A DNA stretch of 61,446 nt. Origin: Clostridia bacterium (GTDB lineage Bacteria; Bacillota; Clostridia; TANB77; CAG-508). The notes beneath the pieces are model-generated. The model searched no databases, was not told the DNA's origin, and worked only from the letters and a program-made list of their open reading frames with translations. The stretch is from NCBI GenBank assembly GCA_017404025.1, contig JAFRDD010000111.1:1-61446 (forward strand), written 5' to 3'. Each line of letters starts with the position of its first letter. Position 1 is the first letter of the stretch. Shown here piece by piece: positions 1 to 61,446 of this stretch. The position numbers and the translations under genes were made by a program.

Positions 1-1
1 T

Positions 2-391
2 AGACCTACATGGGTTGTAACAAATGCACAGGTTGCTACTGCTCTTCAGGACGTTAGCGGTTATGTAGTTGCTCCTATGGTAAATAACTTCGCACAGGAC
101 GGTTCACAGAACCTTTACATGAGCGGAACTATCGCAGGTCTTAAGGTATACGTTGATCCTTATATGGATTGGGACGATACAAGAATCTGTGTTGGTAGAA
201 AGGGTAACGGTAACGAACCAGGTGTTATCTTCATGCCTTACATCCTTGCTGACCAAGTATCTATCACTGCTGAAGGTACAATGGCTCCTAAGATGCTTGT
301 TAACTCAAGATATGCTATTGTTGATGCTGGTTTCTTCCCAGAGACTCAGTACTACACATTCACAGTTGGTTCAGAATTTGGACTTATCTAA
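2..391 (+). CDS. Major capsid protein, C-terminal part (T4 gp23-like), cut by window edge
   Basis: The reading frame is open from base 2 to the TAA at 389-391, so only about the last 129 residues are present. The tail resembles the end of T4 gp23-type shell proteins: an AGLKVYVDPY strand, an ICVGRKG turn, GVIFMPYI and then an NSRYAIVDAGFF segment, in the order of gp23 'KVYVDPY - VGYKG - AGIYYAPY - TRYG'. By family it would form the hexamers of the head. It lies directly upstream of the sheath and tube genes, a head-to-tail order also used by T4-like phages. A strong terminator follows. The start and any prohead cleavage site lie outside the window. Confidence 0.8.
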   Translation, partial: RPTWVVTNAQVATALQDVSGYVVAPMVNNFAQDGSQNLYMSGTIAGLKVYVDPYMDWDDTRICVGRKGNGNEPGVIFMPYILADQVSITAEGTMAPKMLVNSRYAIVDAGFFPETQYYTFTVGSEFGLI

Positions 392-453
392 TCTTAGAAT
401 ATATAAATTGCGACTTACCTCGCACTCTATATATAATCACATCGAAAGATGGC

Positions 454-482
454 AAAATCCAGGAGAAATCCTGGATTTTTTT
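454..482 (+). terminator. Rho-independent terminator after the capsid gene
   Basis: Perfect stem AATCCAGG / CCTGGATT (456-463 with 470-477, extendable by A-T pairs) around a 6-base loop, followed by a T-run. It separates capsid transcription from the sheath gene. Confidence 0.85.
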
Positions 483-540
483 ATTAATATTGACTAATAA
501 TACCAAGTCACAAATTGCATGATATTCCTAAATGAAAATG

Positions 541-550
541 TTTATTTTTA
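541..550 (+). promoter_or_regulatory. Putative late promoter motif TTTATTTTTA (sheath)
   Basis: Exact copy of the TTTATTTTTA motif that recurs upstream of structural genes in this window. It sits after the capsid terminator and 68 bases before the sheath start, so the sheath can be transcribed independently of the capsid gene. Confidence 0.55.
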
Positions 551-618
551 ATTAAATGAATGAGATGTCTTAAAATCATTATAAGGACAATTTAATAAAT
601 ATATTACAAATATAAAAA

Positions 619-3618
619 ATGGCTATTCCAGTTTATTTGCAACAATTTAAAGCTGCTGGTATATACCGTATTGTTTTTGATAAATCTACTGTAGCAGGTG
701 TTGACAGTTCAATACTTAGACTTGTAGTTGGTTATTCAGAAAAGGGACCTTTCAATATCCCTGTTTACATTACATCTATTTCTGACTTCAAGGCTGTTTA
801 TGGTGATATTTCAAAGAAATTGGAAAAGAGAGGAGTATTCTTCCATCGTATGGCTATTCAGGCTCTTGCATCTGGTCCTATCCTTGCATTGAACCTTAAG
901 AAGTTTGATGGTGAAACTGTTGATGGTTCAACCATCAGTACAGATTTCAATCCAAAGTACGATATTATCAATACAGTAAAATTAAATGTAGAAGATATCT
1001 ATGATACTACAAGATTCTGGGAACTTTCAGCTGAGAAGCTTAATGGTCTTAGATCTGCTTCTGGTGCATTCATGGATCAATACATTAATATCTGTGCTAT
1101 TAATACTAAGGAAATGTCAGGTACATACTTTATTCGTAAAGCTAGTGGAAGTAAAGTTAATGGTTATAACATCACTGTAAGTGATTGGTATTCAGATAAG
1201 CAGGAAGAAATTCCAGATTATCTTGAGAATTACACTAATAGCCTTATTTCTAACTTCATGGCTGAAATTTATGTATTCAAGGGCAGATTCACAAAGGCAC
1301 AGGTTCTTGCATCTTCAACATTAAAACATTATTTTGAAGGTGTTGATGATCCTAATTCAACATATGTAAAATTAAAGAAGTTCGTTAAGAACGCATATGG
1401 TGATGAAGTAGATACTCTTGATGCACTTTATGCAGACGAAACATCTGGAGCAATCGGACACTATGTAGGTGCTCTTATTCCTTACTTCAAGAATAAACAA
1501 GGACAATATGCTGCACTTGATATTCTTTTCAATAATGACAGTGATACTCACAATATGATGATGAGTTTCAATGTTGATTTACTTGAAGAAGAAGGTATTG
1601 CTAATATTGATCTTTCAGGTAGACTTTCAGTTACTCCTACTCTTCTTGATGATTTATTTGACGGTGAAGCTACAACATCATTACTTGGTAACAAAGATGC
1701 TGCTGTTGTATCAGAAGTTGTTGAATTTGCAAACAATGTTGTTAAGTTAGGAGATGATGGTAAATATACTGCTATTATTCCTTTTGACAATACAAATGAG
1801 AAGAGAATCGTTGGTACACTTTATGTTAAGAGTGCTGATGTAGAAAATGGTAAGATTATTCTTCAGCAAGTTGGTACAGATGATACTGTAACAATTGAAT
1901 GTGGAGATGATCCTGTAGATTTCTGGTCAATTCTTGGTAAACTTAAAGCTAAGGGAACTGGTGAAACTGTATTAACAGATGGTTACGGTACATTCTATTC
2001 AAAGGCTGGTGCATTTATTGATGAAGATGGCAAATTTGTATCTGACGGTCCTGCAACAGTTATTACTGCTATTACAAGACTTGAAGTAACTTCAGCTGCT
2101 CAGGCTCCTTATGGTGCTTACAGTGATGCAGATATGAACATGAAGGTTTCTACAGTTGATATAGTATTCAATTCAGCAACAGCTGATAAGACAAGCGTTT
2201 ACGGTTCTTCAGTAACATTTATGCCAGTAGACGATGCTTGCTGGACTTCAGAAATTGATAATGGAGTTTATACATTAGTTAATAAGACTGCTCCTTGGGA
2301 TAAGGGAATCTTCACAACTATTTCAGTAGGTGACTGTTTCTTAGCAGATGATGGTTCAGTTGATAGAGACCATGATGGTGAGGATGACGATGCTGATGGA
2401 TTCTATGATAATGTATATGTACAGGGTGTTGAAGTTATTGATAATGGAGATGATACATGTACTTATGTAATTAAGTTCACAGGTGAACCTCTTATGTACT
2501 CAAAGGCTGCTGGTTCTGATAGCTATCTTATTAGAGTAGATGCTGCTCTTAACCAGGAAGTTGGTACAATCGTTCCACAATATCTTGAAGGTTATGTATA
2601 CAAGAACAGCAAGCCTGCTTCAACAAGCATGATTGATAAACTTAATTGGCAGAACTTCTTACTTTCAGCAATCGCTGAATATAAGGGACTTAAGACAGCA
2701 TTACTTAATAAAGCAAATGTTGATTTCAGATATATCGTTGATACATTTGAAACTTATGTTGATGAATCTGCTAAGAAGGTTCTTTCATACCTTGCAAAAG
2801 AAAAGCAGAATGCTCTTGCAATTCTTAACTTCCCATCTGTAAAGACATTTATGAAATGCCCTTACACTTCATTTACAGATTCTAAGGGAGTATTCAATGT
2901 AAACTATGTTGCTGCTGGTTATAACAAGAAGAAAGCATTTGGTAAGAAGTTCTCACTTCCTATTGATGCTGAAGGTGCTTCATTCGCAGCATTCTATACA
3001 CCAGTTAAACTTGGTGATGGTTATGTAGATACAATCGTTCCTTCTGCAGCACTTGTTTCTAACTTATTCATGGAGAAGTATAAATCACGTCAGCCATACT
3101 ACATCGTAGCAGGTCCTAACTATGCTAGAATTGAAGCTGCAGGTCTTATTGGTCCTGACTATACATACTCAATGGATGAACTTCAGGTAATTGAACCATT
3201 TGGCGTAAACTGCTTAGTTTACAGACCAGGCTTTGGTACATTTATCAATGCTAACCAAACTGCAAAACAGACACCTGTTTCTGCACTTTCAAAGGTTAAT
3301 GTTCGTGAACTTGTAATTTACTTACAGGACGAGATTGAAAAGGTACTTCAGGCATATCAATGGGAATTCAATAATCCTACAACAAGAAATGCTATCCTTG
3401 ACAGAGCTAACTTCATCTGTGCAAGAGTTGCTGCTAACGGCGGTATCCAGGCTTACTTGAACGTAATGGATGAATCTAATAATACCCCTGAAATTATTGA
3501 CAATGAAATGGCAATTCTTTCAACTCATATCGAACCTGGTATGGGCTGTGGTAAGATGATCCACGAACTTACACTTTACAAGACTGGTCAGATGGCAAGT
3601 AACATCATTGAACAATAA
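619..3618 (+). CDS. Tail sheath protein (T4 gp18-like), enlarged
   Basis: 999-residue protein. The N-terminus (SEKGPFNIPVYITSISDFKAV) and the C-terminus (RANFICARVAANGGIQAY, then NTPEIIDNEM and a closing 'I-PG-G' strand segment) match the layout of myovirus sheath proteins: the C-terminal core domain carries the arm that links subunits. It would contract around the tube to drive DNA delivery. T4 gp18 has 659 residues, so this one carries about 340 extra, most likely surface-exposed middle domains. Around residues 577-595 an Asp-rich loop, DRDHDGEDDDADG, resembles a calcium-binding EF-hand/dockerin loop. The start ATGG has an A-rich leader and no Shine-Dalgarno. The tube gene follows after a 96-base gap. 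Confidence 0.9.
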   Translation: MAIPVYLQQFKAAGIYRIVFDKSTVAGVDSSILRLVVGYSEKGPFNIPVYITSISDFKAVYGDISKKLEKRGVFFHRMAIQALASGPILALNLKKFDGETVDGSTISTDFNPKYDIINTVKLNVEDIYDTTRFWELSAEKLNGLRSASGAFMDQYINICAINTKEMSGTYFIRKASGSKVNGYNITVSDWYSDKQEEIPDYLENYTNSLISNFMAEIYVFKGRFTKAQVLASSTLKHYFEGVDDPNSTYVKLKKFVKNAYGDEVDTLDALYADETSGAIGHYVGALIPYFKNKQGQYAALDILFNNDSDTHNMMMSFNVDLLEEEGIANIDLSGRLSVTPTLLDDLFDGEATTSLLGNKDAAVVSEVVEFANNVVKLGDDGKYTAIIPFDNTNEKRIVGTLYVKSADVENGKIILQQVGTDDTVTIECGDDPVDFWSILGKLKAKGTGETVLTDGYGTFYSKAGAFIDEDGKFVSDGPATVITAITRLEVTSAAQAPYGAYSDADMNMKVSTVDIVFNSATADKTSVYGSSVTFMPVDDACWTSEIDNGVYTLVNKTAPWDKGIFTTISVGDCFLADDGSVDRDHDGEDDDADGFYDNVYVQGVEVIDNGDDTCTYVIKFTGEPLMYSKAAGSDSYLIRVDAALNQEVGTIVPQYLEGYVYKNSKPASTSMIDKLNWQNFLLSAIAEYKGLKTALLNKANVDFRYIVDTFETYVDESAKKVLSYLAKEKQNALAILNFPSVKTFMKCPYTSFTDSKGVFNVNYVAAGYNKKKAFGKKFSLPIDAEGASFAAFYTPVKLGDGYVDTIVPSAALVSNLFMEKYKSRQPYYIVAGPNYARIEAAGLIGPDYTYSMDELQVIEPFGVNCLVYRPGFGTFINANQTAKQTPVSALSKVNVRELVIYLQDEIEKVLQAYQWEFNNPTTRNAILDRANFICARVAANGGIQAYLNVMDESNNTPEIIDNEMAILSTHIEPGMGCGKMIHELTLYKTGQMASNIIEQ

Positions 3619-3623
3619 TTTGA

Positions 3624-3665
3624 ATTGAATTTCTAAGAATCCTAAAAAATTCTTAGAAATTCAAT
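3624..3665 (+). other. Perfect 16-bp hairpin between sheath and tube genes
   Basis: Inverted repeat whose arms are 3624-3639 and 3650-3665, with a 10-base loop. The right arm is not followed by a T-run, so it is not a standard terminator. Placed between sheath and tube, it could attenuate read-through, protect the 3' end of sheath mRNA or be a processing site. The role is inferred. Confidence 0.6.
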
Positions 3666-3671
3666 ACAAAT

Positions 3672-3681
3672 AATATTTTTA
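3672..3681 (+). promoter_or_regulatory. Weak late-promoter-like motif (tube)
   Basis: AATATTTTTA differs from the TTTATTTTTA consensus at two positions and lies just after the sheath-tube hairpin, 33 bases before the tube start. It could give the tube gene its own transcription. Confidence 0.3.
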
Positions 3682-3714
3682 ATTAGATAACAAAAACATA
3701 AGATTTTATATAAA

Positions 3715-4299
3715 ATGGCAAGTTCAATATCACATTTACCTCACATAAAGAATACACAGGCTGGTAATAACTATTACGATCCTATGCATTCAGCTGTTTT
3801 TGAGGTATATTTTACACTTCCTGTAGCCATTCAAGATAAATTCAAAGATGATGAAGCTATTTTGACAGAACAAGTAGTTTCAGTAACTGGCCTTGATGCT
3901 CTTCAGAGAACCGTTCAGGCAGGTCAACAGAAATTCCTTGGTGTTGATGTATCATACCTTAATCCTACTCTTGAGAATACTTATGCTGAACTTACTATTA
4001 CATTCAACCTTAACATCAGAAATGCTACTGATGCTTATGTATTGAAAGTATTCAAGGCATGGGAAAAACTTGGTTATGATCTTAGTGATGGTACAAGAAC
4101 ACTTATGGCAGACTATGTAGCTGATAATCTTAGAATTTCAGAAGCTAACAGAGATGGTACTGTTTGGAGAAGCTATATTTTCCACAAAGTAATGATTACT
4201 AATGTTACTAATATTGATGAATTAAATTACACCAATAACGAAGCAAGAACACTTCAGGTAACATTCATTTCAGACTGGTGGGACGAAGATTTAGCATGA
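3715..4299 (+). CDS. Tail tube protein (T4 gp19-like)
   Basis: 194 residues, close to the usual size of myovirus tube proteins (T4 gp19 is 163). Family-type features: the N-terminal segment DPMHSAVFEVYFTLP, a central beta-rich ELTITFNLNIRNATDAYVLK, and a YIFHKVMITNVTNIDELNY strand before the C-terminal FISDWWDEDLA. By family it polymerises into the inner tail tube through which DNA passes. Its position directly after the sheath is the canonical gp18-gp19 order and strengthens the call. Confidence 0.85.
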   Translation: MASSISHLPHIKNTQAGNNYYDPMHSAVFEVYFTLPVAIQDKFKDDEAILTEQVVSVTGLDALQRTVQAGQQKFLGVDVSYLNPTLENTYAELTITFNLNIRNATDAYVLKVFKAWEKLGYDLSDGTRTLMADYVADNLRISEANRDGTVWRSYIFHKVMITNVTNIDELNYTNNEARTLQVTFISDWWDEDLA

Positions 4300-4304
4300 T
4301 AATG

Positions 4305-4314
4305 TTTATTTTTA
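4305..4314 (+). promoter_or_regulatory. Late promoter motif immediately upstream of a terminator
   Basis: Exact TTTATTTTTA copy directly after the tube stop codon. The next element is a terminator about 16 bases later and then an endonuclease-like gene, so it has no obvious target gene. It may be a leftover from before the endonuclease gene was inserted. Confidence 0.4.
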
Positions 4315-4329
4315 ATAAATAAAATTATA

Positions 4330-4368
4330 AAAGGTTGAATAAATAATTTTATTCAACCTTTTTTTTTA
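4330..4368 (+). terminator. Rho-independent terminator after the tube gene
   Basis: Long A-T/G-C stem, AAAGGTTGAATAAA pairing with TTTATTCAACCTTT, followed by nine T residues. Confidence 0.85.
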
Positions 4369-4374
4369 CTTAAT

Positions 4375-5409
4375 ATGATTACTGATAAACATATAATTAA
4401 TTTATATAATAATTGTAATAAAGACTTTAAAAAGAAGCAATATATGTATAAACATGTTTTTAATAAAGATGAAATTGATTATATAAATTCACGTTTTAAT
4501 GATAGTAAATCATTTAATGAATCATTAGATAGAATATTATATAATGTTGAAATTAGACCAATATGTAAATATTGTGGGAATGAAGTTGAATATGTTGGTA
4601 AAACAAATTTAATGTTTAGAAAGTATTGTTGTAATAAATGTAAAAATAATGATGCTAATTTAGTTGAAAGAAATAGAACAGGATGTTTAAGAAAATATGG
4701 CGTTGATAATATTTCAAAATTACCAGAAATAAAGGAAAGAAAAAGACAAACACATTTAAAAAATTATGGGACATTAAATAATTTTGGATTAGAAAGTGTT
4801 AAACAAACAATTTTTAATAAATATGGTGTTGATAATATTTCAAAATTACCAGAAATAAAAGAGAAGAAAAAACAAACAACTTTATTACATTATAATGTTG
4901 AAACATTTTTACAACACCCTATCGCAAGAGAAAAACGAAAAACGCAAGAATCATTAAATAAAGAATATGAAACTAAAAGAAAAAATAATAGTTTTAATAA
5001 ATCAAAGGTTGAAGATAATGTTTATCAATTATTAGTTAATAAATTTGGAATTGATAATGTAAAAAGACATTATAAAACAAAAGAATATCCTTATGATTCA
5101 GATTTTTACATTATAAGTAAAAATATGTATATTGATTATAACGGATTTCCAAGTCATATGAATCATCCATTTAATATAAATGACATGAATGATATTAATC
5201 TTCTTAATAAATTAAAAGAAAAAGAATCATTAAAGATAGAAATGGACAAGAAAAATGGAATTGATAGAACATATAATCAATATTCAAATTATATTTATAC
5301 TTGGACTGATTTAGATGTTAGGAAAAGAAATATTGCAAAAGAAAATAATATAAATCGTATTGAAATTTGGAAAAATGATAATTTAAATGATATAATAAAT
5401 TCATTTTAA
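4375..5409 (+). CDS. Free-standing homing-endonuclease-like protein with zinc finger and tandem YG repeats
   Basis: 344 residues. An N-terminal zinc-finger-like pair, CKYCG and CCNKCK (about residues 64-95), is followed by repeated units of the form KYGVDN-K-QT, two of which are almost identical. The C-terminal domain contains YPYDSDFYI, YIDYNG and TDLDVRKRN, reminiscent of Vsr/PD-(D/E)XK-type nucleases found in phage homing endonucleases. Codons are extremely AT-rich (TTA, AAA, AAT), unlike the flanking structural genes. It lies between two terminators with no obvious promoter of its own. A second member of the family lies at 17532-18818. The general class (mobile phage nuclease) is well supported; the target is unknown. 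Confidence 0.65.
   Translation: MITDKHIINLYNNCNKDFKKKQYMYKHVFNKDEIDYINSRFNDSKSFNESLDRILYNVEIRPICKYCGNEVEYVGKTNLMFRKYCCNKCKNNDANLVERNRTGCLRKYGVDNISKLPEIKERKRQTHLKNYGTLNNFGLESVKQTIFNKYGVDNISKLPEIKEKKKQTTLLHYNVETFLQHPIAREKRKTQESLNKEYETKRKNNSFNKSKVEDNVYQLLVNKFGIDNVKRHYKTKEYPYDSDFYIISKNMYIDYNGFPSHMNHPFNINDMNDINLLNKLKEKESLKIEMDKKNGIDRTYNQYSNYIYTWTDLDVRKRNIAKENNINRIEIWKNDNLNDIINSF
4693..4878 (+). repeat. Duplicated ~60-bp unit inside the endonuclease-like gene
   Basis: About 60 bases from 4693 recur almost unchanged from 4819, 126 bases (42 codons) downstream in frame. Both encode KYGVDNISKLPEIKE. The few synonymous differences suggest a fairly recent internal duplication of a DNA-binding repeat. 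Confidence 0.8.
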
Positions 5410-5412
5410 TTA

Positions 5413-5451
5413 CAAAGGAGACTTACTTATGTAGGTCTCCTTTGAATTTTT
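5413..5451 (+). terminator. Rho-independent terminator after the endonuclease-like gene
   Basis: Stem CAAAGGAGACTTAC with GTAGGTCTCCTTTG (one G-T pair), 4-base loop, then a TTGAATTTTT run. The tail overlaps the -35 part of the next promoter. Confidence 0.8.
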
Positions 5452-5470
5452 AAAAATATGTACTATATTA
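5442..5470 (+). promoter_or_regulatory. Class-1 phage promoter, TTGAATTTTT / TACTATATTA
   Basis: TTGAATTTTT at 5442 and TACTATATTA at 5461 are exactly 19 bases apart, start to start. The same pair at the same spacing recurs before at least five other genes here. It explains why the in-frame ATG at 5458 is not the start of the next gene. Confidence 0.75.
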
Positions 5471-5496
5471 TATATGTAATTCAAAAACAAATAGTT

Positions 5497-5901
5497 ATGA
5501 AGACGTTCACCTATTTCAACCCCAATCCAACTGCTAAGATTGACAAGAAAACAGGTAGACCGAAGAGGTGGAATAAATGCGACTGTTCAATCAGGGCATT
5601 CTGCGCAGCTCTCAATCTTCCCTGGGATATTGTTTTCATGGAAATGTGTTTGGCTGCATCCAGAATCTGGGATATGCCAGATAGTCCAAAGACAATTGAA
5701 TCCTATGCTAAGGATAAGGGATTAATCAAGGTTTCACTTCCTGAATATATCACTGTTAGGGAGTTTGCTGAGAAAAATGACGGTACATATATTGTTAACA
5801 TCCGCAGTCATGTGGCTTGTGTAAAGAATAATATGATTTATGATACGTGGGATTGCGGAAGTTATAAGATGAAAACATATTATGTAGTTAAAGCAAAATA
5901 A
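5497..5901 (+). CDS. Small protein with papain-like Cys-His-Asp pattern, unknown function
   Basis: 134 residues from the ATG at 5497. An in-frame ATG at 5458 lies inside the promoter and is rejected. The protein has NKCDCSIRAFCAAL near the N-terminus, RSHVACV near residue 110 and MIYDTWDCG shortly after, an order (Cys, His, Asp) typical of papain-like or transglutaminase-like folds. Whether it is an active peptidase cannot be told. Codon use is less AT-biased than its endonuclease neighbour. It has its own class-1 promoter and a terminator at its end, so it is a single-gene unit. Confidence 0.6.
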   Translation: MKTFTYFNPNPTAKIDKKTGRPKRWNKCDCSIRAFCAALNLPWDIVFMEMCLAASRIWDMPDSPKTIESYAKDKGLIKVSLPEYITVREFAEKNDGTYIVNIRSHVACVKNNMIYDTWDCGSYKMKTYYVVKAK

Positions 5902-5932
5902 AAGAGGTTCATTAAGAACCTCTTTATTTTTT
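5901..5932. terminator. Bidirectional terminator between convergent genes
   Basis: Stem AAAGAGGTTC / GAACCTCTTT with a 5-base loop, flanked by A and T tracts on both sides. It serves the + gene ending at 5901 and the - gene ending at 5931. Confidence 0.8.
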
Positions 5933-6299
5933 AATAATCTGTTTCAGAATAATAATCATCAAAATAATCTTGCTTATCAAATTCTTCAGAATATCTTTCA
6001 TACATTATATCTTTATAATCATTGAAAGCAGATTCAATCATACAATATAATTCTTCATTATTATAGTTTATATCATATTCTGAGAAATCATAATCTTCTG
6101 AACAAGAATCAATAAGTTTGTTTATTCTGACTTTAACTTCACTTATTAATGAATCATTTACTTCAGCATCATCTAAATCATCAAGATCATCTTTATTCTC
6201 AATATATGAATATTCAGATTCAAGGTAATTTTTGACTATTTCATTTAATTCTGGCAATAATTCATTAGAAACAAATTTATTGTTATCTAAAATGGTCAT
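5931..6299 (-). CDS. Small very acidic protein, unknown
   Basis: 122 residues rich in Asp, Glu, Tyr and Ser, with a DDLDDLDDAEVND run in the middle and a YFDDYYSETDY end. No domain recognised. The composition recalls DNA-mimic or acidic inhibitor proteins of phages, but that is only a compositional resemblance. It is transcribed away from the following gene, and the two 5' ends share the AT-rich region 6300-6423. It ends in a bidirectional terminator. Confidence 0.6.
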   Translation of the reverse strand: MTILDNNKFVSNELLPELNEIVKNYLESEYSYIENKDDLDDLDDAEVNDSLISEVKVRINKLIDSCSEDYDFSEYDINYNNEELYCMIESAFNDYKDIMYERYSEEFDKQDYFDDYYSETDY

Positions 6300-6371
6300 T
6301 TAATTTAATTAGATATATTTATATCATCTCTAATATATAATAAACATTTTTCATATAGAATGTAAAAAATA

Positions 6372-6400
6372 TTGAAATTTGATTTTTAATTACTATATTA
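6372..6400 (+). promoter_or_regulatory. Class-1 phage promoter
   Basis: TTGAAATTT at 6372 and TACTATATTA at 6391, 19 bases apart. It drives the gene at 6424, whose ATG lies 23 bases past the second box. Confidence 0.75.
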
Positions 6401-6423
6401 TAATGTAAATAAAATTAAGAAAT

Positions 6424-7131
6424 ATGAAAGAGGAAACTAAAAAGGTTTTGCATTTTAGCACTGAGGTAAAATTGAACACCATTTTTACCGTATTTAAGAA
6501 CTGTAATTACAGTAATGTTTTTGATTTCTCAACTGATGCAAAGGTTCGTAGATTTCTGGACAGGTTCATGAATGAGGCATGCACTACTAAGTATGCAAAA
6601 ACTAAGGAACAATACAGGGATGCACAGCAGACCTACAAACTTTATACTGCTGAAAATCTGCTTGCATTTATTACCAATCCTGATATAATCAATTTTATCC
6701 AGAACTCTGAGAAGTTCAATGACATCAGAATTTCATTTAGCAAGAAATTCCTCAAAACCCTTAAGGATGATGCTTGGAAAGCAATTGAATATATTCCTGT
6801 TGTTGATGAGGAAGCTCAAATGATTGCAAACCTTGAAAAGGAATATACAGATTTCCATAACTTTAAGGATTTCTATAAAATCCGTAAATATAATCCAAAG
6901 GCAACTTATAAGCTTGATTTCCCCGGTTTTGTTATTTATGACGTAAATGACAAAAAGAATATTAATAAGGTTTGGGAATATCATGCTAACACTACATATA
7001 AAGATACACAAACCTACATTAAAATGTGTAAGGTTCATTGGGTTAAGGCAAATGAATTTAATCTTTCTGAAAAGTTCAAAGATGCTCGAGTAATGACTAC
7101 TGCAAAATATGAAGAAATGTTGAACAATTAG
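6424..7131 (+). CDS. Unknown phage protein (235 aa)
   Basis: No family recognised. The protein is soluble, mixed-charge and predicted largely helical in its first half (FSTDAKVRRFLDRFMNEAC, then YRDAQQTYKLYTAENLLAFI), with aromatic-rich beta-like segments later (KLDFPGFVIYDVND). The gene stands directly behind a class-1 promoter and ends in TAG, which also shows that TAG is used as a stop here. The next gene starts after its own class-1 promoter 20 bases on, so these are separate units of an early or middle type region. Confidence 0.65.
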   Translation: MKEETKKVLHFSTEVKLNTIFTVFKNCNYSNVFDFSTDAKVRRFLDRFMNEACTTKYAKTKEQYRDAQQTYKLYTAENLLAFITNPDIINFIQNSEKFNDIRISFSKKFLKTLKDDAWKAIEYIPVVDEEAQMIANLEKEYTDFHNFKDFYKIRKYNPKATYKLDFPGFVIYDVNDKKNINKVWEYHANTTYKDTQTYIKMCKVHWVKANEFNLSEKFKDARVMTTAKYEEMLNN

Positions 7132-7160
7132 TTGAATTTTTGAAATTAGTTACTATATTA
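7132..7160 (+). promoter_or_regulatory. Class-1 phage promoter
   Basis: TTGAATTTTTG at 7132 and TACTATATTA at 7151, 19 bases apart. It precedes the gene at 7185 and probably the run of small genes to 8522. Confidence 0.75.
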
Positions 7161-7184
7161 ATTTGTCATTAAACAACAAATATT

Positions 7185-7568
7185 ATGAAACAGAATTTTT
7201 CGAATTTTGACTTCAAGAAGGTTTTCAACACCTTCAATGGTAACATTTTCAATGTCCGTTTCAACAAGGCTGGTAACATTACTCTTGATGTGAAGAATGG
7301 GTCTGTTCTGAACACTTATCATCCGCATTCTAACCACAAGTTTACTTTCTATAAAACGCCTGATGGAGTTCTTATCCGCCATATTTCTAATTGGTCTATC
7401 TTTCCACTCAATATGAGTTATAAGTCCCGTCACATTGATAAGGAGACCTGGGGTGGATATACTCATGATGTTTACAACATCAAGTACTCTAATTTTGAAA
7501 ATATTGATGATGCAATTGTCTACTTCATTGAGTACCTCAATCTGTATCACAACATTATTAACTTCTAA
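7185..7568 (+). CDS. Unknown phage protein (127 aa)
   Basis: No family recognised. The N-terminus is Phe/Asn-rich (NFSNFDFKKVFNTFNGNIF), with beta-like segments after it and an aromatic helix at the end (DDAIVYFIEYLNLYHNI). It is first in a closely spaced set with the lipoprotein at 7582 and the genes at 7857 and 8259. Codon use (GGT, CGT, TTC, AAC) is less AT-biased than that of the endonuclease-like genes, as if adapted for expression. Confidence 0.6.
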   Translation: MKQNFSNFDFKKVFNTFNGNIFNVRFNKAGNITLDVKNGSVLNTYHPHSNHKFTFYKTPDGVLIRHISNWSIFPLNMSYKSRHIDKETWGGYTHDVYNIKYSNFENIDDAIVYFIEYLNLYHNIINF

Positions 7569-7581
7569 AAAAACAATCATT

Positions 7582-7854
7582 ATGAAGAAATTTATTGTCG
7601 CTATTATTTCTGTCATTATTCTTCTTTCTCTTAGCTCTTGTACTGAGCAGATTCGCACTCGTCAGTGGGGCGGAGAAATGAAAATTGATATTCCTGCAGG
7701 CCAGGAACTTATGATGGTCACTTGGAAAGACAATGATCTGTTCTATCTCACACGCCCTATGACTCCTGATTATGTTCCAGTTACTAAGACATTCCAGGAG
7801 AGTTCGTCTTGGGGTGTTCTTGAGTCTACTGTTTATTTTATTGAACATAAGTAG
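7582..7854 (+). CDS. Predicted small lipoprotein
   Basis: 90 residues from the ATG at 7582; the frame is open further upstream, but only this start gives a proper signal. MKKFIVAIISVIILLSLSSC is a type II signal peptide: Lys-rich start, hydrophobic stretch and a lipobox with Cys20. The mature part is short and beta-like (QWGGEMKIDIPAGQELMM). It would be anchored in the host envelope. Phage lipoproteins of this size often act in superinfection exclusion, but nothing here proves that. It is 13 bases after the previous gene and 2 bases before the next. Confidence 0.7.
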   Translation: MKKFIVAIISVIILLSLSSCTEQIRTRQWGGEMKIDIPAGQELMMVTWKDNDLFYLTRPMTPDYVPVTKTFQESSSWGVLESTVYFIEHK

Positions 7855-7856
7855 AC

Positions 7857-8258
7857 ATGAAACACATTAGAAACTGGAAGCTTTACAGAGATAAGGTATC
7901 TCTTTCAGAAGCTCTTGAAGTTCTTCAAAAAGGTTCAATTAATCTTTACAAGAATGTTGCAATTCAAAACAATAAGACTAATAGGTTTTATGATAAGTAC
8001 ACTGATGATATTGTACTCAAACCTACAGATGTTAACAATGATTGGATGATTCTTGTTCCTGATGACGACAAAGAACAGAAGAATGAAAAGCTTCGTAAAC
8101 TTGTAAAGGATTCTAATTGTTCTGGTCTTAATTATGATAAGATTGATAATATGACCATTCATGAAATTTTCCGTCATATTGTTACTCATGTTAATGAAGA
8201 CCAAGAATATCGTTGGCTTCTTGCCTTCTATAAGAACGAGATTTATAAGACAAAGTAA
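7857..8258 (+). CDS. Unknown phage protein (133 aa)
   Basis: No family recognised. It is charged and helical, with DDDKEQKNEKLRKLVKDSN in the middle and a MTIHEIFRHIVTHVNED segment toward the end. It starts 2 bases after the lipoprotein stop, and its own stop is immediately followed by the next ATG, so translation of the three genes is probably coupled. Confidence 0.6.
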   Translation: MKHIRNWKLYRDKVSLSEALEVLQKGSINLYKNVAIQNNKTNRFYDKYTDDIVLKPTDVNNDWMILVPDDDKEQKNEKLRKLVKDSNCSGLNYDKIDNMTIHEIFRHIVTHVNEDQEYRWLLAFYKNEIYKTK

Positions 8259-8522
8259 ATGAAAAAGTTTTTTAAAGATAACTTTGAAATTATTATATTC
8301 TTTTTTATCTGGATTGTTTTATTCTGCTGTGCAATTTCTTGCAATGAATTAACATCAGATATTATAAAAGAGCCAGAAGAAATTTTTCAGGAAGAATCAA
8401 AACTTTTTGAAGTTACATTTGAAGGTCATACTCATCAGATGCTCTGGTATAAAGCTTATGTAGGAAACGGTGTATATGATGTTGAAATGATTCATTGGCC
8501 CGATTGTAAATATTGTAAATAA
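8259..8522 (+). CDS. Small membrane-anchored or lipoprotein-like protein
   Basis: 87 residues. One hydrophobic segment (residues 9-26, EIIIFFFIWIVLFCCAI) runs into ISC, which could be a lipobox (A-I-S-C) or simply the end of a transmembrane helix. The soluble remainder has FEGHTHQMLWYK and a terminal CKYC pair that could bind metal. The start codon follows the previous stop directly. Together with the lipoprotein at 7582 and the SPFH protein at 8565, it makes this region look directed at the host envelope. Confidence 0.55.
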   Translation: MKKFFKDNFEIIIFFFIWIVLFCCAISCNELTSDIIKEPEEIFQEESKLFEVTFEGHTHQMLWYKAYVGNGVYDVEMIHWPDCKYCK

Positions 8523-8564
8523 GAAAACATTTTTAATTTATTAACATTTTAAATAAAACACATT

Positions 8565-9572
8565 ATGATTACATTTGTTAAATTTATTTCTATTCTTGTT
8601 ATTCTTTACTTTATTGTTGCTTTCATCATTAATAAGCAGCGAGAATCTTACAATGAATCTGGGCGTCTCCCAGCCCCACTTTGGGGATTAATTGTGGCTA
8701 TCATGGCTTTCGTAGTTTCTTGTTTTGTGGTGGCTATTCCTGCTCAGGAATGCGGTGTTGTGGTTACTCCTGCTGGTGTCAAACATGAAAGTTATCCAAC
8801 TGGTTGGCATGTTGTAATGCCTTGGTATAAGGTTGAACGAATGGATAAGACTGTTCAGGTTTATACTTGTGCCAATCTTGGTTCTAATGGTTCTGTTCCT
8901 GATGATGATTCTCGAATGACTGATGCTAAGCGCGGTTCTGTACAAGGTACTACAATTTGGGCTCCTACTGTTGATGGTATTAAGATGGGTTTTGCAATCT
9001 CTGCATCTTGGAGGATTGACCCGGATTATGCATGGTGGATTTATGATAATGTTTCTGAGCTTGATGATTCTAATAATGGACGATTCCTTTGGCTTGAGGA
9101 AAATGTCATCAAAGCTAAGCTGAAGTCTGCACTTGCCCTTACTGCATCTAAGTATACTCCTATTGAAGTTTATTCTAACAAGCGAGAGGAAATTCAGCAG
9201 CTTACTTATGAGAAGATGAAGAAGGATATTCAGGAATATCATCTTGTTCTTGAGCAGATTGATATTCGAGAGGTTTATTACAATGCTGAATATGAACAGT
9301 CTATCAATCAGAAGAAACTTGAGGAACAGAAGGCGCTTACTTTGATTGAGGTTACTAAGCAGAAGAATGAGTTGCTTAAGCAGGCACAGATTGATAAGGA
9401 TATTGAGATTACTAAGGCAGAGGCTGAAGCTAAGGCACTGCAGATTAAGGGACAGTCTGTTGCATCCAATCCAAGGATTGTTGAACTTGAGTGGATTAAT
9501 AAGTGGAATGGTGAATTACCTACCTATATGCTTGGAAACAATACAAGTATGATGCTCGGGTTGAATAAGTAA
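8565..9572 (+). CDS. SPFH / band-7 (prohibitin-like) membrane protein
   Basis: 335 residues. Two N-terminal hydrophobic helices (about 3-22 and 41-61) are followed by a band-7 domain beginning PAQECGVVVTPAG and containing YPTGWHVVMPWY, then a charged coiled coil (EEQKALTLIEVTKQKNELL, then TKAEAEAKALQIKGQ), as in prohibitin, HflK/HflC and stomatin relatives. Family members form large membrane rings that control proteases and membrane domains. A phage copy could modulate the host FtsH-type protease or the lysis or exclusion environment; this is inferred. Codon use is unusually GC-rich for this genome (CTT, GGT, CGA), so recent acquisition is possible. A strong terminator follows. Confidence 0.8.
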   Translation: MITFVKFISILVILYFIVAFIINKQRESYNESGRLPAPLWGLIVAIMAFVVSCFVVAIPAQECGVVVTPAGVKHESYPTGWHVVMPWYKVERMDKTVQVYTCANLGSNGSVPDDDSRMTDAKRGSVQGTTIWAPTVDGIKMGFAISASWRIDPDYAWWIYDNVSELDDSNNGRFLWLEENVIKAKLKSALALTASKYTPIEVYSNKREEIQQLTYEKMKKDIQEYHLVLEQIDIREVYYNAEYEQSINQKKLEEQKALTLIEVTKQKNELLKQAQIDKDIEITKAEAEAKALQIKGQSVASNPRIVELEWINKWNGELPTYMLGNNTSMMLGLNK

Positions 9573-9590
9573 AAAACATATACATAATAA

Positions 9591-9632
9591 TAGAAAACAG
9601 CTGGAATTATCTTTCGGCTGTTTTCTATTTTA
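9591..9632 (+). terminator. Rho-independent terminator after the SPFH gene
   Basis: Eleven-base perfect stem TAGAAAACAGC / GCTGTTTTCTA (9591-9601 with 9617-9627), followed by TTTTA. Confidence 0.85.
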
Positions 9633-9659
9633 TATTATAAAGTATTTAAAGACATTAAT

Positions 9660-10892
9660 ATGAAAGGATTAAATTGGGGAACTATTATTCCATTGATTGG
9701 GGGAAGTGCAATAGGTTGTTTTGAAGCAACAGGAACATTACCTAAGTTTCATTTAAGTTTTGATGGTTTTCAAACAAATGATTATGGTATAGTAAATTAT
9801 TGGAAAGATGTTCCTTATTATAATCTTGACCATGATACAGTAAACAGTTCATTTGAAGGAATTGATTTTGTAAATAGTGTATGTCCTTGTGCTGCACTTT
9901 GTAGATTAAATACAAGTACTGGTAAAATGCATGGTGCAGATGCTCCTCAAAATAATTGGATGTATAAGTCTGCAGAATATGTATTAAGCACAATTAAACC
10001 TAAAGTATATTGGGGAGAAAATGCTCCTGCACTTGCTGGAGAAAACGGAAAACCTGTTGTAAAGAAACTTATTGAAATTAGTAATAAGTATGGATATTCA
10101 TTTTCTGTATATAAGACCTCAACTATTAAGCATGGTCTTCCACAGAAAAGAGATAGATGTTTTTATTTCTTCTGGAAAGGAGATAAGATTCCTGTGTTAG
10201 GATATTTTGATAGAGAAAGACCTTTACTTAAAGATTATCTATTGAATATTGATAAAGATACACCTAACTTTGAAGATCATTTCATTAAAGAAAAACCAAC
10301 TGATTTTCTTCCATTTAGATTTTTACTTGAAAAAGAAAATCTTTCATATTCAGAATTCATTCATAAGTATGGACAAGATACTATTCAAAGTATAATGGGA
10401 ATAATCTTTAAGAATGGATTAATTGATGAACTTGTTTCTTGGACAGAGAAATATCATAAAGATGATATAATGACACAAAAGACAGGTCGTACATTCTATG
10501 ATTATATTTTATATGCAAAAGAAAAGTATGACAATGGAAAAGGTTTGTTTAACATGGGTCCTGTGTTCTGTGAAAACTATTCTCCTGCTGTAATATCTAA
10601 GACTTGTTATTCATTTATACATCCAACTGAAGATAGGTATCTTTCTTATAGAGAATATATGAAATTAATGGGTATGCCAGATGATTTCATCCCTAATGAT
10701 AATAATGACAATCTTGTTCCTGTTGGCATGATTGGACAAAATGTTCCAGTTAATACTGTATATGATATGTGTTGGGAAGTATTAAGATTCATTAATGATG
10801 ATGAAACATTAGAATATATTACTAATGATGGAAGTTTTCTATATTTACTTCAAAACAATTTAAATCAAAAATATTTTAGGATTGCTGCATAA
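9660..10892 (+). CDS. DNA cytosine-5 methyltransferase
   Basis: 410 residues with the ordered C5-methyltransferase motifs: I (IPLIGGSAIGC, residues 9-20, SAM binding), IV (VCPCAALC, near 76, catalytic Cys after Pro), VI (YWGENAPALAG, near 119, the ENV-type Glu), VIII (GLPQKRDRCFYF, near 160, QxRxR) and X (GMIGQNVPV, near 358). Motif IV lacks the usual Gln-Ser after PC, a divergent feature. The product would methylate C5 of cytosine in phage DNA, most likely for protection from host restriction. Its TAA overlaps the ATG of the next methyltransferase by one base, so the pair is translationally coupled. There is no restriction nuclease alongside, which favours self-protection. Confidence 0.85.
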   Translation: MKGLNWGTIIPLIGGSAIGCFEATGTLPKFHLSFDGFQTNDYGIVNYWKDVPYYNLDHDTVNSSFEGIDFVNSVCPCAALCRLNTSTGKMHGADAPQNNWMYKSAEYVLSTIKPKVYWGENAPALAGENGKPVVKKLIEISNKYGYSFSVYKTSTIKHGLPQKRDRCFYFFWKGDKIPVLGYFDRERPLLKDYLLNIDKDTPNFEDHFIKEKPTDFLPFRFLLEKENLSYSEFIHKYGQDTIQSIMGIIFKNGLIDELVSWTEKYHKDDIMTQKTGRTFYDYILYAKEKYDNGKGLFNMGPVFCENYSPAVISKTCYSFIHPTEDRYLSYREYMKLMGMPDDFIPNDNNDNLVPVGMIGQNVPVNTVYDMCWEVLRFINDDETLEYITNDGSFLYLLQNNLNQKYFRIAA

Positions 10893-11935
10893 TGGCTAAA
10901 GAAACAACCGCAGACATAACATACTTAGGTAGAACATTTAAAACTTCTATAACTAAACCCCTTACTGATGAAGAATATAAGGAGATTGTAGATTATATCA
11001 ATCAAAGACCTTCAAAAGAATCAGCTAAAGATGAATTGGTTAAAGTTAAGAATGGCGGCCTTAAGATATCAAATATTACAGGATATTATTTTCTGTCATT
11101 AATGTATGATGCAAGAAATGGACAAGATGCTTGGTCTATTAATGAAGCATTACAGAATAAACAGATAATGGAATATTTTAATGGCAAATGTGCTGTTAAT
11201 ACAAAAGTATTTGATCCTACATCTCCATTGGGTGGTAGAATACTTACTGCATTTAGATTATGCGGTATTAGATGTTGCCGTAAAGTACCACAGTTTCCAT
11301 TAAGAACAATTAATGAATTACTTGAAAGATATACTGTTCCTGGAGAAAATTATCTTGATTTTTCATGCGGCTGGGGAGTACGAGCATTAAGTGCTCTTGT
11401 TCATAATGTCAATTATTTTGGAACAGACCCAAATGAAGCCCTTGTTCATAAGATATATGAAATGGTTGAAGACTATAAAGATGCAACTGGAACATATACA
11501 GGTAAAGTTGATATTAGGGGAATAGGTTCTGAAAAATTTGTACCTGAGTGGGAAGGTAAAATGGATTTTATATTTAGTTCACCTCCTTATTTTGCTCTTG
11601 AAATTTATAAGTCAGAAAACCAATCATATAAAGAAGGAATGACTTATGAAGATTGGATGAACGGGTGGATGAAACCAACAATTGAAAATATTCATAAATA
11701 TCTTAAAGATGATGGAATATTTGCAATAAACATAAAAGATATATTTTATGAAAAGAGTTGGTATACATTAGAAAATGATACTGTTGATATGATTGAATCA
11801 TTAGGATTCAAACTTGAACATGTACATACATTAAAAAATATAAAAAGATCTTTCGGTTCTGTTCATTGGGAAAAACATACTGTTGGTATGAATGAAAAGG
11901 CAGATGAAAAGATATTCGTTTTCAAAAAAATATAA
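10892..11935 (+). CDS. DNA N4/N6 amino-methyltransferase
   Basis: 347 residues. A SAM-binding motif I variant, YLDFSCGWGVRALSAL (about residues 152-167), comes before a catalytic motif IV, SSPPYFALEIY (SPPY near 229), the order of gamma/alpha-type amino-methyltransferases acting on adenine N6 or cytosine N4. SPPY with Ser favours N4-cytosine or a broad class; the sequence alone does not settle this. A segment of about 150 residues before motif I may hold target recognition. It starts inside the stop codon of the C5 enzyme, which argues that both modify the same phage DNA. Confidence 0.8.
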   Translation: MAKETTADITYLGRTFKTSITKPLTDEEYKEIVDYINQRPSKESAKDELVKVKNGGLKISNITGYYFLSLMYDARNGQDAWSINEALQNKQIMEYFNGKCAVNTKVFDPTSPLGGRILTAFRLCGIRCCRKVPQFPLRTINELLERYTVPGENYLDFSCGWGVRALSALVHNVNYFGTDPNEALVHKIYEMVEDYKDATGTYTGKVDIRGIGSEKFVPEWEGKMDFIFSSPPYFALEIYKSENQSYKEGMTYEDWMNGWMKPTIENIHKYLKDDGIFAINIKDIFYEKSWYTLENDTVDMIESLGFKLEHVHTLKNIKRSFGSVHWEKHTVGMNEKADEKIFVFKKI

Positions 11936-11945
11936 TAAGCTTATT

Positions 11946-12125
11946 ATGGAAAAACGTTTAGTAAAGGGGCAAGACAGAAAACTTGCTGGTGTATGCTCAG
12001 GAGTAGCTAATTATTTCGGTTGGGATCCAACTTGGGTTCGTGCTGGTTGGGCAATTGCTACACTTGTTTATGGTGTTGGTTTACTTGCATATATAGTATG
12101 TGCAATTGTAATGCCAAATGAGTAA
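11946..12125 (+). CDS. PspC-domain protein
   Basis: 59 residues from the ATG at 11946. The sequence KGQDRKLAGVCSGVANYFGW and the hydrophobic segment TLVYGVGLLAYIVCAIVMP are the standard PspC domain, with one membrane helix. In bacteria PspC senses envelope stress and works with PspA/PspB; Bacteroidota carry many PspC-domain proteins, so this is probably a captured host gene. In a phage it might stabilise the membrane during infection or block secondary entry; that role is inferred. It lies 10 bases after the methyltransferase, before a terminator. Confidence 0.85.
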   Translation: MEKRLVKGQDRKLAGVCSGVANYFGWDPTWVRAGWAIATLVYGVGLLAYIVCAIVMPNE

Positions 12126-12151
12126 AATTTAATTATTTAAAAAAATTACAG

Positions 12152-12198
12152 AATGAGATGTATCATAAATCTTACATGTATGGTACATCTCATTTTAT
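12152..12198 (+). terminator. Hairpin terminator after the PspC gene
   Basis: Eleven-base stem AATGAGATGTA / TACATCTCATT (12152-12162 with 12184-12194) with a long 21-base loop, followed by TTTTA. Confidence 0.65.
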
Positions 12199-12276
12199 CT
12201 AGCATCCTTGTATAGATAGTATAATTAGATTACTAATATGATTTTTTAAAGGATGTTGTAGGACATTTAAGGATGA

Positions 12277-12307
12277 TTGTATTTTGCTATTTTTATGTTC
12301 TATTTTA
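12277..12307 (+). promoter_or_regulatory. Putative class-1 promoter, 21-base variant (helicase)
   Basis: TTG at 12277 and TTCTATTTTA at 12298, 21 bases apart, upstream of the helicase ATG at 12331. It is weaker than the 19-base copies. The rest of the 12126-12330 gap holds only the terminator. Confidence 0.4.
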
Positions 12308-12330
12308 ATTTATATGTATATTGATTTAAA

Positions 12331-14136
12331 ATGATTCATTTTACTTTTGCAGATAGTGATAATAGATATTTATTCTTAAAGTGTGATTGGACAAATGATG
12401 AATATGTTGACACATTTGATAAAGATACAAAGAAGTATGTTAGAATGCATACTTTTGAATTGTTAAAGAAACATATTAATCTTGTAGATCCAATATGTTA
12501 TTTGCCAACATATACTGGTCCACGTTTTACTCAAGACTTCATTTGGGATTATACTCAACCAAGTGGACAAAGAATACTTTGGTGTAGTATTGGACTTTGG
12601 CAAGTAATTTATAAATGGCTTAAAGAAAATAATGTTCCCTATGATGGATTAGATCCTAAAAGATTCAAAAGAAAGATGCTTCATACTTTTGATGAATTTA
12701 AGGAAATTGTTGATTCTTGGGGTCTTGCATATACACCTCGTCCATACCAATATGAGGCAGCATATAAAATCATAGAATGGAATAAATCAGTATCTCAGTT
12801 GGCCACACGTGCAGGTAAAACATTAATTTCATATATCATATTTAGATATTGTATGGAATATTTGGGAGTAAAGAAAATACTTATGATTGTTCCATCAATT
12901 GACCTTGTAAAACAAGCATATAATGACTTTAATGATTATGCAGAATTCTTTAATACTGAATGTGTATGGTCTGGTGGTAAACTTGTTGAAAGTGCTAATC
13001 TTACTGTAGGAACATTTCAAAGTCTTATTAAATTCCTTGATAGAAAAGGGAAGAAATATGATCCTCATTTCTTTGATGATTATGATTGTGTATTTGTTGA
13101 TGAAGTACATAGAGCAACAGCTGCACAAATAAAGAATATAATATCTCAGCCTTTTATGAATAAGGTTAAGATTGCTTTTGGTATGACAGGTACATTACCA
13201 AAAGAAAAGACAATTGAACATTATAGTTTACATTCTTTACTTGGTGCTAAAATTCAACAGATACAACCAAGAGAACTTATGGATGCTGGTTATATTTCAG
13301 ATATTGAAATCAATCAGTATAGAATAAATTATAAAGATTTAAATAAGCAAAAGAAACTTTTTATTAAGTGTGCAGAATATGCATTATCAACATTTGCTTT
13401 AGTTCCAAATAAGACAAATCCTAAAAAGAAAGAAAAAGTTAAACTTGAACATCCAGAATTTCTTATACAGTTTGTAAAAGATATGCCATTTGGGATTACA
13501 ATGGTAAAGAATGACATATATTCAGACAAAGATTTGACAGATGAACAGAAAGAAGAAAAGTATATTGAATTCTTAAAGAATCAAATTAAAGCATCTACAT
13601 CTACTAATCAACTTGTTGTTGAGAAGATGATGATTCATTTTATGAATGAAAGAATTGATATTCTTTGTAATGATGTTTTAAAGAATTGCCAATATAATAC
13701 ATTGGTACTTGCTCACCATACAGAATATCTTATGCATCTTGCTGAACAGATTAAGACAAGAATGCCAGATAAAATTGTATGTATGATTCACGGAGGAACT
13801 CCCGCTAAAGAACGAGACAAGATTAAACAGACATTGAAGGAAAACAATAATTGTATTCTTGTAGCATCTTATGGATGTATTGGTACTGGTATTACGCTAT
13901 CTAATCTTTGTTTTGGTGTTTTGTTTGAATCATTTAAGTCAGACATCATTAATATGCAAAGTTTGGGTAGAGGATTGGGATTAAGTAAGTATAAAGACAA
14001 ATATGTAGTATATGATTTTATTGACTGTTTTGACCCTATTGTTTCTTCTAAAGCAATCTTCAGGCAAGGTAAAGAAAAAATAAAGATTTATGAAGAAAAT
14101 AAATATGACTATAAAATTATAACCAAGTTTATATGA
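12331..14136 (+). CDS. UvsW-like superfamily 2 DNA helicase
   Basis: 601 residues (T4 UvsW is 503). The helicase motifs appear in order: a Q-like entry TPRPYQYEAA, Walker A ATRAGKT (about 159-165), motif Ia IVPSIDLVKQA, motif II DEVH (about 257-260), motif III GMTGTLPKE, motif IV LVLAHHTEYLMHLAE, and motifs V/VI in the C-terminal lobe ending QSLGRGLGLSKYKD (near 543). UvsW remodels branched DNA, unwinds R-loops and controls the switch from origin- to recombination-dependent replication in T4. About 100 residues between the two lobes are an insertion relative to T4. It overlaps the next small gene by 4 bases (ATGA). Confidence 0.85.
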   Translation: MIHFTFADSDNRYLFLKCDWTNDEYVDTFDKDTKKYVRMHTFELLKKHINLVDPICYLPTYTGPRFTQDFIWDYTQPSGQRILWCSIGLWQVIYKWLKENNVPYDGLDPKRFKRKMLHTFDEFKEIVDSWGLAYTPRPYQYEAAYKIIEWNKSVSQLATRAGKTLISYIIFRYCMEYLGVKKILMIVPSIDLVKQAYNDFNDYAEFFNTECVWSGGKLVESANLTVGTFQSLIKFLDRKGKKYDPHFFDDYDCVFVDEVHRATAAQIKNIISQPFMNKVKIAFGMTGTLPKEKTIEHYSLHSLLGAKIQQIQPRELMDAGYISDIEINQYRINYKDLNKQKKLFIKCAEYALSTFALVPNKTNPKKKEKVKLEHPEFLIQFVKDMPFGITMVKNDIYSDKDLTDEQKEEKYIEFLKNQIKASTSTNQLVVEKMMIHFMNERIDILCNDVLKNCQYNTLVLAHHTEYLMHLAEQIKTRMPDKIVCMIHGGTPAKERDKIKQTLKENNNCILVASYGCIGTGITLSNLCFGVLFESFKSDIINMQSLGRGLGLSKYKDKYVVYDFIDCFDPIVSSKAIFRQGKEKIKIYEENKYDYKIITKFI

Positions 14137-14345
14137 TTACAGAAGTAAAAGAGTTTATGTGTGATTGGGATCATACACCATCTGATGATGACATTAAAGA
14201 ATGCATCAATTTAGCTATTAAGTATAACTGTATAATTCAGTTAGTTTGGAGATTACAATATAGTGGTGAATATAAAAGATTTATATATCCAACTAGTTCA
14301 TTTGAATCAATAAAAGAGTCTTTACCAAAAATTTATGGAATATAA
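14133..14345 (+). CDS. Small unknown protein coupled to the helicase
   Basis: 70 residues, beginning in the ATGA overlap with the helicase stop, which indicates coupled translation. No domain recognised; it is acidic at the start (SDDDIKECINLAIKY) with an aromatic second half. In T4 a small protein (UvsW.1) also follows uvsW, but I cannot show homology. Confidence 0.6.
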   Translation: MITEVKEFMCDWDHTPSDDDIKECINLAIKYNCIIQLVWRLQYSGEYKRFIYPTSSFESIKESLPKIYGI

Positions 14346-14456
14346 TTCTATATAAATATCCTCATGTTGATAGCTAGTCTTTCTTAGATTAACATTTAAT
14401 ATTTTTTATATACGGTTTATCATTTATTATATTTTAACCGTGAATAAGGACATTAA

Positions 14457-14503
14457 AAAACCTTTACTGATTATAAAAAATCAATAAAGGTTTCATTTTT
14501 TAT
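14457..14503. terminator. Bidirectional terminator between convergent units
   Basis: Stem AACCTTTACTGATT against AATCAATAAAGGTT, flanked by A6 on the left and T6 on the right. It lies between the + gene ending at 14345 and the - gene ending at 14515. The remaining ~110 bases before it hold a weak ACGGTT / AACCGT inverted repeat but no gene that I can see. Confidence 0.75.
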
Positions 14504-14514
14504 TATGGCTTAAA

Positions 14515-15030
14515 TTAAACTTCAGGTACTTCTATTGGTTGCTCCTGTGGCTTACGAAGTTTAAGCTCATCAAGAATAGCATTATGTTCATTTGCAATAT
14601 CAAAAATACTTTCTGTTGTTGCTTCATATTCAACACGAAGTGTTTCAAAATATTTATTGATAGCAATAACCTTTGCCCACTCTTCATAACCAGTAAACTT
14701 CATATCACCAAGTGTACGAAGTGTAGCATCAAGCATTGGATAGGTAACCTTCTTTGAATATTTGTTAGGATCCCAGAATTCATACATTGAAAGTAAACCT
14801 AATGTAAACTGCCACTCAACAGTTTGCTTATTCAAGAAATATTGAATAGCTTCTGCAACTGTTTTGTAGTTTTCTTTTGGAAGATCAAATTCCTTTGTTC
14901 CAACAGCCTTGTCATTTGCATCTGCTCTCTTAATAACATCCTGTTCTCTTTCTTCAAGTTGTTCAACAGTAAGTTCTTTTAAAGAAGCTGCAAATTCTCT
15001 AAGTTGTTGCTGTTTCTTTTTAACGTCCAT
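14515..15030 (-). CDS. Unknown protein, probably structural or assembly (171 aa)
   Basis: No family recognised. The N-terminal third is a charged helix (KKKQQQLREFAASLKELT, then VEQLEEREQDVIKRAD), likely a coiled coil; the middle is aromatic (TVEWQFTLGLLSMYEFWDP). It lies 19 bases downstream of the gene at 15050-15580 on the same strand, so the two are probably one transcript. Smooth codon use (CTT, GGT, AAG) is like the virion genes. The function could be virion or chaperone; it cannot be decided here. Confidence 0.6.
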   Translation of the reverse strand: MDVKKKQQQLREFAASLKELTVEQLEEREQDVIKRADANDKAVGTKEFDLPKENYKTVAEAIQYFLNKQTVEWQFTLGLLSMYEFWDPNKYSKKVTYPMLDATLRTLGDMKFTGYEEWAKVIAINKYFETLRVEYEATTESIFDIANEHNAILDELKLRKPQEQPIEVPEV

Positions 15031-15049
15031 AAATTTATGAAATATTTTT

Positions 15050-15580
15050 TTATATAAAGAACTTGAATGACAAAAATAATATTATTGTAATGATTGGCAA
15101 CATAATAAGTACATGTCTCCACCATTTCTTAGAAGATTCAGCTTTTATTTGTCTTGATACAATATCAAATATGACTAAATAATTATCTAAATTTTCTGGT
15201 CCAACATGTCTAAATGATATGTCAATATAATCATACAGTTTTTCAATCTTAAATAATGAACCAATCATTTTCATCTGACGATAAACCCATTGACGAACAT
15301 ATTCATTGTTATTTGTATTTTCACCGTCTAATTCAATGATTACATTATTGAAATCATATTTACCATCCGTTATATTTGGATTTACAACACCATAAAGTCT
15401 ACCTATCCAATCCCTTTTAATATCTGTCTTAAGATAATTATCAATTACTTTCTTAAAAGCAGGACCATAAAAGGTATCTGAAATAAGTTTTTTATCTTTA
15501 TTGTATTGTATAGAATCTGAAATTAAATCTACAGTTCTACCTAAAAAAGAATGGTTATAAATCCATTTAAATAACCCCAT
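15050..15580 (-). CDS. Unknown protein with C-terminal membrane anchor (176 aa)
   Basis: The N-terminus is MGLFKWIYNHSFLGRTVDLI and the C-terminus is one strongly hydrophobic helix (HVLIMLPIITIILFLSFKFF, residues 156-175), so it is a tail-anchored membrane protein with about 150 residues on one side. The middle is charged and beta/alpha mixed (YDFNNVIIELDGENTNNNEY). No family recognised. It is first of a two-gene minus-strand unit. Its upstream region shares AT-rich promoter DNA with the divergent sigma factor gene. Confidence 0.6.
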   Translation of the reverse strand: MGLFKWIYNHSFLGRTVDLISDSIQYNKDKKLISDTFYGPAFKKVIDNYLKTDIKRDWIGRLYGVVNPNITDGKYDFNNVIIELDGENTNNNEYVRQWVYRQMKMIGSLFKIEKLYDYIDISFRHVGPENLDNYLVIFDIVSRQIKAESSKKWWRHVLIMLPIITIILFLSFKFFI

Positions 15581-15667
15581 TCTGAAAAATAAAAGTTATT
15601 TTTATATATAAATATAGTAAACGGATTCCAAACATTTTACTAAAAAAGAAATTTTTTATATATTTGT

Positions 15668-15697
15668 TTGAAATTTTGAAAAAAGATACTATAATTA
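15668..15697 (+). promoter_or_regulatory. Class-1 promoter of sigma factor 1
   Basis: TTGAAATTTT at 15668 and TACTATAATTA at 15687, 19 bases apart. The 75-base leader that follows contains a 12-base perfect palindrome. Confidence 0.75.
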
Positions 15698-15723
15698 ATT
15701 AGAAGAAGTCTGGAATAGTATAG

Positions 15724-15735
15724 AATTCCGGAATT
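15724..15735. promoter_or_regulatory. Perfect palindrome AATTCCGGAATT in the sigma factor leader
   Basis: Twelve-base perfect palindrome, preceded by TCTGGAAT at 15708, so the leader can fold as an alternative hairpin (TCTGGAAT with ATTCCGGA, one G-T pair). It is GC-rich for this region and sits between promoter and start codon. It could be an operator or RNA control element; no binding protein can be named. Confidence 0.4.
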
Positions 15736-15772
15736 TAATTGTACATAACAATTTTTATAATAGATAATATAT

Positions 15773-17008
15773 ATGAAGAAATTTTCACAGTTAGTAAAAG
15801 AATCTAAACAACAGTTGTCTATTCAAGACGATTCTGTAAATTATCTTTCAGTCGGTGAAATTGAGAAGTATTTGGAACTCGGTAATAAGTTTCTTTCTGA
15901 CGAGACAAAGAAAATCTGTAAATGGCTTATAGATAATAATGACACTTATATCAAGAAGCTTTCAACAGGAGATTCTGATAATGCATTAGTAGATTTCTAT
16001 AATGCTGGTGTTCCTAAGGATTCTGACTTAAAAGACCTTTATAAAAATATTGGACTTGTTATTAAGTCAGGTCGTATTCTTGAAATTCCAACTTTCCAAA
16101 CAAGAAATCAGTTTGACCAAATCATCAATAAGAAAGCTTCTGTTGATGAGGTTGTCCTTGACCTTGAATCTGAGGCAGGAAGAAATGAAGTGGCAAAAAG
16201 ATATACTCCACTTGTTCATAAGATTGTAAACAGTTGGGTTGGAAAGACTGCATTTGATAAAGATGATCTTTTCTCATACGGTATGCGTGGTCTTACTTGG
16301 GCTATGAATCTATATGGTAAGAAGAGAGATAGACTTAAGGAGAAAGAAAAAGAAACTGGAGAAGAGATTGATGTTTCAAAGTATCGTTCTTATACATTTC
16401 TTCAGTTTGCAGCTCAGATGATTAGATATTCAATTCTTGATGCTGCAAGAAATGAATCACATCTTGTTAGAATTCCTATTTCTCGTCAAAAGAAAGAAAA
16501 GGATGAAAATGGTTACATTGCTAAATCTAATTCTGTTTCTGGTGATAAGAGAATGGGCAGCAAAGATGGTGGAGATGGGAAGAGCTTATTTGACCTTGTT
16601 GGAGGAATGGAAAATCCTGGCAAATCAATTGATAAGAAGGAGATTGAAGATTTGTGGGCAGAAATCATGTCAGAACTTGGAAAGAAGTTCAATGAACAGA
16701 CTATGGATATTTTCATGAATCACTTTGGGTTCGGATTGGCTCAAGGAGAAAAGAAAAAGTCAGGAAAAGAAATGGCTGCAAAATATGGTTATAGTTCACC
16801 TTCATCAATTACAGCAGAAGTAACTAAGGTACTTAACTTTATCAGAAAAGATAAAGATATGTATCAGAGATTCTGTGATATATTTGAACTTATGCAAGAA
16901 GCTAAACATGATGAGGATGAATATGAAACAGATGATGAACCAATCTATGTAAACAATAACCTCAAGAAGCAATTCGATGCCCTTAATGATATTGATGGTA
17001 ATGACTAA
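15773..17008 (+). CDS. Sigma-70 family RNA polymerase sigma factor 1
   Basis: 411 residues. Region 2 is visible at about 145-245: YTPLVHKIVNSWVG, the FDKDDLFSYGMRGLTWAMNL helix (the 'DLiQeG-iGL' motif), then FLQFAAQMIRYSILDAARN (region 2.3/2.4-like) followed by RIPISRQKKEK. Region 4 lies at about 310-365, with FMNHFGFG, GKEMAAKYGYSSPSSITAEV (helix-turn-helix) and KVLNFIRKD. The first ~120 residues are not sigma-like and begin MKKFSQLVKESK, resembling T4 capsid-targeting leaders. By family it directs host RNA polymerase to phage promoters. It has a class-1 promoter and shares a stop/start overlap with the next gene. Confidence 0.8.
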   Translation: MKKFSQLVKESKQQLSIQDDSVNYLSVGEIEKYLELGNKFLSDETKKICKWLIDNNDTYIKKLSTGDSDNALVDFYNAGVPKDSDLKDLYKNIGLVIKSGRILEIPTFQTRNQFDQIINKKASVDEVVLDLESEAGRNEVAKRYTPLVHKIVNSWVGKTAFDKDDLFSYGMRGLTWAMNLYGKKRDRLKEKEKETGEEIDVSKYRSYTFLQFAAQMIRYSILDAARNESHLVRIPISRQKKEKDENGYIAKSNSVSGDKRMGSKDGGDGKSLFDLVGGMENPGKSIDKKEIEDLWAEIMSELGKKFNEQTMDIFMNHFGFGLAQGEKKKSGKEMAAKYGYSSPSSITAEVTKVLNFIRKDKDMYQRFCDIFELMQEAKHDEDEYETDDEPIYVNNNLKKQFDALNDIDGND

Positions 17009-17526
17009 TGAAAAGCTTAAAACAGTTTATTAAAGAGGAATATGAAGCAAACAAGGTTGAAAACCTTAAACTTGTATTCAATGTAAAACCAGAAGAGTTT
17101 TACTTAAATGCCCCAGAAACATATTCAGAATCTGATATTCAAGTTTATATTGGAGATGTTCTTTTAAAAGAACTTCCTGCTGATAATGATAAATACAGCA
17201 AACTTCTTGGAAAGAATGTTGAAAATATAAATGATGCATATTTTGAATATGATAAGTTTGAACATATGCAAGATTCTGATATTGATGAATTCAATTTAGA
17301 ATGGGATCAATATTATGATGAAAAACATAATGAAGATAAACTTGATGTATACAAGATTACAAATCTTAGATATGTAATAATGTTTGATGAATTTGAAATT
17401 CTTGATGATTCTGATGATATAAGAAAAACATTAGATGAAGTATTTCATAAATTAGATTCAAGTAACATCAATAAGTATCCTGTAGAAATTGAATATGATT
17501 CAAAACAACTAGAATATAGTGAATAA
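17008..17526 (+). CDS. Acidic protein co-translated with sigma factor 1
   Basis: 172 residues, very acidic (LDDSDDIRKTLDEVFHKLD, then SDIDEFNLEWDQYYDEKHNE). It starts at the last base of the sigma factor stop (TAATG), so expression is coupled. No domain recognised. Its N-terminus, MKSLKQFIKEE, closely parallels the sigma factor's MKKFSQLVKES and the T4 internal-protein leader (MKTYQEFIAE), including an I-K-E that fits the (L/I)-X-E prohead protease site. It may be a head-packaged protein or a sigma partner; both are inferences. Confidence 0.6.
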   Translation: MKSLKQFIKEEYEANKVENLKLVFNVKPEEFYLNAPETYSESDIQVYIGDVLLKELPADNDKYSKLLGKNVENINDAYFEYDKFEHMQDSDIDEFNLEWDQYYDEKHNEDKLDVYKITNLRYVIMFDEFEILDDSDDIRKTLDEVFHKLDSSNINKYPVEIEYDSKQLEYSE

Positions 17527-17556
17527 GGTGGTTATTTTGAAAATAACCACCTTTTT
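17527..17556. terminator. Terminator overlapping the end of the second endonuclease-like gene
   Basis: Stem GGTGGTTATTTT / AAAATAACCACC with a tight loop, then TTTTT. It ends the sigma unit on the + strand. The minus-strand gene's last codons (for WLFSK and the stop) are read from the same hairpin. Confidence 0.8.
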
Positions 17557-18818
17557 AAATCATTTATATTAAAAAATTCAAACCAATTTAAATTATTTTC
17601 TTTTGCTTTATTTCTTTTATCTACATCTCTTGTAGTAAATGTAATAATTGCGTTATTATAGTATTTTGTATTTTTTTCTTTCCAAATGTTTATTAAATTA
17701 ATGCAATATTCATCTTCTTTATTATATGGTCTATTTCCATGAGTCCAATGATAATTACATTCTATATATGTATCAATAGACGGAATATAAAAATCACAAG
17801 TAAATGGATATTTTATACTTTTATATTGTCTTACTATATCAGGGTATTTTTCTTTTATTAAAATATAGCTTTCATCTTCTGTATTAGATACATTAAATGT
17901 ATGATTTTTCTTTTTAGTTTTATTTACTTTATCTTTAATTAATTGCGACTGTGAAGGGAATTCAAAACCATATTTTTTTAATGATGTTGCTTTTCTCTTT
18001 TCTTCTGCTTCTATAGTATGTGTTAATTTATGTTCACTTGGTATTTTCCAATTATGGTCTACTCCATAATGTTCTAAACATGTTTGTTTATATTTTTCTT
18101 GAAATTCTTTTACTTGAAATACATTTTCTACTCCATATTTTTCTAAACATGTTTGTTTAGCTTTATTTCTATTTGTATATGTTTCATTACCATATCTTTC
18201 TATTTTTGTTTGTCTTGATTTATCATTTACCCCAGGAATAAGCCATGAATATTCTACCCCATATTTTTTAATACATGTTTGCTTTATTTTATCTAATGCT
18301 TCTAATGAACATCCCCCATTTATTACTCCATATCTTTCAAGACATGTTTGTTTATTTTTTTCTCTATTAGTATATGTTTCATCACCATATTTTTCTAGTT
18401 TTGTTTGTTTTGTTTTTAATGGATTAACAAAATTTTCATCACCATATCTTTCTAATTTTGTTTGTTTTGTTTTTAACGGATTAACAAAATTTTCATCCCC
18501 ATATCTTTTTAATTTTGTTTCTTTTGATTTTTTATTACGTATTTTTGCTTTACAACTTATATTTGAACAACATATATCATAAGGATATTTTAAATTACCA
18601 TTATATTTTACTATATTTCCACATATTGGACAAATTGGAATAATTTCTATATTATGTATGATTCTTAAATATGATTCTTTTGGTGTATTTGTTACATTAT
18701 CAGAATATCGTTGTAATAAATAATCATTATATTTCAATGGCAATTTATTCCATTTTATTCCATTTTTCATTTTTTTAACATATTGTATTATTTCATATTC
18801 AAGTTCTATATTAATCAT
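17532..18818 (-). CDS. Homing-endonuclease-like protein with many tandem YG repeats
   Basis: 428 residues, related to the protein at 4375-5409. A zinc-finger-like CPICG and CCSNISC pair lies at about residues 57-85. About nine repeats of the type RYGDEN-KTKQT-LE, some only 19 residues long, follow. The C-terminal nuclease-like domain has YPFTCDFYI, YIECNYHW and TTRDVDKRN matching the other protein's YPYDSDFYI, YIDYNG and TDLDVRKRN. Codon use is extremely AT-rich. The gene is inserted, antisense, between two + strand units, and its 3' end runs into a terminator hairpin. Mobile nuclease behaviour is inferred from class; no cleavage site is known. Confidence 0.65.
   Translation of the reverse strand: MINIELEYEIIQYVKKMKNGIKWNKLPLKYNDYLLQRYSDNVTNTPKESYLRIIHNIEIIPICPICGNIVKYNGNLKYPYDICCSNISCKAKIRNKKSKETKLKRYGDENFVNPLKTKQTKLERYGDENFVNPLKTKQTKLEKYGDETYTNREKNKQTCLERYGVINGGCSLEALDKIKQTCIKKYGVEYSWLIPGVNDKSRQTKIERYGNETYTNRNKAKQTCLEKYGVENVFQVKEFQEKYKQTCLEHYGVDHNWKIPSEHKLTHTIEAEEKRKATSLKKYGFEFPSQSQLIKDKVNKTKKKNHTFNVSNTEDESYILIKEKYPDIVRQYKSIKYPFTCDFYIPSIDTYIECNYHWTHGNRPYNKEDEYCINLINIWKEKNTKYYNNAIITFTTRDVDKRNKAKENNLNWFEFFNINDLKRWLFSK
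18408..18535 (-). repeat. Tandem 57-bp repeats in the second endonuclease-like gene
   Basis: A 57-base unit (19 codons, encoding RYGDENFVNPLKTKQTKLE) occurs twice in direct succession with only a few changes: GGATTAACAA at 18421 recurs at 18478. More degenerate units continue through the rest of the array. Confidence 0.8.
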
Positions 18819-18890
18819 TATATCAATTATTATATTATTTAGTTAATAATAATATGACATACGGTAAAAATACACCAATAATCAAAAATA

Positions 18891-18900
18891 TTTATTTTTA
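18891..18900 (+). promoter_or_regulatory. Late promoter motif TTTATTTTTA (membrane protein)
   Basis: Exact motif copy only 13 bases before the ATG at 18914. If it acts as a promoter the transcript would have almost no leader. Confidence 0.45.
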
Positions 18901-18913
18901 ATAAAAAATTACA

Positions 18914-19747
18914 ATGAAATCAAAAATATATATTATATTATTTATTATATTATATGCAATTGTAGCATTTAGCTCATTTTTTCATAGTATTGAATTTTTT
19001 GCGTTAGCAAATCAGCAATGGATGGGTGTTATATTAGCATTAGCATTTGAAATAGGACAAGCAGCTGTTTTATTATCAATTTTAACAACTAATGAAAGAA
19101 AAAAAATAACTGCTTGGGTATTAATGTTTATCTTAACATTAGTACAAATTATTGGTAATGTATATAGTTCATATAAATATATTTTGACCAATTCATCTGA
19201 AAATTTACGATTTTTTAAAGAACCTATATTTATATGGACAGATTTACCAGATGCACAAACAACTGTTATTGTAACATATATAACATCAGCTATATTACCA
19301 TTATGTGCATTATTATTAACAGCAATGGTAACGGGTTTTTTAAATAAAAAAGATGAAGGAGAAGAGATAGAATATGTAGAGGAAGAGGAAGGAGATGAAG
19401 AACCAACTGAAGAAATAGAAGAACCTAAAGAAGAAATTATTTTAGAAGATACACCTTCTGAAGAAGCATTAAAAAAGTTTGAAGAAATTAAAAAAGAAAG
19501 AGAAAAGGAAGAACCTAAAATAACTATTGATGAAGAAACTGGTGAAATAACAGCTCCAATGGTTGGGTCTCATAAAAATTATTATATTCCACCAAAAACA
19601 GAAGTTGAAGAAATAAAAGGAACTGACCCAGATGGGGGTGTAATTGGAGAAGAAGGAGTTGATGGTATGGAAATTTTGAAAAAAACAGAAGAAAAACCAG
19701 TTGAAGAACATGAAGATAAAGAAAAATCCCATTTTATTAATATGTAA
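18914..19747 (+). CDS. Four-helix membrane protein with acidic C-terminal tail
   Basis: 277 residues. Hydrophobic segments lie at about 5-25, 38-58, 68-88 and 115-142; the remaining ~135 residues are almost entirely charged (EYVEEEEGDEEPTEEIEEP, then KKFEEIKKEREKEEPK). The tail probably faces the cytoplasm. No family recognised. It has a late-type motif and a bidirectional terminator, so it is a single-gene unit between two minus-strand regions. Late timing and topology would suit a lysis, membrane-remodelling or virion membrane role, but there is no direct evidence. Confidence 0.65.
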   Translation: MKSKIYIILFIILYAIVAFSSFFHSIEFFALANQQWMGVILALAFEIGQAAVLLSILTTNERKKITAWVLMFILTLVQIIGNVYSSYKYILTNSSENLRFFKEPIFIWTDLPDAQTTVIVTYITSAILPLCALLLTAMVTGFLNKKDEGEEIEYVEEEEGDEEPTEEIEEPKEEIILEDTPSEEALKKFEEIKKEREKEEPKITIDEETGEITAPMVGSHKNYYIPPKTEVEEIKGTDPDGGVIGEEGVDGMEILKKTEEKPVEEHEDKEKSHFINM

Positions 19748-19771
19748 TTATTGAACAATATATAAAAAAAT

Positions 19772-19803
19772 AAAGAGAGATTCATTTGAATCTCTCTTTT
19801 ATT
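19772..19803. terminator. Bidirectional terminator
   Basis: Fourteen-base perfect stem AAAGAGAGATTCAT / TTGAATCTCTCTTT type, nearly loopless in sequence, with T-tracts on both strands. It lies between the + gene ending at 19747 and the - gene ending at 19820. Confidence 0.8.
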
Positions 19804-19819
19804 ATGTATGTTATTTGAA

Positions 19820-22800
19820 TTAACCAGCAACTGCGACAGGAACTTCACCAAATACTGTTTCTGTAAGATTAATTGGATTAACCTTAGGTTCCTCAAGTCT
19901 TACATAGTAATTAGATGCCTTAGTAAATGTTGTAGCAGCATTTGAATTGAACTGTTCATATAAGTAATCACCACCTACCGTGATGTGACCAACATGACTT
20001 CCAATTGCAGCTAATTCAGCATCAGCAAGAACTGTTTCTGAACCTTCGTACTTAGCATTATTATCTTTCCAGAAGATATTTACTGTAGGAGTACCAGTAA
20101 CTGGAGCATAGTTAATTAACTTAGCACCAGCAGAAGGATTCTGATTTGTAATATCTTCTCTTGTGTATAATGTAGGAGTTATTACTGAACCATCCTGAGC
20201 ATATTCAATATAATATGGTAATTCAGCCTTAACAGCATCAGATACAGAAGTACCTAAACCAGCTGCAGCAACAATCTTATTGTAATCAGATAATGTAATT
20301 GTTGTGTAGTAATCATCTGAATGAAGTACTCTTTCTTCACTTACAGAAGCAGAAATATCAATCCATCTGAAGTAATTTTCAATATAACTCTGAACATCAA
20401 ATGCATCAGCAAAACCAGTATTTGAACTTGAAGCATCTTCAATTCTTGTTATATGAGCAGTTACGCTAAGTTCATTTTCACCATTACCGTTATTTATATA
20501 TGAGAAATGTTTATTCTCAACACTAAAGTACTTAGTAGATGCATCAGCTCTTGTAGAGATGAATAATAATGGAGCACTTCCAGTAATACCAGGACCAGCA
20601 ACATTTACAGTAGCAGTAGCACCAGAACCAGACTTAGTTAATGTATAATCACCAATCTTAATATTGTTCTTATCTAATGTACCACCTGTTGAGAATGGCT
20701 GACCGCTTGTATTAAGAGCAATTGCATCTTGTAAATTAAGTTCATAATGAACAGGACCCTTTTGATAAAGTCTGAACCAGAACTTATCAGCAGTATTTGT
20801 ATACTTATAATTTGTAGGATTAAATCCTTCACCTCTTCTGTAAGTTAATGTTGATACAGTTACATAATTTCCATTATAGAATTCATATAAACCATCATCA
20901 GTACCACCAACAGTATTCTTACCATTTCCATCTAATGCTAATGTTGTACCAAGAACAACGTCTCCAACAACTGTAGGGTCAAGTGGAATGAATGAATATG
21001 TTGAAGCATCAGAAGCATCAAATAATTCTACAAATATCTGATTGTCATCATTTGCAGCAGCCCAGCTATATAATGCATCGAATAATGCAACGCCTCTTGC
21101 ATGTGATAATGTTACATCTGAATACTGATGTTTATCAGCTGCAGCAACATTAGCATCATCTCCCCAAATTTGAGCATTAGCTTTAATTCTATCAGTAGGA
21201 AGTTCTCTTGCTTCAGCAGTTACAATACCATCTACTTCAACAACATTGTAAGCATATTGTGAATTAGAAATATAACTTAATCTATAAGGATTTTCTCCTG
21301 CATATGAAGATGGGAATACAGTTGTTCTGAAGTCTGCTGATGTAGGATCTGCAGTATTTTGATAGTCAGTATAGAACTTATTATATGTATAGTTGTATGC
21401 ATTTGTTCCAGGAGTACGTAAATCACCATATCTGAAAGCATTATCACTATCAATTGATAATTGAGTATCTGCATTAGCACTTGCTATAGAATCTTGGAAG
21501 TATGTCCAATATGAACTGAAATCTGTAAAGATATAGTTATTATCTAAGCTTCTGATTTGTTCATCTGTATATTCTTTAGCTTCTTCTAATGTATTCTCAA
21601 GGTCTGAAGCAATTTCACCAACCTTAGTATCAACGAATGCACCAACCCATTCTGTTGTAGCTACTTTATTTTCACCAGTTACAGCATGAATCTGAGTTGC
21701 ATCATAGCCAGAAATATAATAAAATGTATTAATACCATCTAATTGTGAAGAAGCTTGAATGTCTGCCCAAGTTCCTCTATTCTGATATGTATCAGTTGCT
21801 TCATTATATGTCCAGAATGTTGCAGTAGATTTTGTTAAAGCAGGAGTAAAATCACTTTGAAGAACATCATTGTCACCTAATGAGCTAATTTCAGCTCTTG
21901 ACATCTTAACATATTTGATATTCTGCTGGCCATCATTCTTTGCAGCTTCACCACCAGGAATCCAATAATACTGAACATTCTCTAACTGGTATCTATTATC
22001 AATATCAGTTTCAGATAATCTACCATAATCTTCAGCAGCAACACCAGCATCTCCTTCTCTGTAACGTTTGAATACAGGAGCATCAGGGTTTGTTGTATTA
22101 GCTTCATCAATTACATAATATGTAGTATATGATGTAAGAGCAGTTCCGGTAGGAACAGCTACAAGAGAATTCATATCTGCAGCTGTATATGTACCGAACC
22201 ATGTTACCCCAAATTCATCTATAAACTTAGAATTTATAGGAGTTCCTAATGAAGAAGTAACACCAGCAGTATAAGTTGTTGCATATACTGAAGCAGTATT
22301 TAACTTAACCTTAATGTTTACATCACCAACAAGATATGAGGTAGCTTCTTTTCTATTACCAGCATTGTTGATGTTCCAGTTTGGATGAGTAGAATCATAA
22401 GGATTATTAGGATCATCAGATTCACCTTGCTTTGTATCTGTGTTGGTCCAATGATATGTACCACCAACTAAATCAACCTTAGCAAATTCTGAACCTGTTG
22501 CCTGAATACTTCTTAATGTAGTTTCACCTTTTTCAAGTAATTCAGCATGAGTATGCAAATCATCAATTTGCATCTTATTACCTGCAATTGAGTAAGCAAT
22601 CTGAATACCTAAGTTTTCTTGGTCTCCCTGAATTACATACCAACCAACAACATCAGTGTCTTTAGGAGAATTCCAATTTTTAATTTCTCCGCCATTGTCA
22701 AGGTCAATCTGATTAGTATTCCAGTTAATAGGATATGAAACACCTCCAGTATTATAAGTATAAATGCTTCCGTTCCAATTAAGAACACCAGTTTCTTTTA

Positions 22801-24133
22801 CCTCTGCATATGTGAAATATGTTGTGGTGCCAAGTGAACCGTCTGATAATTTATCAAGTAAGTAAGCAACTTCCTTTAATGTATTGATACCATCAGCAAT
22901 GTTCATATTGTATGTTGAATCATACTGAGTATCTAATCTATAGAATTGAGGAAGAACACCGTATTCACCCTGTTGTGAAGTGTAATTGATAATTGAGTAA
23001 TCTGATGCAGGAGTAAATATTCCAGCAGCACTTCCACCAGGACCTAATAAAGAAACTAATTCAGCCTTTGTTAATTCATGATAAACAACATCACCTGTTC
23101 TTACAACTTCCTGAGGATTTTCATTTGTTGTATATGAAGAATTAGTTAAGTAAGCACCAATGAATATACCTGAATATGATACACCGTCTACCTGATGTTC
23201 TTTTGAATTATCAATTACATAATATGTATGAACACCACTGTTCTCTAAGTCAATAACTGTATGTGTAGTAGCAAAATCAGTATATTCATCTGCACTAAGA
23301 GCATTGATAAATGCAGATTCATCAACAGCAATTTCTTCAAAATTAATTGGTAAATAAGTAGCCTTGTAATCACCAAGTAAGTTATGATATAATCTATCAA
23401 TTTCACTTGCTGTATACTTCTTAGCAAAATTCATTGTATATGAATATGCTGAAGTCATGTAACTCCAAGTTAACTTATCATCAATTTCAATGTAGTTACC
23501 AACACGCTTTGAAACAATTTGACCAGTTGCTTCATTTTCAAAGTCATGCATTACTCCCCAGTGAGGAGTAATGGTAATACCTGATGATGCTAATGCCTTA
23601 CCATCTTTACGATATAATGCAGAATTAGTTACTAATGTTGTAGTTAAACTTGATTCCTCAGGCATGTCTAAAACATAAGGATTAGTTACTGTTCTTGAAA
23701 AACCAGTTGAAGGATCATAATCACCAACACCCTTTAAAGTGATTTCATTATTTAATGCCCACAAATCTTTACCATTATCATTGATTTGATATGGTCTTTG
23801 TGTACTATCTTCTTTAATAGGAGTTGCATCACCTTCACCGAGCATCTCATCTAAAGAATAGTTTGCATAGATCTTTGTAACAAGGTCTGTTGCAAGAGTA
23901 TCCTTTAATTCGCTAATATCATTTTCAATGGAACTAATTCTATTGATAGTTTGATTATAGGCAGTTGTACCAATACCAACATAGGTATTCATAGCAGGAA
24001 CATAAATCTGACTCTCATCTCCTATGAATATCAATGAGTTCTGATAGATCTCTTTTATCCTATCATCAATATCAACACCATGTCTAACATATGAAATAAG
24101 TTTCTTAGCAATATTTACATTTAAATTAGCCAT
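19820..24133 (-). CDS. Large tail-appendage / fibre protein (1437 aa)
   Basis: The N-terminal ~100 residues (LIFIGDESQIYVPAMNTYVG, then a coiled coil INRISSIENDISELKD) look like an attachment module. The rest is low-charge, Thr/Tyr/Asn/Ser-rich and beta-like, as in phage fibres, with no catalytic domain I recognise. Repeating phrases such as 'YYVID', 'TYYV' and 'YWTN' fit beta-solenoid or stacked-strand modules. It has its own TTTATTTTTA motif, ends the minus-strand appendage operon, and is probably a receptor- or glycan-contacting component. The exact role is unproven. Confidence 0.65.
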   Translation of the reverse strand: MANLNVNIAKKLISYVRHGVDIDDRIKEIYQNSLIFIGDESQIYVPAMNTYVGIGTTAYNQTINRISSIENDISELKDTLATDLVTKIYANYSLDEMLGEGDATPIKEDSTQRPYQINDNGKDLWALNNEITLKGVGDYDPSTGFSRTVTNPYVLDMPEESSLTTTLVTNSALYRKDGKALASSGITITPHWGVMHDFENEATGQIVSKRVGNYIEIDDKLTWSYMTSAYSYTMNFAKKYTASEIDRLYHNLLGDYKATYLPINFEEIAVDESAFINALSADEYTDFATTHTVIDLENSGVHTYYVIDNSKEHQVDGVSYSGIFIGAYLTNSSYTTNENPQEVVRTGDVVYHELTKAELVSLLGPGGSAAGIFTPASDYSIINYTSQQGEYGVLPQFYRLDTQYDSTYNMNIADGINTLKEVAYLLDKLSDGSLGTTTYFTYAEVKETGVLNWNGSIYTYNTGGVSYPINWNTNQIDLDNGGEIKNWNSPKDTDVVGWYVIQGDQENLGIQIAYSIAGNKMQIDDLHTHAELLEKGETTLRSIQATGSEFAKVDLVGGTYHWTNTDTKQGESDDPNNPYDSTHPNWNINNAGNRKEATSYLVGDVNIKVKLNTASVYATTYTAGVTSSLGTPINSKFIDEFGVTWFGTYTAADMNSLVAVPTGTALTSYTTYYVIDEANTTNPDAPVFKRYREGDAGVAAEDYGRLSETDIDNRYQLENVQYYWIPGGEAAKNDGQQNIKYVKMSRAEISSLGDNDVLQSDFTPALTKSTATFWTYNEATDTYQNRGTWADIQASSQLDGINTFYYISGYDATQIHAVTGENKVATTEWVGAFVDTKVGEIASDLENTLEEAKEYTDEQIRSLDNNYIFTDFSSYWTYFQDSIASANADTQLSIDSDNAFRYGDLRTPGTNAYNYTYNKFYTDYQNTADPTSADFRTTVFPSSYAGENPYRLSYISNSQYAYNVVEVDGIVTAEARELPTDRIKANAQIWGDDANVAAADKHQYSDVTLSHARGVALFDALYSWAAANDDNQIFVELFDASDASTYSFIPLDPTVVGDVVLGTTLALDGNGKNTVGGTDDGLYEFYNGNYVTVSTLTYRRGEGFNPTNYKYTNTADKFWFRLYQKGPVHYELNLQDAIALNTSGQPFSTGGTLDKNNIKIGDYTLTKSGSGATATVNVAGPGITGSAPLLFISTRADASTKYFSVENKHFSYINNGNGENELSVTAHITRIEDASSSNTGFADAFDVQSYIENYFRWIDISASVSEERVLHSDDYYTTITLSDYNKIVAAAGLGTSVSDAVKAELPYYIEYAQDGSVITPTLYTREDITNQNPSAGAKLINYAPVTGTPTVNIFWKDNNAKYEGSETVLADAELAAIGSHVGHITVGGDYLYEQFNSNAATTFTKASNYYVRLEEPKVNPINLTETVFGEVPVAVAG

Positions 24134-24176
24134 TTGTTAAATTAATTTATTTATATTTTTTAATTTCTTATATAGT

Positions 24177-24186
24177 TAAAAATAAA
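24177..24186 (-). promoter_or_regulatory. Late promoter motif (1437-aa fibre)
   Basis: TTTATTTTTA on the minus strand, 43 bases upstream of the fibre start and just past the preceding stop codon. Confidence 0.5.
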
Positions 24187-24193
24187 CTTAAAT

Positions 24194-25639
24194 TTAGTCG
24201 TCATTAGTAATAAATTCAGGTTTAAATGCATATGAAAATGCATTATATAATGAATAAGTAGTAATTATGCCATCTTTATTTATTAATCCATCCTCTTCAG
24301 CAATATCTGCTTCATCAATTTCAAGAACCATTGTTCTTCTGTTTGTTCCATCATTTATAAATGGTTCTAATTCTAATTTTGCATATGTTGTTCCATTAGT
24401 TCTTGTGTACAATCTGAATAATGCATTATCTGCAGATTCTTGTGCGATATATGCCTGTGCACTGATTTCTTCCAGTGATTTATAAAAACCTGTTGAATTT
24501 ACTTCAGGAGTATATGTATAATATTGTAATCCTGAATCTGGTCTATATACATCAGGAAGTGGAATACCTGATAAATTATCTGGTCTAATTGAATATACCT
24601 GAATAGCATGTGAATCTTGATTAAGTAGTTCAATTTCCTCTTGAGTAAGATATGAAAAATATGAATATGAATGTGGAACACCAATTGTAATAACAGATTC
24701 ATATGCCATTTCATAAGCAGCCATTGCAAGTCCATCAGTCTCAGAAGCAGCAATATAAGCAGTATAAGCTAAATCATAAGCAGTATATGAAGTAACATAT
24801 GCAACATATGATTGTTGATTTGCAGATGTTACAGATTGTCTAAGTCTAGACATTTCTTCATTAGTAGCTTCTGCAAATGCATAATAGTCTCTTTGTGTTT
24901 CTAATAAGCCAGTATATGAATATGAATCTTCAGATTCATTATATATTGCATATCCAACAACATCATCTAATCTATTTACTCTTTCAGTTAAATATGCTGA
25001 ATCCATTATCTCAGAAGGCAATGAATTAATCCAATTTGAAATCTTTTCAAGATCATTGAATCTTTCATCTGCATTCTTTATAACTTTATCTTGTATTTCT
25101 TCAATTGCTATTTGATGAGCAATTCTTTGTGTATCATCCTTTCTGTAATAATTGTTTATAAGAGTATCTGCTATATCTTCTACTCTTGTTATTGTAGCAT
25201 ATTTTGAATCTGCTACTTCTTCAGATAATATATCATATGCAGAAATTACATTATATGAATCTATAGATATATGTTCACCGGGTTGAAGTGGTTTTTGATA
25301 TTGGGCAAGTATTTCGTCAAGTTGACTTTGTGTTACATAAGTAGCAAGAATTGTATCAATATTTTCATTTATTTGATTTATCTGATTATGAACCCACTCA
25401 TAGTCTGACAATTCTCCTAAATGGTCAATTGCTTCTAAAAGTTCTTCAGTATTATTAATGTATGCATTAGCAACAGCAAGCCAAGCACCATTCCAATCAA
25501 TATCAATGGAGTCAAGTAATTTATAATCTTGTCCGTTTTTCTGATTTAACTTACTAACTATCTGGAGGCCAATATAAGAACCAGCCTCATCATATTTCTT
25601 TACATTAGTAAATCTTTCACTATATGATAATTTTGCCAT
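24194..25639 (-). CDS. Tail-appendage protein with coiled-coil regions (481 aa)
   Basis: Predominantly helical: NQINQINENIDTILATYVTQ and WINSLPSEIMDSAYLTERVN suggest coiled-coil shafts. An Ala/Tyr-rich heptad-like stretch lies near residues 275-325 (YVTSYTAYDLAYTAYIAASE). The C-terminus is short and beta-like. No enzyme motif. It lies 16 bases downstream of the gene at 25656, in the same minus-strand operon as other small appendage proteins; the tail-fibre shaft role is inferred from context and composition. Confidence 0.6.
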   Translation of the reverse strand: MAKLSYSERFTNVKKYDEAGSYIGLQIVSKLNQKNGQDYKLLDSIDIDWNGAWLAVANAYINNTEELLEAIDHLGELSDYEWVHNQINQINENIDTILATYVTQSQLDEILAQYQKPLQPGEHISIDSYNVISAYDILSEEVADSKYATITRVEDIADTLINNYYRKDDTQRIAHQIAIEEIQDKVIKNADERFNDLEKISNWINSLPSEIMDSAYLTERVNRLDDVVGYAIYNESEDSYSYTGLLETQRDYYAFAEATNEEMSRLRQSVTSANQQSYVAYVTSYTAYDLAYTAYIAASETDGLAMAAYEMAYESVITIGVPHSYSYFSYLTQEEIELLNQDSHAIQVYSIRPDNLSGIPLPDVYRPDSGLQYYTYTPEVNSTGFYKSLEEISAQAYIAQESADNALFRLYTRTNGTTYAKLELEPFINDGTNRRTMVLEIDEADIAEEDGLINKDGIITTYSLYNAFSYAFKPEFITNDD

Positions 25640-25655
25640 TTAGTTATATAAGTTT

Positions 25656-26726
25656 TTATTTTTCATTAATTTCCCAATTGTTTTCTCCTAACCCAGAATT
25701 TTCTGTTCTCCAAATATCATATTCAATATTATTTGAATAAACTCTAAGCTTACCAACTTTTGTCCAACCACCACACAATCCACTATATGTATCTTTAAAA
25801 ATTGGCTTGCAATTACTTGGACAAGCAAACCATCCATAATTATCATCTCCTTGGTCTAAAGTAATATTACAATTGCAAGAATTTAATACAATTGTTTTAT
25901 TTACATCATAAATGTTATCTTTAGTAATTTGTTCTGTTGAATAAAATAATCCATATCCAAATTTCTTTTCAAACATTACTGAACCTTCATTTTGACCATC
26001 AGAATATATTACAAGATAATTTACATTAGTATTAGGTGTTATTGTTGCAGATACTGATGAATAATCATCTGCTATCTGAACCATTTCATTTGTATCTGTT
26101 GTTACAAATATATTTTTATTTTGTGCTGTTCCTTTCACATCTAAGAAAAATTGAATTCTGTCAGGTGTATGATCAAATTCAATTGGAGATGTATCACCAG
26201 AAACAGATACATTAATTGGTACATATTTATTTATACCAATTTTTCCATCATTTACTTCAAGATTAAACTGAGCAGTTGAATCATCTACAGTAAATATTGA
26301 TGTATCAACAGAATTATTAATATCATATCCAATGATTATTGTTTTTAATTTTTCTCCATGAACATAATATTCTTCAGCTGTTAAAGTAATGTTATTATTA
26401 CTTTTAAATCTTATTTTATCATTTAATTCTTCAGCGGCTAATTCAGTAATGATGTCATCATTTTCATCTAATAATTGAAAAGCACCCCAACATAAAAGGT
26501 TTTCTTCCCAAACATCTCCACCAAAGAATTCACCGTGTGTGTAAATCTTCTTAAGATCTCTAATGAATGCTATACAATCTGTTTCATTAATAAGTTCAAG
26601 TAAATATTCAAATGCTTCATCAGTATACAAAGAAGAATTGATAAGAAGAAACTTCTTATCGAATATAGGAGGATTACTTCTTAACTCCTCTAAACTCATT
26701 ACTCTTACTTCAGTCAAATCAGCCAT
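25656..26726 (-). CDS. Tail-appendage protein, beta-rich (356 aa)
   Basis: No family recognised. Beta-rich middle with a possible Ig-like region (INVSVSGDTSPIEFDHTPDR, then PNTNVNYLVIYSDGQN). The C-terminal 80 residues have five Cys (NSCNCNITLD, ACPSNCKP, GLCGGW), unusual for this operon and possibly a disulfide-stabilised or metal-bound tip. Its ATG overlaps the previous gene's stop (TAATG), so the genes are coupled. Confidence 0.6.
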   Translation of the reverse strand: MADLTEVRVMSLEELRSNPPIFDKKFLLINSSLYTDEAFEYLLELINETDCIAFIRDLKKIYTHGEFFGGDVWEENLLCWGAFQLLDENDDIITELAAEELNDKIRFKSNNNITLTAEEYYVHGEKLKTIIIGYDINNSVDTSIFTVDDSTAQFNLEVNDGKIGINKYVPINVSVSGDTSPIEFDHTPDRIQFFLDVKGTAQNKNIFVTTDTNEMVQIADDYSSVSATITPNTNVNYLVIYSDGQNEGSVMFEKKFGYGLFYSTEQITKDNIYDVNKTIVLNSCNCNITLDQGDDNYGWFACPSNCKPIFKDTYSGLCGGWTKVGKLRVYSNNIEYDIWRTENSGLGENNWEINEK

Positions 26727-27226
26727 TATCCATTATCAATCATAATTTTTCTTCCATCTTGAGTAAGTATATAACGTTCAAGATCTGTATAAAGATATTC
26801 AGGTCTATTAGGAATATCTACATCATAATGACCAAATAAATATTCCCACCCATGTAACATGTCTGTATATGAAAATGCATAGGTTATCAAATTCTGAGCT
26901 ATTGATGAATATGTTACCAAATTATTAAGTTCAGGTGTAATGTAACCTGGATTTTCAGTTTCACCAATTGCTTTAAGGTATAACCATTTTTTAAGATCAT
27001 ATTCATCTGCAACAGAACCTGATATTTGACTTACTAAATAATATGCATAAGAATCAGTGTAATCTGTTATAGCTGAAAGATTAATTGCAAGGTTTGTGTA
27101 TGAATCTATTCTTGAGTCATATTGAGCAATAGGAATCCAAGTATGATCTTTATGGTAAGTTATGACATCCCTTGGTTTTAACTCAGATATTTTCTTTGAA
27201 TTATTTTTTCCTGGATACATTGGCAT
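26726..27226 (-). CDS. Small appendage protein with KISEL-type N-terminus (166 aa)
   Basis: The N-terminus, NSKKISELKPRDVITYHKDH, matches a short adaptor-like pattern found in three other proteins of this window (27229, 49722, 53757) and common at the start of phage fibre proteins. The rest is Tyr-rich and helical (SYAYYLVSQISGSVADEYDL). It is probably a linker between baseplate and fibre; this is inferred from the shared N-terminus and operon position. Confidence 0.6.
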   Translation of the reverse strand: MPMYPGKNNSKKISELKPRDVITYHKDHTWIPIAQYDSRIDSYTNLAINLSAITDYTDSYAYYLVSQISGSVADEYDLKKWLYLKAIGETENPGYITPELNNLVTYSSIAQNLITYAFSYTDMLHGWEYLFGHYDVDIPNRPEYLYTDLERYILTQDGRKIMIDNG

Positions 27227-27228
27227 AA

Positions 27229-27756
27229 TTAATTATTCTCCCCATATATTTCCCAAAGATTAATACTGTCATCTAATGAATCAATTCTTTCATCTTGTGA
27301 AGCATCTTTTTCATGTTGTTGTTCTTTCATTTGTTCATGAACAACATCAGATTCTTCTTTAAGATTATGAATTCTTAACATTATTTCTTCTGTTATTTGA
27401 TTTAAGTCAATTAAGCTTAATGCAGTTACCTTTTCATTTTCTTCTACTGTATCTTTAATGTCTTTATGCTCAGCATCAGCTTCAGCTTTTAATTTATCTA
27501 TTCTTTCCATTACTGCTGTTGCTAACTGATTAATAAGTTCATTATTTTGCCAAATTTGTTCTTGTTGTTCATTTAATCTTACGTCTTGAGCAGCATCATT
27601 AACATTAATATAATGCATCAACTCTTTAATCTTTACGCTTATTGTTTTATTGCCTAAAGATACTGGAATAATCATTTCATTGACAAAATCTCCAAAGTAT
27701 TCATCACCGAAAACTTCATCGTATGATTTCAAACTTGATATTTTAACACCTGCCAT
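27229..27756 (-). CDS. Coiled-coil appendage protein, first gene of the fibre operon (175 aa)
   Basis: The start is taken at the ATG giving MAGVKISSLKSYDEVFG; a further in-frame ATG at 27777 would add seven hydrophobic residues with no support. The N-terminal ~50 residues fit the KISxL adaptor pattern (KISSLK, then IIPVSLGNKTISVKIKELM). The remainder is one long charged coiled coil (VRLNEQQEQIWQNNELINQL, then AEADAEHKDIKDTVEENEK). It is likely a trimeric fibre shaft or connector. A TTTATTTTTA motif lies 32 bases upstream of the chosen start. Confidence 0.6.
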   Translation of the reverse strand: MAGVKISSLKSYDEVFGDEYFGDFVNEMIIPVSLGNKTISVKIKELMHYINVNDAAQDVRLNEQQEQIWQNNELINQLATAVMERIDKLKAEADAEHKDIKDTVEENEKVTALSLIDLNQITEEIMLRIHNLKEESDVVHEQMKEQQHEKDASQDERIDSLDDSINLWEIYGENN

Positions 27757-27788
27757 TAAGTAAACACTAAAATACAATATTTGTTATA

Positions 27789-27798
27789 TAAAAATAAA
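27789..27798 (-). promoter_or_regulatory. Late promoter motif (fibre operon)
   Basis: TTTATTTTTA on the minus strand, 32 bases before the ATG at 27756, followed by TATAACAAAT. It drives the 27756-24194 genes. Confidence 0.55.
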
Positions 27799-27808
27799 AT
27801 ATAATGAT

Positions 27809-27839
27809 TTGAAAAAACATTGTATGATATGCTATATTA
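27809..27839 (+). promoter_or_regulatory. Class-1 promoter, 21-base variant
   Basis: TTGAAAAAAC at 27809 and TGCTATATTA at 27830, 21 bases apart. It is divergent from the late promoter on the other strand and precedes the gene at 27870. Confidence 0.5.
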
Positions 27840-27869
27840 ATTATATATTCATTATTAGCTATTAACACT

Positions 27870-28910
27870 ATGAGTTCAAATGGTACAGAAATAAAAATTA
27901 GAAAGCCAATTATTTACTTTGATAATGTTGATATAGAGTCAGTGGCTGAAGCAAAATCTGTTGAAATAGAAGCAAACACCCAATTAGATAAATTAAAAGG
28001 TGATTTGCTATCACTTGCTATGTCTACACCTAAAGATATTACACCTAATGGTGAAAATCCAGTAAATTATATAAAAGAAGAAGTAGATAATTTAATTGAG
28101 GAATTATATGAAGCATTCAGTAAATATTTTGAAGCAAATTTTGTAAACGGAATATTAGACGAATGGGCATACTCATATCCTAATGATTCAAAAGATATAT
28201 ATGATAATTGTAAAACAGATGATGAGATAAATAAACAAGCTTTTCCCAAAGATAAACATGTAGAAATTAAACATGATTTAAATAAGTTTACATTTGCGCC
28301 TGATGATGCTATTATTGATTGTGCAATAAACAGATCTTATCAAAATGTAATGTTTAATAACGGAATTCTTAATATATATGATAAGTATGTTATAATATTA
28401 GGAAATAGTTTGTTTGTAGATTATGATGGGCAATTCTTATTTAGAAGTTTAGATGCTGCAATTGAAGTTTTAGACAAGAAATTTGATTTGCATACAATAG
28501 ATTATATATCAAAAGATTTTATAGAAAATCATCCTCATTTCTTTCCTTCTATTATTGAGAAAATGGAAAAAACTAATTATTATGATTTACCTAAAGATGA
28601 ATGGGATAAAGAAATCAATAAATTTAAAGATGCTTTTAATAATTTTGTCAATAATAAATATGCTATGGACATAGATACTATGGAAGTTTTGCATCATGGT
28701 ATTGTTATGGTTTTAAGAAATGAAATATATAATAAAGCAGATATTCATATTAAATCAGTATTTGAATTAGTGTCTGGATTTAAGAAATCTGATGAATATA
28801 AAGATATAATAGCAGAGGCTCAACATAAGAAATTTGAAGAATCAATTATAGAGGTAGAACCAATATTAAATCAAATTAATAAACGACCTCAAGTAAAAAT
28901 TGAATCATAA
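27870..28910 (+). CDS. Unknown phage protein (346 aa)
   Basis: No family recognised. Mostly helical and acidic, with a possible coiled coil near the N-terminus (VAEAKSVEIEANTQLDKLKG) and a compact middle (CAINRSYQNVMFNNGILNIY, then YVIILGNSLFVDYDGQFLF). It lies between a class-1 promoter and the split DNA polymerase gene. I see no 3'-5' exonuclease (DxE) or motif A signature, so it is not the missing N-terminal half of the polymerase. Confidence 0.6.
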   Translation: MSSNGTEIKIRKPIIYFDNVDIESVAEAKSVEIEANTQLDKLKGDLLSLAMSTPKDITPNGENPVNYIKEEVDNLIEELYEAFSKYFEANFVNGILDEWAYSYPNDSKDIYDNCKTDDEINKQAFPKDKHVEIKHDLNKFTFAPDDAIIDCAINRSYQNVMFNNGILNIYDKYVIILGNSLFVDYDGQFLFRSLDAAIEVLDKKFDLHTIDYISKDFIENHPHFFPSIIEKMEKTNYYDLPKDEWDKEINKFKDAFNNFVNNKYAMDIDTMEVLHHGIVMVLRNEIYNKADIHIKSVFELVSGFKKSDEYKDIIAEAQHKKFEESIIEVEPILNQINKRPQVKIES

Positions 28911-28930
28911 ATAAGTGTATTTCTATTTTA
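28900..28930 (+). promoter_or_regulatory. Class-1 promoter, 21-base variant (DNA polymerase part)
   Basis: TTGAATCATA at 28900 and TTCTATTTTA at 28921, 21 bases apart, overlapping the end of the previous gene. The polymerase ATG is at 28962. Confidence 0.45.
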
Positions 28931-28961
28931 TAAATACAAATACAAGTAATAAATTTGACAT

Positions 28962-30218
28962 ATGCAATTTTCAGAAGATATAGTAAAACTTTTGGAAGAA
29001 CATTTCCCAGGAAAAGACATCTATCAGATGTCATTGGACGAACTTAAGAATTTTAAGGAAGAAGTTACAATGTTAAGACAAGAGTATTCACTCTTGGAGC
29101 TTGGAACAAAAACACTTGCAAATGCTGCTTATGGTGCATCTGCAAATGCTTGGTTCTATTTTTATAATGTTTCATTAGCTGCAGATATTACTGGAGAATG
29201 CCGAAATCTTACAAAGACAATGTGGAGAAATCTTGAGGAATTCTTTCATGAAACACTTTGGGAAAGAAAAGATTTGTGGGAGCAATTTAATTTTGAATTA
29301 GATGAAAGTAAGCATGATTGGTATCGTCAGCAAACTATAAGTATTTATTCTGATACGGATTCTGTTTATACAACATACGGCACATTATTTCAAGCAATGA
29401 CACCAGAAAGTCAGGAAAGATATAGTACTGATGAAGCAAAAGCGAAATTTATTTTAAAGTTCAATCAGGAGTTTCTTGATAAACAGAATACAAAATGGTG
29501 TGAAGAAATATATGAACCTCGTCATGGACATAATGTTCACAACTTTGAACTTGAAACAATTTCTAAAGCAGGTATTTATTTAGCAAAGAAAAAGTATCTT
29601 AAAGGATTGGTATTTAACAAAGGTAAGTTTACTCTTGAAAAACCAAAAGTTTCAGGTACAGGTATTGAAATTATTAAGTCAACAACACCAAAGCTTTGTA
29701 GAACTATTCTTACTGATTTGACAAAGAGTCTTATGTTTGAATTTTATGATTCGACACAAGATAAACGAGAAGAGTACAATATGTATTTTAATGATAAATT
29801 GAGAGAATATAGAACTCAATTTTATCAGGCGCCTATTGAAGATATATCTCAATCAATTGGTGTAGGTAATTATAAGAAATATGTAATTGATGATACTAAT
29901 CAGCTATTACTTGGAAAACAATGTCCGGTATCAGTTCAATCAGTAGCAAGATTTAATTTCTTAGCACATAAGAATGGTGATGATTCAAAGAAGTTTTATT
30001 CAGGTAAGATTAAGTATTATAACATCAGAACTGGAATGAATAAAGGTGATACAGGATATTTTGGTTTTCCTGCTGGTGAATTGCCTGAATGGGCGCCAAA
30101 GATGGATAAGATGATTCAATGGGAAAAAACTGTAATTGATCCTATTAATCGTTTTTTGGAAGTTATGAAAATTCCTCTAGTTAATGCAAGTAATGTTGTC
30201 CAACTAGAACTGTTTTAA
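28962..30218 (+). CDS. DNA polymerase family B, C-terminal half (T4 gp43-like), split gene
   Basis: 418 residues covering only fingers end, palm and thumb. Motif B is KTLANAAYGASAN (the Kx3NSxYG motif, about residues 50-62) and motif C is YSDTDSVY (catalytic Asp pair, near 128). The C-terminal part follows T4 gp43 (STPKLCRTILTDL, then YFGFPAGELPEWAP), and the last residues VVQLELF resemble the clamp-binding tail of gp43 (LDFLF). The 3'-5' exonuclease and motif A (DxxSLYPS) are missing, and the upstream gene does not contain them. The N-terminus (MQFSEDIVKLLEE) aligns with the gp43 segment between motifs A and B, so this is a split polymerase whose other half must lie outside the window. Confidence 0.85.
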   Translation: MQFSEDIVKLLEEHFPGKDIYQMSLDELKNFKEEVTMLRQEYSLLELGTKTLANAAYGASANAWFYFYNVSLAADITGECRNLTKTMWRNLEEFFHETLWERKDLWEQFNFELDESKHDWYRQQTISIYSDTDSVYTTYGTLFQAMTPESQERYSTDEAKAKFILKFNQEFLDKQNTKWCEEIYEPRHGHNVHNFELETISKAGIYLAKKKYLKGLVFNKGKFTLEKPKVSGTGIEIIKSTTPKLCRTILTDLTKSLMFEFYDSTQDKREEYNMYFNDKLREYRTQFYQAPIEDISQSIGVGNYKKYVIDDTNQLLLGKQCPVSVQSVARFNFLAHKNGDDSKKFYSGKIKYYNIRTGMNKGDTGYFGFPAGELPEWAPKMDKMIQWEKTVIDPINRFLEVMKIPLVNASNVVQLELF

Positions 30219-30221
30219 AGA

Positions 30222-30231
30222 TTTATTTTTA
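30222..30231 (+). promoter_or_regulatory. Late promoter motif
   Basis: TTTATTTTTA directly after the polymerase stop, 32 bases before the ATG at 30264, followed by TATATAG. Confidence 0.5.
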
Positions 30232-30263
30232 TATATAGTAAAAAAATATACGTATATAAAAAA

Positions 30264-30545
30264 ATGGCTACTAAACAAGAATTGTTTACAAAAGTAACAG
30301 GTCTTACCTTTGATGTAGAAGCAATTGAAGATGATGCAAAGTTAGCATGGTTAATTCCTGATGGCGCAATGCTTGATAATCCAGAAGGTAGAAAAGCAAA
30401 AGAAACTGCTGAATTTATGGAAGCAGCTGGTCTTGATAAAGGTCTTAAGTATGATGAAGAAGAAGCAAGTGATGATGATTCATCATTTGACGATGATAAC
30501 TCAGATGATCCAAAGTCAACAGCTGATGTTATAAACGGCGACTAA
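30264..30545 (+). CDS. Small protein with Asp-rich tail (93 aa)
   Basis: The first ~65 residues are folded-looking (VTGLTFDVEAIEDDAKLAWL, then RKAKETAEFMEAAGLDKGL); the last 28 are acidic (EEEASDDDSSFDDDNSDD). The ATGG start with A-rich leader and the TTTATTTTTA motif match the virion genes, so it is probably a late, head- or core-associated protein sitting among early-type genes. No family recognised. Confidence 0.6.
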   Translation: MATKQELFTKVTGLTFDVEAIEDDAKLAWLIPDGAMLDNPEGRKAKETAEFMEAAGLDKGLKYDEEEASDDDSSFDDDNSDDPKSTADVINGD

Positions 30546-30559
30546 TAAAATAATTTAAT

Positions 30560-30814
30560 ATGTTTCCAGGATATGTAACAATATTCAAGGATAAGGGTGA
30601 ATTTGTACATTTGTATTTTTATCCAGGCCTTGATAATTTTAATAATTTTTATTATAGAGATCTTGATTTAACAAATTGTCAAGTAAGTTATAATGAAATT
30701 GATAATGAAGACGGTTCTAAAGAATATGTTTTTGATAATAAAAATATAATTAGAATTGTTTGTAAGCTTATTGATAATAAAGGTAAGTTACATATAAAGG
30801 AACTTACAGTGTAA
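30560..30814 (+). CDS. Small unknown protein (84 aa)
   Basis: Beta-rich, with an aromatic N-terminal half (VHLYFYPGLDNFNNFYYRDL). No family recognised. It follows the previous gene by 14 bases, so it is likely co-transcribed, and a terminator lies just downstream. Confidence 0.5.
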   Translation: MFPGYVTIFKDKGEFVHLYFYPGLDNFNNFYYRDLDLTNCQVSYNEIDNEDGSKEYVFDNKNIIRIVCKLIDNKGKLHIKELTV

Positions 30815-30831
30815 ATAATTACATAATAGAT

Positions 30832-30865
30832 AAAAAGGTTGGGTGTTGAATCCAACCTTTTTTAT
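30832..30865 (+). terminator. Rho-independent terminator
   Basis: Stem AAAAAGGTTGG / CCAACCTTTTT with a 9-base loop and a T6 run. A TTGAA in the loop and TTCTATTTTA at 30867 might also form a weak class-1 promoter for the next gene. Confidence 0.85.
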
Positions 30866-30898
30866 TTTCTATTTTAATATAAAATTAATTAATATTTT

Positions 30899-31343
30899 AT
30901 GAACAGAATTTTGTTAGGAGGGACATGTGCTGGTTCAACTTGGAGAGATGAACTTATTGAAGGTTTAAAAAAAATATAATTGTGAATGGTTTAATCCAGT
31001 TGTAAAAGATTGGACACCAGAATGCCAAGCAATTGAAGAAGATGAAAAGAATAATAAATGTAATATTCATCTTTATGTAATTACTCCTGAAATGCAAGGT
31101 GTATATAGTATTGCAGAAATTATAAATTCTTGTTGGCAAGCACAACTATATGGAACAAAAGTTAATCATGTTATATTTTGTGTAATGGGATATTGGGATG
31201 AGAAACAATTAAATTCATTTAGAGCTACACTATCATTATGTCAAAATATTGCTCCTGAAAGATTTGCTGGTGCTATAATTAATAATGTTTCTGAAATAAT
31301 TGAAATATTAATTGATGTTGGTTTAATTAGTTTAAAGTATTGA
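30899..31343 (+). pseudogene. Nucleoside 2-deoxyribosyltransferase-like gene with a frameshift in an A8 run
   Basis: From the ATG at 30899 the frame reads MNRILLGGTCAGSTWRDELI and stops at a TAA right after eight A residues (30967-30974). In the +1 frame the protein continues without a break to 31343: YNCEWFNPVVKDWTPECQ, then CNIHLYVITPEMQGVYSIAE. The joined product (~147 residues) has the order of the nucleoside-2-deoxyribosyltransferase-like family (GGxCxxxTWRD, FNPxVxDW, VITPExxGxxSIAE). The shift could be an assembly or sequencing error in the homopolymer, a true mutation, or slippage-dependent expression. By family it would act on nucleosides or nucleotides. Confidence 0.7.
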
Positions 31344-31368
31344 AATTTATAAAAAGTATTCTATATTT
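31340..31368 (+). promoter_or_regulatory. Class-1 promoter (GrpE operon)
   Basis: TTGAAATTTA at 31340 and TTCTATATTT at 31359, exactly 19 bases apart. The GrpE ATG is at 31395. Confidence 0.65.
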
Positions 31369-31394
31369 TATTAGAACATTTAAAAGATAATAGT

Positions 31395-31952
31395 ATGGTA
31401 TTTGATACAGAAAACATTAAAAATCTTGAATTTAACGAAGAAAATTTTGAAGAGTTGAAAAATAATGCAATTGCTATCATTGATGAAGTTAAAGAAGCAC
31501 ATACTGCAATTCATGACAGTAATGCAATGATGACAGAACAAGTAAAAACACTTGGGGACTTAAATGATAAGTATCTACGTGCATTAGCAGATTATCAGAA
31601 TCTTCAGAAACGTACCGTTACACAAGTAAGTAACTCTAAACTTGATGGAAAGGTATCACTTTTAAAAGATATACTTCCTATTATTGATGATTTTGAAAAA
31701 GCAAAAGATGCTGGTGAATTTTCTGAAGGAGTTGAAATCATCTATAATAAGTTTATGAATATGCTTCAAACAAATAATGTTGAAGTAATTAATCCTAAGG
31801 AAGGTGATGCATTTGATGATACTGTTGAAGAAGCAGTTGCAGCTATTCCTAATCCTGATAAGGAAAAGAATACTGTATGTTATGTTCAATTCAAGGGATA
31901 TAAGATTGGTGATAGAATTATTAGATATGCTAAAGTAGGTGTATATGTATAA
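31395..31952 (+). CDS. grpE: GrpE-like nucleotide exchange factor
   Basis: 185 residues, about the usual GrpE length. The long N-terminal helix ends in the signature YLRALADYQNLQKR. Next come SLLKDILPIIDDFEKA (dimer helix bundle), EGVEIIYNKFMNML, and the beta-wing domain with AFDDTVEEAVAAIP and GYKIGDRIIRYAKVGVYV. GrpE drives ADP release from DnaK. A phage copy would tune the host DnaK chaperone cycle, perhaps for virion assembly or replication; no DnaK or DnaJ gene is seen in the window. Its end overlaps the next gene by 8 bases, and it leads an operon of small early-type genes. Confidence 0.9.
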   Translation: MVFDTENIKNLEFNEENFEELKNNAIAIIDEVKEAHTAIHDSNAMMTEQVKTLGDLNDKYLRALADYQNLQKRTVTQVSNSKLDGKVSLLKDILPIIDDFEKAKDAGEFSEGVEIIYNKFMNMLQTNNVEVINPKEGDAFDDTVEEAVAAIPNPDKEKNTVCYVQFKGYKIGDRIIRYAKVGVYV

Positions 31953-32280
31953 TAAACAAGAAATATCATATTTTCTATCACATTTTCAAAATGAAGGTAC
32001 TATAAAGACCTTCACAACTGGGTGTTGTTATTGGTTTGCAAAAATACTTGATGAAAGATTTAATTCAGAAGAATATGAATCTGGAATCTGGTATAATTCA
32101 TTAGATAATCATTTTGCAACAATGATATATACTAATGAAGGACCAACATTATATGATATTACTGGAGAAATTCCAATTACTGATAACTGGGAATCTTGGT
32201 TTGATTTTATGTTTAAGGATGATCTTTTAACAGAAAGAATAATTAAAGATTGTATAGATAAAGTTAAGGATGAAAGATAA
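31945..32280 (+). CDS. Small protein with Cys-His-Asp pattern (111 aa)
   Basis: The start is taken at the ATG at 31945 (a GTG two codons earlier is possible). GCCYWFAKILDERF, then LDNHFATMIY and LYDITGE give a Cys...His...Asp order typical of papain-like folds, similar in layout to the protein at 5497. The catalytic role is unproven. Its first bases lie inside the end of grpE, so translation is coupled. Confidence 0.6.
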   Translation: MYNKQEISYFLSHFQNEGTIKTFTTGCCYWFAKILDERFNSEEYESGIWYNSLDNHFATMIYTNEGPTLYDITGEIPITDNWESWFDFMFKDDLLTERIIKDCIDKVKDER

Positions 32281-32578
32281 AATGTTTTTTGAAAAACCAA
32301 AATTAACTGAACCAAATGAAGCAGGTTATCAATTTGGTAAGAATGAATCATTAACAGAGTATGCTCATCAAGAACAACCTCAATGGGGAGGTTCTTCTTT
32401 ACCACCTGTAAACATTACTGTTCTTGAAGTTTGGAAAGATGATAAAAGAGTTGCATATCTCCTTGTTGATGAAGCAACAAATAATCCTGTTGATGAACAA
32501 TATGGATATGAAGCAGCTGCTTTTGCAATTGATAAATTTAAAGCGCTTAAGATATCTGAACAATATGAAAATAAGTAA
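32270..32578 (+). CDS. Small unknown protein (102 aa)
   Basis: No family recognised. The N-terminal half is Pro/Gly/Gln-rich (HQEQPQWGGSSLPPVNITVL); the second half looks like a small alpha/beta fold (KRVAYLLVDEATNNPVDEQ, then YEAAAFAIDKFKALKI). It starts 11 bases before the previous stop, as part of the GrpE-led operon. Confidence 0.6.
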   Translation: MKDKMFFEKPKLTEPNEAGYQFGKNESLTEYAHQEQPQWGGSSLPPVNITVLEVWKDDKRVAYLLVDEATNNPVDEQYGYEAAAFAIDKFKALKISEQYENK

Positions 32579-32786
32579 AGATGTAACTTGTAGATATGGT
32601 GTTACATATAAATTAGATGGTATTGGACCTACACAAGGTTCAATACTTAGATTATTTGAATTGATGACACATTGCTGTTGCTGGGTATGCCATAATAGAA
32701 ATTGTAAAAATCCTAAAAATGAAATACTTGATGACTGTAATAATGTTTGTGAAATATATACAAAAATGCCTTATTGTGAAAAATGA
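32565..32786 (+). CDS. Cys-rich small protein, possibly zinc-binding (73 aa)
   Basis: From the ATG at 32565, which overlaps the previous gene by 14 bases. Nine Cys: one near the start, then CCCWVCHNRNC, and later CNNVC and YC near the end. This spacing could bind one or two zinc ions. No family recognised. It ends in an ATGA overlap with the next gene. Confidence 0.55.
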   Translation: MKISKDVTCRYGVTYKLDGIGPTQGSILRLFELMTHCCCWVCHNRNCKNPKNEILDDCNNVCEIYTKMPYCEK

Positions 32787-33130
32787 GTAGTATCTGTATA
32801 ACTATTCCCAAAACTATAAAATGGGAAGATTATGAAAAAGAATTGAAAGCTGTTGAGGATGAATCTCAAGAAATGAATTATAAAATTCCTACTATTCCAA
32901 AAGATGTAAATCCAGGTGATAGATGTTATATTTGTCATAATGGATTTATAAAAGGTTGGATGAAAATTAGTAATATTTCTAAAAGAGATGGGTTTACTTG
33001 TACAACAACGGGTAATAATTGGAGTAGTGGTAATTATATTTCAAGAACTGGTAAATTTCACTATCTTAAAGAACAAATCCCTATGAAGGGATTTATGGGA
33101 TATAGAAAATTAGATAAAGATTATGAATAA
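32783..33130 (+). CDS. Unknown phage protein (115 aa)
   Basis: The middle has a GDRCYICHNGFIKGWMKISN segment, followed by SGNYISRTGKFHYL and GFMGYRKL. The strand-rich pattern and one CxxC pair suggest a compact beta fold, perhaps ASCH/PUA-like, but I cannot assign it. Its stop overlaps the next start (TAATG). Confidence 0.55.
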   Translation: MSSICITIPKTIKWEDYEKELKAVEDESQEMNYKIPTIPKDVNPGDRCYICHNGFIKGWMKISNISKRDGFTCTTTGNNWSSGNYISRTGKFHYLKEQIPMKGFMGYRKLDKDYE

Positions 33131-34029
33131 TGATTAACGAAGATAGATTTAAAATAGTACCGAATGAAAATCCAGAATATAAAACTAATCATGCTGGACA
33201 TTATGTAATTGAGGCTTATGGTAGTGGACCAGCCGCTTCTTATTATAAACATGTAAGAGAATATTGGGCTGAGGAACCTCTGGATGATGTTGATATTGCA
33301 TTGATTTCATATTTCACAACAGGAACAATGTATCACGAAACTGCAGATAAGTTCTTTGGGAATATGCAATGGAATAAATATAATGATAGAGATACAAGTA
33401 AAAATATTTATCAAGGACCATTATATTTTATAGTTCCATATCTTTATGATGATACTGTTGGTCTTGATATTATTGACAAATGGTGGGATTCTATTCAATC
33501 AATCAGGATTTATAAATATGATGAAAATGGTGATAAGTTTGAATGTCCTGTAAAAAAGATTTATGAATACTTTGATACAATTGAAGATTTAATTAAATAT
33601 GTCAAGGAGCAGATGCTTATTATTCGTCCAAAAGAATTTGATGAGTATGAGGGTGGCATTATGGTTGATCCTTGGGAAATTGATGAGGCAAAAGAAGTTC
33701 TTAAACAAGATGGTTGGGATGCGCAAGAATTAAGATATCTTAAATGGTATGGAAATGATAGAGGTTTTGGCGCATGTATTAAAGTTCCACAATTCATTGG
33801 TGATTATATTGATAAGCATATTGAAGATGATAAAATGAAATCATATATATTTGATGGTTTAAGATATGCTAATACTCATTGTAAAGAATTAGGATGGAAT
33901 GGACCATCTGGATATTGTGGAGTTTATATTTATAGAACAACTGAACAAACAAATCTTGAGGATTTTGATGAAGATTGTATTGTAAGAATGGATGATGGTA
34001 GAGTTTATATTTTACATGAAGGAGATTAA
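33130..34029 (+). CDS. Unknown phage protein (299 aa)
   Basis: Largest protein of the small-gene run. No family recognised. Tyr/Asp/Trp-rich, with segments such as YGSGPAASYYKHVREYWAEE, DGWDAQELRYLKWYGNDRGF and GWNGPSGYCGVYIYRTTEQT, and a short beta strand at the end (IVRMDDGRVYILHEGD). It starts at the last base of the previous stop, consistent with coupled expression. No membrane segment or enzyme motif seen. Confidence 0.6.
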   Translation: MINEDRFKIVPNENPEYKTNHAGHYVIEAYGSGPAASYYKHVREYWAEEPLDDVDIALISYFTTGTMYHETADKFFGNMQWNKYNDRDTSKNIYQGPLYFIVPYLYDDTVGLDIIDKWWDSIQSIRIYKYDENGDKFECPVKKIYEYFDTIEDLIKYVKEQMLIIRPKEFDEYEGGIMVDPWEIDEAKEVLKQDGWDAQELRYLKWYGNDRGFGACIKVPQFIGDYIDKHIEDDKMKSYIFDGLRYANTHCKELGWNGPSGYCGVYIYRTTEQTNLEDFDEDCIVRMDDGRVYILHEGD

Positions 34030-34048
34030 TATATATAAATAAAATATT

Positions 34049-34414
34049 ATGGGAGTAGATAGAACAAGTTATTTGGTTTATGGTTTCAAATTTGAAAATG
34101 AAGATCATAGAAAAATATTTGATGACCATTATGATGAATTGATGGAAGACGAGCCATATTGGGAATTTTTTAATTGTAACCAATCTGACCAATGTCTTAT
34201 ATTTGATGCAATGTGTGGTGAATACGTATATATTGGCATTAAATTAGCGAAGCTTGATGAATGGGATGATGACATTTCTATTGAAATTTCTGAAGATGAA
34301 ATATATGAATTAAAAAATAAGTTAAATGAATATATGAAAGCTTGGCCTGATTATGTTCAAAATTTATGTAAAGGAATGATTCCTAAATTATATTTCTTTA
34401 TTCATGCATATTAA
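34049..34414 (+). CDS. Unknown phage protein (121 aa)
   Basis: Begins MGVDRTSYLVYGFKF, a type of start seen in small phage proteins of unknown role. Acidic, with a helical Glu-rich second half (EDEIYELKNKLNEYMKAWPD). No domain recognised; 19 bases after the previous gene. Confidence 0.55.
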   Translation: MGVDRTSYLVYGFKFENEDHRKIFDDHYDELMEDEPYWEFFNCNQSDQCLIFDAMCGEYVYIGIKLAKLDEWDDDISIEISEDEIYELKNKLNEYMKAWPDYVQNLCKGMIPKLYFFIHAY

Positions 34415-34436
34415 TTAAACAAATTGAGGAAACATA

Positions 34437-34640
34437 ATGATTGATAAAAAATTAGTTGTAAAATTTAAAGTAATAGTTGAAACAGATACTTCAATGGTAT
34501 TGGGAGATACATATGAAGAAAAATTACAAAATTGGAAACATGATGTAGAAGAAGCACTTGATATTGATATTAGGCATTGGGGTGATACTATATGTTCTAT
34601 TGATTGTGTTGAAGAAAAGGTTGAAGATTATGATGAATAA
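34437..34640 (+). CDS. Small acidic protein (67 aa)
   Basis: KLVVKFKVIVETDTSMVLGD, then KLQNWKHDVEEALDIDI: probably a small alpha/beta fold. It is preceded by GAGGAAAC, one of the few purine-rich Shine-Dalgarno-like leaders in the window. It overlaps the next gene by 11 bases. No family recognised. Confidence 0.5.
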   Translation: MIDKKLVVKFKVIVETDTSMVLGDTYEEKLQNWKHDVEEALDIDIRHWGDTICSIDCVEEKVEDYDE

Positions 34641-34959
34641 ATTTAGATTAAAATCATTAGATGGTCCTGACCAAGAAATGACAGTATTAGTTGGTAATGA
34701 TGGAGATGTACATATTACAGTATGGGATTATGATGAAAGATTTCACCAAATGATACCTCATAATATAAGAATTGGAATGAGTCCAAACAGTGGAGACCCA
34801 AATGAAAATGTTGAAGATATTAAATATTTAAAAGGAGCATTAAGAAATCTTGCTATGGAATTCAAATATCAGAATGGAGAAATTTCAAAAGAGGAGATTG
34901 AAAGATATAGGAATGCACCAAAGGTACCAACATATTTAGAATCTTGGTTTGAAGATTGA
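34630..34959 (+). CDS. Unknown phage protein (109 aa)
   Basis: Start at the ATG at 34630 (a second ATG follows directly). FRLKSLDGPDQEMTVLVGND, then DVHITVWDYDERFHQ: a beta-rich N-terminal half and a helical C-terminal half (DIKYLKGALRNLAMEFKYQN). No family recognised. Last gene of the GrpE-led run before a new promoter. Confidence 0.55.
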   Translation: MMNKFRLKSLDGPDQEMTVLVGNDGDVHITVWDYDERFHQMIPHNIRIGMSPNSGDPNENVEDIKYLKGALRNLAMEFKYQNGEISKEEIERYRNAPKVPTYLESWFED

Positions 34960-34984
34960 ATTTTTAAAAGTTTTATCTATATTA
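34956..34984 (+). promoter_or_regulatory. Class-1 promoter
   Basis: TTGAATTTTT at 34956 and ATCTATATTA at 34975, exactly 19 bases apart. It precedes the gene at 35008 and rules out the TTG at 34987 as its start. Confidence 0.7.
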
Positions 34985-35007
34985 TATTGTACTTAAAAAC
35001 ATTCAAT

Positions 35008-35406
35008 ATGTTACATCTTAATAAAGATATTACTACTTCTAAACCTGTTTTTGATTGGAATAAAACATATATGCCTAAACCTCGAATGTTGGGAACTGAA
35101 TATGTTGGGTCTGATAGATATGCAGTAGTTTGTGTATCTGTAGATTCTCCTAAACGAATAACTGTAAAACGAGTTTGGGAACTTGATGAAAATAATGTTA
35201 AAGAACATCCTAACATTGATATTGATGATGAGGGTGTTATGTGGGCAATTGATATTAATAAATTCAATATGTCTGAAGATGGTAAAAAATGGAGTTTAAG
35301 GACAAATAAACGTGGGAAAGAATCTTGGCATGAAATGGGTTCATCAAGTAGAAGTTCAAGTATTCATTGGGGTATTGCGGATCCTTATAGAGACCCAAAT
35401 TTTTAA
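35008..35406 (+). CDS. Unknown protein with MLHLNKDI start (132 aa)
   Basis: Begins MLHLNKDITTSKPVFDWNKT. The first eight residues recur exactly at the start of the gene at 61219. The middle is beta-like (GSDRYAVVCVSVDSPKRITV), the C-terminus Ser/Arg-rich (GSSSRSSSIHWG). No family recognised. Single-gene unit with a class-1 promoter and a hairpin at its end. Confidence 0.6.
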   Translation: MLHLNKDITTSKPVFDWNKTYMPKPRMLGTEYVGSDRYAVVCVSVDSPKRITVKRVWELDENNVKEHPNIDIDDEGVMWAIDINKFNMSEDGKKWSLRTNKRGKESWHEMGSSSRSSSIHWGIADPYRDPNF

Positions 35407-35439
35407 TTGAATTTTCGAGGCAGGTTAATTTATATATTC

Positions 35440-35467
35440 GTGGGAATGGTAATATTATCATTCCCAC
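35440..35467 (+). terminator. Hairpin, probable weak terminator
   Basis: Perfect 9-base stem GTGGGAATG / CATTCCCAC with an AT-rich 10-base loop. Only a short ATTTCTAT follows, so termination strength is uncertain. TTCTATATTA at 35470 may start the promoter of the next gene. Confidence 0.5.
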
Positions 35468-35489
35468 ATTTCTATATTATATTATATAA

Positions 35490-36116
35490 ATGTTCTTTTA
35501 TATGGTTAGAGATAATTTTGAAGAAGTAAAGAAATACTTTGAATTCAAAAATGAAGGTGATTTTTATTTAGTTGTTTTATATAAGAGAAGAAAAGACCAA
35601 ACTAAAGAAGATAAATTTCAATATAGAACAAACAGTATAGATGTACGTTTCAATATGTCTATTAAAGATTTCTATATTTTTAAAGAAAGTGATTTAGATA
35701 AATATAAAGAAGAAATAATAACACTCTCAAAATTATATAATGCAAGAGCATACATTTTTCTTCAAAGAAAAAACTATAAAACTGTTTATAAGTATACATT
35801 CAAATATCTTGCTGATTTTCTATTAACAAATAAATGGGATGCAGATGTAGATATAATGCATGAAGCAGCTGTTGAATGTTATCTTGATAATAAGAATAGA
35901 TATCTTATAGATTTAGATAAAGAATATTTTTCATATGAAAAGGAACTTATAAACTATGTTTTAAAATATAATGATGAATATAAAATTATAAACAGTGTAA
36001 CAGGCAAACATATTATATGTGATAAAATTTATGAAAGTGATTTTGTTATAAAATATCCTTTCATATATTTACATACAAATAAGCCAACAATTTTGTATTA
36101 CGATAATAGAAAATAA
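35490..36116 (+). CDS. Unknown phage protein (208 aa)
   Basis: No family recognised with confidence. Alpha/beta, Tyr/Lys-rich: KNEGDFYLVVLYKRRKDQ, then SKLYNARAYIFLQRKNYKTV, then LADFLLTNKWDADVDIMHEA. The strand-helix pattern recalls small nucleotide- or primase-type folds, but I see no metal-binding motif to support that. The leader after TTCTATATTA is only a few bases long. A clear terminator follows. Confidence 0.55.
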   Translation: MFFYMVRDNFEEVKKYFEFKNEGDFYLVVLYKRRKDQTKEDKFQYRTNSIDVRFNMSIKDFYIFKESDLDKYKEEIITLSKLYNARAYIFLQRKNYKTVYKYTFKYLADFLLTNKWDADVDIMHEAAVECYLDNKNRYLIDLDKEYFSYEKELINYVLKYNDEYKIINSVTGKHIICDKIYESDFVIKYPFIYLHTNKPTILYYDNRK

Positions 36117-36154
36117 AGCAGCTATATAATTCCTCATATAGCTGCTTAGTTTTT
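36116..36154 (+). terminator. Rho-independent terminator
   Basis: Twelve-base perfect stem AAGCAGCTATAT / ATATAGCTGCTT (36116-36127 with 36136-36147), followed by AGTTTTT. Confidence 0.85.
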
Positions 36155-36188
36155 CCTTAGCTTATGTTATTATACTTGTAAATATAAT

Positions 36189-36497
36189 TTATTGTTCTGA
36201 ATCTCCAAATGTACGTAAATGATGAATAACGGCACCATCATTAATTAAGAACATTGTATCATTACAAGCATTTACTAATTCTTGTGCTTGATAACATATT
36301 TGTTTCAAATATCCAAGATCTAAACTATATTGATTAGAATATGTTTCATATCCTTCAGCTTCTCTGTTATTTATTGCATCCTCAGATGCTAATTTAGCAT
36401 AGTTTAAACATATATTATTTATCTTTTCATATATTGCTTGTAACTTTGCTTTATTAATTAAATCTTTATAATTTGGAATACCAACCTGTGCTGACAT
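36189..36497 (-). CDS. Small helical virion-type protein (102 aa)
   Basis: Almost entirely helical (KAKLQAIYEKINNICLNYAK, then YLKQICYQAQELVNACNDTM). No family recognised. It has its own TTTATTTTTA motif and is the last gene of the large minus-strand adhesin block, so a late virion or assembly role is plausible. Confidence 0.6.
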   Translation of the reverse strand: MSAQVGIPNYKDLINKAKLQAIYEKINNICLNYAKLASEDAINNREAEGYETYSNQYSLDLGYLKQICYQAQELVNACNDTMFLINDGAVIHHLRTFGDSEQ

Positions 36498-36522
36498 ACT
36501 ATCTCAAATATTAATTTATATA

Positions 36523-36532
36523 TAAAAATAAA
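36523..36532 (-). promoter_or_regulatory. Late promoter motif fused to a terminator tail
   Basis: TTTATTTTTA on the minus strand, 25 bases before the ATG at 36497. Its T-rich start is at the same time the T-run of the preceding terminator hairpin. Confidence 0.5.
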
Positions 36533-36533
36533 A

Positions 36534-36566
36534 AAGAGGGATAATGTTTCACAACATCATCCCTCT
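36534..36566 (-). terminator. Terminator of the 37135-36593 gene
   Basis: Stem AAGAGGGATAATGTT against AACATCATCCCTCTT (one mismatch), followed on the minus strand by TTTTTTATTTTTA. Confidence 0.75.
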
Positions 36567-36592
36567 TAACAATAAATATACTTTATAAAATA

Positions 36593-37135
36593 TTAGATTT
36601 TATAATCATTTCTATCAAACTTATCTTTTTCTTCCCAACCTGCTTTTAAGCAGTTTGAAATATGATTAGACATAGCTACATAGAAATCTTTTAACTCATT
36701 AACAGTATCGAAAGTATAATATACTGATGCATTGCCTTTCTTAAATTTGAATGTAACAGGTAAATTTTCACCATCTGTTGCCATTGCTAAATCAAATGCA
36801 TTTTTATAATTCATTTGATTTTCTTTATCTAAATGAACTGAATTTCCGTGCCATTTGAAACAATTAGCAATTCTATATTCTGTAGCTTTATTAATTATTT
36901 CAAATATTGCTTCTTCAATCATATGTAAAGATGGTTTTGTATCAAAAATTATACTTTGCCAAGTAGCATTTCCAGTAGGAACAAGTTTTCCAGTATTTAC
37001 AAATCTACTTTTCTTCAAAACTTTTTCTTCTTCAGTTAAAATAGTTTTGTTGAAATTTACTATGTATTTACCATTTGCTGCTACTGAAATAGGTTCAAAT
37101 TCTTCAACTTTTCCAAAATTATTAAATGCATTCAT
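36593..37135 (-). CDS. DUF4376-like tail fibre accessory protein (180 aa)
   Basis: The C-terminal half has the pattern FDLAMATDGENLPVTFKFKK, then FDTVNELKDFYVAMSNHISN and CLKAGWEEKDKF, which I recognise as the DUF4376-type domain found in phage tail-fibre accessory or assembly proteins. The first half is beta-like. It is 23 bases downstream of the 2934-residue fibre on the same strand, the expected place for a fibre chaperone or tip partner. Role by family and context. Confidence 0.65.
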   Translation of the reverse strand: MNAFNNFGKVEEFEPISVAANGKYIVNFNKTILTEEEKVLKKSRFVNTGKLVPTGNATWQSIIFDTKPSLHMIEEAIFEIINKATEYRIANCFKWHGNSVHLDKENQMNYKNAFDLAMATDGENLPVTFKFKKGNASVYYTFDTVNELKDFYVAMSNHISNCLKAGWEEKDKFDRNDYKI

Positions 37136-37158
37136 TTCTAAATTTATTCATATTTTTA

Positions 37159-40100
37159 TTAAGATGCTTTTACAAATGGTAAAACACGAATATGAGTAGA
37201 GTTTGCAGAAGCATTTGAACTAATTCCACCATAACGCCATGCAGAATTAATAGTTTCTTCAGAATCTTCTCCCATATTCCATATAATTCCAATTACTTCT
37301 GAAGAACCAGCACCAGCTTGTGTTGAAGATGTAAGAAGCCATAATATATCATGTATATCATCAATCAATGTAGAAGTTTCTCCCTGAGTTTCTGCAGTTG
37401 TGAAACGTTGTAATGATTCTGATAATGTTATTAATGAGCTATACATTGCTTCACCGCCAGCAATTGTCTTCAAGTAATTAACAATTTCATCATATCTACT
37501 AATGAAACTCTTACTGTTACCAATTACACGCATTAATTCTTTATATGTTGGAATATATAACTGAACTCTATCAGTATTCAAGTAAAGTTCCCACATCTTC
37601 TTAATGTTACATACTTGCCAGTTAGCAACACCATCTTGAGATAATACTGAGATTAATGCAGAGGTATTTCTATAACCATCAAATTCTTCCTCAGTCTTGC
37701 TCTGATAATCATATGTACCAGTCTTACCAAGTGTATTACATGGATATGGGAAGAATCCATCATATTGCTTATAGTAATCATCCTTTCTTAAATAGATGAA
37801 GTATGGTTTTCCATTTGAAGGATCAATGTAACCGTAAGCGATAAATTCAACACCAGCTAATGTTGCAATTGTTAATGTTGAGCTCTCGTCATTAAGTACA
37901 TCAGGAACTTCATAATAGTTAGAATCTGCATCTAATAAGTAATATCTACCAGGAGCAAGTTTATTATAAGTATTTGCAGCAGATACAGAATAGTGGATGT
38001 TGATTGTGAAATCAACTAAATTGTCAACTTCATTGTTGTTATTAGGAACATTATCAACATCGTATGCAATTCTATATTTACCCGTTAATGTAATTACACC
38101 AGATATATTAGGAATAGCGTTAATCTTAAGTTTCAATGAATCAACTCCATGTCCACCTTCATAACTTCCAACTGAAATTAATCCACTTGTAGTTTCATAA
38201 TTTACATATCCAGTAGGAATTGTACCGCTTTGAGTAAGGCTTCCTTCAATATTTAATTGATATGTCTGTGTAGGAGATTTCATAACTGTCTTACCAGTTG
38301 AGTGATCCTGAACAGCAGTATCTTCAGCAAGAAGTCTTAATTCAATATCTGACTTACCAGGGATAAGTTCTACAAATGAAGTATTTCCAGGAACTGCTGT
38401 ATATGTACCTTGATTATGTACAAGATAAATATCTACAACATTTCTTTCAGAACCAGTTCTTGTAAAGTCTGCATTATCTCCAGTTCCAGCATAATCTACA
38501 CAAAGATTAATCTTATCAGGATAGATTATTGATGAAATAATATCAACTGTAAATGTGATAGGATTTGTCTTTGTAGTATCAAACTTATTGTAGAAGTTCA
38601 ATGTTACTAAATCAGCCTTTACAAATGACTGGAATGAACCAGGTGTATTTACAGTAACTGTGAAGTAATAACCATCTTCAGTTTCAGTTAATTCAGAAAC
38701 CTTAATGTAGTTAGCATATTGTTCACCCATGTGAGCAGAAGCACTAATAACAGCTTCAGAAATAGGAACATTAAATGGCTGTTCTGATGAAGAACTTAAC
38801 TTAATGTTAAATCTGTGTGTACCAGTTCTATTAATTTCATATTCACCGTTATGGACAAGAGCTACATTATTTACATCAGTTACAGTAATTGTATCTGCAT
38901 ATGTAGGAGTAACTGTAATATTAACAACCTTAGTTACACTGTTTGTAGTCTGTGTTGTTTCAAATAATATTGTAAATGAAGTTTGAGCAGTTATAGTATT
39001 TGCAGCCATTGCAGCATTGAAATCAACTTCTAAATAACGTCCATTTACTCTATAATTTGTTGTATCAACAAGAATATTAGCAGCATAAGCAGCATTATCA
39101 AAGTTTACTGTTACAGATTCAACTGGAGCATTTGTTGCAGCACCAAGATCAAATCTTACAGTATGCGTTGCTTCATCAGTAATATTTGCATTATTTGCAT
39201 AATTACCATCAATATATACATTTACACTGTTAGCAGCAGGAATTACTCTGTTTACAGTTCTTACGTAAATATTAGTTGTTGTATCATATTCATAACCTGC
39301 AAGAGTTTCAGGAACATCACCATCAAATTTTACACTTGTGATTGCAAATACAGCATTTGAATTGTTGTATGCTCCCTTATCTTCTGCAGTAAGTACTGCA
39401 TTACCGTTAGCGTCAGTTGTTAACTTAACACCAGCTTCAGCACATGTAAATGTTGAACCAGATTGAGTTACAACCATCTTATAACCAGTACTCATTGTTT
39501 CATTATATCCCCAGCCGCTTAATACATATTTATATGTGTTTCCATCAGCAGGGAATCTTGTTGCTTTAGCCTTAAATACATTACCTCTGATAACTTCGTA
39601 AATCTTTCCTTCTGTAGGAACCTGATACATACAATAGTTATCTAATGCTGAACCGTTCCATTCATATTCTCTTGTCTTTGTATCTGATGTTGGCTGATAG
39701 AAAATGTTATCACCAGTTGTAACTGTCAAGCTATTGCCAGGAACAAATACAGATTCTGTGAAGTACTTAATGATTCTATTATATTCATCAAGTGTGATTG
39801 ATTCTGCATTCTTTCCGGTTACAGGGTCAATTTCCTTAGAAACAACCTTAACAGTACCAGTAAAGTTAGAGATTGTGAATGTTGTTACAGGATTATCATT
39901 TTTATCATAACCCTTAGCAAATTCAATCAATTCATCAACAGTAATATCCTTCCAATTAATATTAGTAAGGTTAAGTTTACATGTCTTAGGTGAAATATTA
40001 CCATTTAACAATGCTTCTCTCCAGTCCATTACAAACTTTTGAGTATCAAGGCCAGTTACATTATTAAATGTTACATTACTTAAACGAATAGTAGGAGTTA

Positions 40101-43100
40101 CTTTAAAGATTGCTCCACTTTCTTCAGTATATCTTAAACCTGTAGCATTTGTATAAATACCACCTAAGGTAACTTTACCATCTTCATCTACAGTTTCAGT
40201 ATATTGTAATGCATCATCTTCTCCCTGGAATGATTGATATTCACTAACAGGTTGACGCATAAATGTAGCATTAACTAATGTAAGTGTTTGAAGAGCCTGA
40301 ACAGTCTTAACAGTTGTTGTTTCATATACTGGATTACCGTCAACATCAAACATTGGAGTACCATCATCGTTCTTAGCTTGTACTGGGTTACCAGCTTCAT
40401 CAGTTACAACAATTGTACCATTAGCATCAGCAGCCTGTGAAGGAAGTGATACTTCATATAATGTTACGCCTGTTGCAGGTTCAAATATTGTAGCAGCTGA
40501 ATTCTCAGCTCTGAATCTATGTAAGTTAGATAATTGAGTTACTGATGGAGATGCAGAAAGTAATGTACATCCTCTAAGGTCAACCTCTTCAAGTGATAAA
40601 ATTGTATTCATACCTGAGATGTTTGTAAGAGGTGAATTATTACGTCCGTCACCAATAAGTAACTTACTTATCATAGTACCTGCTTCTGTTACCCAGTTAG
40701 TATTTCTTGTAGTAACACCATCAGATTCTGTTATCTTATATGCTTCATTTAATGAAAGTGTAGCAGAAAGATATTTAATACCAGTTCTGAAGTTAAGAAC
40801 CTTAAGTTTCTGAGGTCCAACAAATACCATAGGGTCACCAATTGCGATATTTTCTCTTGTTGAGAATGATGCAGATTCACCAGCATTTAATTCAACAAAT
40901 CCACCGTCAATTGTTCTATTGTTTTTCTGAACAGTAAAGTAATATTTAGAAGCAGCTGTAATCTTTAATAATTCAATTTCTCTATCTCTTGATGCTTCAG
41001 TAACAATTTCATAGAACTTAATCTTCTTATCAGCATAAGAACCAGTTCCCCACATAGCATCGAATAATTCCCATCTATGGTTTACCCACCAATCTCTGTG
41101 AGATTTTCTAGTTCCTTGCATGAATAACAAGAACTTATCAGTTTCAAAGTTATTCTTGAATGTTGAAAGATATTTAATCTGTTCCTGTGCATTGTAAAGT
41201 CTTTCACACCAAACATTCATTTGCTTTTCATTAAGATATTCAAGAACAGTCTTAATTGAAAGAAGACCGCCTGAATAAAGAACTGAGTCAATAGATTTAA
41301 CAATGTTCATAAATTCATCATCCATTGAAAGGTTATTCCAAAGAACTGATTTAGCACCTGCATATGCATATGAATTACCTGTGTAATCATATGTATCTCT
41401 ATCAAAATCCCAGTTGAAAATCAATTGAGCGTCATTACGTACACCAAGTACAGTATCATTATCATAATTAATAAAATACCAATGCTGTCCATCTTCTGTT
41501 GTCATCATACAGTTCTTAACTACCTGGTCAACAGCACCGAATCTCATAATATATACATAATATGCAGCAACTTTGTAAATATCTAAGTGATCCCACTTAG
41601 TTGCTGAGAAGTATTGCATAAATGTCTTCTGTGAATAAGGAACGCCATCAGATGCAATTTCATAATCATCAGGACCAACTGCATCACCCGCACCCTTATA
41701 TTCTACATTTGTATTTCCGTAACTATCATCATAGAAGAACTTGTTACCTTGTCTTCTCATGTATACATCAACAAGATACTTGTTAGCTTCATCTTCTAAT
41801 AAGTTACCTTCTTCATTTCTACAGTGGTTAAGTGCGTCAAATCCATAAATACCAACTTTATAAACTTCACCACCCCAAACATCTCCAATTTTTGCATCAT
41901 TTACTGACTTTCTAACTTTTTCATAGTTAATTGATTCATTTAACCAATAAATTGGAAGACCTTCAACATTAGGATTGAATTCATAAATTGATTCTTCTCC
42001 CTTAAGACCATATTGAGTACCTTCAGCAGCATATGCAATATTACCTGAGTTGTTCCACTGAATATAAACAGGTTTTCCGGTTCTCTCTCTATATTCAACA
42101 GCCTCTGCAGTATTAGCAAATGGAACATATGGGCTTAAATCATAACCATTAAGCCATACACCTTCACCACCACTTACTTCATAATTGATAGCAGGCTTTG
42201 TAAAGTGGCACCAGTTCCAGAATGATTCAAATGCATTAGATTCTGTACCGAATACATCATCCTGACACCATCTCATATCTCCTTCATGTTTGGTTTCACC
42301 ACTTTCTGGCCATCTTGGTTCAAAGTCATCAAATATAGGTCTACCCTTACCGATATTTAAACCTAAGTCCTCTCCTTCATCATCAGTAACCATTGTAGCA
42401 TTTTGATATGTCTTAGCACTTGCATTATCAAATGCAAGACCATTACCAGTACCAAGTAATGAACCGTTCTGTAAGAATTCCCAGCACTGAACATCTGAAG
42501 CATCAAAGATTGTATTATTATTTTCATCCTTAATATCTTCAAAACCAAACAATGCAGTAGAAGATTTATCTGTCATAATGTTGAACAAACCTGCATATTG
42601 TGCAGCCCCATATTCAACTCTACCAGTTTCTTCATTATATCCAGTAGGATTCTTTACAAATAATACGATAGGCTTACCATCACAAGATGTTCTAATATCA
42701 ATAAATGAAACATCAGTTGAGCAAGACTGTGAATTTGTTATACCAAGTGCCTGACCATTAAGTTTGAAGTTTCTTAATGCATTACCCCAAACTCTAGCAA
42801 CACCTGAGTTGTGGCACATTGAAGATTCAGCATAGTCAGCTTTAAGAGTCCATCTATCAGTCCATCCTGCATAATGTTGTACTTCATTATATTGTCTCCA
42901 ATATGCACCTAAGCCATAATATTCTGTTCCTTTCTCAAGTTTCTTAGCTTTCTTGAAATCAAATCCAATTCCACCATCTTCATTTGTTGCAGATTTCTTT
43001 GTATAAATTGCAACACCTGAGAATCTTAATTGTTTAACATATGTCCAATAATCATTACTGTCTAATTCCCAACCAGTTCTCTTCAATGGGCGATACGCAG

Positions 43101-45963
43101 AAATATAAACTGCACCACCATTTGTTACGATTTCATTAATCTTCTGAGCTACTGTTTGTTCTTCATCAGCAACAATAATATCAAATCTATCAACAGATTT
43201 TGTCTTACCATCAGAAACAATATCTCTCTTACCGTTCTTATAGTAAATTTCTGTCTTTGAAGAATACTTAACAGCTAAGTCAATCTTATATGATTTTGAA
43301 TAACCTGCTGCAATTTCATGGTATGCATTAGCAAAGAATTTATCCTTTGTGATTTCCTTCTTATTAACTGCATAAGGAACAATACCATTGGCATCAACGA
43401 ATGATGCAACAGCTTCTTCATTTCCAGCATATTCAGATACAGGCCAGAATTCAGTATTGAAATTAGCACCAATTTCAATTCCCTGATTTGCTAATCTTGT
43501 TGCTTGTTCTGAAGTAGAAATACTAAATGGATATGTCTTATCATTAGCTTGTTTATTGAAATAAGGACGTAAGTTCTTTGTAGGATATTGCATTGAAGAA
43601 GTACCCTGACAAGATATCCAACCATGTCTTACATAGAAGTTAAGTGATGGATCAACTGGGTCATAGTATTGAGCTTCATACTCTCTATTATCCTTCTTAT
43701 TAGTTGCATTATTTGCACTATCATAATCAGTATAAAGAACAAGAGTAGGAATAGCTGCCTTTACTAATTCAAGGCTAACATCACCATTTTCATCAAGAAC
43801 ATGGTTCTTTGTAATGATTTCAGGAATTTTACTTCCCTGATCAACTACATAATTCATAAATGCCTCTTCAGGAACTAAAGCTCTATCATAAATTCTAATA
43901 GAGTAAATCTTAATACCCGCAGCACCTTCAGGATTACCAATCTTAATAGTTCTTGTTGTATGTTCACCCCAAAGAACTGTATCTGAATTAGCTGAACCGT
44001 TACCCCATTTACCAGCACGGTCAAGAACACCATTTACATAAATCATTAACAAGTTAGGATTGCCTTCACCTTGTGAAACACCATCAACAACATCAGCAGT
44101 TGGATTGAATGAGAATGCAATCTTATTTCTTGTGCTATCCTTAAAGTTAGTCTTAAGGAAAATATTATTCTGTGAATTTAATGAAGCTTCAGTTGCAGTA
44201 ATTCTAATGTATGAATTGTTACTAATTGCAGGGTCTGCAATATTCATAATAACTGCATCATCACTTTGCACACTAAATGTTTCAAAATCAATTTCAAATG
44301 TTAAACCAAGTGTACTCCATATTCTATTTTCAGGATCATCATTGAATAAATCAATAGGAAGTTCAACAGTTGCACCATTTCTAAGTACAAGAGCTTCACC
44401 ATCCCAACCTGACTGTTCATTCCAGAGAATGTTTTCAAAATGAGCAGGATATGGATGTAATCTTGCGAAGTCAGATTCTGATGTATTAATCCATGTTTCC
44501 TTGTTTGTTTCACCATTACCTCTGTTGATAGCGGTATACTTTACAAGTAAGTTAGAAATCTGTGATTCTTCAATTGTTTCACCTGCTAATGCAAATGGAT
44601 TAATAGTAATAACAACATGAATCTCATCAGTTGAAATATTAGCAAATCCTGGAGCTGTCTTAATTGTCAAATCATATGTATCAGCAGTATCAAATGAATA
44701 TCTAAATTCATCAACTGTCTGATTTGTAATTGTCTTTTCAACAGTCTTATCAAAATCTGTTGTTCTACCTTTGATTGAATAGTTAACTGGAACTACTCTG
44801 TTTGCATTATCAATAACAGCAACATTTAATGCAACACCATCATATTGCTGTCCAGTAATTTCAATAGGCTTAGATGCATCAAATACTGTACCTGATTCTG
44901 CATCAGTTACATAAAGTAAGAATGTTTCATTAACAGCTGCAGCATTTTCATCTACAACAACAAATTCAAAGTATTTAGTCTTTGAATAGAATGGAGCATC
45001 ATCACCAGGAATAGAAATTCTCATCTGAAGAGTATGCTTTCCAGGAGTAAAGATTGTCTTACCCTGAAGATCAATATTCTTAGCAGTCATAGGCCATTTT
45101 ACAATGTTTCCATCAAAATCTTTATTATATAACTTCAATGTTGAAGTAAATAAACCGTTTGATGTAAGGCCATCACCTGATGAAATAGCATCATTATAAC
45201 CTAATCCTGTCTGAACAAGAGGTTCACCGTCAATATAAATATCAACTGTCTTAGTAATACCAGCTGCACCTGATGCAGTAAATGGTATTGAATACATAGA
45301 AGAACCTGTGCTAAATGGCTTATAATATTCAAATGTAGATAATGATAAATCAAGATTAACAACAGTGTAGAAGAATGTCATTGTTGTAGAAGCTTGAGTA
45401 TTAAGACCGGTCAAGGTAATAGTGATTGTGTATGTACCTTCGTTTCTTAAGTAATTATCAAGATTAAATGAATAACTTGTACCTACTTCCTTATCATCAT
45501 AATTCTCTCTATCAATAGGAATATTGTCTGTAAATGTCTGCTGTTCACCAGAACGAGCAATAACAGCACGGAAAGAAACGTTTTCTGCTACAGGGTTGTT
45601 TGATTTGTCAACAATGTAGTAGTTAAATGTAATCTTTCTGTTTGTAGCATTAAGCAGAGTTGTAACGTTATCATTTGACTTTGATATGATAGAAATATCA
45701 GCAGGAGCTGGAGCATCAAATGTTGCAAGAAGAAGAGTAGCATTAGTGATAGGATCTTCACTGTATGCTAAATAATCGTCTTCATCTGCGAAAACATAAT
45801 ACTTTAAGGCTGCTCTATCATAGTAAAGATAACCGAATTTCTTGGCAAGAGAATCTTTGATAAATTTTTGCACATACTTACCTGAAACAGGAGTTCCCAA
45901 TCCATCGGCATTACCCCAATCAACGGTTTTGTCAATATCTTGTTCCCAAAGCTTTGTTGCCAT
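37159..45963 (-). CDS. Giant multi-domain adhesin / tail fibre (2934 aa)
   Basis: Approximate domains: N-terminal virion-attachment module (DKTVDWGNADGLGTPVSGKY, 1-70); Ig-like modules (75-460); LamG/concanavalin-like (about 470-705, ending IKIYSIRIYDRALVPEEAF); CotH-kinase-like region (about 760-1640) with GWISCQGTSSMQYPTKNLRP and WYFINYDNDTVLG; LRR-like region (about 1750-1990, SLEEVDLRGCTLL); more Ig-like modules (2050-2640); and a C-terminal C-type-lectin-like DUF1566 region with FDGYRNTSAL, YIPTYKELMRV (near 2803) and a final IRVLPFV. It is likely the main host-binding fibre, the C-terminus being the tip. The LRR-like part is paralogous to the protein at 46601. Own late motif at 46033. 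Confidence 0.75.
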   Translation of the reverse strand: MATKLWEQDIDKTVDWGNADGLGTPVSGKYVQKFIKDSLAKKFGYLYYDRAALKYYVFADEDDYLAYSEDPITNATLLLATFDAPAPADISIISKSNDNVTTLLNATNRKITFNYYIVDKSNNPVAENVSFRAVIARSGEQQTFTDNIPIDRENYDDKEVGTSYSFNLDNYLRNEGTYTITITLTGLNTQASTTMTFFYTVVNLDLSLSTFEYYKPFSTGSSMYSIPFTASGAAGITKTVDIYIDGEPLVQTGLGYNDAISSGDGLTSNGLFTSTLKLYNKDFDGNIVKWPMTAKNIDLQGKTIFTPGKHTLQMRISIPGDDAPFYSKTKYFEFVVVDENAAAVNETFLLYVTDAESGTVFDASKPIEITGQQYDGVALNVAVIDNANRVVPVNYSIKGRTTDFDKTVEKTITNQTVDEFRYSFDTADTYDLTIKTAPGFANISTDEIHVVITINPFALAGETIEESQISNLLVKYTAINRGNGETNKETWINTSESDFARLHPYPAHFENILWNEQSGWDGEALVLRNGATVELPIDLFNDDPENRIWSTLGLTFEIDFETFSVQSDDAVIMNIADPAISNNSYIRITATEASLNSQNNIFLKTNFKDSTRNKIAFSFNPTADVVDGVSQGEGNPNLLMIYVNGVLDRAGKWGNGSANSDTVLWGEHTTRTIKIGNPEGAAGIKIYSIRIYDRALVPEEAFMNYVVDQGSKIPEIITKNHVLDENGDVSLELVKAAIPTLVLYTDYDSANNATNKKDNREYEAQYYDPVDPSLNFYVRHGWISCQGTSSMQYPTKNLRPYFNKQANDKTYPFSISTSEQATRLANQGIEIGANFNTEFWPVSEYAGNEEAVASFVDANGIVPYAVNKKEITKDKFFANAYHEIAAGYSKSYKIDLAVKYSSKTEIYYKNGKRDIVSDGKTKSVDRFDIIVADEEQTVAQKINEIVTNGGAVYISAYRPLKRTGWELDSNDYWTYVKQLRFSGVAIYTKKSATNEDGGIGFDFKKAKKLEKGTEYYGLGAYWRQYNEVQHYAGWTDRWTLKADYAESSMCHNSGVARVWGNALRNFKLNGQALGITNSQSCSTDVSFIDIRTSCDGKPIVLFVKNPTGYNEETGRVEYGAAQYAGLFNIMTDKSSTALFGFEDIKDENNNTIFDASDVQCWEFLQNGSLLGTGNGLAFDNASAKTYQNATMVTDDEGEDLGLNIGKGRPIFDDFEPRWPESGETKHEGDMRWCQDDVFGTESNAFESFWNWCHFTKPAINYEVSGGEGVWLNGYDLSPYVPFANTAEAVEYRERTGKPVYIQWNNSGNIAYAAEGTQYGLKGEESIYEFNPNVEGLPIYWLNESINYEKVRKSVNDAKIGDVWGGEVYKVGIYGFDALNHCRNEEGNLLEDEANKYLVDVYMRRQGNKFFYDDSYGNTNVEYKGAGDAVGPDDYEIASDGVPYSQKTFMQYFSATKWDHLDIYKVAAYYVYIMRFGAVDQVVKNCMMTTEDGQHWYFINYDNDTVLGVRNDAQLIFNWDFDRDTYDYTGNSYAYAGAKSVLWNNLSMDDEFMNIVKSIDSVLYSGGLLSIKTVLEYLNEKQMNVWCERLYNAQEQIKYLSTFKNNFETDKFLLFMQGTRKSHRDWWVNHRWELFDAMWGTGSYADKKIKFYEIVTEASRDREIELLKITAASKYYFTVQKNNRTIDGGFVELNAGESASFSTRENIAIGDPMVFVGPQKLKVLNFRTGIKYLSATLSLNEAYKITESDGVTTRNTNWVTEAGTMISKLLIGDGRNNSPLTNISGMNTILSLEEVDLRGCTLLSASPSVTQLSNLHRFRAENSAATIFEPATGVTLYEVSLPSQAADANGTIVVTDEAGNPVQAKNDDGTPMFDVDGNPVYETTTVKTVQALQTLTLVNATFMRQPVSEYQSFQGEDDALQYTETVDEDGKVTLGGIYTNATGLRYTEESGAIFKVTPTIRLSNVTFNNVTGLDTQKFVMDWREALLNGNISPKTCKLNLTNINWKDITVDELIEFAKGYDKNDNPVTTFTISNFTGTVKVVSKEIDPVTGKNAESITLDEYNRIIKYFTESVFVPGNSLTVTTGDNIFYQPTSDTKTREYEWNGSALDNYCMYQVPTEGKIYEVIRGNVFKAKATRFPADGNTYKYVLSGWGYNETMSTGYKMVVTQSGSTFTCAEAGVKLTTDANGNAVLTAEDKGAYNNSNAVFAITSVKFDGDVPETLAGYEYDTTTNIYVRTVNRVIPAANSVNVYIDGNYANNANITDEATHTVRFDLGAATNAPVESVTVNFDNAAYAANILVDTTNYRVNGRYLEVDFNAAMAANTITAQTSFTILFETTQTTNSVTKVVNITVTPTYADTITVTDVNNVALVHNGEYEINRTGTHRFNIKLSSSSEQPFNVPISEAVISASAHMGEQYANYIKVSELTETEDGYYFTVTVNTPGSFQSFVKADLVTLNFYNKFDTTKTNPITFTVDIISSIIYPDKINLCVDYAGTGDNADFTRTGSERNVVDIYLVHNQGTYTAVPGNTSFVELIPGKSDIELRLLAEDTAVQDHSTGKTVMKSPTQTYQLNIEGSLTQSGTIPTGYVNYETTSGLISVGSYEGGHGVDSLKLKINAIPNISGVITLTGKYRIAYDVDNVPNNNNEVDNLVDFTINIHYSVSAANTYNKLAPGRYYLLDADSNYYEVPDVLNDESSTLTIATLAGVEFIAYGYIDPSNGKPYFIYLRKDDYYKQYDGFFPYPCNTLGKTGTYDYQSKTEEEFDGYRNTSALISVLSQDGVANWQVCNIKKMWELYLNTDRVQLYIPTYKELMRVIGNSKSFISRYDEIVNYLKTIAGGEAMYSSLITLSESLQRFTTAETQGETSTLIDDIHDILWLLTSSTQAGAGSSEVIGIIWNMGEDSEETINSAWRYGGISSNASANSTHIRVLPFVKAS

Positions 45964-46032
45964 ATTTTATTAAAGTATATTTATTTATTAATTTTTTCAG
46001 TCTATGTTTCTATATGAACATTACTGTTTATT

Positions 46033-46042
46033 AAAAATAAAA
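46033..46042 (-). promoter_or_regulatory. Late promoter motif (giant fibre)
   Basis: TTTATTTTTA on the minus strand followed by ATAAACA, 69 bases before the fibre start. Confidence 0.55.
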
Positions 46043-46052
46043 CAAAAATCCT

Positions 46053-46082
46053 TGAACAACATCACACTTAATTCTATATTTT
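46053..46082 (+). promoter_or_regulatory. Class-1-like promoter inside the adhesin block
   Basis: TTGAACAACA at 46053 and TTCTATATTT at 46073, 20 bases apart, directed at the small + strand gene at 46103 and divergent from the fibre's late motif. Confidence 0.45.
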
Positions 46083-46102
46083 TATGTAAAAATTAATTCG
46101 TT

Positions 46103-46303
46103 ATGGTTGCTTTAAATAATGTATACGCATCAGATATTGACAATTTAGTCAAATGGATGAAAGATAATAAAGATGTTCAAAATTCACCAGAATTGAAGTG
46201 CCTTATGGAACGCATGGAGCATGATATTCATTGGCTGAAAATAGGTAAATACCAAAAAATAGAAAGTGCACCAGTTAATGATACACTTTCTACGAAAATA
46301 TAA
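46103..46303 (+). CDS. Small helical protein on the opposite strand within the adhesin block (66 aa)
   Basis: IDNLVKWMKDNKDVQNSPEL, then CLMERMEHDIHWLKIGKY: short, helical, no family recognised. It is the only + strand gene between 36.2 and 54.6 kb and has an early-type promoter rather than the late motif, so it is expressed on a different schedule from its neighbours. Confidence 0.55.
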   Translation: MVALNNVYASDIDNLVKWMKDNKDVQNSPELKCLMERMEHDIHWLKIGKYQKIESAPVNDTLSTKI

Positions 46304-46375
46304 AATATGCTATAATAAAATATTGTGTTAATCTTCAGATAACTTTAAAATTATCTGCAGCAACATAAATTATTC

Positions 46376-46582
46376 TTAACTATTAGTTGATTCATTGCTG
46401 CTATTGTTATCAGTAATACCTACTTCATATTCAACAGCTTTGAGTCTTCTTTCTAATTCAGTAATGATTCCTTGCAACTCTAATACTTTTGCTTCAAAAT
46501 AACTTGTATGAATAGCTGCAGAATCTTCTAAATCATATTGTACACCTGTCTTAGCAAGTTTTATTGTTGAAATTTTTGCCAT
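46376..46582 (-). CDS. Small fibre-associated coiled-coil protein (68 aa)
   Basis: The N-terminus MAKISTIKLAKTGVQYDLED resembles the short adaptor starts of other appendage proteins; the middle is a coiled coil (YFEAKVLELQGIITELERRL), then a Ser/Asn tail. It is 18 bases downstream of the 1031-residue protein, so probably a partner or trimerisation piece. Confidence 0.6.
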   Translation of the reverse strand: MAKISTIKLAKTGVQYDLEDSAAIHTSYFEAKVLELQGIITELERRLKAVEYEVGITDNNSSNESTNS

Positions 46583-46600
46583 AACTTATATTAAAAAAAT

Positions 46601-49600
46601 TTATTTTATAGTCAATGTTTGTGTTGCAGGATCATATTCTGCATCATTTCTTATAGAAAGTACCAATGTAGTACCATCTACGAAGCTATCATTTGAATTA
46701 ATTGTCAATGTATCATTAAGAACTGTTGAAGGTAATACATCAGATTCTAATGTTATATTTACTGATACTTCTGTGTATTTTCTACATGCTTCAGCATATG
46801 CAGAAACTTTAACTACTTCTGTACTTTCAAATTCATAATCAGGAATAAGTTCATATTTATAATTGCCTTTATCAACAATTGTTAAATGTTCTGAATTTGT
46901 TTCTACAATTATGTTAGGATTTTCAATCTTACCTGCAGTTATGTTTGCTTGTACATCATCAGGAATTGCAACAGTAATAATTACATTATCTGTATCGTGT
47001 GATTCAATACTTTCTCTTGATGCACTGATTGTAATGTCATGAACAACAAGTGGTCTTTGTTTAGGTAAGAATTTTAATTCTGCAGTATTATTTGTATAAT
47101 CAAACCAATGTTCAATACTTGAGAACTCTCTTCTACCATCATATGATTTTACTTTTACATCTGTTATTGAACCAAGTTTTGTATATTCATAAATTGAATT
47201 ATCAACATCCTTAAAGAATATCATTAAAGTATCACCATTGAATAAAAGAATATCTCCTGCTTTTATTTGTCTAATTTCATCAGAATCAGAAGTATCAATA
47301 CTTCTATCAAGTTTGCAATATGCATAATTACTTATATCATTTCCTTCCTCATCTTCTAATACATCTTTTGTAAATGTATATGTTGCATTTGGAGTTCCAT
47401 ATATTATATCAAGCAATGCATTTGCAGCTCTATTTTCATAAGGAGAAATAAGTACTTCTGTATTTAAATTCTTATCATAAAAATATCCATTGAAATCAAT
47501 CTTTAATGTATCTACATAGAATACTGTATTTGTATCTGATGCATGGGCAGTATTCCAAGCCTTTGCAGATTCATTTAAAACATCCATAGAGAATTCGAAA
47601 TCTTCTTTATCAATTCCACATTCAATATCTAAATTCTTATAAATCTTATTAGGAACAAGTCCTTTTACAAATGCATTATTTCCGTATGCTTTCAAAATAT
47701 TCTGATAATCAGCTCTTGAAATCATATTGTAGTTACCTGAACCAATAATTGAAACATCTCCTGAAAAATCAGGGCATAAATCAAATTTCTTCAAATTTAT
47801 TAAATTTTGTGCAGGAACAACTTCCCAGTTTATTCCAATAAGTTCAAGATATAATACATTATCTAATTTATTTTCTGTATTTAATATATCATACCAATCA
47901 TAAACTAACTTATAAGAAAATTCATCATTAACATTTCTTAAAGTAAGACTGTTAAGAGTAACATTTGGTGTATACTTAAATTCACCATTAAATTCTTTAT
48001 CAACACCAGCAACCTTAAGTGTACCAGGTATGAATGAATTTCCATCTAATTTAATTGATTTTACTGAATGAGGAAGTTCAACATAATACATTTCATTGTT
48101 CTTATGTGGTCTGAATGAATCAATGTTTGAATTCTTAGCTTTAAATACTTTAAGATTTTCAAGTTTATCAATAGCTGGAGTATAACGAAGCTTATCAATA
48201 TTTGAAATATCTATGTATTCAAGTGATTTAATATCATTAATACCAAATATCTTTTCAAGATTATTCTTTGTTGAAGAATTATCATCATCAAAAATAAGTT
48301 TCTTTAACTTACTTCCAAATTCCATCCAGTTATTCTTAGTCAAATCTAATACTTTACCAATCTTAGTCTTAATTGGACTTAAATCTAATGTATCAATTGA
48401 ATAAGGGGTAAGAATATTGATAACATCTTCGGAAGTTACAGCAGCATTTGTTTTAAATTCATATGTAACATCTTTATTTACAGTTACATTAGGACCAGTA
48501 ATTCTATCTGTTGAATTCTTAAATATTGAGAATATTGCAGCATCTTCACCAGATGTAACATTTGCAATTGTATCATTAGCTGCTAATTCAGCATGTAAAT
48601 CAATTACATTATCAAACCACTTATTGAAACGGCTATCAAAACCAATTTTGAATGTTGAATTTTTTACACCCAAACTTAATGTTGTAAGCATCATCTCAAT
48701 GTCAGAATTACAATCATACATATAATATGCATATATTGAATGGTCATGATTATATCTTTCTTCAAAATCTCCTAACTTATCACCAATCTTTTCAATAAGT
48801 TTGTAATCTATTGTTGCATATGATTGTCTAACGTATGAATAATAATTTCCACCAATCTTATAAGGAATATCTTCAGAAATTTCAGTATCATATACATATG
48901 CATATGAATGAACAAATTCTGTTGCAGTTAATTCTGTTCTTTCATTCTGCTCAAGATATTGATTTATAAATTCTTCATATGCTGTATGAACAACAGAATT
49001 TAAATATGTTAATGAATATTCTTCTTTATCTGCCTGTGATTCAATATCATATTCAGTAAGATAATCAAGAATATAACTTCTTAAAATATTTCCTTCTGTT
49101 GAGCCATCAGTTACATTTCTATTAACATCATTTATATAGAAATATAAATATGTATTAGGTGTATGCGTAACTTCAGTATTATAATATGCTATAGTATCTT
49201 TAGGGTACCAAGTGAAGTATGTTTGGTCAATTTTAATTGAACTAACTTCATTCTTGTCTCCATATTTATTTTGCTTATTGAATTTTTGATCATTAAGACC
49301 AATTAAAAATTCAGCAAGATTTTCTTTAACAATTCTACGAGCATTATTAAAATCATTATGTAAATCTGTTTCGTATGTATATATTACATTATACTTATTC
49401 TCTGCAATATATGAATTACCAACTATTTCATCAGATTCTTTATTTGACAGAACATAACTTAATGTTTCTTCATATAAATCATTTAAGTTACCAAAATTTA
49501 CGTTTCTTTCTTTATACTTTACATTAGGGAAGTTTGAAAAATATATTGTTCCGTCTGTTCCTTTTATTAATGTACCGTAACCATCAACCTCATCACCAAA

Positions 49601-49696
49601 ACTTCTTGATTCTGTTGTTGATGCAGCAACGACGGAGTTAGAACCTGTGTAAAAAATAATTGAATCTAAATTCTGTACGTTATTTATTTGTTCCAT
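46601..49696 (-). CDS. Large fibre/adhesin paralogous to part of the giant fibre (1031 aa)
   Basis: Residues about 430-690 share layout and phrases with residues about 1750-2050 of the 2934-residue fibre: an LRR-like stretch (LEYIDISNIDKLRYTPAIDK), 'VYDWYDIL' versus 'VMDWREALL', 'LIGINWEVV' versus 'LTNINWKDI', and 'SRADYQNILKAYG' versus 'LDEYNRIIKYF'. The first 400 residues are acidic and Tyr-rich (VHSYAYVYDTEISEDIPYKI), without the CotH and lectin-like parts. The C-terminal ~150 residues look Ig-like (VHDITISASRESIESHDTDN). A virion surface protein is likely; ligand unknown. Confidence 0.65.
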   Translation of the reverse strand: MEQINNVQNLDSIIFYTGSNSVVAASTTESRSFGDEVDGYGTLIKGTDGTIYFSNFPNVKYKERNVNFGNLNDLYEETLSYVLSNKESDEIVGNSYIAENKYNVIYTYETDLHNDFNNARRIVKENLAEFLIGLNDQKFNKQNKYGDKNEVSSIKIDQTYFTWYPKDTIAYYNTEVTHTPNTYLYFYINDVNRNVTDGSTEGNILRSYILDYLTEYDIESQADKEEYSLTYLNSVVHTAYEEFINQYLEQNERTELTATEFVHSYAYVYDTEISEDIPYKIGGNYYSYVRQSYATIDYKLIEKIGDKLGDFEERYNHDHSIYAYYMYDCNSDIEMMLTTLSLGVKNSTFKIGFDSRFNKWFDNVIDLHAELAANDTIANVTSGEDAAIFSIFKNSTDRITGPNVTVNKDVTYEFKTNAAVTSEDVINILTPYSIDTLDLSPIKTKIGKVLDLTKNNWMEFGSKLKKLIFDDDNSSTKNNLEKIFGINDIKSLEYIDISNIDKLRYTPAIDKLENLKVFKAKNSNIDSFRPHKNNEMYYVELPHSVKSIKLDGNSFIPGTLKVAGVDKEFNGEFKYTPNVTLNSLTLRNVNDEFSYKLVYDWYDILNTENKLDNVLYLELIGINWEVVPAQNLINLKKFDLCPDFSGDVSIIGSGNYNMISRADYQNILKAYGNNAFVKGLVPNKIYKNLDIECGIDKEDFEFSMDVLNESAKAWNTAHASDTNTVFYVDTLKIDFNGYFYDKNLNTEVLISPYENRAANALLDIIYGTPNATYTFTKDVLEDEEGNDISNYAYCKLDRSIDTSDSDEIRQIKAGDILLFNGDTLMIFFKDVDNSIYEYTKLGSITDVKVKSYDGRREFSSIEHWFDYTNNTAELKFLPKQRPLVVHDITISASRESIESHDTDNVIITVAIPDDVQANITAGKIENPNIIVETNSEHLTIVDKGNYKYELIPDYEFESTEVVKVSAYAEACRKYTEVSVNITLESDVLPSTVLNDTLTINSNDSFVDGTTLVLSIRNDAEYDPATQTLTIK

Positions 49697-49721
49697 ATTT
49701 ATTCTTAAATTATTTTCTTAA

Positions 49722-52700
49722 TTATAAAATTGTTACAGTACATGTTGCTGTCAAATCAGTACCGTCGGTTGTTGTTGCTGTAATTTCTGCAGTACCAGGT
49801 TTACATCCATATATTATACCACTTTCTTTTACCTTAGCAACAGTTTCATCAGATGAAGCCCATCTTACAATTTCATTTGATGCAGTTGCAGGAGTAAATA
49901 TTGGCATAAGTACTAATGAATCATTTACTTCCATTTCAATACTGTCAACTGAGAATGCAATAGATTCTGCTAATTGAATAACTCTTAATTGAATTGTTCC
50001 AAATACACCAGTACCATCCTTAGCAGTAGCAATTATAGTTGTCTTACCAAGACTTACTGCAGTAACATTTCCAGAATCATCTATTGTTGCAACAGATGTA
50101 TCTGTACTTGTCCAATTTACTTCTTCATTCATATTTGCAGAAGATGAACCAAATGATTCATCATGAATAACATCTGCATTTATCTTAATGCTCTTTCCAA
50201 GTCCAAGATATATGATACCATTTTGAGTTTCAACATCAAATTGAATATCCTTAGATGGAATAGTAACAGTTACATTACATCTTCCTTCTACTTCTGAACC
50301 ATCTTCAGCTCTTGCAATAACAGTTGTTGAGCCAATTCCATTTGCAAATATTGTACCAGTTGGAGATATTGTTACAATTTCTTCATTTGAACTATGCCAT
50401 GAAATTGTTCCATTTACTGCAGAAGCAGGTAATATTTCAGCATTAAGTTTCTTTCTTGTGTTAATATTCAATGCTAATACATCAGGAGTAATTACAATTT
50501 CTTCAATTGATTGGTCAATTCTTACTCTGAATGTAATTGAATATTGAGGATATCTTTCAAGAGAACCAGTAATTTCTACATTACCAATTGCGTAAGAAGT
50601 TAAATAATATTCTGTTTCATTATGAGAAAGTTCAGATACAAGAGTAACAATTGTTCCAATTTGTTCCTCAGTTACAGGTTTTCCTGTAGCATCTTTTACT
50701 TCATTATTAACATCTTCAATAGTAATTTCTCTTCTAACTGCTTCTCTATCAATAACTCTAACTGTTCTTGATAATATTTCAGCAACTGAAATATCTGATG
50801 ATACCCAATTAATATCTTTATATGTAGTAGAAGCAGGAGTAACAACAGGTTTAATTACATATTCTTTATGTAATAATGCAACCATTGAATAGTATTCTTC
50901 AACTTTAACATCTCCTGCATGTATCTGTTCTAATTCACCATTTGCAATTTCTTCTCTGTGTTCAATATTATATGCATTAGCTTCACCTTGTGTATAAAGT
51001 TCAGCAGGTACATATTTAATATTTTCATCAACAATATTTCCAGATTCATCTGTCCAACTTAAACCAGTTGCTGGTTCAATAATTTCAAATCTTGTTGATT
51101 CAGTTGCACCGTAGCCATCATCTGCAGTTGCAGTTAATGTAAAGTTACCAACACCTATTCCAGATATTTGTACTCTACTGCCTCTTGCATTATCTTCTAA
51201 TTTAGTAATTTCTATTAATGAATTGTCACCAATAAATGTAACATTTTTGTTACTTGCATTTGAAGGAGATACAGAATAATAGAATTCTGTGCTTGTATTT
51301 ACATCAACAATTGTTGAATTATCTTCATCAAATACAATTTCTCTTACAGGCATTGTAACTTTAATATTTACATATGCTACTGCATCTGAATTTCCAGATG
51401 TTATTGTAAGTACAGTTTCAAAATCATTACCAAGTGTTGCAGCAATTCTACCATCTTCAAAGAATATAAGTTTAGAAGGATCATATTCTAATGTTACATA
51501 ACTTCTATTAGTAGCAGGATATATGCTTATAGGTAATAATTGAGGTTCTCCATAGAATAATACTAAATCATATGTATTTAAGTAAGTTTCAGGATCATTT
51601 ACTCTAATATAATTAGGTTTCTGATACCAATAATTTTCAGATTCCTTCAATGTTCCTGTTGCTAACTTATAAACATTATTTTCTTTTACAAAAATAGATG
51701 CTCTTGATTTATTCATTGCAGCAGCATAACTTATTTCTTCATATACATAAGTTTTTCCATTCCAAGTATAATATTCTGATGTAGGATATATTATATCTTT
51801 AGCAAGATTTACAGCTTCATATCTGTCATCACCTGTCTTAAGATATAATGTATCTTTAATACCTGGAACTATTCTAAAGATTTCTTCTGTTTCAATATAT
51901 GTATCTGATGATTCAGCAGTTGTATCAATAACTTCATTATTTTCTTTCTGTCCTGTTGTATCATCATTCGCATTAAGAATCTTTGAAACCTGGTCCTCAT
52001 CAAATGTTTTGAATTCTGCATAAATCCAATTTGGAATAGGAACAGGAATATAGTCTGCTGCATATGAGCCATCAGGCTGTCTAACAAGAGTATCAGTATA
52101 ATAAACTCTTGAATCTGTATAGTAATACAAATCAATTGAACTTAATGTTACAGTATCATTGAACTGAACATCTTCACCATAAAGAACTCCTGGATAATGT
52201 CTATCAAATGTATATCTATTTGTAAGTTTATCAAATGATACAATAATGAAATCATCTGTTAAACTATCCATATCAATTTCAGTAACAGGAACTTCACAGT
52301 ATCTATTATTATTTACTTTTACATATTCTGAGCCTTCTTCAACAACATTTCTCTTATAATATCTAACATCTTTAGGAGCAATATATGCTCCAATGTTTTG
52401 GATTAAATCATATCCATCACCTTTCTTTTGATAATATTGAGCATAAATTGTTGTATCAATTGCTAATACTTCAGCCTTTGAAAGCTTAATATAATTTTCA
52501 CCATCTTCAGTCTTATATACATCAGGAATATATCTTGATGTAGAATTAAGTTCCAATGTCCATTTATTATTTGCAATTGAATAATCTCCTGAAATGTATG
52601 CATCTACTTCAGGAAGATAATAACTATCTATATGTTTATCACCCAAGTAAACTTCAACAATTGAGCCATCTACCTCTTTTTGAACATTTACTTTCTGAAC

Positions 52701-53513
52701 TAATTTATATTCACCAGTTTCTCTATCATAGTAATAAATAGGTGTTGAGTCAGTTTGCATTGAAGAAGTAATTAAGAAATATCCTTCTCCAGCACCTAAA
52801 TAAATGTCTTTCCAAAGATCAACACTTACGGCATCATAATGTTTAATTACATTGCCTGCTTCATCTGTTGTATTTGAATTTGGGTTATAAATATAATATG
52901 TCTTAGCACCGTCATCCTCATATGTCCAATATTTCTTATATGTGATATGACTGTTGTTATCTGCATTAAAAATTCTTGCAGATTGATTGTCCTTAGCAGT
53001 TTTAAATTCTGCATATATATACTTTATTTCATTGAACAAAAGATTGAACTCTTCTTCAGATACGAATGTTTCATTTAATTCATAAATCTTATCATTCATA
53101 TCTTTACCTCTAAATGCTGACCAAGGTAAATTTGGATCTTCAGTTTCACAGTTGTTTACAATATACATTGTACCAGTTATACCACGGCCATTTGGATTTA
53201 TATAACCTTCAGCACCTTGGTTACCTGTTTCACCATCGCCACCCATCATACCTTTGTCTCCTTCGGTACCATTGAATACATAAATAGTGTCAGTCTTATT
53301 GTCATTGAAATCAATGTAGATGATATTCTTTCCACCAGATTCATCTGACTGGATTTCTGTCATATCAATTATCTTTCTTCCTGCAATACTGTTTACATCA
53401 ATTACATAGTTTTGTCTATTGTGTGCAACAATAGTTTTCATATCACGCCATATTTTACCTATCTCAGGAAGTTCAGATACTCTTGATACGTTCTTTTGTT
53501 TATTACTAGCCAT
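49722..53513 (-). CDS. BIG2-repeat adhesin with collagen-like segment (1263 aa)
   Basis: N-terminal adaptor (NVSRVSELPEIGKIWRD, then NRQNYVIDVNSIAG), followed by a Gly-X-Y collagen-like segment (GTEGDKGMMGGDGETGNQGA, residues 81-112), a long Tyr/Asp-rich middle, and at least four BIG2/Ig-like repeats from about 640 to the end, each with the 'W-SSD--VA-I---G-V-A---G-T-I-A---DG' pattern (WTSTDTSVATIDDSGNVTAV, then WASSDETVAKVKESGIIYGC). BIG2 folds are typical of adhesins that bind cell surfaces or stack as rigid spacers. Likely a virion fibre. Confidence 0.75.
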   Translation of the reverse strand: MASNKQKNVSRVSELPEIGKIWRDMKTIVAHNRQNYVIDVNSIAGRKIIDMTEIQSDESGGKNIIYIDFNDNKTDTIYVFNGTEGDKGMMGGDGETGNQGAEGYINPNGRGITGTMYIVNNCETEDPNLPWSAFRGKDMNDKIYELNETFVSEEEFNLLFNEIKYIYAEFKTAKDNQSARIFNADNNSHITYKKYWTYEDDGAKTYYIYNPNSNTTDEAGNVIKHYDAVSVDLWKDIYLGAGEGYFLITSSMQTDSTPIYYYDRETGEYKLVQKVNVQKEVDGSIVEVYLGDKHIDSYYLPEVDAYISGDYSIANNKWTLELNSTSRYIPDVYKTEDGENYIKLSKAEVLAIDTTIYAQYYQKKGDGYDLIQNIGAYIAPKDVRYYKRNVVEEGSEYVKVNNNRYCEVPVTEIDMDSLTDDFIIVSFDKLTNRYTFDRHYPGVLYGEDVQFNDTVTLSSIDLYYYTDSRVYYTDTLVRQPDGSYAADYIPVPIPNWIYAEFKTFDEDQVSKILNANDDTTGQKENNEVIDTTAESSDTYIETEEIFRIVPGIKDTLYLKTGDDRYEAVNLAKDIIYPTSEYYTWNGKTYVYEEISYAAAMNKSRASIFVKENNVYKLATGTLKESENYWYQKPNYIRVNDPETYLNTYDLVLFYGEPQLLPISIYPATNRSYVTLEYDPSKLIFFEDGRIAATLGNDFETVLTITSGNSDAVAYVNIKVTMPVREIVFDEDNSTIVDVNTSTEFYYSVSPSNASNKNVTFIGDNSLIEITKLEDNARGSRVQISGIGVGNFTLTATADDGYGATESTRFEIIEPATGLSWTDESGNIVDENIKYVPAELYTQGEANAYNIEHREEIANGELEQIHAGDVKVEEYYSMVALLHKEYVIKPVVTPASTTYKDINWVSSDISVAEILSRTVRVIDREAVRREITIEDVNNEVKDATGKPVTEEQIGTIVTLVSELSHNETEYYLTSYAIGNVEITGSLERYPQYSITFRVRIDQSIEEIVITPDVLALNINTRKKLNAEILPASAVNGTISWHSSNEEIVTISPTGTIFANGIGSTTVIARAEDGSEVEGRCNVTVTIPSKDIQFDVETQNGIIYLGLGKSIKINADVIHDESFGSSSANMNEEVNWTSTDTSVATIDDSGNVTAVSLGKTTIIATAKDGTGVFGTIQLRVIQLAESIAFSVDSIEMEVNDSLVLMPIFTPATASNEIVRWASSDETVAKVKESGIIYGCKPGTAEITATTTDGTDLTATCTVTIL

Positions 53514-53536
53514 ATTTTATATTTTCAATTTTATTC

Positions 53537-53737
53537 TTAATTTACCCAAGCATCTGTATTTGACCACATCTTATCGTTAATCCAATAACCTCGGCCATAA
53601 CATGACTTTATATAACCCCATAAAAGAATTAAACCTTGATATACAGCAGAAATAGTTTTTGGACCAGATGATGTGCCCTTATAAATAGCAATTACCTGTC
53701 TTAAACTGTTTTCATCTTGTCTAACATAAAGTGCCAT
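53537..53737 (-). CDS. Small tail protein of Bacteroidota-phage type (66 aa)
   Basis: MALYVRQDENSLRQVIAIYK, then SAVYQGLILLWGYIKSCYGR and WINDKMWSNTDAWVN. The sequence looks like a short beta-strand cap with Trp-rich tail; I believe similar proteins occur next to fibre genes in gut phages, but cannot verify this here. It lies between the 192-residue and 1263-residue genes on the same strand. Virion partner role inferred. Confidence 0.55.
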   Translation of the reverse strand: MALYVRQDENSLRQVIAIYKGTSSGPKTISAVYQGLILLWGYIKSCYGRGYWINDKMWSNTDAWVN

Positions 53738-53756
53738 ATTCTTACTTTAAATATTT

Positions 53757-54335
53757 TTATGATTGTACATTTTCTTCCTCAGGAGTAATGTCTTCATCTG
53801 AAATGATGAAATATTTTACATTAGGATAAATTTGATTCATATTGACTCTTATATCATATTCTTCCTGTGAAAGATATTCTTCTGCAAGAAGTTCAAGTTT
53901 GTCATTAAGAACAGTTCCTTGCATAGCGGATAATGCATATGATGTCAATTCATCATTTGTCAAATCATTTCCTTCTCCATCAGTACCATCTAATGTATCA
54001 AGAATTCTATCTTCAAAATCAGTATTGTATAAAGCTATACCAGTATTACCAGTTTCACCTTTAGCACCTTGCTTACCAGTATCACCAGTACTACCTTTTC
54101 TACCATTCTTTACATAGAATGTATATTCATCCCCTGCTTTAGTCTTAATTTTGATAGGACTAACAGCTTCGTCACCTTTAACTACGCTTTGTTCAATACT
54201 TTCAATAATATCTGAAGTAAATAATGAAGTCTTAACTTTATATGAACGGTTATTGAATGCAACCATTAAGTATTCATCACCGCTCAATTCAGATAATTCT
54301 CTAAAACCAGAGATCTTTTTTGAACTTATAGCCAT
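53757..54335 (-). CDS. Collagen-like appendage protein (192 aa)
   Basis: N-terminal adaptor SSKKISGFRELSELSGDEYL, then FNNRSYKVKTSLFTSD, the standard 'KISxLxxxxGDExLxVxxNxxSYKV' start of fibre proteins. A short collagen-like run follows (GRKGSTGDTGKQGAKGETGN, about residues 81-100), then a helical C-terminal part (NDKLELLAEEYLSQEEYDIR). Probably a trimeric fibre connector, sharing the layout of the first 115 residues of the 1263-residue protein. Confidence 0.65.
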   Translation of the reverse strand: MAISSKKISGFRELSELSGDEYLMVAFNNRSYKVKTSLFTSDIIESIEQSVVKGDEAVSPIKIKTKAGDEYTFYVKNGRKGSTGDTGKQGAKGETGNTGIALYNTDFEDRILDTLDGTDGEGNDLTNDELTSYALSAMQGTVLNDKLELLAEEYLSQEEYDIRVNMNQIYPNVKYFIISDEDITPEEENVQS

Positions 54336-54374
54336 ATTTTATATTTCTATTTTATTTATATTTTCTAATTAAAA

Positions 54375-54566
54375 TTAATCATCTAATTCCTCAAAGTATT
54401 CCTGTACAACAAAAGATGACTCATCTTCAGTAAGGAAAAGATAGTTACTGTCTTCAGACATTAAGAATACTTTATCTTCATATAAAGCTGATAAATATTC
54501 ATCTAGAATATCACCACCGTATTCAGCAGCGTCACTCTCATCTGTAAATATATATACTTTTGCCAT
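54375..54566 (-). CDS. Small acidic protein, first gene of the adhesin operon (63 aa)
   Basis: MAKVYIFTDESDAAEYGGDI, then YEDKVFLMSEDSNYLFLTED: strongly acidic, small alpha/beta. No family recognised. It has an exact TTTATTTTTA motif 30 bases upstream and lies 39 bases ahead of the collagen-like gene. Confidence 0.6.
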   Translation of the reverse strand: MAKVYIFTDESDAAEYGGDILDEYLSALYEDKVFLMSEDSNYLFLTEDESSFVVQEYFEELDD

Positions 54567-54596
54567 ATCTATACTTATAAATCAAAATCTATTTAA

Positions 54597-54606
54597 TAAA
54601 AATAAA
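54597..54606 (-). promoter_or_regulatory. Late promoter motif (adhesin operon)
   Basis: TTTATTTTTA on the minus strand, preceded by G and followed by TTAAATAG, 30 bases before the ATG at 54566. Divergent from the class-1 promoter of the macrodomain gene. Confidence 0.55.
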
Positions 54607-54624
54607 CAAAACAGTCGTCAGGGA

Positions 54625-54655
54625 TTGAACTAAGTTTTTCAATTTTTCTATATTA
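54625..54655 (+). promoter_or_regulatory. Class-1 promoter, 21-base variant (macrodomain gene)
   Basis: TTGAACTAAG at 54625 and TTCTATATTA at 54646, 21 bases apart. The gene starts at 54687. Confidence 0.5.
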
Positions 54656-54686
54656 AAAATGAAAGTATATCTTAATTTAATAAGTT

Positions 54687-55631
54687 ATGGTTAAAGTAGA
54701 AAGAGGTAAAACTATTTTTGAATCTAATGCCCAAACATTGGTAAACACTATAAATTGTGTTGGTGTAATGGGCAAAGGGATAGCTCTTGAATTTAAGAAT
54801 CGTTATCCCGCAATGTTTGATAAGTATAAAACATTCTGTGATAAGGGTGTATTTAAACCAGGTGTTCTTTGGATTTATAAAGCTGAAGATGGCAAATGGG
54901 TTCTTAATTTTCCGACAAAAGTAGATTGGAGAAATCCTTCTGAGATGTCTTATATTGAGGAAGGCCTTAAGAAATTTGTTGAAATTTGGAAGGAAAAAGG
55001 AATTACTTCAATTGCATTTCCTTTACTTGGTTGTTCAAATGGTGGTCTTAATCCTGATGAAGTAATTCCTCTTATGGAAAAATATCTTAATCAGTGTGAA
55101 GGTCTTGATGTGACAATTTATGATGATAGGGAACCTGAAGTAGAAGCTCCTGTTATTAATGCTACTGCAGAATTCTTTGGTGATGAAAATCCTAAGGAAG
55201 TTGTTGTTGAATCAAAACCTTTAGTTGATGAAGAACCACCTAAGGTTACTGAAAAGATTGAAATATCTGATGAGGCTATTATTCAACGAATTGAAGAAAT
55301 TAATTCAGAAAAACAGAAATTTGATTCCTTGAATGGTGGAGACAAAACAATGGGTGAAGAAAATGAAAATCCAGGAACAGAACCTGAACCAGAATCTGAA
55401 CCTGTTGAAATTAAAGAAGATAAATGTGTGGATGAAACACCTGATGAGGATAATGAAATCCTTAGAGAAATCATTGCTGAAAGAAAAGCTGTAAATGATG
55501 CTGTTGATAAAATTCTTGAAGATTTTCAAAAGGGAGATAATTCTCCTGAGTATAGAAAAACCGTAGCAAGAAAAATTGTTAATGTAGTTAATCGTAGGGG
55601 ATTCCCTGCTGGTAGTATTTTTCAAATATAA
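54687..55631 (+). CDS. DarG-like macrodomain protein (putative ADP-ribosyl-DNA hydrolase)
   Basis: 314 residues. Residues 1-150 are a macrodomain of the DarG/TARG1 type: NTINCVGVMGKGIALEF (binding loop), WVLNFPTKVDWRNPS with Lys78 at the position of the DarG catalytic lysine, and IAFPLLGCSNGGL. DarG removes ADP-ribose that DarT puts on thymidine in single-stranded DNA, and DarTG acts as an anti-phage defence, so a phage copy may counter it (inference). There is no DarT toxin next to it. The C-terminal half is an acidic linker (NPGTEPEPESEPVEIKEDK) ending in a basic stretch (RKTVARKIVNVVNRRGFPAG) that could bind nucleic acid. Confidence 0.8.
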   Translation: MVKVERGKTIFESNAQTLVNTINCVGVMGKGIALEFKNRYPAMFDKYKTFCDKGVFKPGVLWIYKAEDGKWVLNFPTKVDWRNPSEMSYIEEGLKKFVEIWKEKGITSIAFPLLGCSNGGLNPDEVIPLMEKYLNQCEGLDVTIYDDREPEVEAPVINATAEFFGDENPKEVVVESKPLVDEEPPKVTEKIEISDEAIIQRIEEINSEKQKFDSLNGGDKTMGEENENPGTEPEPESEPVEIKEDKCVDETPDEDNEILREIIAERKAVNDAVDKILEDFQKGDNSPEYRKTVARKIVNVVNRRGFPAGSIFQI

Positions 55632-55637
55632 TTAGAA

Positions 55638-55874
55638 ATGGTTGAAAGAGATATCTTTACTGGAGAGCTAAAGCTTGACACTAAAGAAAAAATTACATTC
55701 GGAAAGTATCAAGGAAGAACATTATCTTCAATTATGATTACTGACCCAAGTTATTTAGTATGGGTTGTTAATGAGTCAGATATGAAAAATAGAATATCTG
55801 ATACATGGAAGCAATATCTTGAAGATTATTCTTACACAATGAGTAAGAAACAATATGCTACATATATGAGGTAA
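55638..55874 (+). CDS. DUF3820-like small protein (78 aa)
   Basis: ITFGKYQGRTLSSIMITDPS followed by YLVWVVNESDM is the short 'FGKYxGxxLxxIxxxxYLxWv' motif of DUF3820-type domains, which also occur at the end of ExoX-like exonucleases. Function unknown; a nucleic-acid role is suggested by those fusions. It lies 6 bases after the macrodomain gene, so they are probably one operon. Confidence 0.65.
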   Translation: MVERDIFTGELKLDTKEKITFGKYQGRTLSSIMITDPSYLVWVVNESDMKNRISDTWKQYLEDYSYTMSKKQYATYMR

Positions 55875-55929
55875 AGATATAAAAAATAATATTTTTTCAT
55901 GATAAAAAGTTCAAAAATTTGAATAATTT

Positions 55930-55960
55930 TTGAATTTTTTGTCATGCTTTTTCTATTATA
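55930..55960 (+). promoter_or_regulatory. Class-1-like promoter of sigma factor 2
   Basis: TTGAATTTTT at 55930 and TTCTATTATA at 55951, 21 bases apart. It overlaps a possible TTG start in the sigma frame, arguing that the true start is downstream. Confidence 0.5.
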
Positions 55961-56004
55961 AATTATACGGCAGAAGTGTCTATAAATATAGATTAATAAA
56001 TGCC

Positions 56005-57255
56005 GTGAGTAGAAGTATTAATAGTAGTTTAAACAAAACCAGTCAAGCAAAATTAAAAAAATTAAAGAAACAACTTGAGTTTATATCATTTATTGATGAT
56101 AAAGACCGATTTATAACAATATTTTCAGATATACTAAAAAGTGATATAAAATCTTTAAAAGGATGTAGTGAAAGAGCCGTAACAGATTATTACTTAGAAT
56201 CATTAAATGAATTGTTAGATTCTGTATCTGAAATAGACCCTGACTTTTTTGATAAAGTAAAGGTTAAAGCCCGTGGAAAATTGGCTCATTATTACACAGA
56301 TGCAAAAACCTATGATAATAACATTGATATTTATTTCAATGATGTTAAGAGGGAATATATAAAATCCCCGATGTCAGATAGTGACAATTTGGAATTTCTT
56401 CCAGAAAATCGTGAAACTTTCATAAAGAATAATCTTAAATTAGTTATTAACTGTGCAAAGAGATACCAAAATATGGGTCTCCCATTTGAAGATTTAATAC
56501 AAACAGGAAATTATGGACTTTGCGTTGCTTTTGATAAGTATGATACAGAAAAAGCAAATCTTAAGAGTACTATCATAAATAAAATAAATGATTCTGAATT
56601 AGAAAGCTTTACATATAAAGATGCCGAAGAAATCATTAGAGATTCATTTACTTATTCTAAAGATCTTGAAAGAACATTGAATCTTATTCCACAAGATGGA
56701 TTTGCAGAAAAAGAAGAATTTATTGCATGGGCAAAGAAAAATATTAAGACAGCTATATTTGCTTCAGTTGCATTCCAATGGATTAGAGCATATATTCTTC
56801 TTGAACTTAATAAACGTTCAAAAGTAATTAGAGTACCAAAATCTGCAAGAGCAAAAACAGATGAAGAAGGAAATAAAGTTAATTCAGCTATTACAATAAT
56901 CAATCTTGATAGTGTAAATCCATATACTGATGATACATATTATGATAATGAACTTGCTAAGGTTACAAATGAAGAATTTGCTCTTGAAGATGAATATGTA
57001 GAAAATATTGAAAAACAAGATTTGTTAAAAGAAGTTGTTGAAAAGGCATTATGTAATTTATCCCCAACAGATAGAAGAATAATTAAGAAAAGATTTGGTG
57101 TAGGAATGCCATATCAATTATCAATTAATGAAATATCTGAATCCGAAGGAATTCCTGCAAATAAAGTTAAATATTCCGTTACACAATCTTTAAAAACAAT
57201 TGCTAATTCATTAAATGAAAAGGAAAAGCTTGAAATTATGGCTTTAATACAATAA
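56005..57255 (+). CDS. Sigma-70 family RNA polymerase sigma factor 2
   Basis: About 416 residues from a GTG at 56005. No ATG exists until much further in, and the TTG at 55930 lies in the promoter, so the start is uncertain. Region 2 begins near 140: NLKLVINCAKRYQNMGLPFE, then DLIQTGNYGLCVAFDKYD. An insertion of about 60 residues precedes FASVAFQWIRAYILLELNKR and VIRVPKSAR (region 2.3/2.4). Region 4 is near 350-400: LSPTDRRIIKKRFGVG, then LSINEISESEGIPANKVKYS (helix-turn-helix). It differs clearly from sigma factor 1 and has no capsid-targeting-like N-terminus. By family it programs host RNA polymerase; it may serve the late TTTATTTTTA class. Confidence 0.8.
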   Translation: MSRSINSSLNKTSQAKLKKLKKQLEFISFIDDKDRFITIFSDILKSDIKSLKGCSERAVTDYYLESLNELLDSVSEIDPDFFDKVKVKARGKLAHYYTDAKTYDNNIDIYFNDVKREYIKSPMSDSDNLEFLPENRETFIKNNLKLVINCAKRYQNMGLPFEDLIQTGNYGLCVAFDKYDTEKANLKSTIINKINDSELESFTYKDAEEIIRDSFTYSKDLERTLNLIPQDGFAEKEEFIAWAKKNIKTAIFASVAFQWIRAYILLELNKRSKVIRVPKSARAKTDEEGNKVNSAITIINLDSVNPYTDDTYYDNELAKVTNEEFALEDEYVENIEKQDLLKEVVEKALCNLSPTDRRIIKKRFGVGMPYQLSINEISESEGIPANKVKYSVTQSLKTIANSLNEKEKLEIMALIQ

Positions 57256-57277
57256 ATTGAAAACCAATAAGTTAAAG

Positions 57278-57308
57278 AATCCAATGAATCATTTCATTGG
57301 ATTTTTCT
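57278..57308 (+). terminator. Rho-independent terminator after sigma factor 2
   Basis: Perfect 11-base stem AATCCAATGAA / TTCATTGGATT with TCAT loop, followed by a T-run. Confidence 0.85.
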
Positions 57309-57342
57309 ATATTATATATTATAGCATACATTTACAAAGAAG

Positions 57343-57371
57343 TTGAATTTTATTTTTTATTTACTATATTA
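57343..57371 (+). promoter_or_regulatory. Class-1 promoter (topoisomerase)
   Basis: TTGAATTTTA at 57343 and TACTATATTA at 57362, exactly 19 bases apart. The gene starts at 57394. Confidence 0.75.
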
Positions 57372-57393
57372 AATTGAATTTAAAGTACTTTAT

Positions 57394-59289
57394 ATGGCAA
57401 AAAAGATAGAAGAGAAATATAAAGAATTATCAGAACGTGAACATATTTTGCTTCGTTCCGGTATGTGGGTTGGTTCTATTAAAGAAGAAGCAAAGACAAT
57501 GTTTCTGTATAATTCCGACTCTGAGGTGATTGAACAAAGAGAAGTTAGATATACTCCTGCAATGCTTAAAGTTGTTGATGAAGTCATATCTAATTCTTGT
57601 GATGAATTTCGTAGAAAAGATAATCTTGGTTTAACAGATATTTGGGTTACTCTTAATGAGAACGGCTGGATTACTATTAAAGATAATGGTGGTATTCCAG
57701 TTGTTAAACATAAAGAGGCTGGTGTTTATGTTCCTGAATTTATATTTGGCCGTCTTCGTACATCAAGTAATTATGATGATACTGAGGACCGTAATGTTAT
57801 TGGAACAAACGGTGTTGGTGGTTCATTAGCAAATGTATTCTCTAAAGAATTCATAATTGAAACTTGTGATAAGAAAAATAAGTTCCATCGTTCTTGGTCA
57901 AACAACATGGAAAAAGCTAATGATGACCTTAAGATTGAGAAATGTACTGACCATTATACACAGACAAAATTCTTACTTGACTATGAGAGATTTGATGGAC
58001 AGAAATGTTTCAATCTTGATTTTGTAGATATTATTGAAAAGAGATGTATTGATGCAGCTGCAGCAAACATTGGATTGACTGTTCATTTTGAATATAAAGA
58101 TGGTGAAGATTCAAAGAAAAGCAAATGGAAGTTTAAGAAATTTGATGAATATATTGATCTTTATTCAAACTTTGTAGAAATTTCTGATGGTGTAAAGTTT
58201 GAAGATGAACAGAAGAAAGTATGGATTTATCCTTCTGGTAATATTAATATTGGTTTTGTAAATGGCGCTGAATGTAGTAAGGGTACTCATATTAAGGCTG
58301 TTAGAAATGAAATCAATAATAAAATAATTGAATTTCTTGAGAAGAAGCATAAGATTGAATTGAAATCACAGGTAGGTGTAGATAACAAATATTCAATGTT
58401 TATGATTATTGATGTATCTAATCCTGCATATAATTCTCAAACAAAGGAAGAACTTACAACTTCTCCAGAATCATTCTCAAGAGAATTTGGATATATTCCT
58501 TGTCCAGATAAATTCTTAACTCAGATTACTAAATCTGAAATTATCAATATAGTTCTTGATTGGTATAAGCAGAAATCTGAAGCTGAAGATCTTGCAAAAA
58601 TTAGAAAACTTAATAAGGAAGCTGGAAAGAAACTTCTTCGTGGTGATAAGTTTATTAACTGTACATCAAGAAAAAGAGAAGAGAAGGAACTTTGGATATT
58701 TGAGGGAGATTCTGCAAAGGCAGGCTTTAGAGTATCAAGAAATCCTATTACACAGGCTGCATACATTATGCGTGGTGTTCCTATGAATGTATTTGATTTA
58801 AGTCCTGTGCAAATTATGAAGAACCAAGTCTTCAGTGATATTATCAATATCATGGGTCTTAAATGGGGAGAACGAAATGATGCTTCTGCATTAGCATTCA
58901 ATAGAATAGTAATTAGTTCTGATGCAGATGCTGATGGACATCATATTGCTGGTCTACTTATGTTATTCTGTAATAAATTCCCTGAATTGTTTGAACAGGG
59001 TATTGTATGTAGAAGTATTTCTCCAATTATCATTGCAGAAAAAGGTAAAGATCATAGAAGTTATTATACATTAAAGGAATATAAGAAAGATGAAAAGAAT
59101 CTTAAGGGATTCAAGATTAAGTATATCAAAGGACTTGGTACTCTTGAAAATACATATTATAGAGATATGATGCAGAATCCTCATTTCCAAGTTTATACAA
59201 AGGATGATCTTGCTGATGCTACTTTTAGACATTGGCTTGCTAAAGGTATTGCTGAGGAAAGACGTAATGCACTTAAAGAAGAAGTATAA
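57394..59289 (+). CDS. DNA topoisomerase II large subunit (T4 gp39/gp60-like, GyrB-type)
   Basis: 631 residues with both halves of GyrB: a GHKL ATPase domain (VVDEVISNSCDEFRRKD near 60; DNGGIPV near 96; GTNGVGGSLANVFS near 138) and a TOPRIM domain (IFEGDSAKAG near 437, then ISSDADADGHHIAGL with the metal-binding DxDxD near 509). In T4 these functions are split between gp39 and gp60; here they are one protein. With the gp52-like protein encoded 17 bases downstream it would form the ATP-dependent type II enzyme that relaxes and decatenates phage DNA, helping replication start. Preceded by a class-1 promoter. Confidence 0.9.
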   Translation: MAKKIEEKYKELSEREHILLRSGMWVGSIKEEAKTMFLYNSDSEVIEQREVRYTPAMLKVVDEVISNSCDEFRRKDNLGLTDIWVTLNENGWITIKDNGGIPVVKHKEAGVYVPEFIFGRLRTSSNYDDTEDRNVIGTNGVGGSLANVFSKEFIIETCDKKNKFHRSWSNNMEKANDDLKIEKCTDHYTQTKFLLDYERFDGQKCFNLDFVDIIEKRCIDAAAANIGLTVHFEYKDGEDSKKSKWKFKKFDEYIDLYSNFVEISDGVKFEDEQKKVWIYPSGNINIGFVNGAECSKGTHIKAVRNEINNKIIEFLEKKHKIELKSQVGVDNKYSMFMIIDVSNPAYNSQTKEELTTSPESFSREFGYIPCPDKFLTQITKSEIINIVLDWYKQKSEAEDLAKIRKLNKEAGKKLLRGDKFINCTSRKREEKELWIFEGDSAKAGFRVSRNPITQAAYIMRGVPMNVFDLSPVQIMKNQVFSDIINIMGLKWGERNDASALAFNRIVISSDADADGHHIAGLLMLFCNKFPELFEQGIVCRSISPIIIAEKGKDHRSYYTLKEYKKDEKNLKGFKIKYIKGLGTLENTYYRDMMQNPHFQVYTKDDLADATFRHWLAKGIAEERRNALKEEV

Positions 59290-59301
59290 GTTACTATATT
59301 A
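59273..59301 (+). promoter_or_regulatory. Class-1 promoter overlapping the end of the topoisomerase large subunit gene
   Basis: TACTATATTA at 59292 is perfect. TTAAAG at 59273, 19 bases before, is a one-base variant of the TTGAAA box and lies inside the previous gene. It would give the gp52-like gene extra transcription. Confidence 0.5.
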
Positions 59302-59306
59302 TTTAT

Positions 59307-61052
59307 ATGAGTAAAGAAATTACAGGAAAAGTAACAATAAATAACAAAACTGTTACAGAGTTTTTTAATTCTGATTATACAGATTTTACAAAATATGTAA
59401 TCAGTTCTCGTGCTTGTCCTTCTATGATGGATGGATTTAAGACAGGTGCAAGAAAGATTATGCATGCTGCATTCAATGGTAGTATCAAAGGTGGTTCTAC
59501 TGTTAAATTATTGAATTTGTCTGGTGATACACTTAAATTAAGTTTGTATGCTCACGGTGATGCATCACTTAATTCAACAATTATTACACTTGCACAGGAT
59601 TTTAATGATAATTTGAATCCATTGACAATTGAAGGACAGTATGGTTCACTTCGTTCTCCCGAAGCATCAAGTCCTCGTTATCTTTATGTTCGTTTGAATA
59701 AGTATGCAAATCTTATTTATAAAACAGACATAGAATGCGTAAATTATGTATTTGATGAAGGTGAAACTCTTGAACCACATTATTATTTGCCAATCATTCC
59801 TACTGTATTGACAAGTAGAGGAATTGGCATGGCTCCTGGTTTTAGATTTTCAACTATGAGCTATAATCCAATTGACTTAATTGACAATTGTATTGCGGTA
59901 ATTAAGAAAGGTGAACCTAATAAATTGACAAGACCTTATGTAAGAGGTATTAAAACATATAATTGGAAGTTCATTATTGATGAAGAAAAAGGAACTTCTT
60001 ATTGGGAGAATTATGGAGAATGGTCATATAATAAGAGTCGTGATATTATGATAATTACTGACTTGCCTTATGATATGACATTTGATGATTTTGAAAAACT
60101 TCTTAATAAATATCTTGAGACAGGTTATATAAAGGACTGGAAGAATTTTAGCACTGGTGATAAGATAAACTATTCAGTTCAGTTTGAACAAGGACGACTA
60201 AGGAAAGAAATAGGACAAGAAACCGCAGATACTCACTTACCCAATAAGTTTAAATTGATTAAGAGGGTTCCAAATGATAATCTTTGGGTTCTTGATGAAA
60301 ATGGAAAAGTAAAGAACTTCTTTTCAACATCTGAACTTATAAAGCACTTTGTTGAAGTTCGTCTTGAAAAGTATAACGATAGGAAGTCTCGTTTGGTAGA
60401 TATTCTTACTAAAAAGTATAATGAAAATACAGACCTTTGTAAATTCATCAAACTTGTCATTGAAGGAAAGATTAAAATTAACAATCGACCAAGAGCTGAA
60501 ATTAAAGAAGACTTAAAACAATATAATCTTAAGGACAGCTTGTTAAGTGTTCCTATTTCTAAATTGACAAAGGAAGAATATGAAGCTTTGTTAAAAGAGA
60601 ATGAAAGTATTAAAAAAGAACTTGAATACATTAAGAATACTACAATTGAAGAAATGTATCTTAAGGACTTGAAAGAACTTAGGAAGGAACTTGAACCAGA
60701 TTTTCCTGAGGATGAAAATCCTCATAAGGAAAAATTCAGTGGTACATATAAGGAAGATACTGAAAAAGCAAAACTTGCTGCTTTAAAAGAAGCTGAAAAG
60801 AAAGCTAAAGCAAAAGAGAAAGAAAAGGTAGAAAAAGAAAAGACTAAGAAACAGAAAGAAAAAGAAAAAGCAGCTAAAGAAAAAGAAAAGTTAGCTAAAC
60901 AGAAAGAAAAGGAACGTAAAGCTAAAGAAAAAGAAAAATTAGCTAAGCAGAAAGAAAAGGAACGTAAAGCTAAAGAAAAGGAGAAGAAGCTTAAGGAAAA
61001 AGAAAAATTAGCTAAACAGAAAGAGAAGCTAGCAAAACTTAAAAAGAAATAA
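59307..61052 (+). CDS. DNA topoisomerase II medium subunit (T4 gp52-like, GyrA-type) with Lys-rich tail
   Basis: 581 residues (T4 gp52 is 442). The GyrA/ParC core is clear: SSRACPSMMDGFKTGARKIM, then LYAHGDASLNSTIITLAQDF and QYGSLRSPEASSPRYLYV with the catalytic Tyr at about residue 125 (R-Y pair). The extra length is mostly the C-terminal ~95 residues: a Lys/Glu/Ala repeat (KAKEKEKVEKEKTKKQKEKE and so on), a charged single alpha-helix or DNA-binding tail not known from T4 gp52. It pairs with the large subunit just upstream. Confidence 0.85.
   Translation: MSKEITGKVTINNKTVTEFFNSDYTDFTKYVISSRACPSMMDGFKTGARKIMHAAFNGSIKGGSTVKLLNLSGDTLKLSLYAHGDASLNSTIITLAQDFNDNLNPLTIEGQYGSLRSPEASSPRYLYVRLNKYANLIYKTDIECVNYVFDEGETLEPHYYLPIIPTVLTSRGIGMAPGFRFSTMSYNPIDLIDNCIAVIKKGEPNKLTRPYVRGIKTYNWKFIIDEEKGTSYWENYGEWSYNKSRDIMIITDLPYDMTFDDFEKLLNKYLETGYIKDWKNFSTGDKINYSVQFEQGRLRKEIGQETADTHLPNKFKLIKRVPNDNLWVLDENGKVKNFFSTSELIKHFVEVRLEKYNDRKSRLVDILTKKYNENTDLCKFIKLVIEGKIKINNRPRAEIKEDLKQYNLKDSLLSVPISKLTKEEYEALLKENESIKKELEYIKNTTIEEMYLKDLKELRKELEPDFPEDENPHKEKFSGTYKEDTEKAKLAALKEAEKKAKAKEKEKVEKEKTKKQKEKEKAAKEKEKLAKQKEKERKAKEKEKLAKQKEKERKAKEKEKKLKEKEKLAKQKEKLAKLKKK
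60770..61050 (+). repeat. Low-complexity Lys/Glu-coding repeat at the end of the gp52-like gene
   Basis: Purine-only-like tandem units coding for variants of AKEKEKLAKQKEKERK; one 54-base block (from about 60892) is repeated almost exactly from about 60946. Such repeats change length easily by slippage. Confidence 0.75.
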
Positions 61053-61054
61053 TT

Positions 61055-61183
61055 ATGGGAGATTATTTATTTTCTTTTAAAATCGGAAAATATGAAATAG
61101 GAATGTATAAACATTTTAAATGTTGGTATTTCTATAATGGATATATTAGAGAATTTATGTGGTGGTATATTTTCAAAAATTAA
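61055..61183 (+). CDS. Very small aromatic protein (42 aa)
   Basis: ATG at 61055 directly after the topoisomerase stop (2-base gap), TAA at 61181-61183. Sequence is aromatic and basic (FKCWYFYNGYIREFMWWYIF), with a Trp/Tyr-rich end that might associate with membrane. It is too short to assign; support is its position and clean spacing only. Confidence 0.4.
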   Translation: MGDYLFSFKIGKYEIGMYKHFKCWYFYNGYIREFMWWYIFKN

Positions 61184-61218
61184 ACAAGTTAAAATCTAAA
61201 TAAATCTTAATATGATAA

Positions 61219-61446
61219 ATGCTGCATCTTAATAAAGATATAAATGTAGTTAGTCAGTTTTTAGAAGAAGGAGATATAAGAGAAATACTCAGTAAACAGA
61301 TTGTTGGGGATATTGTTAATGGGCAAGAAATATTACCTGTTAAGATGTTTACAATGATTGCTCCTAAAGAAAAAAATAGTGAAGAATTTGAACTTGTTTC
61401 TCTTATAGCACAATCATCTTCAATATTAATAAATAAAACATATTCA
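61219..61446 (+). CDS. Unknown protein with MLHLNKDI start, cut by window edge
   Basis: 76 codons remain open to the end of the window. It begins MLHLNKDINVVSQFLEEGDI; the first eight residues and most of the first 24 bases match the start of the gene at 35008, though the rest differ. Helical and acidic. No family recognised. Confidence 0.55.
   Translation, partial: MLHLNKDINVVSQFLEEGDIREILSKQIVGDIVNGQEILPVKMFTMIAPKEKNSEEFELVSLIAQSSSILINKTYS

What the first reader, a model, noticed from the sequence alone, without database searches (positions are those of the whole stretch)
5442..59301. A phage-specific promoter class with fixed 19-base spacing
The pair TTGAA(A/T)TTT and TACTATATTA recurs at 5442, 6372, 7132, 15668, 34956 and 57343 with start-to-start distance exactly 19; 31340 has TTCTATATTT at 19, and 59273 has TTAAAG at 19. 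Looser 20-21-base copies are at 12277, 27809, 28900, 46053, 54625 and 55930. Nearly all precede non-structural genes (sigma factors, topoisomerase, GrpE, polymerase part, small genes). It resembles a sigma-70 promoter rather than the Bacteroidota TTTG / TAnnTTTG type, so it probably needs a phage sigma factor.
Basis: seen in the sequence. Interest (0 to 1): 0.75.

Follow-up and report, generated by a model that had tools for sequence, protein, structure and literature searches.

The report
Phage-only promoters of rumen giant phages
A group of giant gut viruses of bacteria carries its own kind of gene start signal, spaced with one-base precision and different from the signal their bacterial hosts appear to use, which suggests that the virus brings its own switch to redirect the host's gene-reading machine.

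Summary
The motif is real and far beyond chance. TTGAAWTTT-N10-TWCTATATTA, with a fixed 19-base start-to-start distance, occurs exactly 4 times in the window (0 in 100 shuffles). On 11 phage-like contigs of the bin 44 sites lie within 2 mismatches: 39 between genes (12% expected), 31 with an ATG 15-35 nt downstream. A motif search from random seeds recovers it here and in two IMG/VR relatives. It recurs in relatives up to 410 kb. The full promoter occurs in 4 records of a collection of 84,980 species genomes, two of them clearly such phages. Seven named or large relatives show no excess; three or four have host-type TTTG/TAnnTTTG promoters. Among annotated genes class I precedes 5 non-structural and 0 virion genes; a second, late-like element (TATTTTTA) precedes 21 virion and 0 non-structural genes; 37 and 18 have neither. 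No phage RNA polymerase was seen; a sigma-70-family protein is encoded (56005-57255). Best reading: a non-structural-gene promoter class served by host core polymerase with a phage sigma. Promoter: nearly certain. Which sigma: unproven. Correction: the motif keeps Bacteroidota promoter spacing but lacks the host's T-6 G-5.

The parts
5442..5470 (+). class I promoter, exact copy; gene starts at ATG 5497
   Evidence: terminator-like stem overlaps its -35
6372..6400 (+). class I promoter, exact copy; ATG 6424 (235 aa, unknown)
7132..7160 (+). class I promoter, exact copy; ATG 7185 (127 aa, unknown)
   Evidence: my simple gene caller kept an overlapping minus-strand ORF here instead of 7185-7568
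15668..15696 (+). class I-like, 2 mismatches (TACTATAATT); ATG 15773 is 76 nt away
31340..31368 (+). class I promoter (TTCTATATTT) before GrpE gene 31395-31952
   Evidence: PF01025, 7.9e-36
34956..34984 (+). class I promoter (ATCTATATTA); ATG 35008
57343..57371 (+). class I promoter, exact copy, before topoisomerase II large subunit 57394-59289 and subunit A 59307-61052
27809..27839 (+). class II-like element (TTGAA, distance 21, TGCTATATTA); ATG 27870
28900..28930 (+). class II element (TTGAA, distance 21, TTCTATTTTA) before a DNA polymerase part 28962-30218
54625..54655 (+). class II element (distance 21) before macro-domain gene 54687-55631
12277..12307 (+). class II-like element (TTGTA, distance 21, TTCTATTTTA) before helicase gene 12331-14136
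55930..55960 (+). class II-like element (TTGAA, distance 21, TTCTATTATA) upstream of the sigma gene
56005..57255 (+). sigmaA, sigma-70-family protein, GTG start (by comparison with relatives), 416 aa
55966..56007 (+). predicted hairpin leader pairing over the GTG start of sigmaA
542..554 (+). class III (late-like) element TTATTTTTAATTA before tail sheath 619-3618
3673..3685 (+). class III element before baseplate-like protein 3715-4299
24173..24185 (-). class III element before the 1437-aa ORF 19820-24133
46028..46040 (-). class III element before the 2934-aa ORF 37159-45963
54593..54605 (-). class III element before the minus-strand cluster beginning at 54375-54566

Best explanation
The motif is the core of a promoter (class I) used by a clade of T4-related giant phages of probable Bacteroidota hosts for non-structural genes: many small unknown genes, topoisomerase, DNA ligase, a NAMPT-like gene, GrpE. 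SHOWN by sequence: a -35-like box TTGAAWTTT, 10 free bases, a -10-like box TWCTATATTA (T22 A23 ... T26 T27, counting the first T of TTGAA as 0), then often TG(TA) whose G lies mostly at offset 33 in this phage and 34 in the relatives; position between genes, mostly 15-35 nt before ATG; presence in these phages and near-absence elsewhere; a separate element (TATTTTTA, no -35) before virion genes. INFERRED: transcription begins at or beside that G; host core RNA polymerase does the work; promoter choice is made by the phage-encoded sigma-70-family protein sigmaA (56005-57255 and orthologues), so that the phage redirects host polymerase; class III is the late promoter, possibly served by the second sigma-like protein (sigmaB, bin contig C116).
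For: Spacing and shuffle tests. Intergenic 39/44 in this phage, 34/38 G001, 29/31 G002, 16/18 G009, 14/17 G010. Expectation-maximisation from random seeds returns it in this phage, G001 and G009. Mostly one-stranded excess in 11 of 15 IMG/VR records (e.g. G001 38 vs 3 control, G002 32 vs 0, G009 18 vs 0; G003, 19 vs 0, is identical to G001 over the 17 kb compared; the other four records have 1-4 matches). Full promoter in only 4 records among 84,980 species genomes (assignment). Gene-class split. Host-type TTTG..TAnnTTTG promoters clear in PTm1 (19 of 41 upstream TAnnTTTG at 22-24 nt, control 0) and absent at that spacing upstream of genes in this phage, G001, G002 and G010. T-6 G-5 absent: 1 of 167. 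SigmaA carries regions 2.1-2.4 and 4 (SigA 8h3v, E 1e-17; Sigma70_r2 E 1.8e-7) with a recognition helix unlike that of SigA. Full-length sigmaA occurs in 4 of 13 motif-bearing records searched with the profile (G001, G002, G003, G007) and in 0 of 7 motif-less relatives, three of which give short, weaker matches (E 3.5e-14 to 7.6e-8); also in G009, G010 and the bin phage. No multisubunit polymerase motif (D[FYLMI]DGD) in a plausible polymerase ORF.
Against: No transcript data. SigmaA is also present in G020, G021 and G022, which lack the consensus class I motif: G020 shows a TTGAA..20..CTAT variant, G021/G022 at most an AT-shifted one. Nine of 13 motif-bearing records hold no sigmaA, among them motif-rich G004, G005, G008, G012 and G013 (probably fragments). 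37 of 42 annotated non-structural genes have neither class I nor class III in the 130 nt upstream. SigmaA's own gene has a 20-22-spaced or unclear promoter, not class I. With no host-type promoters found upstream of genes, how the first sigmaA would be made is unexplained.
Confidence: 0.55

Rival explanations
1. Class I is read by the host's own primary sigma (Bacteroidota sigma-ABfr type) as a variant promoter, perhaps with a phage activator on TTGAAWTTT in the manner of T4 MotA (recalled); sigmaA serves another class.
For: Geometry equals the host promoter: TTTG-to-TA distance 23, within 22-24 of PTm1; T-12, A-11, T-8, T-7 kept; a T precedes TTG in 0.48 (own) to 0.92 (G001) of sites. In G001 17 of 38 sites also hold a TAnnTTTG 5 nt further downstream. 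Unless a factor is carried in the virion, early genes must be readable by the host.
Against: T-6 G-5, near-invariant in Flavobacterium johnsoniae (PMC6847099, passages), is missing: T28 G29 in 1 of 167. TAnnTTTG at offset 27 in only 2/44 own, 0/31 G002, 1/18 G009 and 2/17 G010 sites. The motif is nearly absent from cellular genomes.
Confidence: 0.28
2. Class I is an ordinary sigma-A promoter of a Bacillota host, the organism in whose bin the contig lies.
For: TTGAAW-N16-TATATT resembles TTGACA-N17-TATAAT; the bin has several sigma factors in a pattern that I read as a sporulating Bacillota; RUG343, which holds a 410-kb relative, is also labelled Firmicutes.
Against: Phage genes have no Shine-Dalgarno: 0 of 313 against 17 of 40 genes in three host contigs of the bin. 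Phage DnaK is closer to the Bacteroidales bin RUG244 (54%, 636 bits) than to the bin's own copy (48%, 476 bits plus a 57-bit piece). PTm1, pT24 and MA9V-1 have Bacteroidota hosts as annotated; PAU is annotated as a Sphingomonas phage, but a reference title in PMC10537231 puts its host in Sphingobacterium. No motif excess on other contigs of the bins.
Confidence: 0.07
3. The second sigma-like protein (sigmaB) reads class I, and sigmaA reads class III or II.
For: SigmaA and class III co-occur even where the class I consensus is not seen (G020-G022). A class III-type element stands just upstream of sigmaB itself.
Against: SigmaB was recognised only in G001, G002 and, cut off by a contig end, in this bin, so its range is poorly sampled; the G001 copy has no Pfam match at E 0.01 and its PHROG sigma match is weaker than sigmaA's (1.6e-12).
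Confidence: 0.15
4. The motif is a binding site of a transcription factor or another regulatory mark, not the polymerase recognition site.
For: Two boxes about two helical turns apart with rigid spacing are also typical of regulator sites.
Against: Not palindromic; oriented towards the gene; narrow distance to ATG; in class III a -10-like element alone stands in a similar place.
Confidence: 0.05

Closest known systems
Bacteroidota primary-sigma promoter (TTTG / TAnnTTTG), as found in Tenacibaculum phage PTm1
   Same: TTG box, TTTG-to-TA spacing 22-24, T-12 A-11 T-8 T-7 (PMC6847099 passages)
   Different: mostly A at -6 and no G at -5 (T28 G29 in 1 of 167), extended AWTTT after TTGA, C at -13, fixed 19 spacing, TG(TA) at the presumed start
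Sigma-70/sigma-A promoter (TTGACA-N17-TATAAT)
   Same: TTGA.. and TATATT in the right order
   Different: 16-nt spacer and much longer, stricter conserved boxes
T4 early/middle/late promoter programme (recalled; PMC2988020 seen only in a search listing)
   Same: T4-related phage (portal, terminase, polymerase, topoisomerase), separate promoter elements for non-structural and virion genes
   Different: the class III sequence TATTTTTA is not the T4 late TATAAATA (recalled); the non-structural class is phage-specific here, whereas T4 early promoters use host sigma-70 (recalled)
Sigma factors of group 2.2 jumbo phages (Lak, PTm1; Iyer et al. 2021, PMC7824862, passages seen)
   Same: phage without RNA polymerase that encodes sigma factors predicted to recruit host polymerase
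   Different: in the passages read no promoter sequence is given; sigmaA is full length only in part of the motif clade, not in PTm1, Lak-B4 or PAU

Membership tests
Bacteroidota sigma-ABfr promoter | TTTG (-33) 22-24 nt (start to start) before TA of the -7 element | tested here: met
   class I distance 23 when T precedes TTG; that T in 0.48 (own) to 0.92 (G001) of sites
Bacteroidota sigma-ABfr promoter | T-6 G-5 of TAnnTTTG | tested here: not met
   T28 G29 in 1 of 167 sites requiring only TTGAA-N17-TATATT
Promoter | between genes, oriented, narrow distance to start codon | tested here: met
Promoter | transcription starts just downstream | not testable with these tools
   no RNA data for an uncultured phage
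Phage-sigma-dependent promoter class | restricted to the phage, absent from host genomes | tested here: met
   of the 4 records two are clade phages (L179, L184), L183 has weak matches and L178 none in the 8 kb held
Phage-sigma-dependent promoter class | phage encodes a sigma-70-family factor | tested here: met
Phage-sigma-dependent promoter class | sigma and motif co-occur across phages | tested here: inconclusive
   full sigmaA absent in all 7 motif-less relatives, but present in G020-G022 without the consensus motif and not found in 9 of 13 motif-bearing records
Phage-sigma-dependent promoter class | sigma directs core polymerase to the motif | not testable with these tools
Sigma-70 family (sigmaA) | conserved regions 2 and 4 | tested here: met
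   region 2 E 1.8e-7; region 4 E 0.0017, below the curated cut-off alone; profile against PDB SigA aligns 2.1-2.2, weakly 2.3-2.4, and 4
T4 late promoter (for class III) | TATAAATA -10 element without -35, before virion genes (recalled) | tested here: not met
   no -35 and virion genes, but the sequence is TATTTTTA

The most novel reading that the evidence does not exclude
These giant phages have left the host promoter code: in this phage, G001, G002 and G010 no TTTG/TAnnTTTG pair at host spacing was found upstream of genes, and non-structural and virion genes use two different phage-specific elements, both lacking the host's G-5. If so, even the first round of transcription needs a phage sigma factor, which would have to be carried in the virion and injected with the DNA, a sigma-only counterpart of the injected polymerases of N4 and crAss-like phages (recalled).
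Probability: 0.17. Interest if true: 0.78.

Novelty: new variant of a known kind. Interest (0 to 1): 0.55.

Why it matters
Sigma factors are known in giant phages without RNA polymerase, but in my nine paper searches (open-access library only) I found no description of the promoters they would serve in phages of Bacteroidota. A motif this sharp, shared by relatives up to 410 kb and almost absent from the cellular genomes scanned, gives a direct handle: it predicts transcription starts, helps to sort unknown genes into non-structural and virion sets, marks contigs that belong to these phages inside mixed bins, and offers a candidate sigma-promoter pair orthogonal to the host for Bacteroides genetics. 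It also poses a testable question about how such a phage begins transcription.

Tried and rejected
Host-promoter reading: the G001 consensus holds TATATTTG at offsets 27-34, which looked like a host -7 element displaced by 5 nt. Rejected as general, because it occurs at that place in only 2/44 own, 0/31 G002, 1/18 G009 and 2/17 G010 sites, against 17/38 in G001.

Terminator-promoter fusion as a general feature: with loose criteria it barely exceeds shuffles (own 15 vs 9.8, G001 13 vs 8.1, G002 6 vs 7.65, G010 7 vs 3.7, G009 4 vs 3.65). With perfect stems of 9 bp or more it is real but in a minority: own 4/44, G001 1/38, G002 2/31, G009 0/18, G010 3/17, against 0.0 expected in each.

My first gene-class test (own phage, p = 0.001) counted a PTm1 stretch with a DUF7487-like gene as structural. 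I replaced it by a test on annotated PTm1 product names only, in which I also allowed a run of six T in class III and asked only for the 130 nt upstream of each gene. Related phages are not independent rows; with this phage alone the strict counts are 3 non-structural/0 virion for class I and 0/6 for class III.

The class III pattern is of low complexity: its reversed form has 32 matches in this phage against 68 forward, and 57 against 74 in G001; its placement before virion genes, not its number, carries the case.

Covariation of the sigmaA recognition helix with the -35 box (G009 and G023: Q at one helix position and mainly TTGAAATTT; five others Y; G021 T; G022 A) rests on two cases and is not used. 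Early k-mer ranking was dominated by rare GC-rich words. PAU, Lak-B4 and LR756500 show no excess of host-type promoters (5 vs 20, 12 vs 19, 16 vs 13), so the contrast with host-type relatives rests on PTm1, pT24, LR756504 and more weakly MA9V-1; placement upstream of genes was tested in PTm1 only. Whole-genome counts of the host-type pattern also exceed control in G001 (27 vs 9), G002 (23 vs 10) and G022 (13 vs 1), but upstream of genes at 22-24 nt there are 0, 0 and 1.

Two records that I first took for phage contigs are not proven so: L183 (Alistipes bin) matches clade proteins only over a repetitive stretch, and L178 (RUG244) matches none in the 8 kb held of a 42-kb contig. In the Alistipes bin a second near copy lies on another contig, C193.

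Rows dropped: bin contigs C38 and C99 (one site each, one inside a gene, one with no start downstream in the stretch held) were left out of the 'own' counts from then on; with them it is 40 of 46 intergenic (ORFs of 50 aa or more).


Full report
WHAT WAS CHECKED. The window is contig C49 of a 2.38-Mb, 176-contig bin. Its genes and those of sister contigs are those of a T4-related large phage: topoisomerase II subunits, DNA polymerase part, sigma factor, T4-type portal and terminase, DnaK, tail sheath and baseplate by homology to Tenacibaculum phage PTm1. The nearest named phages by portal are Sphingomonas phage PAU, Tenacibaculum PTm1/PTm5/pT24, Chryseobacterium MA9V-1/2 and the Lak phages, at 26-35% identity, with uncultured giant phages at 28-38% (20 rows seen of 1598). 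The host annotated for PAU is doubtful: a reference title seen in PMC10537231 (passages) assigns it to Sphingobacterium.

THE MOTIF. TTGAAWTTT followed at exactly 19 bases by TACTATATTA stands at 5442, 6372, 7132 and 57343; 15668, 31340 and 34956 are near copies. In five contigs there are 9 exact pairs at distance 19 and none at any other distance between 12 and 29; in the window 4 exact against 0 in 100 shuffles. In the whole bin 44 matches within two mismatches against 4 for the reversed pattern. The -10 box is better written TWCTATATTA. Beyond it a TG(TA) often follows: TGTA begins at offset 32 in 21 and at 33 in 4 of 44 own sites, and at offset 33 in 20 of 31 (G002), 24 of 38 (G001), 7 of 7 (G023), 6 of 17 (G010) and 4 of 18 (G009) sites; TG alone at 33 in 14 of 18 G009 and 11 of 17 G010 sites. 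If TATATT is the -10 hexamer, that G falls about where transcription should start (inference).

PLACEMENT. 39 of 44 sites on the 11 phage-like contigs held are intergenic (12.2% expected), 34/38 in G001, 29/31 in G002, 16/18 in G009, 14/17 in G010; an ATG lies 15-35 nt after the motif in 31/44, 25/38, 13/31, 9/18 and 9/17. A motif search by expectation maximisation from random seeds in upstream regions returned the same motif among its best solutions in this phage and G001 and as the best in G009.

WHO HAS IT. An exact scan of IMG/VR gave 60 stretches. Of 15 records examined whole, 11 have a clear, mostly one-stranded excess (for example G001, 376 kb, 38 vs 3; G002, 410 kb, 32 vs 0; G009 18 vs 0) and four have 1-4 matches; G003 (19 vs 0) is identical to G001 over the 17 kb compared and adds nothing independent. 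A scan of 84,980 bacterial and archaeal species genomes with the full promoter (exact, TGTAA included) gave 9 stretches in 4 records: six on one 410-kb contig in bin RUG343, which is G002, and one each in a Bacteroidales bin (RUG244), an Alistipes bin from yak and a Methanobrevibacter bin. The Methanobrevibacter-bin contig is a phage of this clade (65% covered, proteins up to 85% identical to G001); the Alistipes-bin contig has weak matches only, and the 8 kb held of the RUG244 contig none. Elsewhere in those four bins the motif has no excess over the reversed control, apart from one near copy on a second contig of the Alistipes bin. Seven named or large relatives (PAU, PTm1, pT24, MA9V-1, LR756500, Lak-B4, LR756504) have no clear excess (up to 3 mismatches: 3 vs 5, 8 vs 7, 5 vs 14, 4 vs 2, 55 vs 49, 27 vs 39, 42 vs 38).

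HOST. Phage genes lack Shine-Dalgarno sequences (0 of 313; 17 of 40 in three host contigs of the bin), phage DnaK is nearest a Bacteroidales bin among five bins compared, and PTm1, pT24 and MA9V-1 have Bacteroidota hosts. I infer a Bacteroidota host and co-binning with a Bacillota genome (sigma-factor set, read from memory of such genomes).

RELATION TO HOST PROMOTERS. PTm1 shows the host type clearly: TTTG then, 22-24 nt on, TAnnTTTG in 19 of 41 upstream sites (control 0), and the random-seed search finds it. In this phage, G001, G002 and G010 no such pair stands upstream of genes; one in G009 and G022, two in G020, none in G021 and G023. Class I keeps the host geometry but lacks T-6 G-5 (1 of 167), which passages of PMC6847099 describe as near-invariant in Flavobacterium johnsoniae, with 4-5 nt to the start site.

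OTHER CLASSES. Class II: TTGAA with CTATWTTW at distance 21 (9 own, 4 G001; reversed control 1 and 0 at that distance), among others before two DNA polymerase parts and the macro-domain gene; a 20-22-spaced version or none precedes sigmaA genes. Class III: TATTTTTA without -35 before sheath, baseplate, neck, portal, terminase, prohead protease and head completion genes; in this phage 58 of 68 matches are intergenic against 13% noncoding DNA, with 32 matches for the reversed pattern, and it is the best random-seed motif in G021 and G022. In the strict test over five phages, class I: 5 non-structural, 0 virion; class III: 0 non-structural, 21 virion; neither: 37 and 18 (Fisher p = 1.5e-5; rows not independent). 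An operon-wise version with a broader gene list also gave two non-structural genes under class III (one in G002, one in G010).

THE SIGMA CANDIDATES. SigmaA (window 56005-57255, GTG start) has region 2 (Pfam 1.8e-7) and a weak region 4. A five-member profile matches SigA chains (1e-17) over 2.1-2.2, weakly 2.3-2.4, and 4, with an insert of about 65 residues between 2.2 and 2.3; the 4.2 helix reads ANKVKYSV where that SigA has TRERIRQI. Full-length sigmaA is in G001, G002, G003, G007, G009, G010 and G020-G023 and in none of the seven motif-less relatives; nine of 13 motif-bearing records searched hold none. G020-G022 have sigmaA but not the consensus motif; G023 has both. SigmaB (C116, cut by the contig end; G001; G002) matches the same PHROG and has a class III-type element directly upstream in C116. 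The motif D[FYLMI]DGD occurs only in the G002 gyrase and in two ORFs of about 180 aa in G001 and G022. Iyer et al. 2021 (PMC7824862, passages) state that jumbo phages of this group encode sigma factors and no polymerase; a 2026 review (PMC13282480, passages) says the same in general terms and mentions phage-specific promoters without giving a sequence in the passages read.

VERDICT. A real, phage-specific promoter class. Its use by host core polymerase with a phage sigma is the best explanation (0.55); reading by host sigma with help is the main rival (0.28).

Noticed in passing
window 542-554(+), 3673-3685(+), 24173-24185(-), 46028-46040(-), 54593-54605(-): Late-like promoter element TATTTTTAWWWA without -35 box, before virion genes; seen in this phage and in most of the eight IMG/VR relatives scanned, hardly in G009.
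   Followed up: yes
window 55966-56007 and L192-L200: SigmaA genes start with GTG in 8 of 9 phages and often have a predicted hairpin leader; in this phage and G010 the stem pairs over the GTG start with a compensated change (CGGCA/TGCCG against CGGTA/TACCG). Possible translational control of sigma (z -2.2 and -2.5 against mononucleotide shuffles, -1.0 in G023, +0.5 in G002).
   Followed up: partly
window 5442; C110:14411-14439(-), C117:2991-3019(-) and 6084-6112(-), C26:683-711(+): Intrinsic-terminator-like stems whose 3' arm holds part of the -35 box and whose T-tract reaches into the spacer: a fused terminator and promoter, in a minority of sites.
   Followed up: partly
window 28921-28961 and C174 about 36661-36700: Two DNA polymerase parts on different contigs share a near-identical leader (CTATTTTATAAATACAAATACAAGTAATAAATTTGAC), as if co-regulated.
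   Followed up: no
window 4375-5409 and 17532-18818; C117:10202-11305: One DUF7487 protein and two others match the same unannotated stretch of PTm1 (about 23.8-24.1 kb); perhaps mobile or homing genes.
   Followed up: no
bin contigs C26, C29, C36, C49, C100, C110, C116, C117, C158, C167, C174: About 306 kb held of phage-like DNA (by motif, and for all but C26 and C116 by homology to PTm1) inside a bin rated 100% complete and 4.63% contaminated; a 410-kb relative sits inside RUG343 and a fragment inside a Methanobrevibacter bin. The motif marks such co-binned contigs.
   Followed up: partly
window 31395-31952; C100:8918-10858: The phage carries its own GrpE and DnaK; the GrpE gene has a class I promoter.
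   Followed up: no
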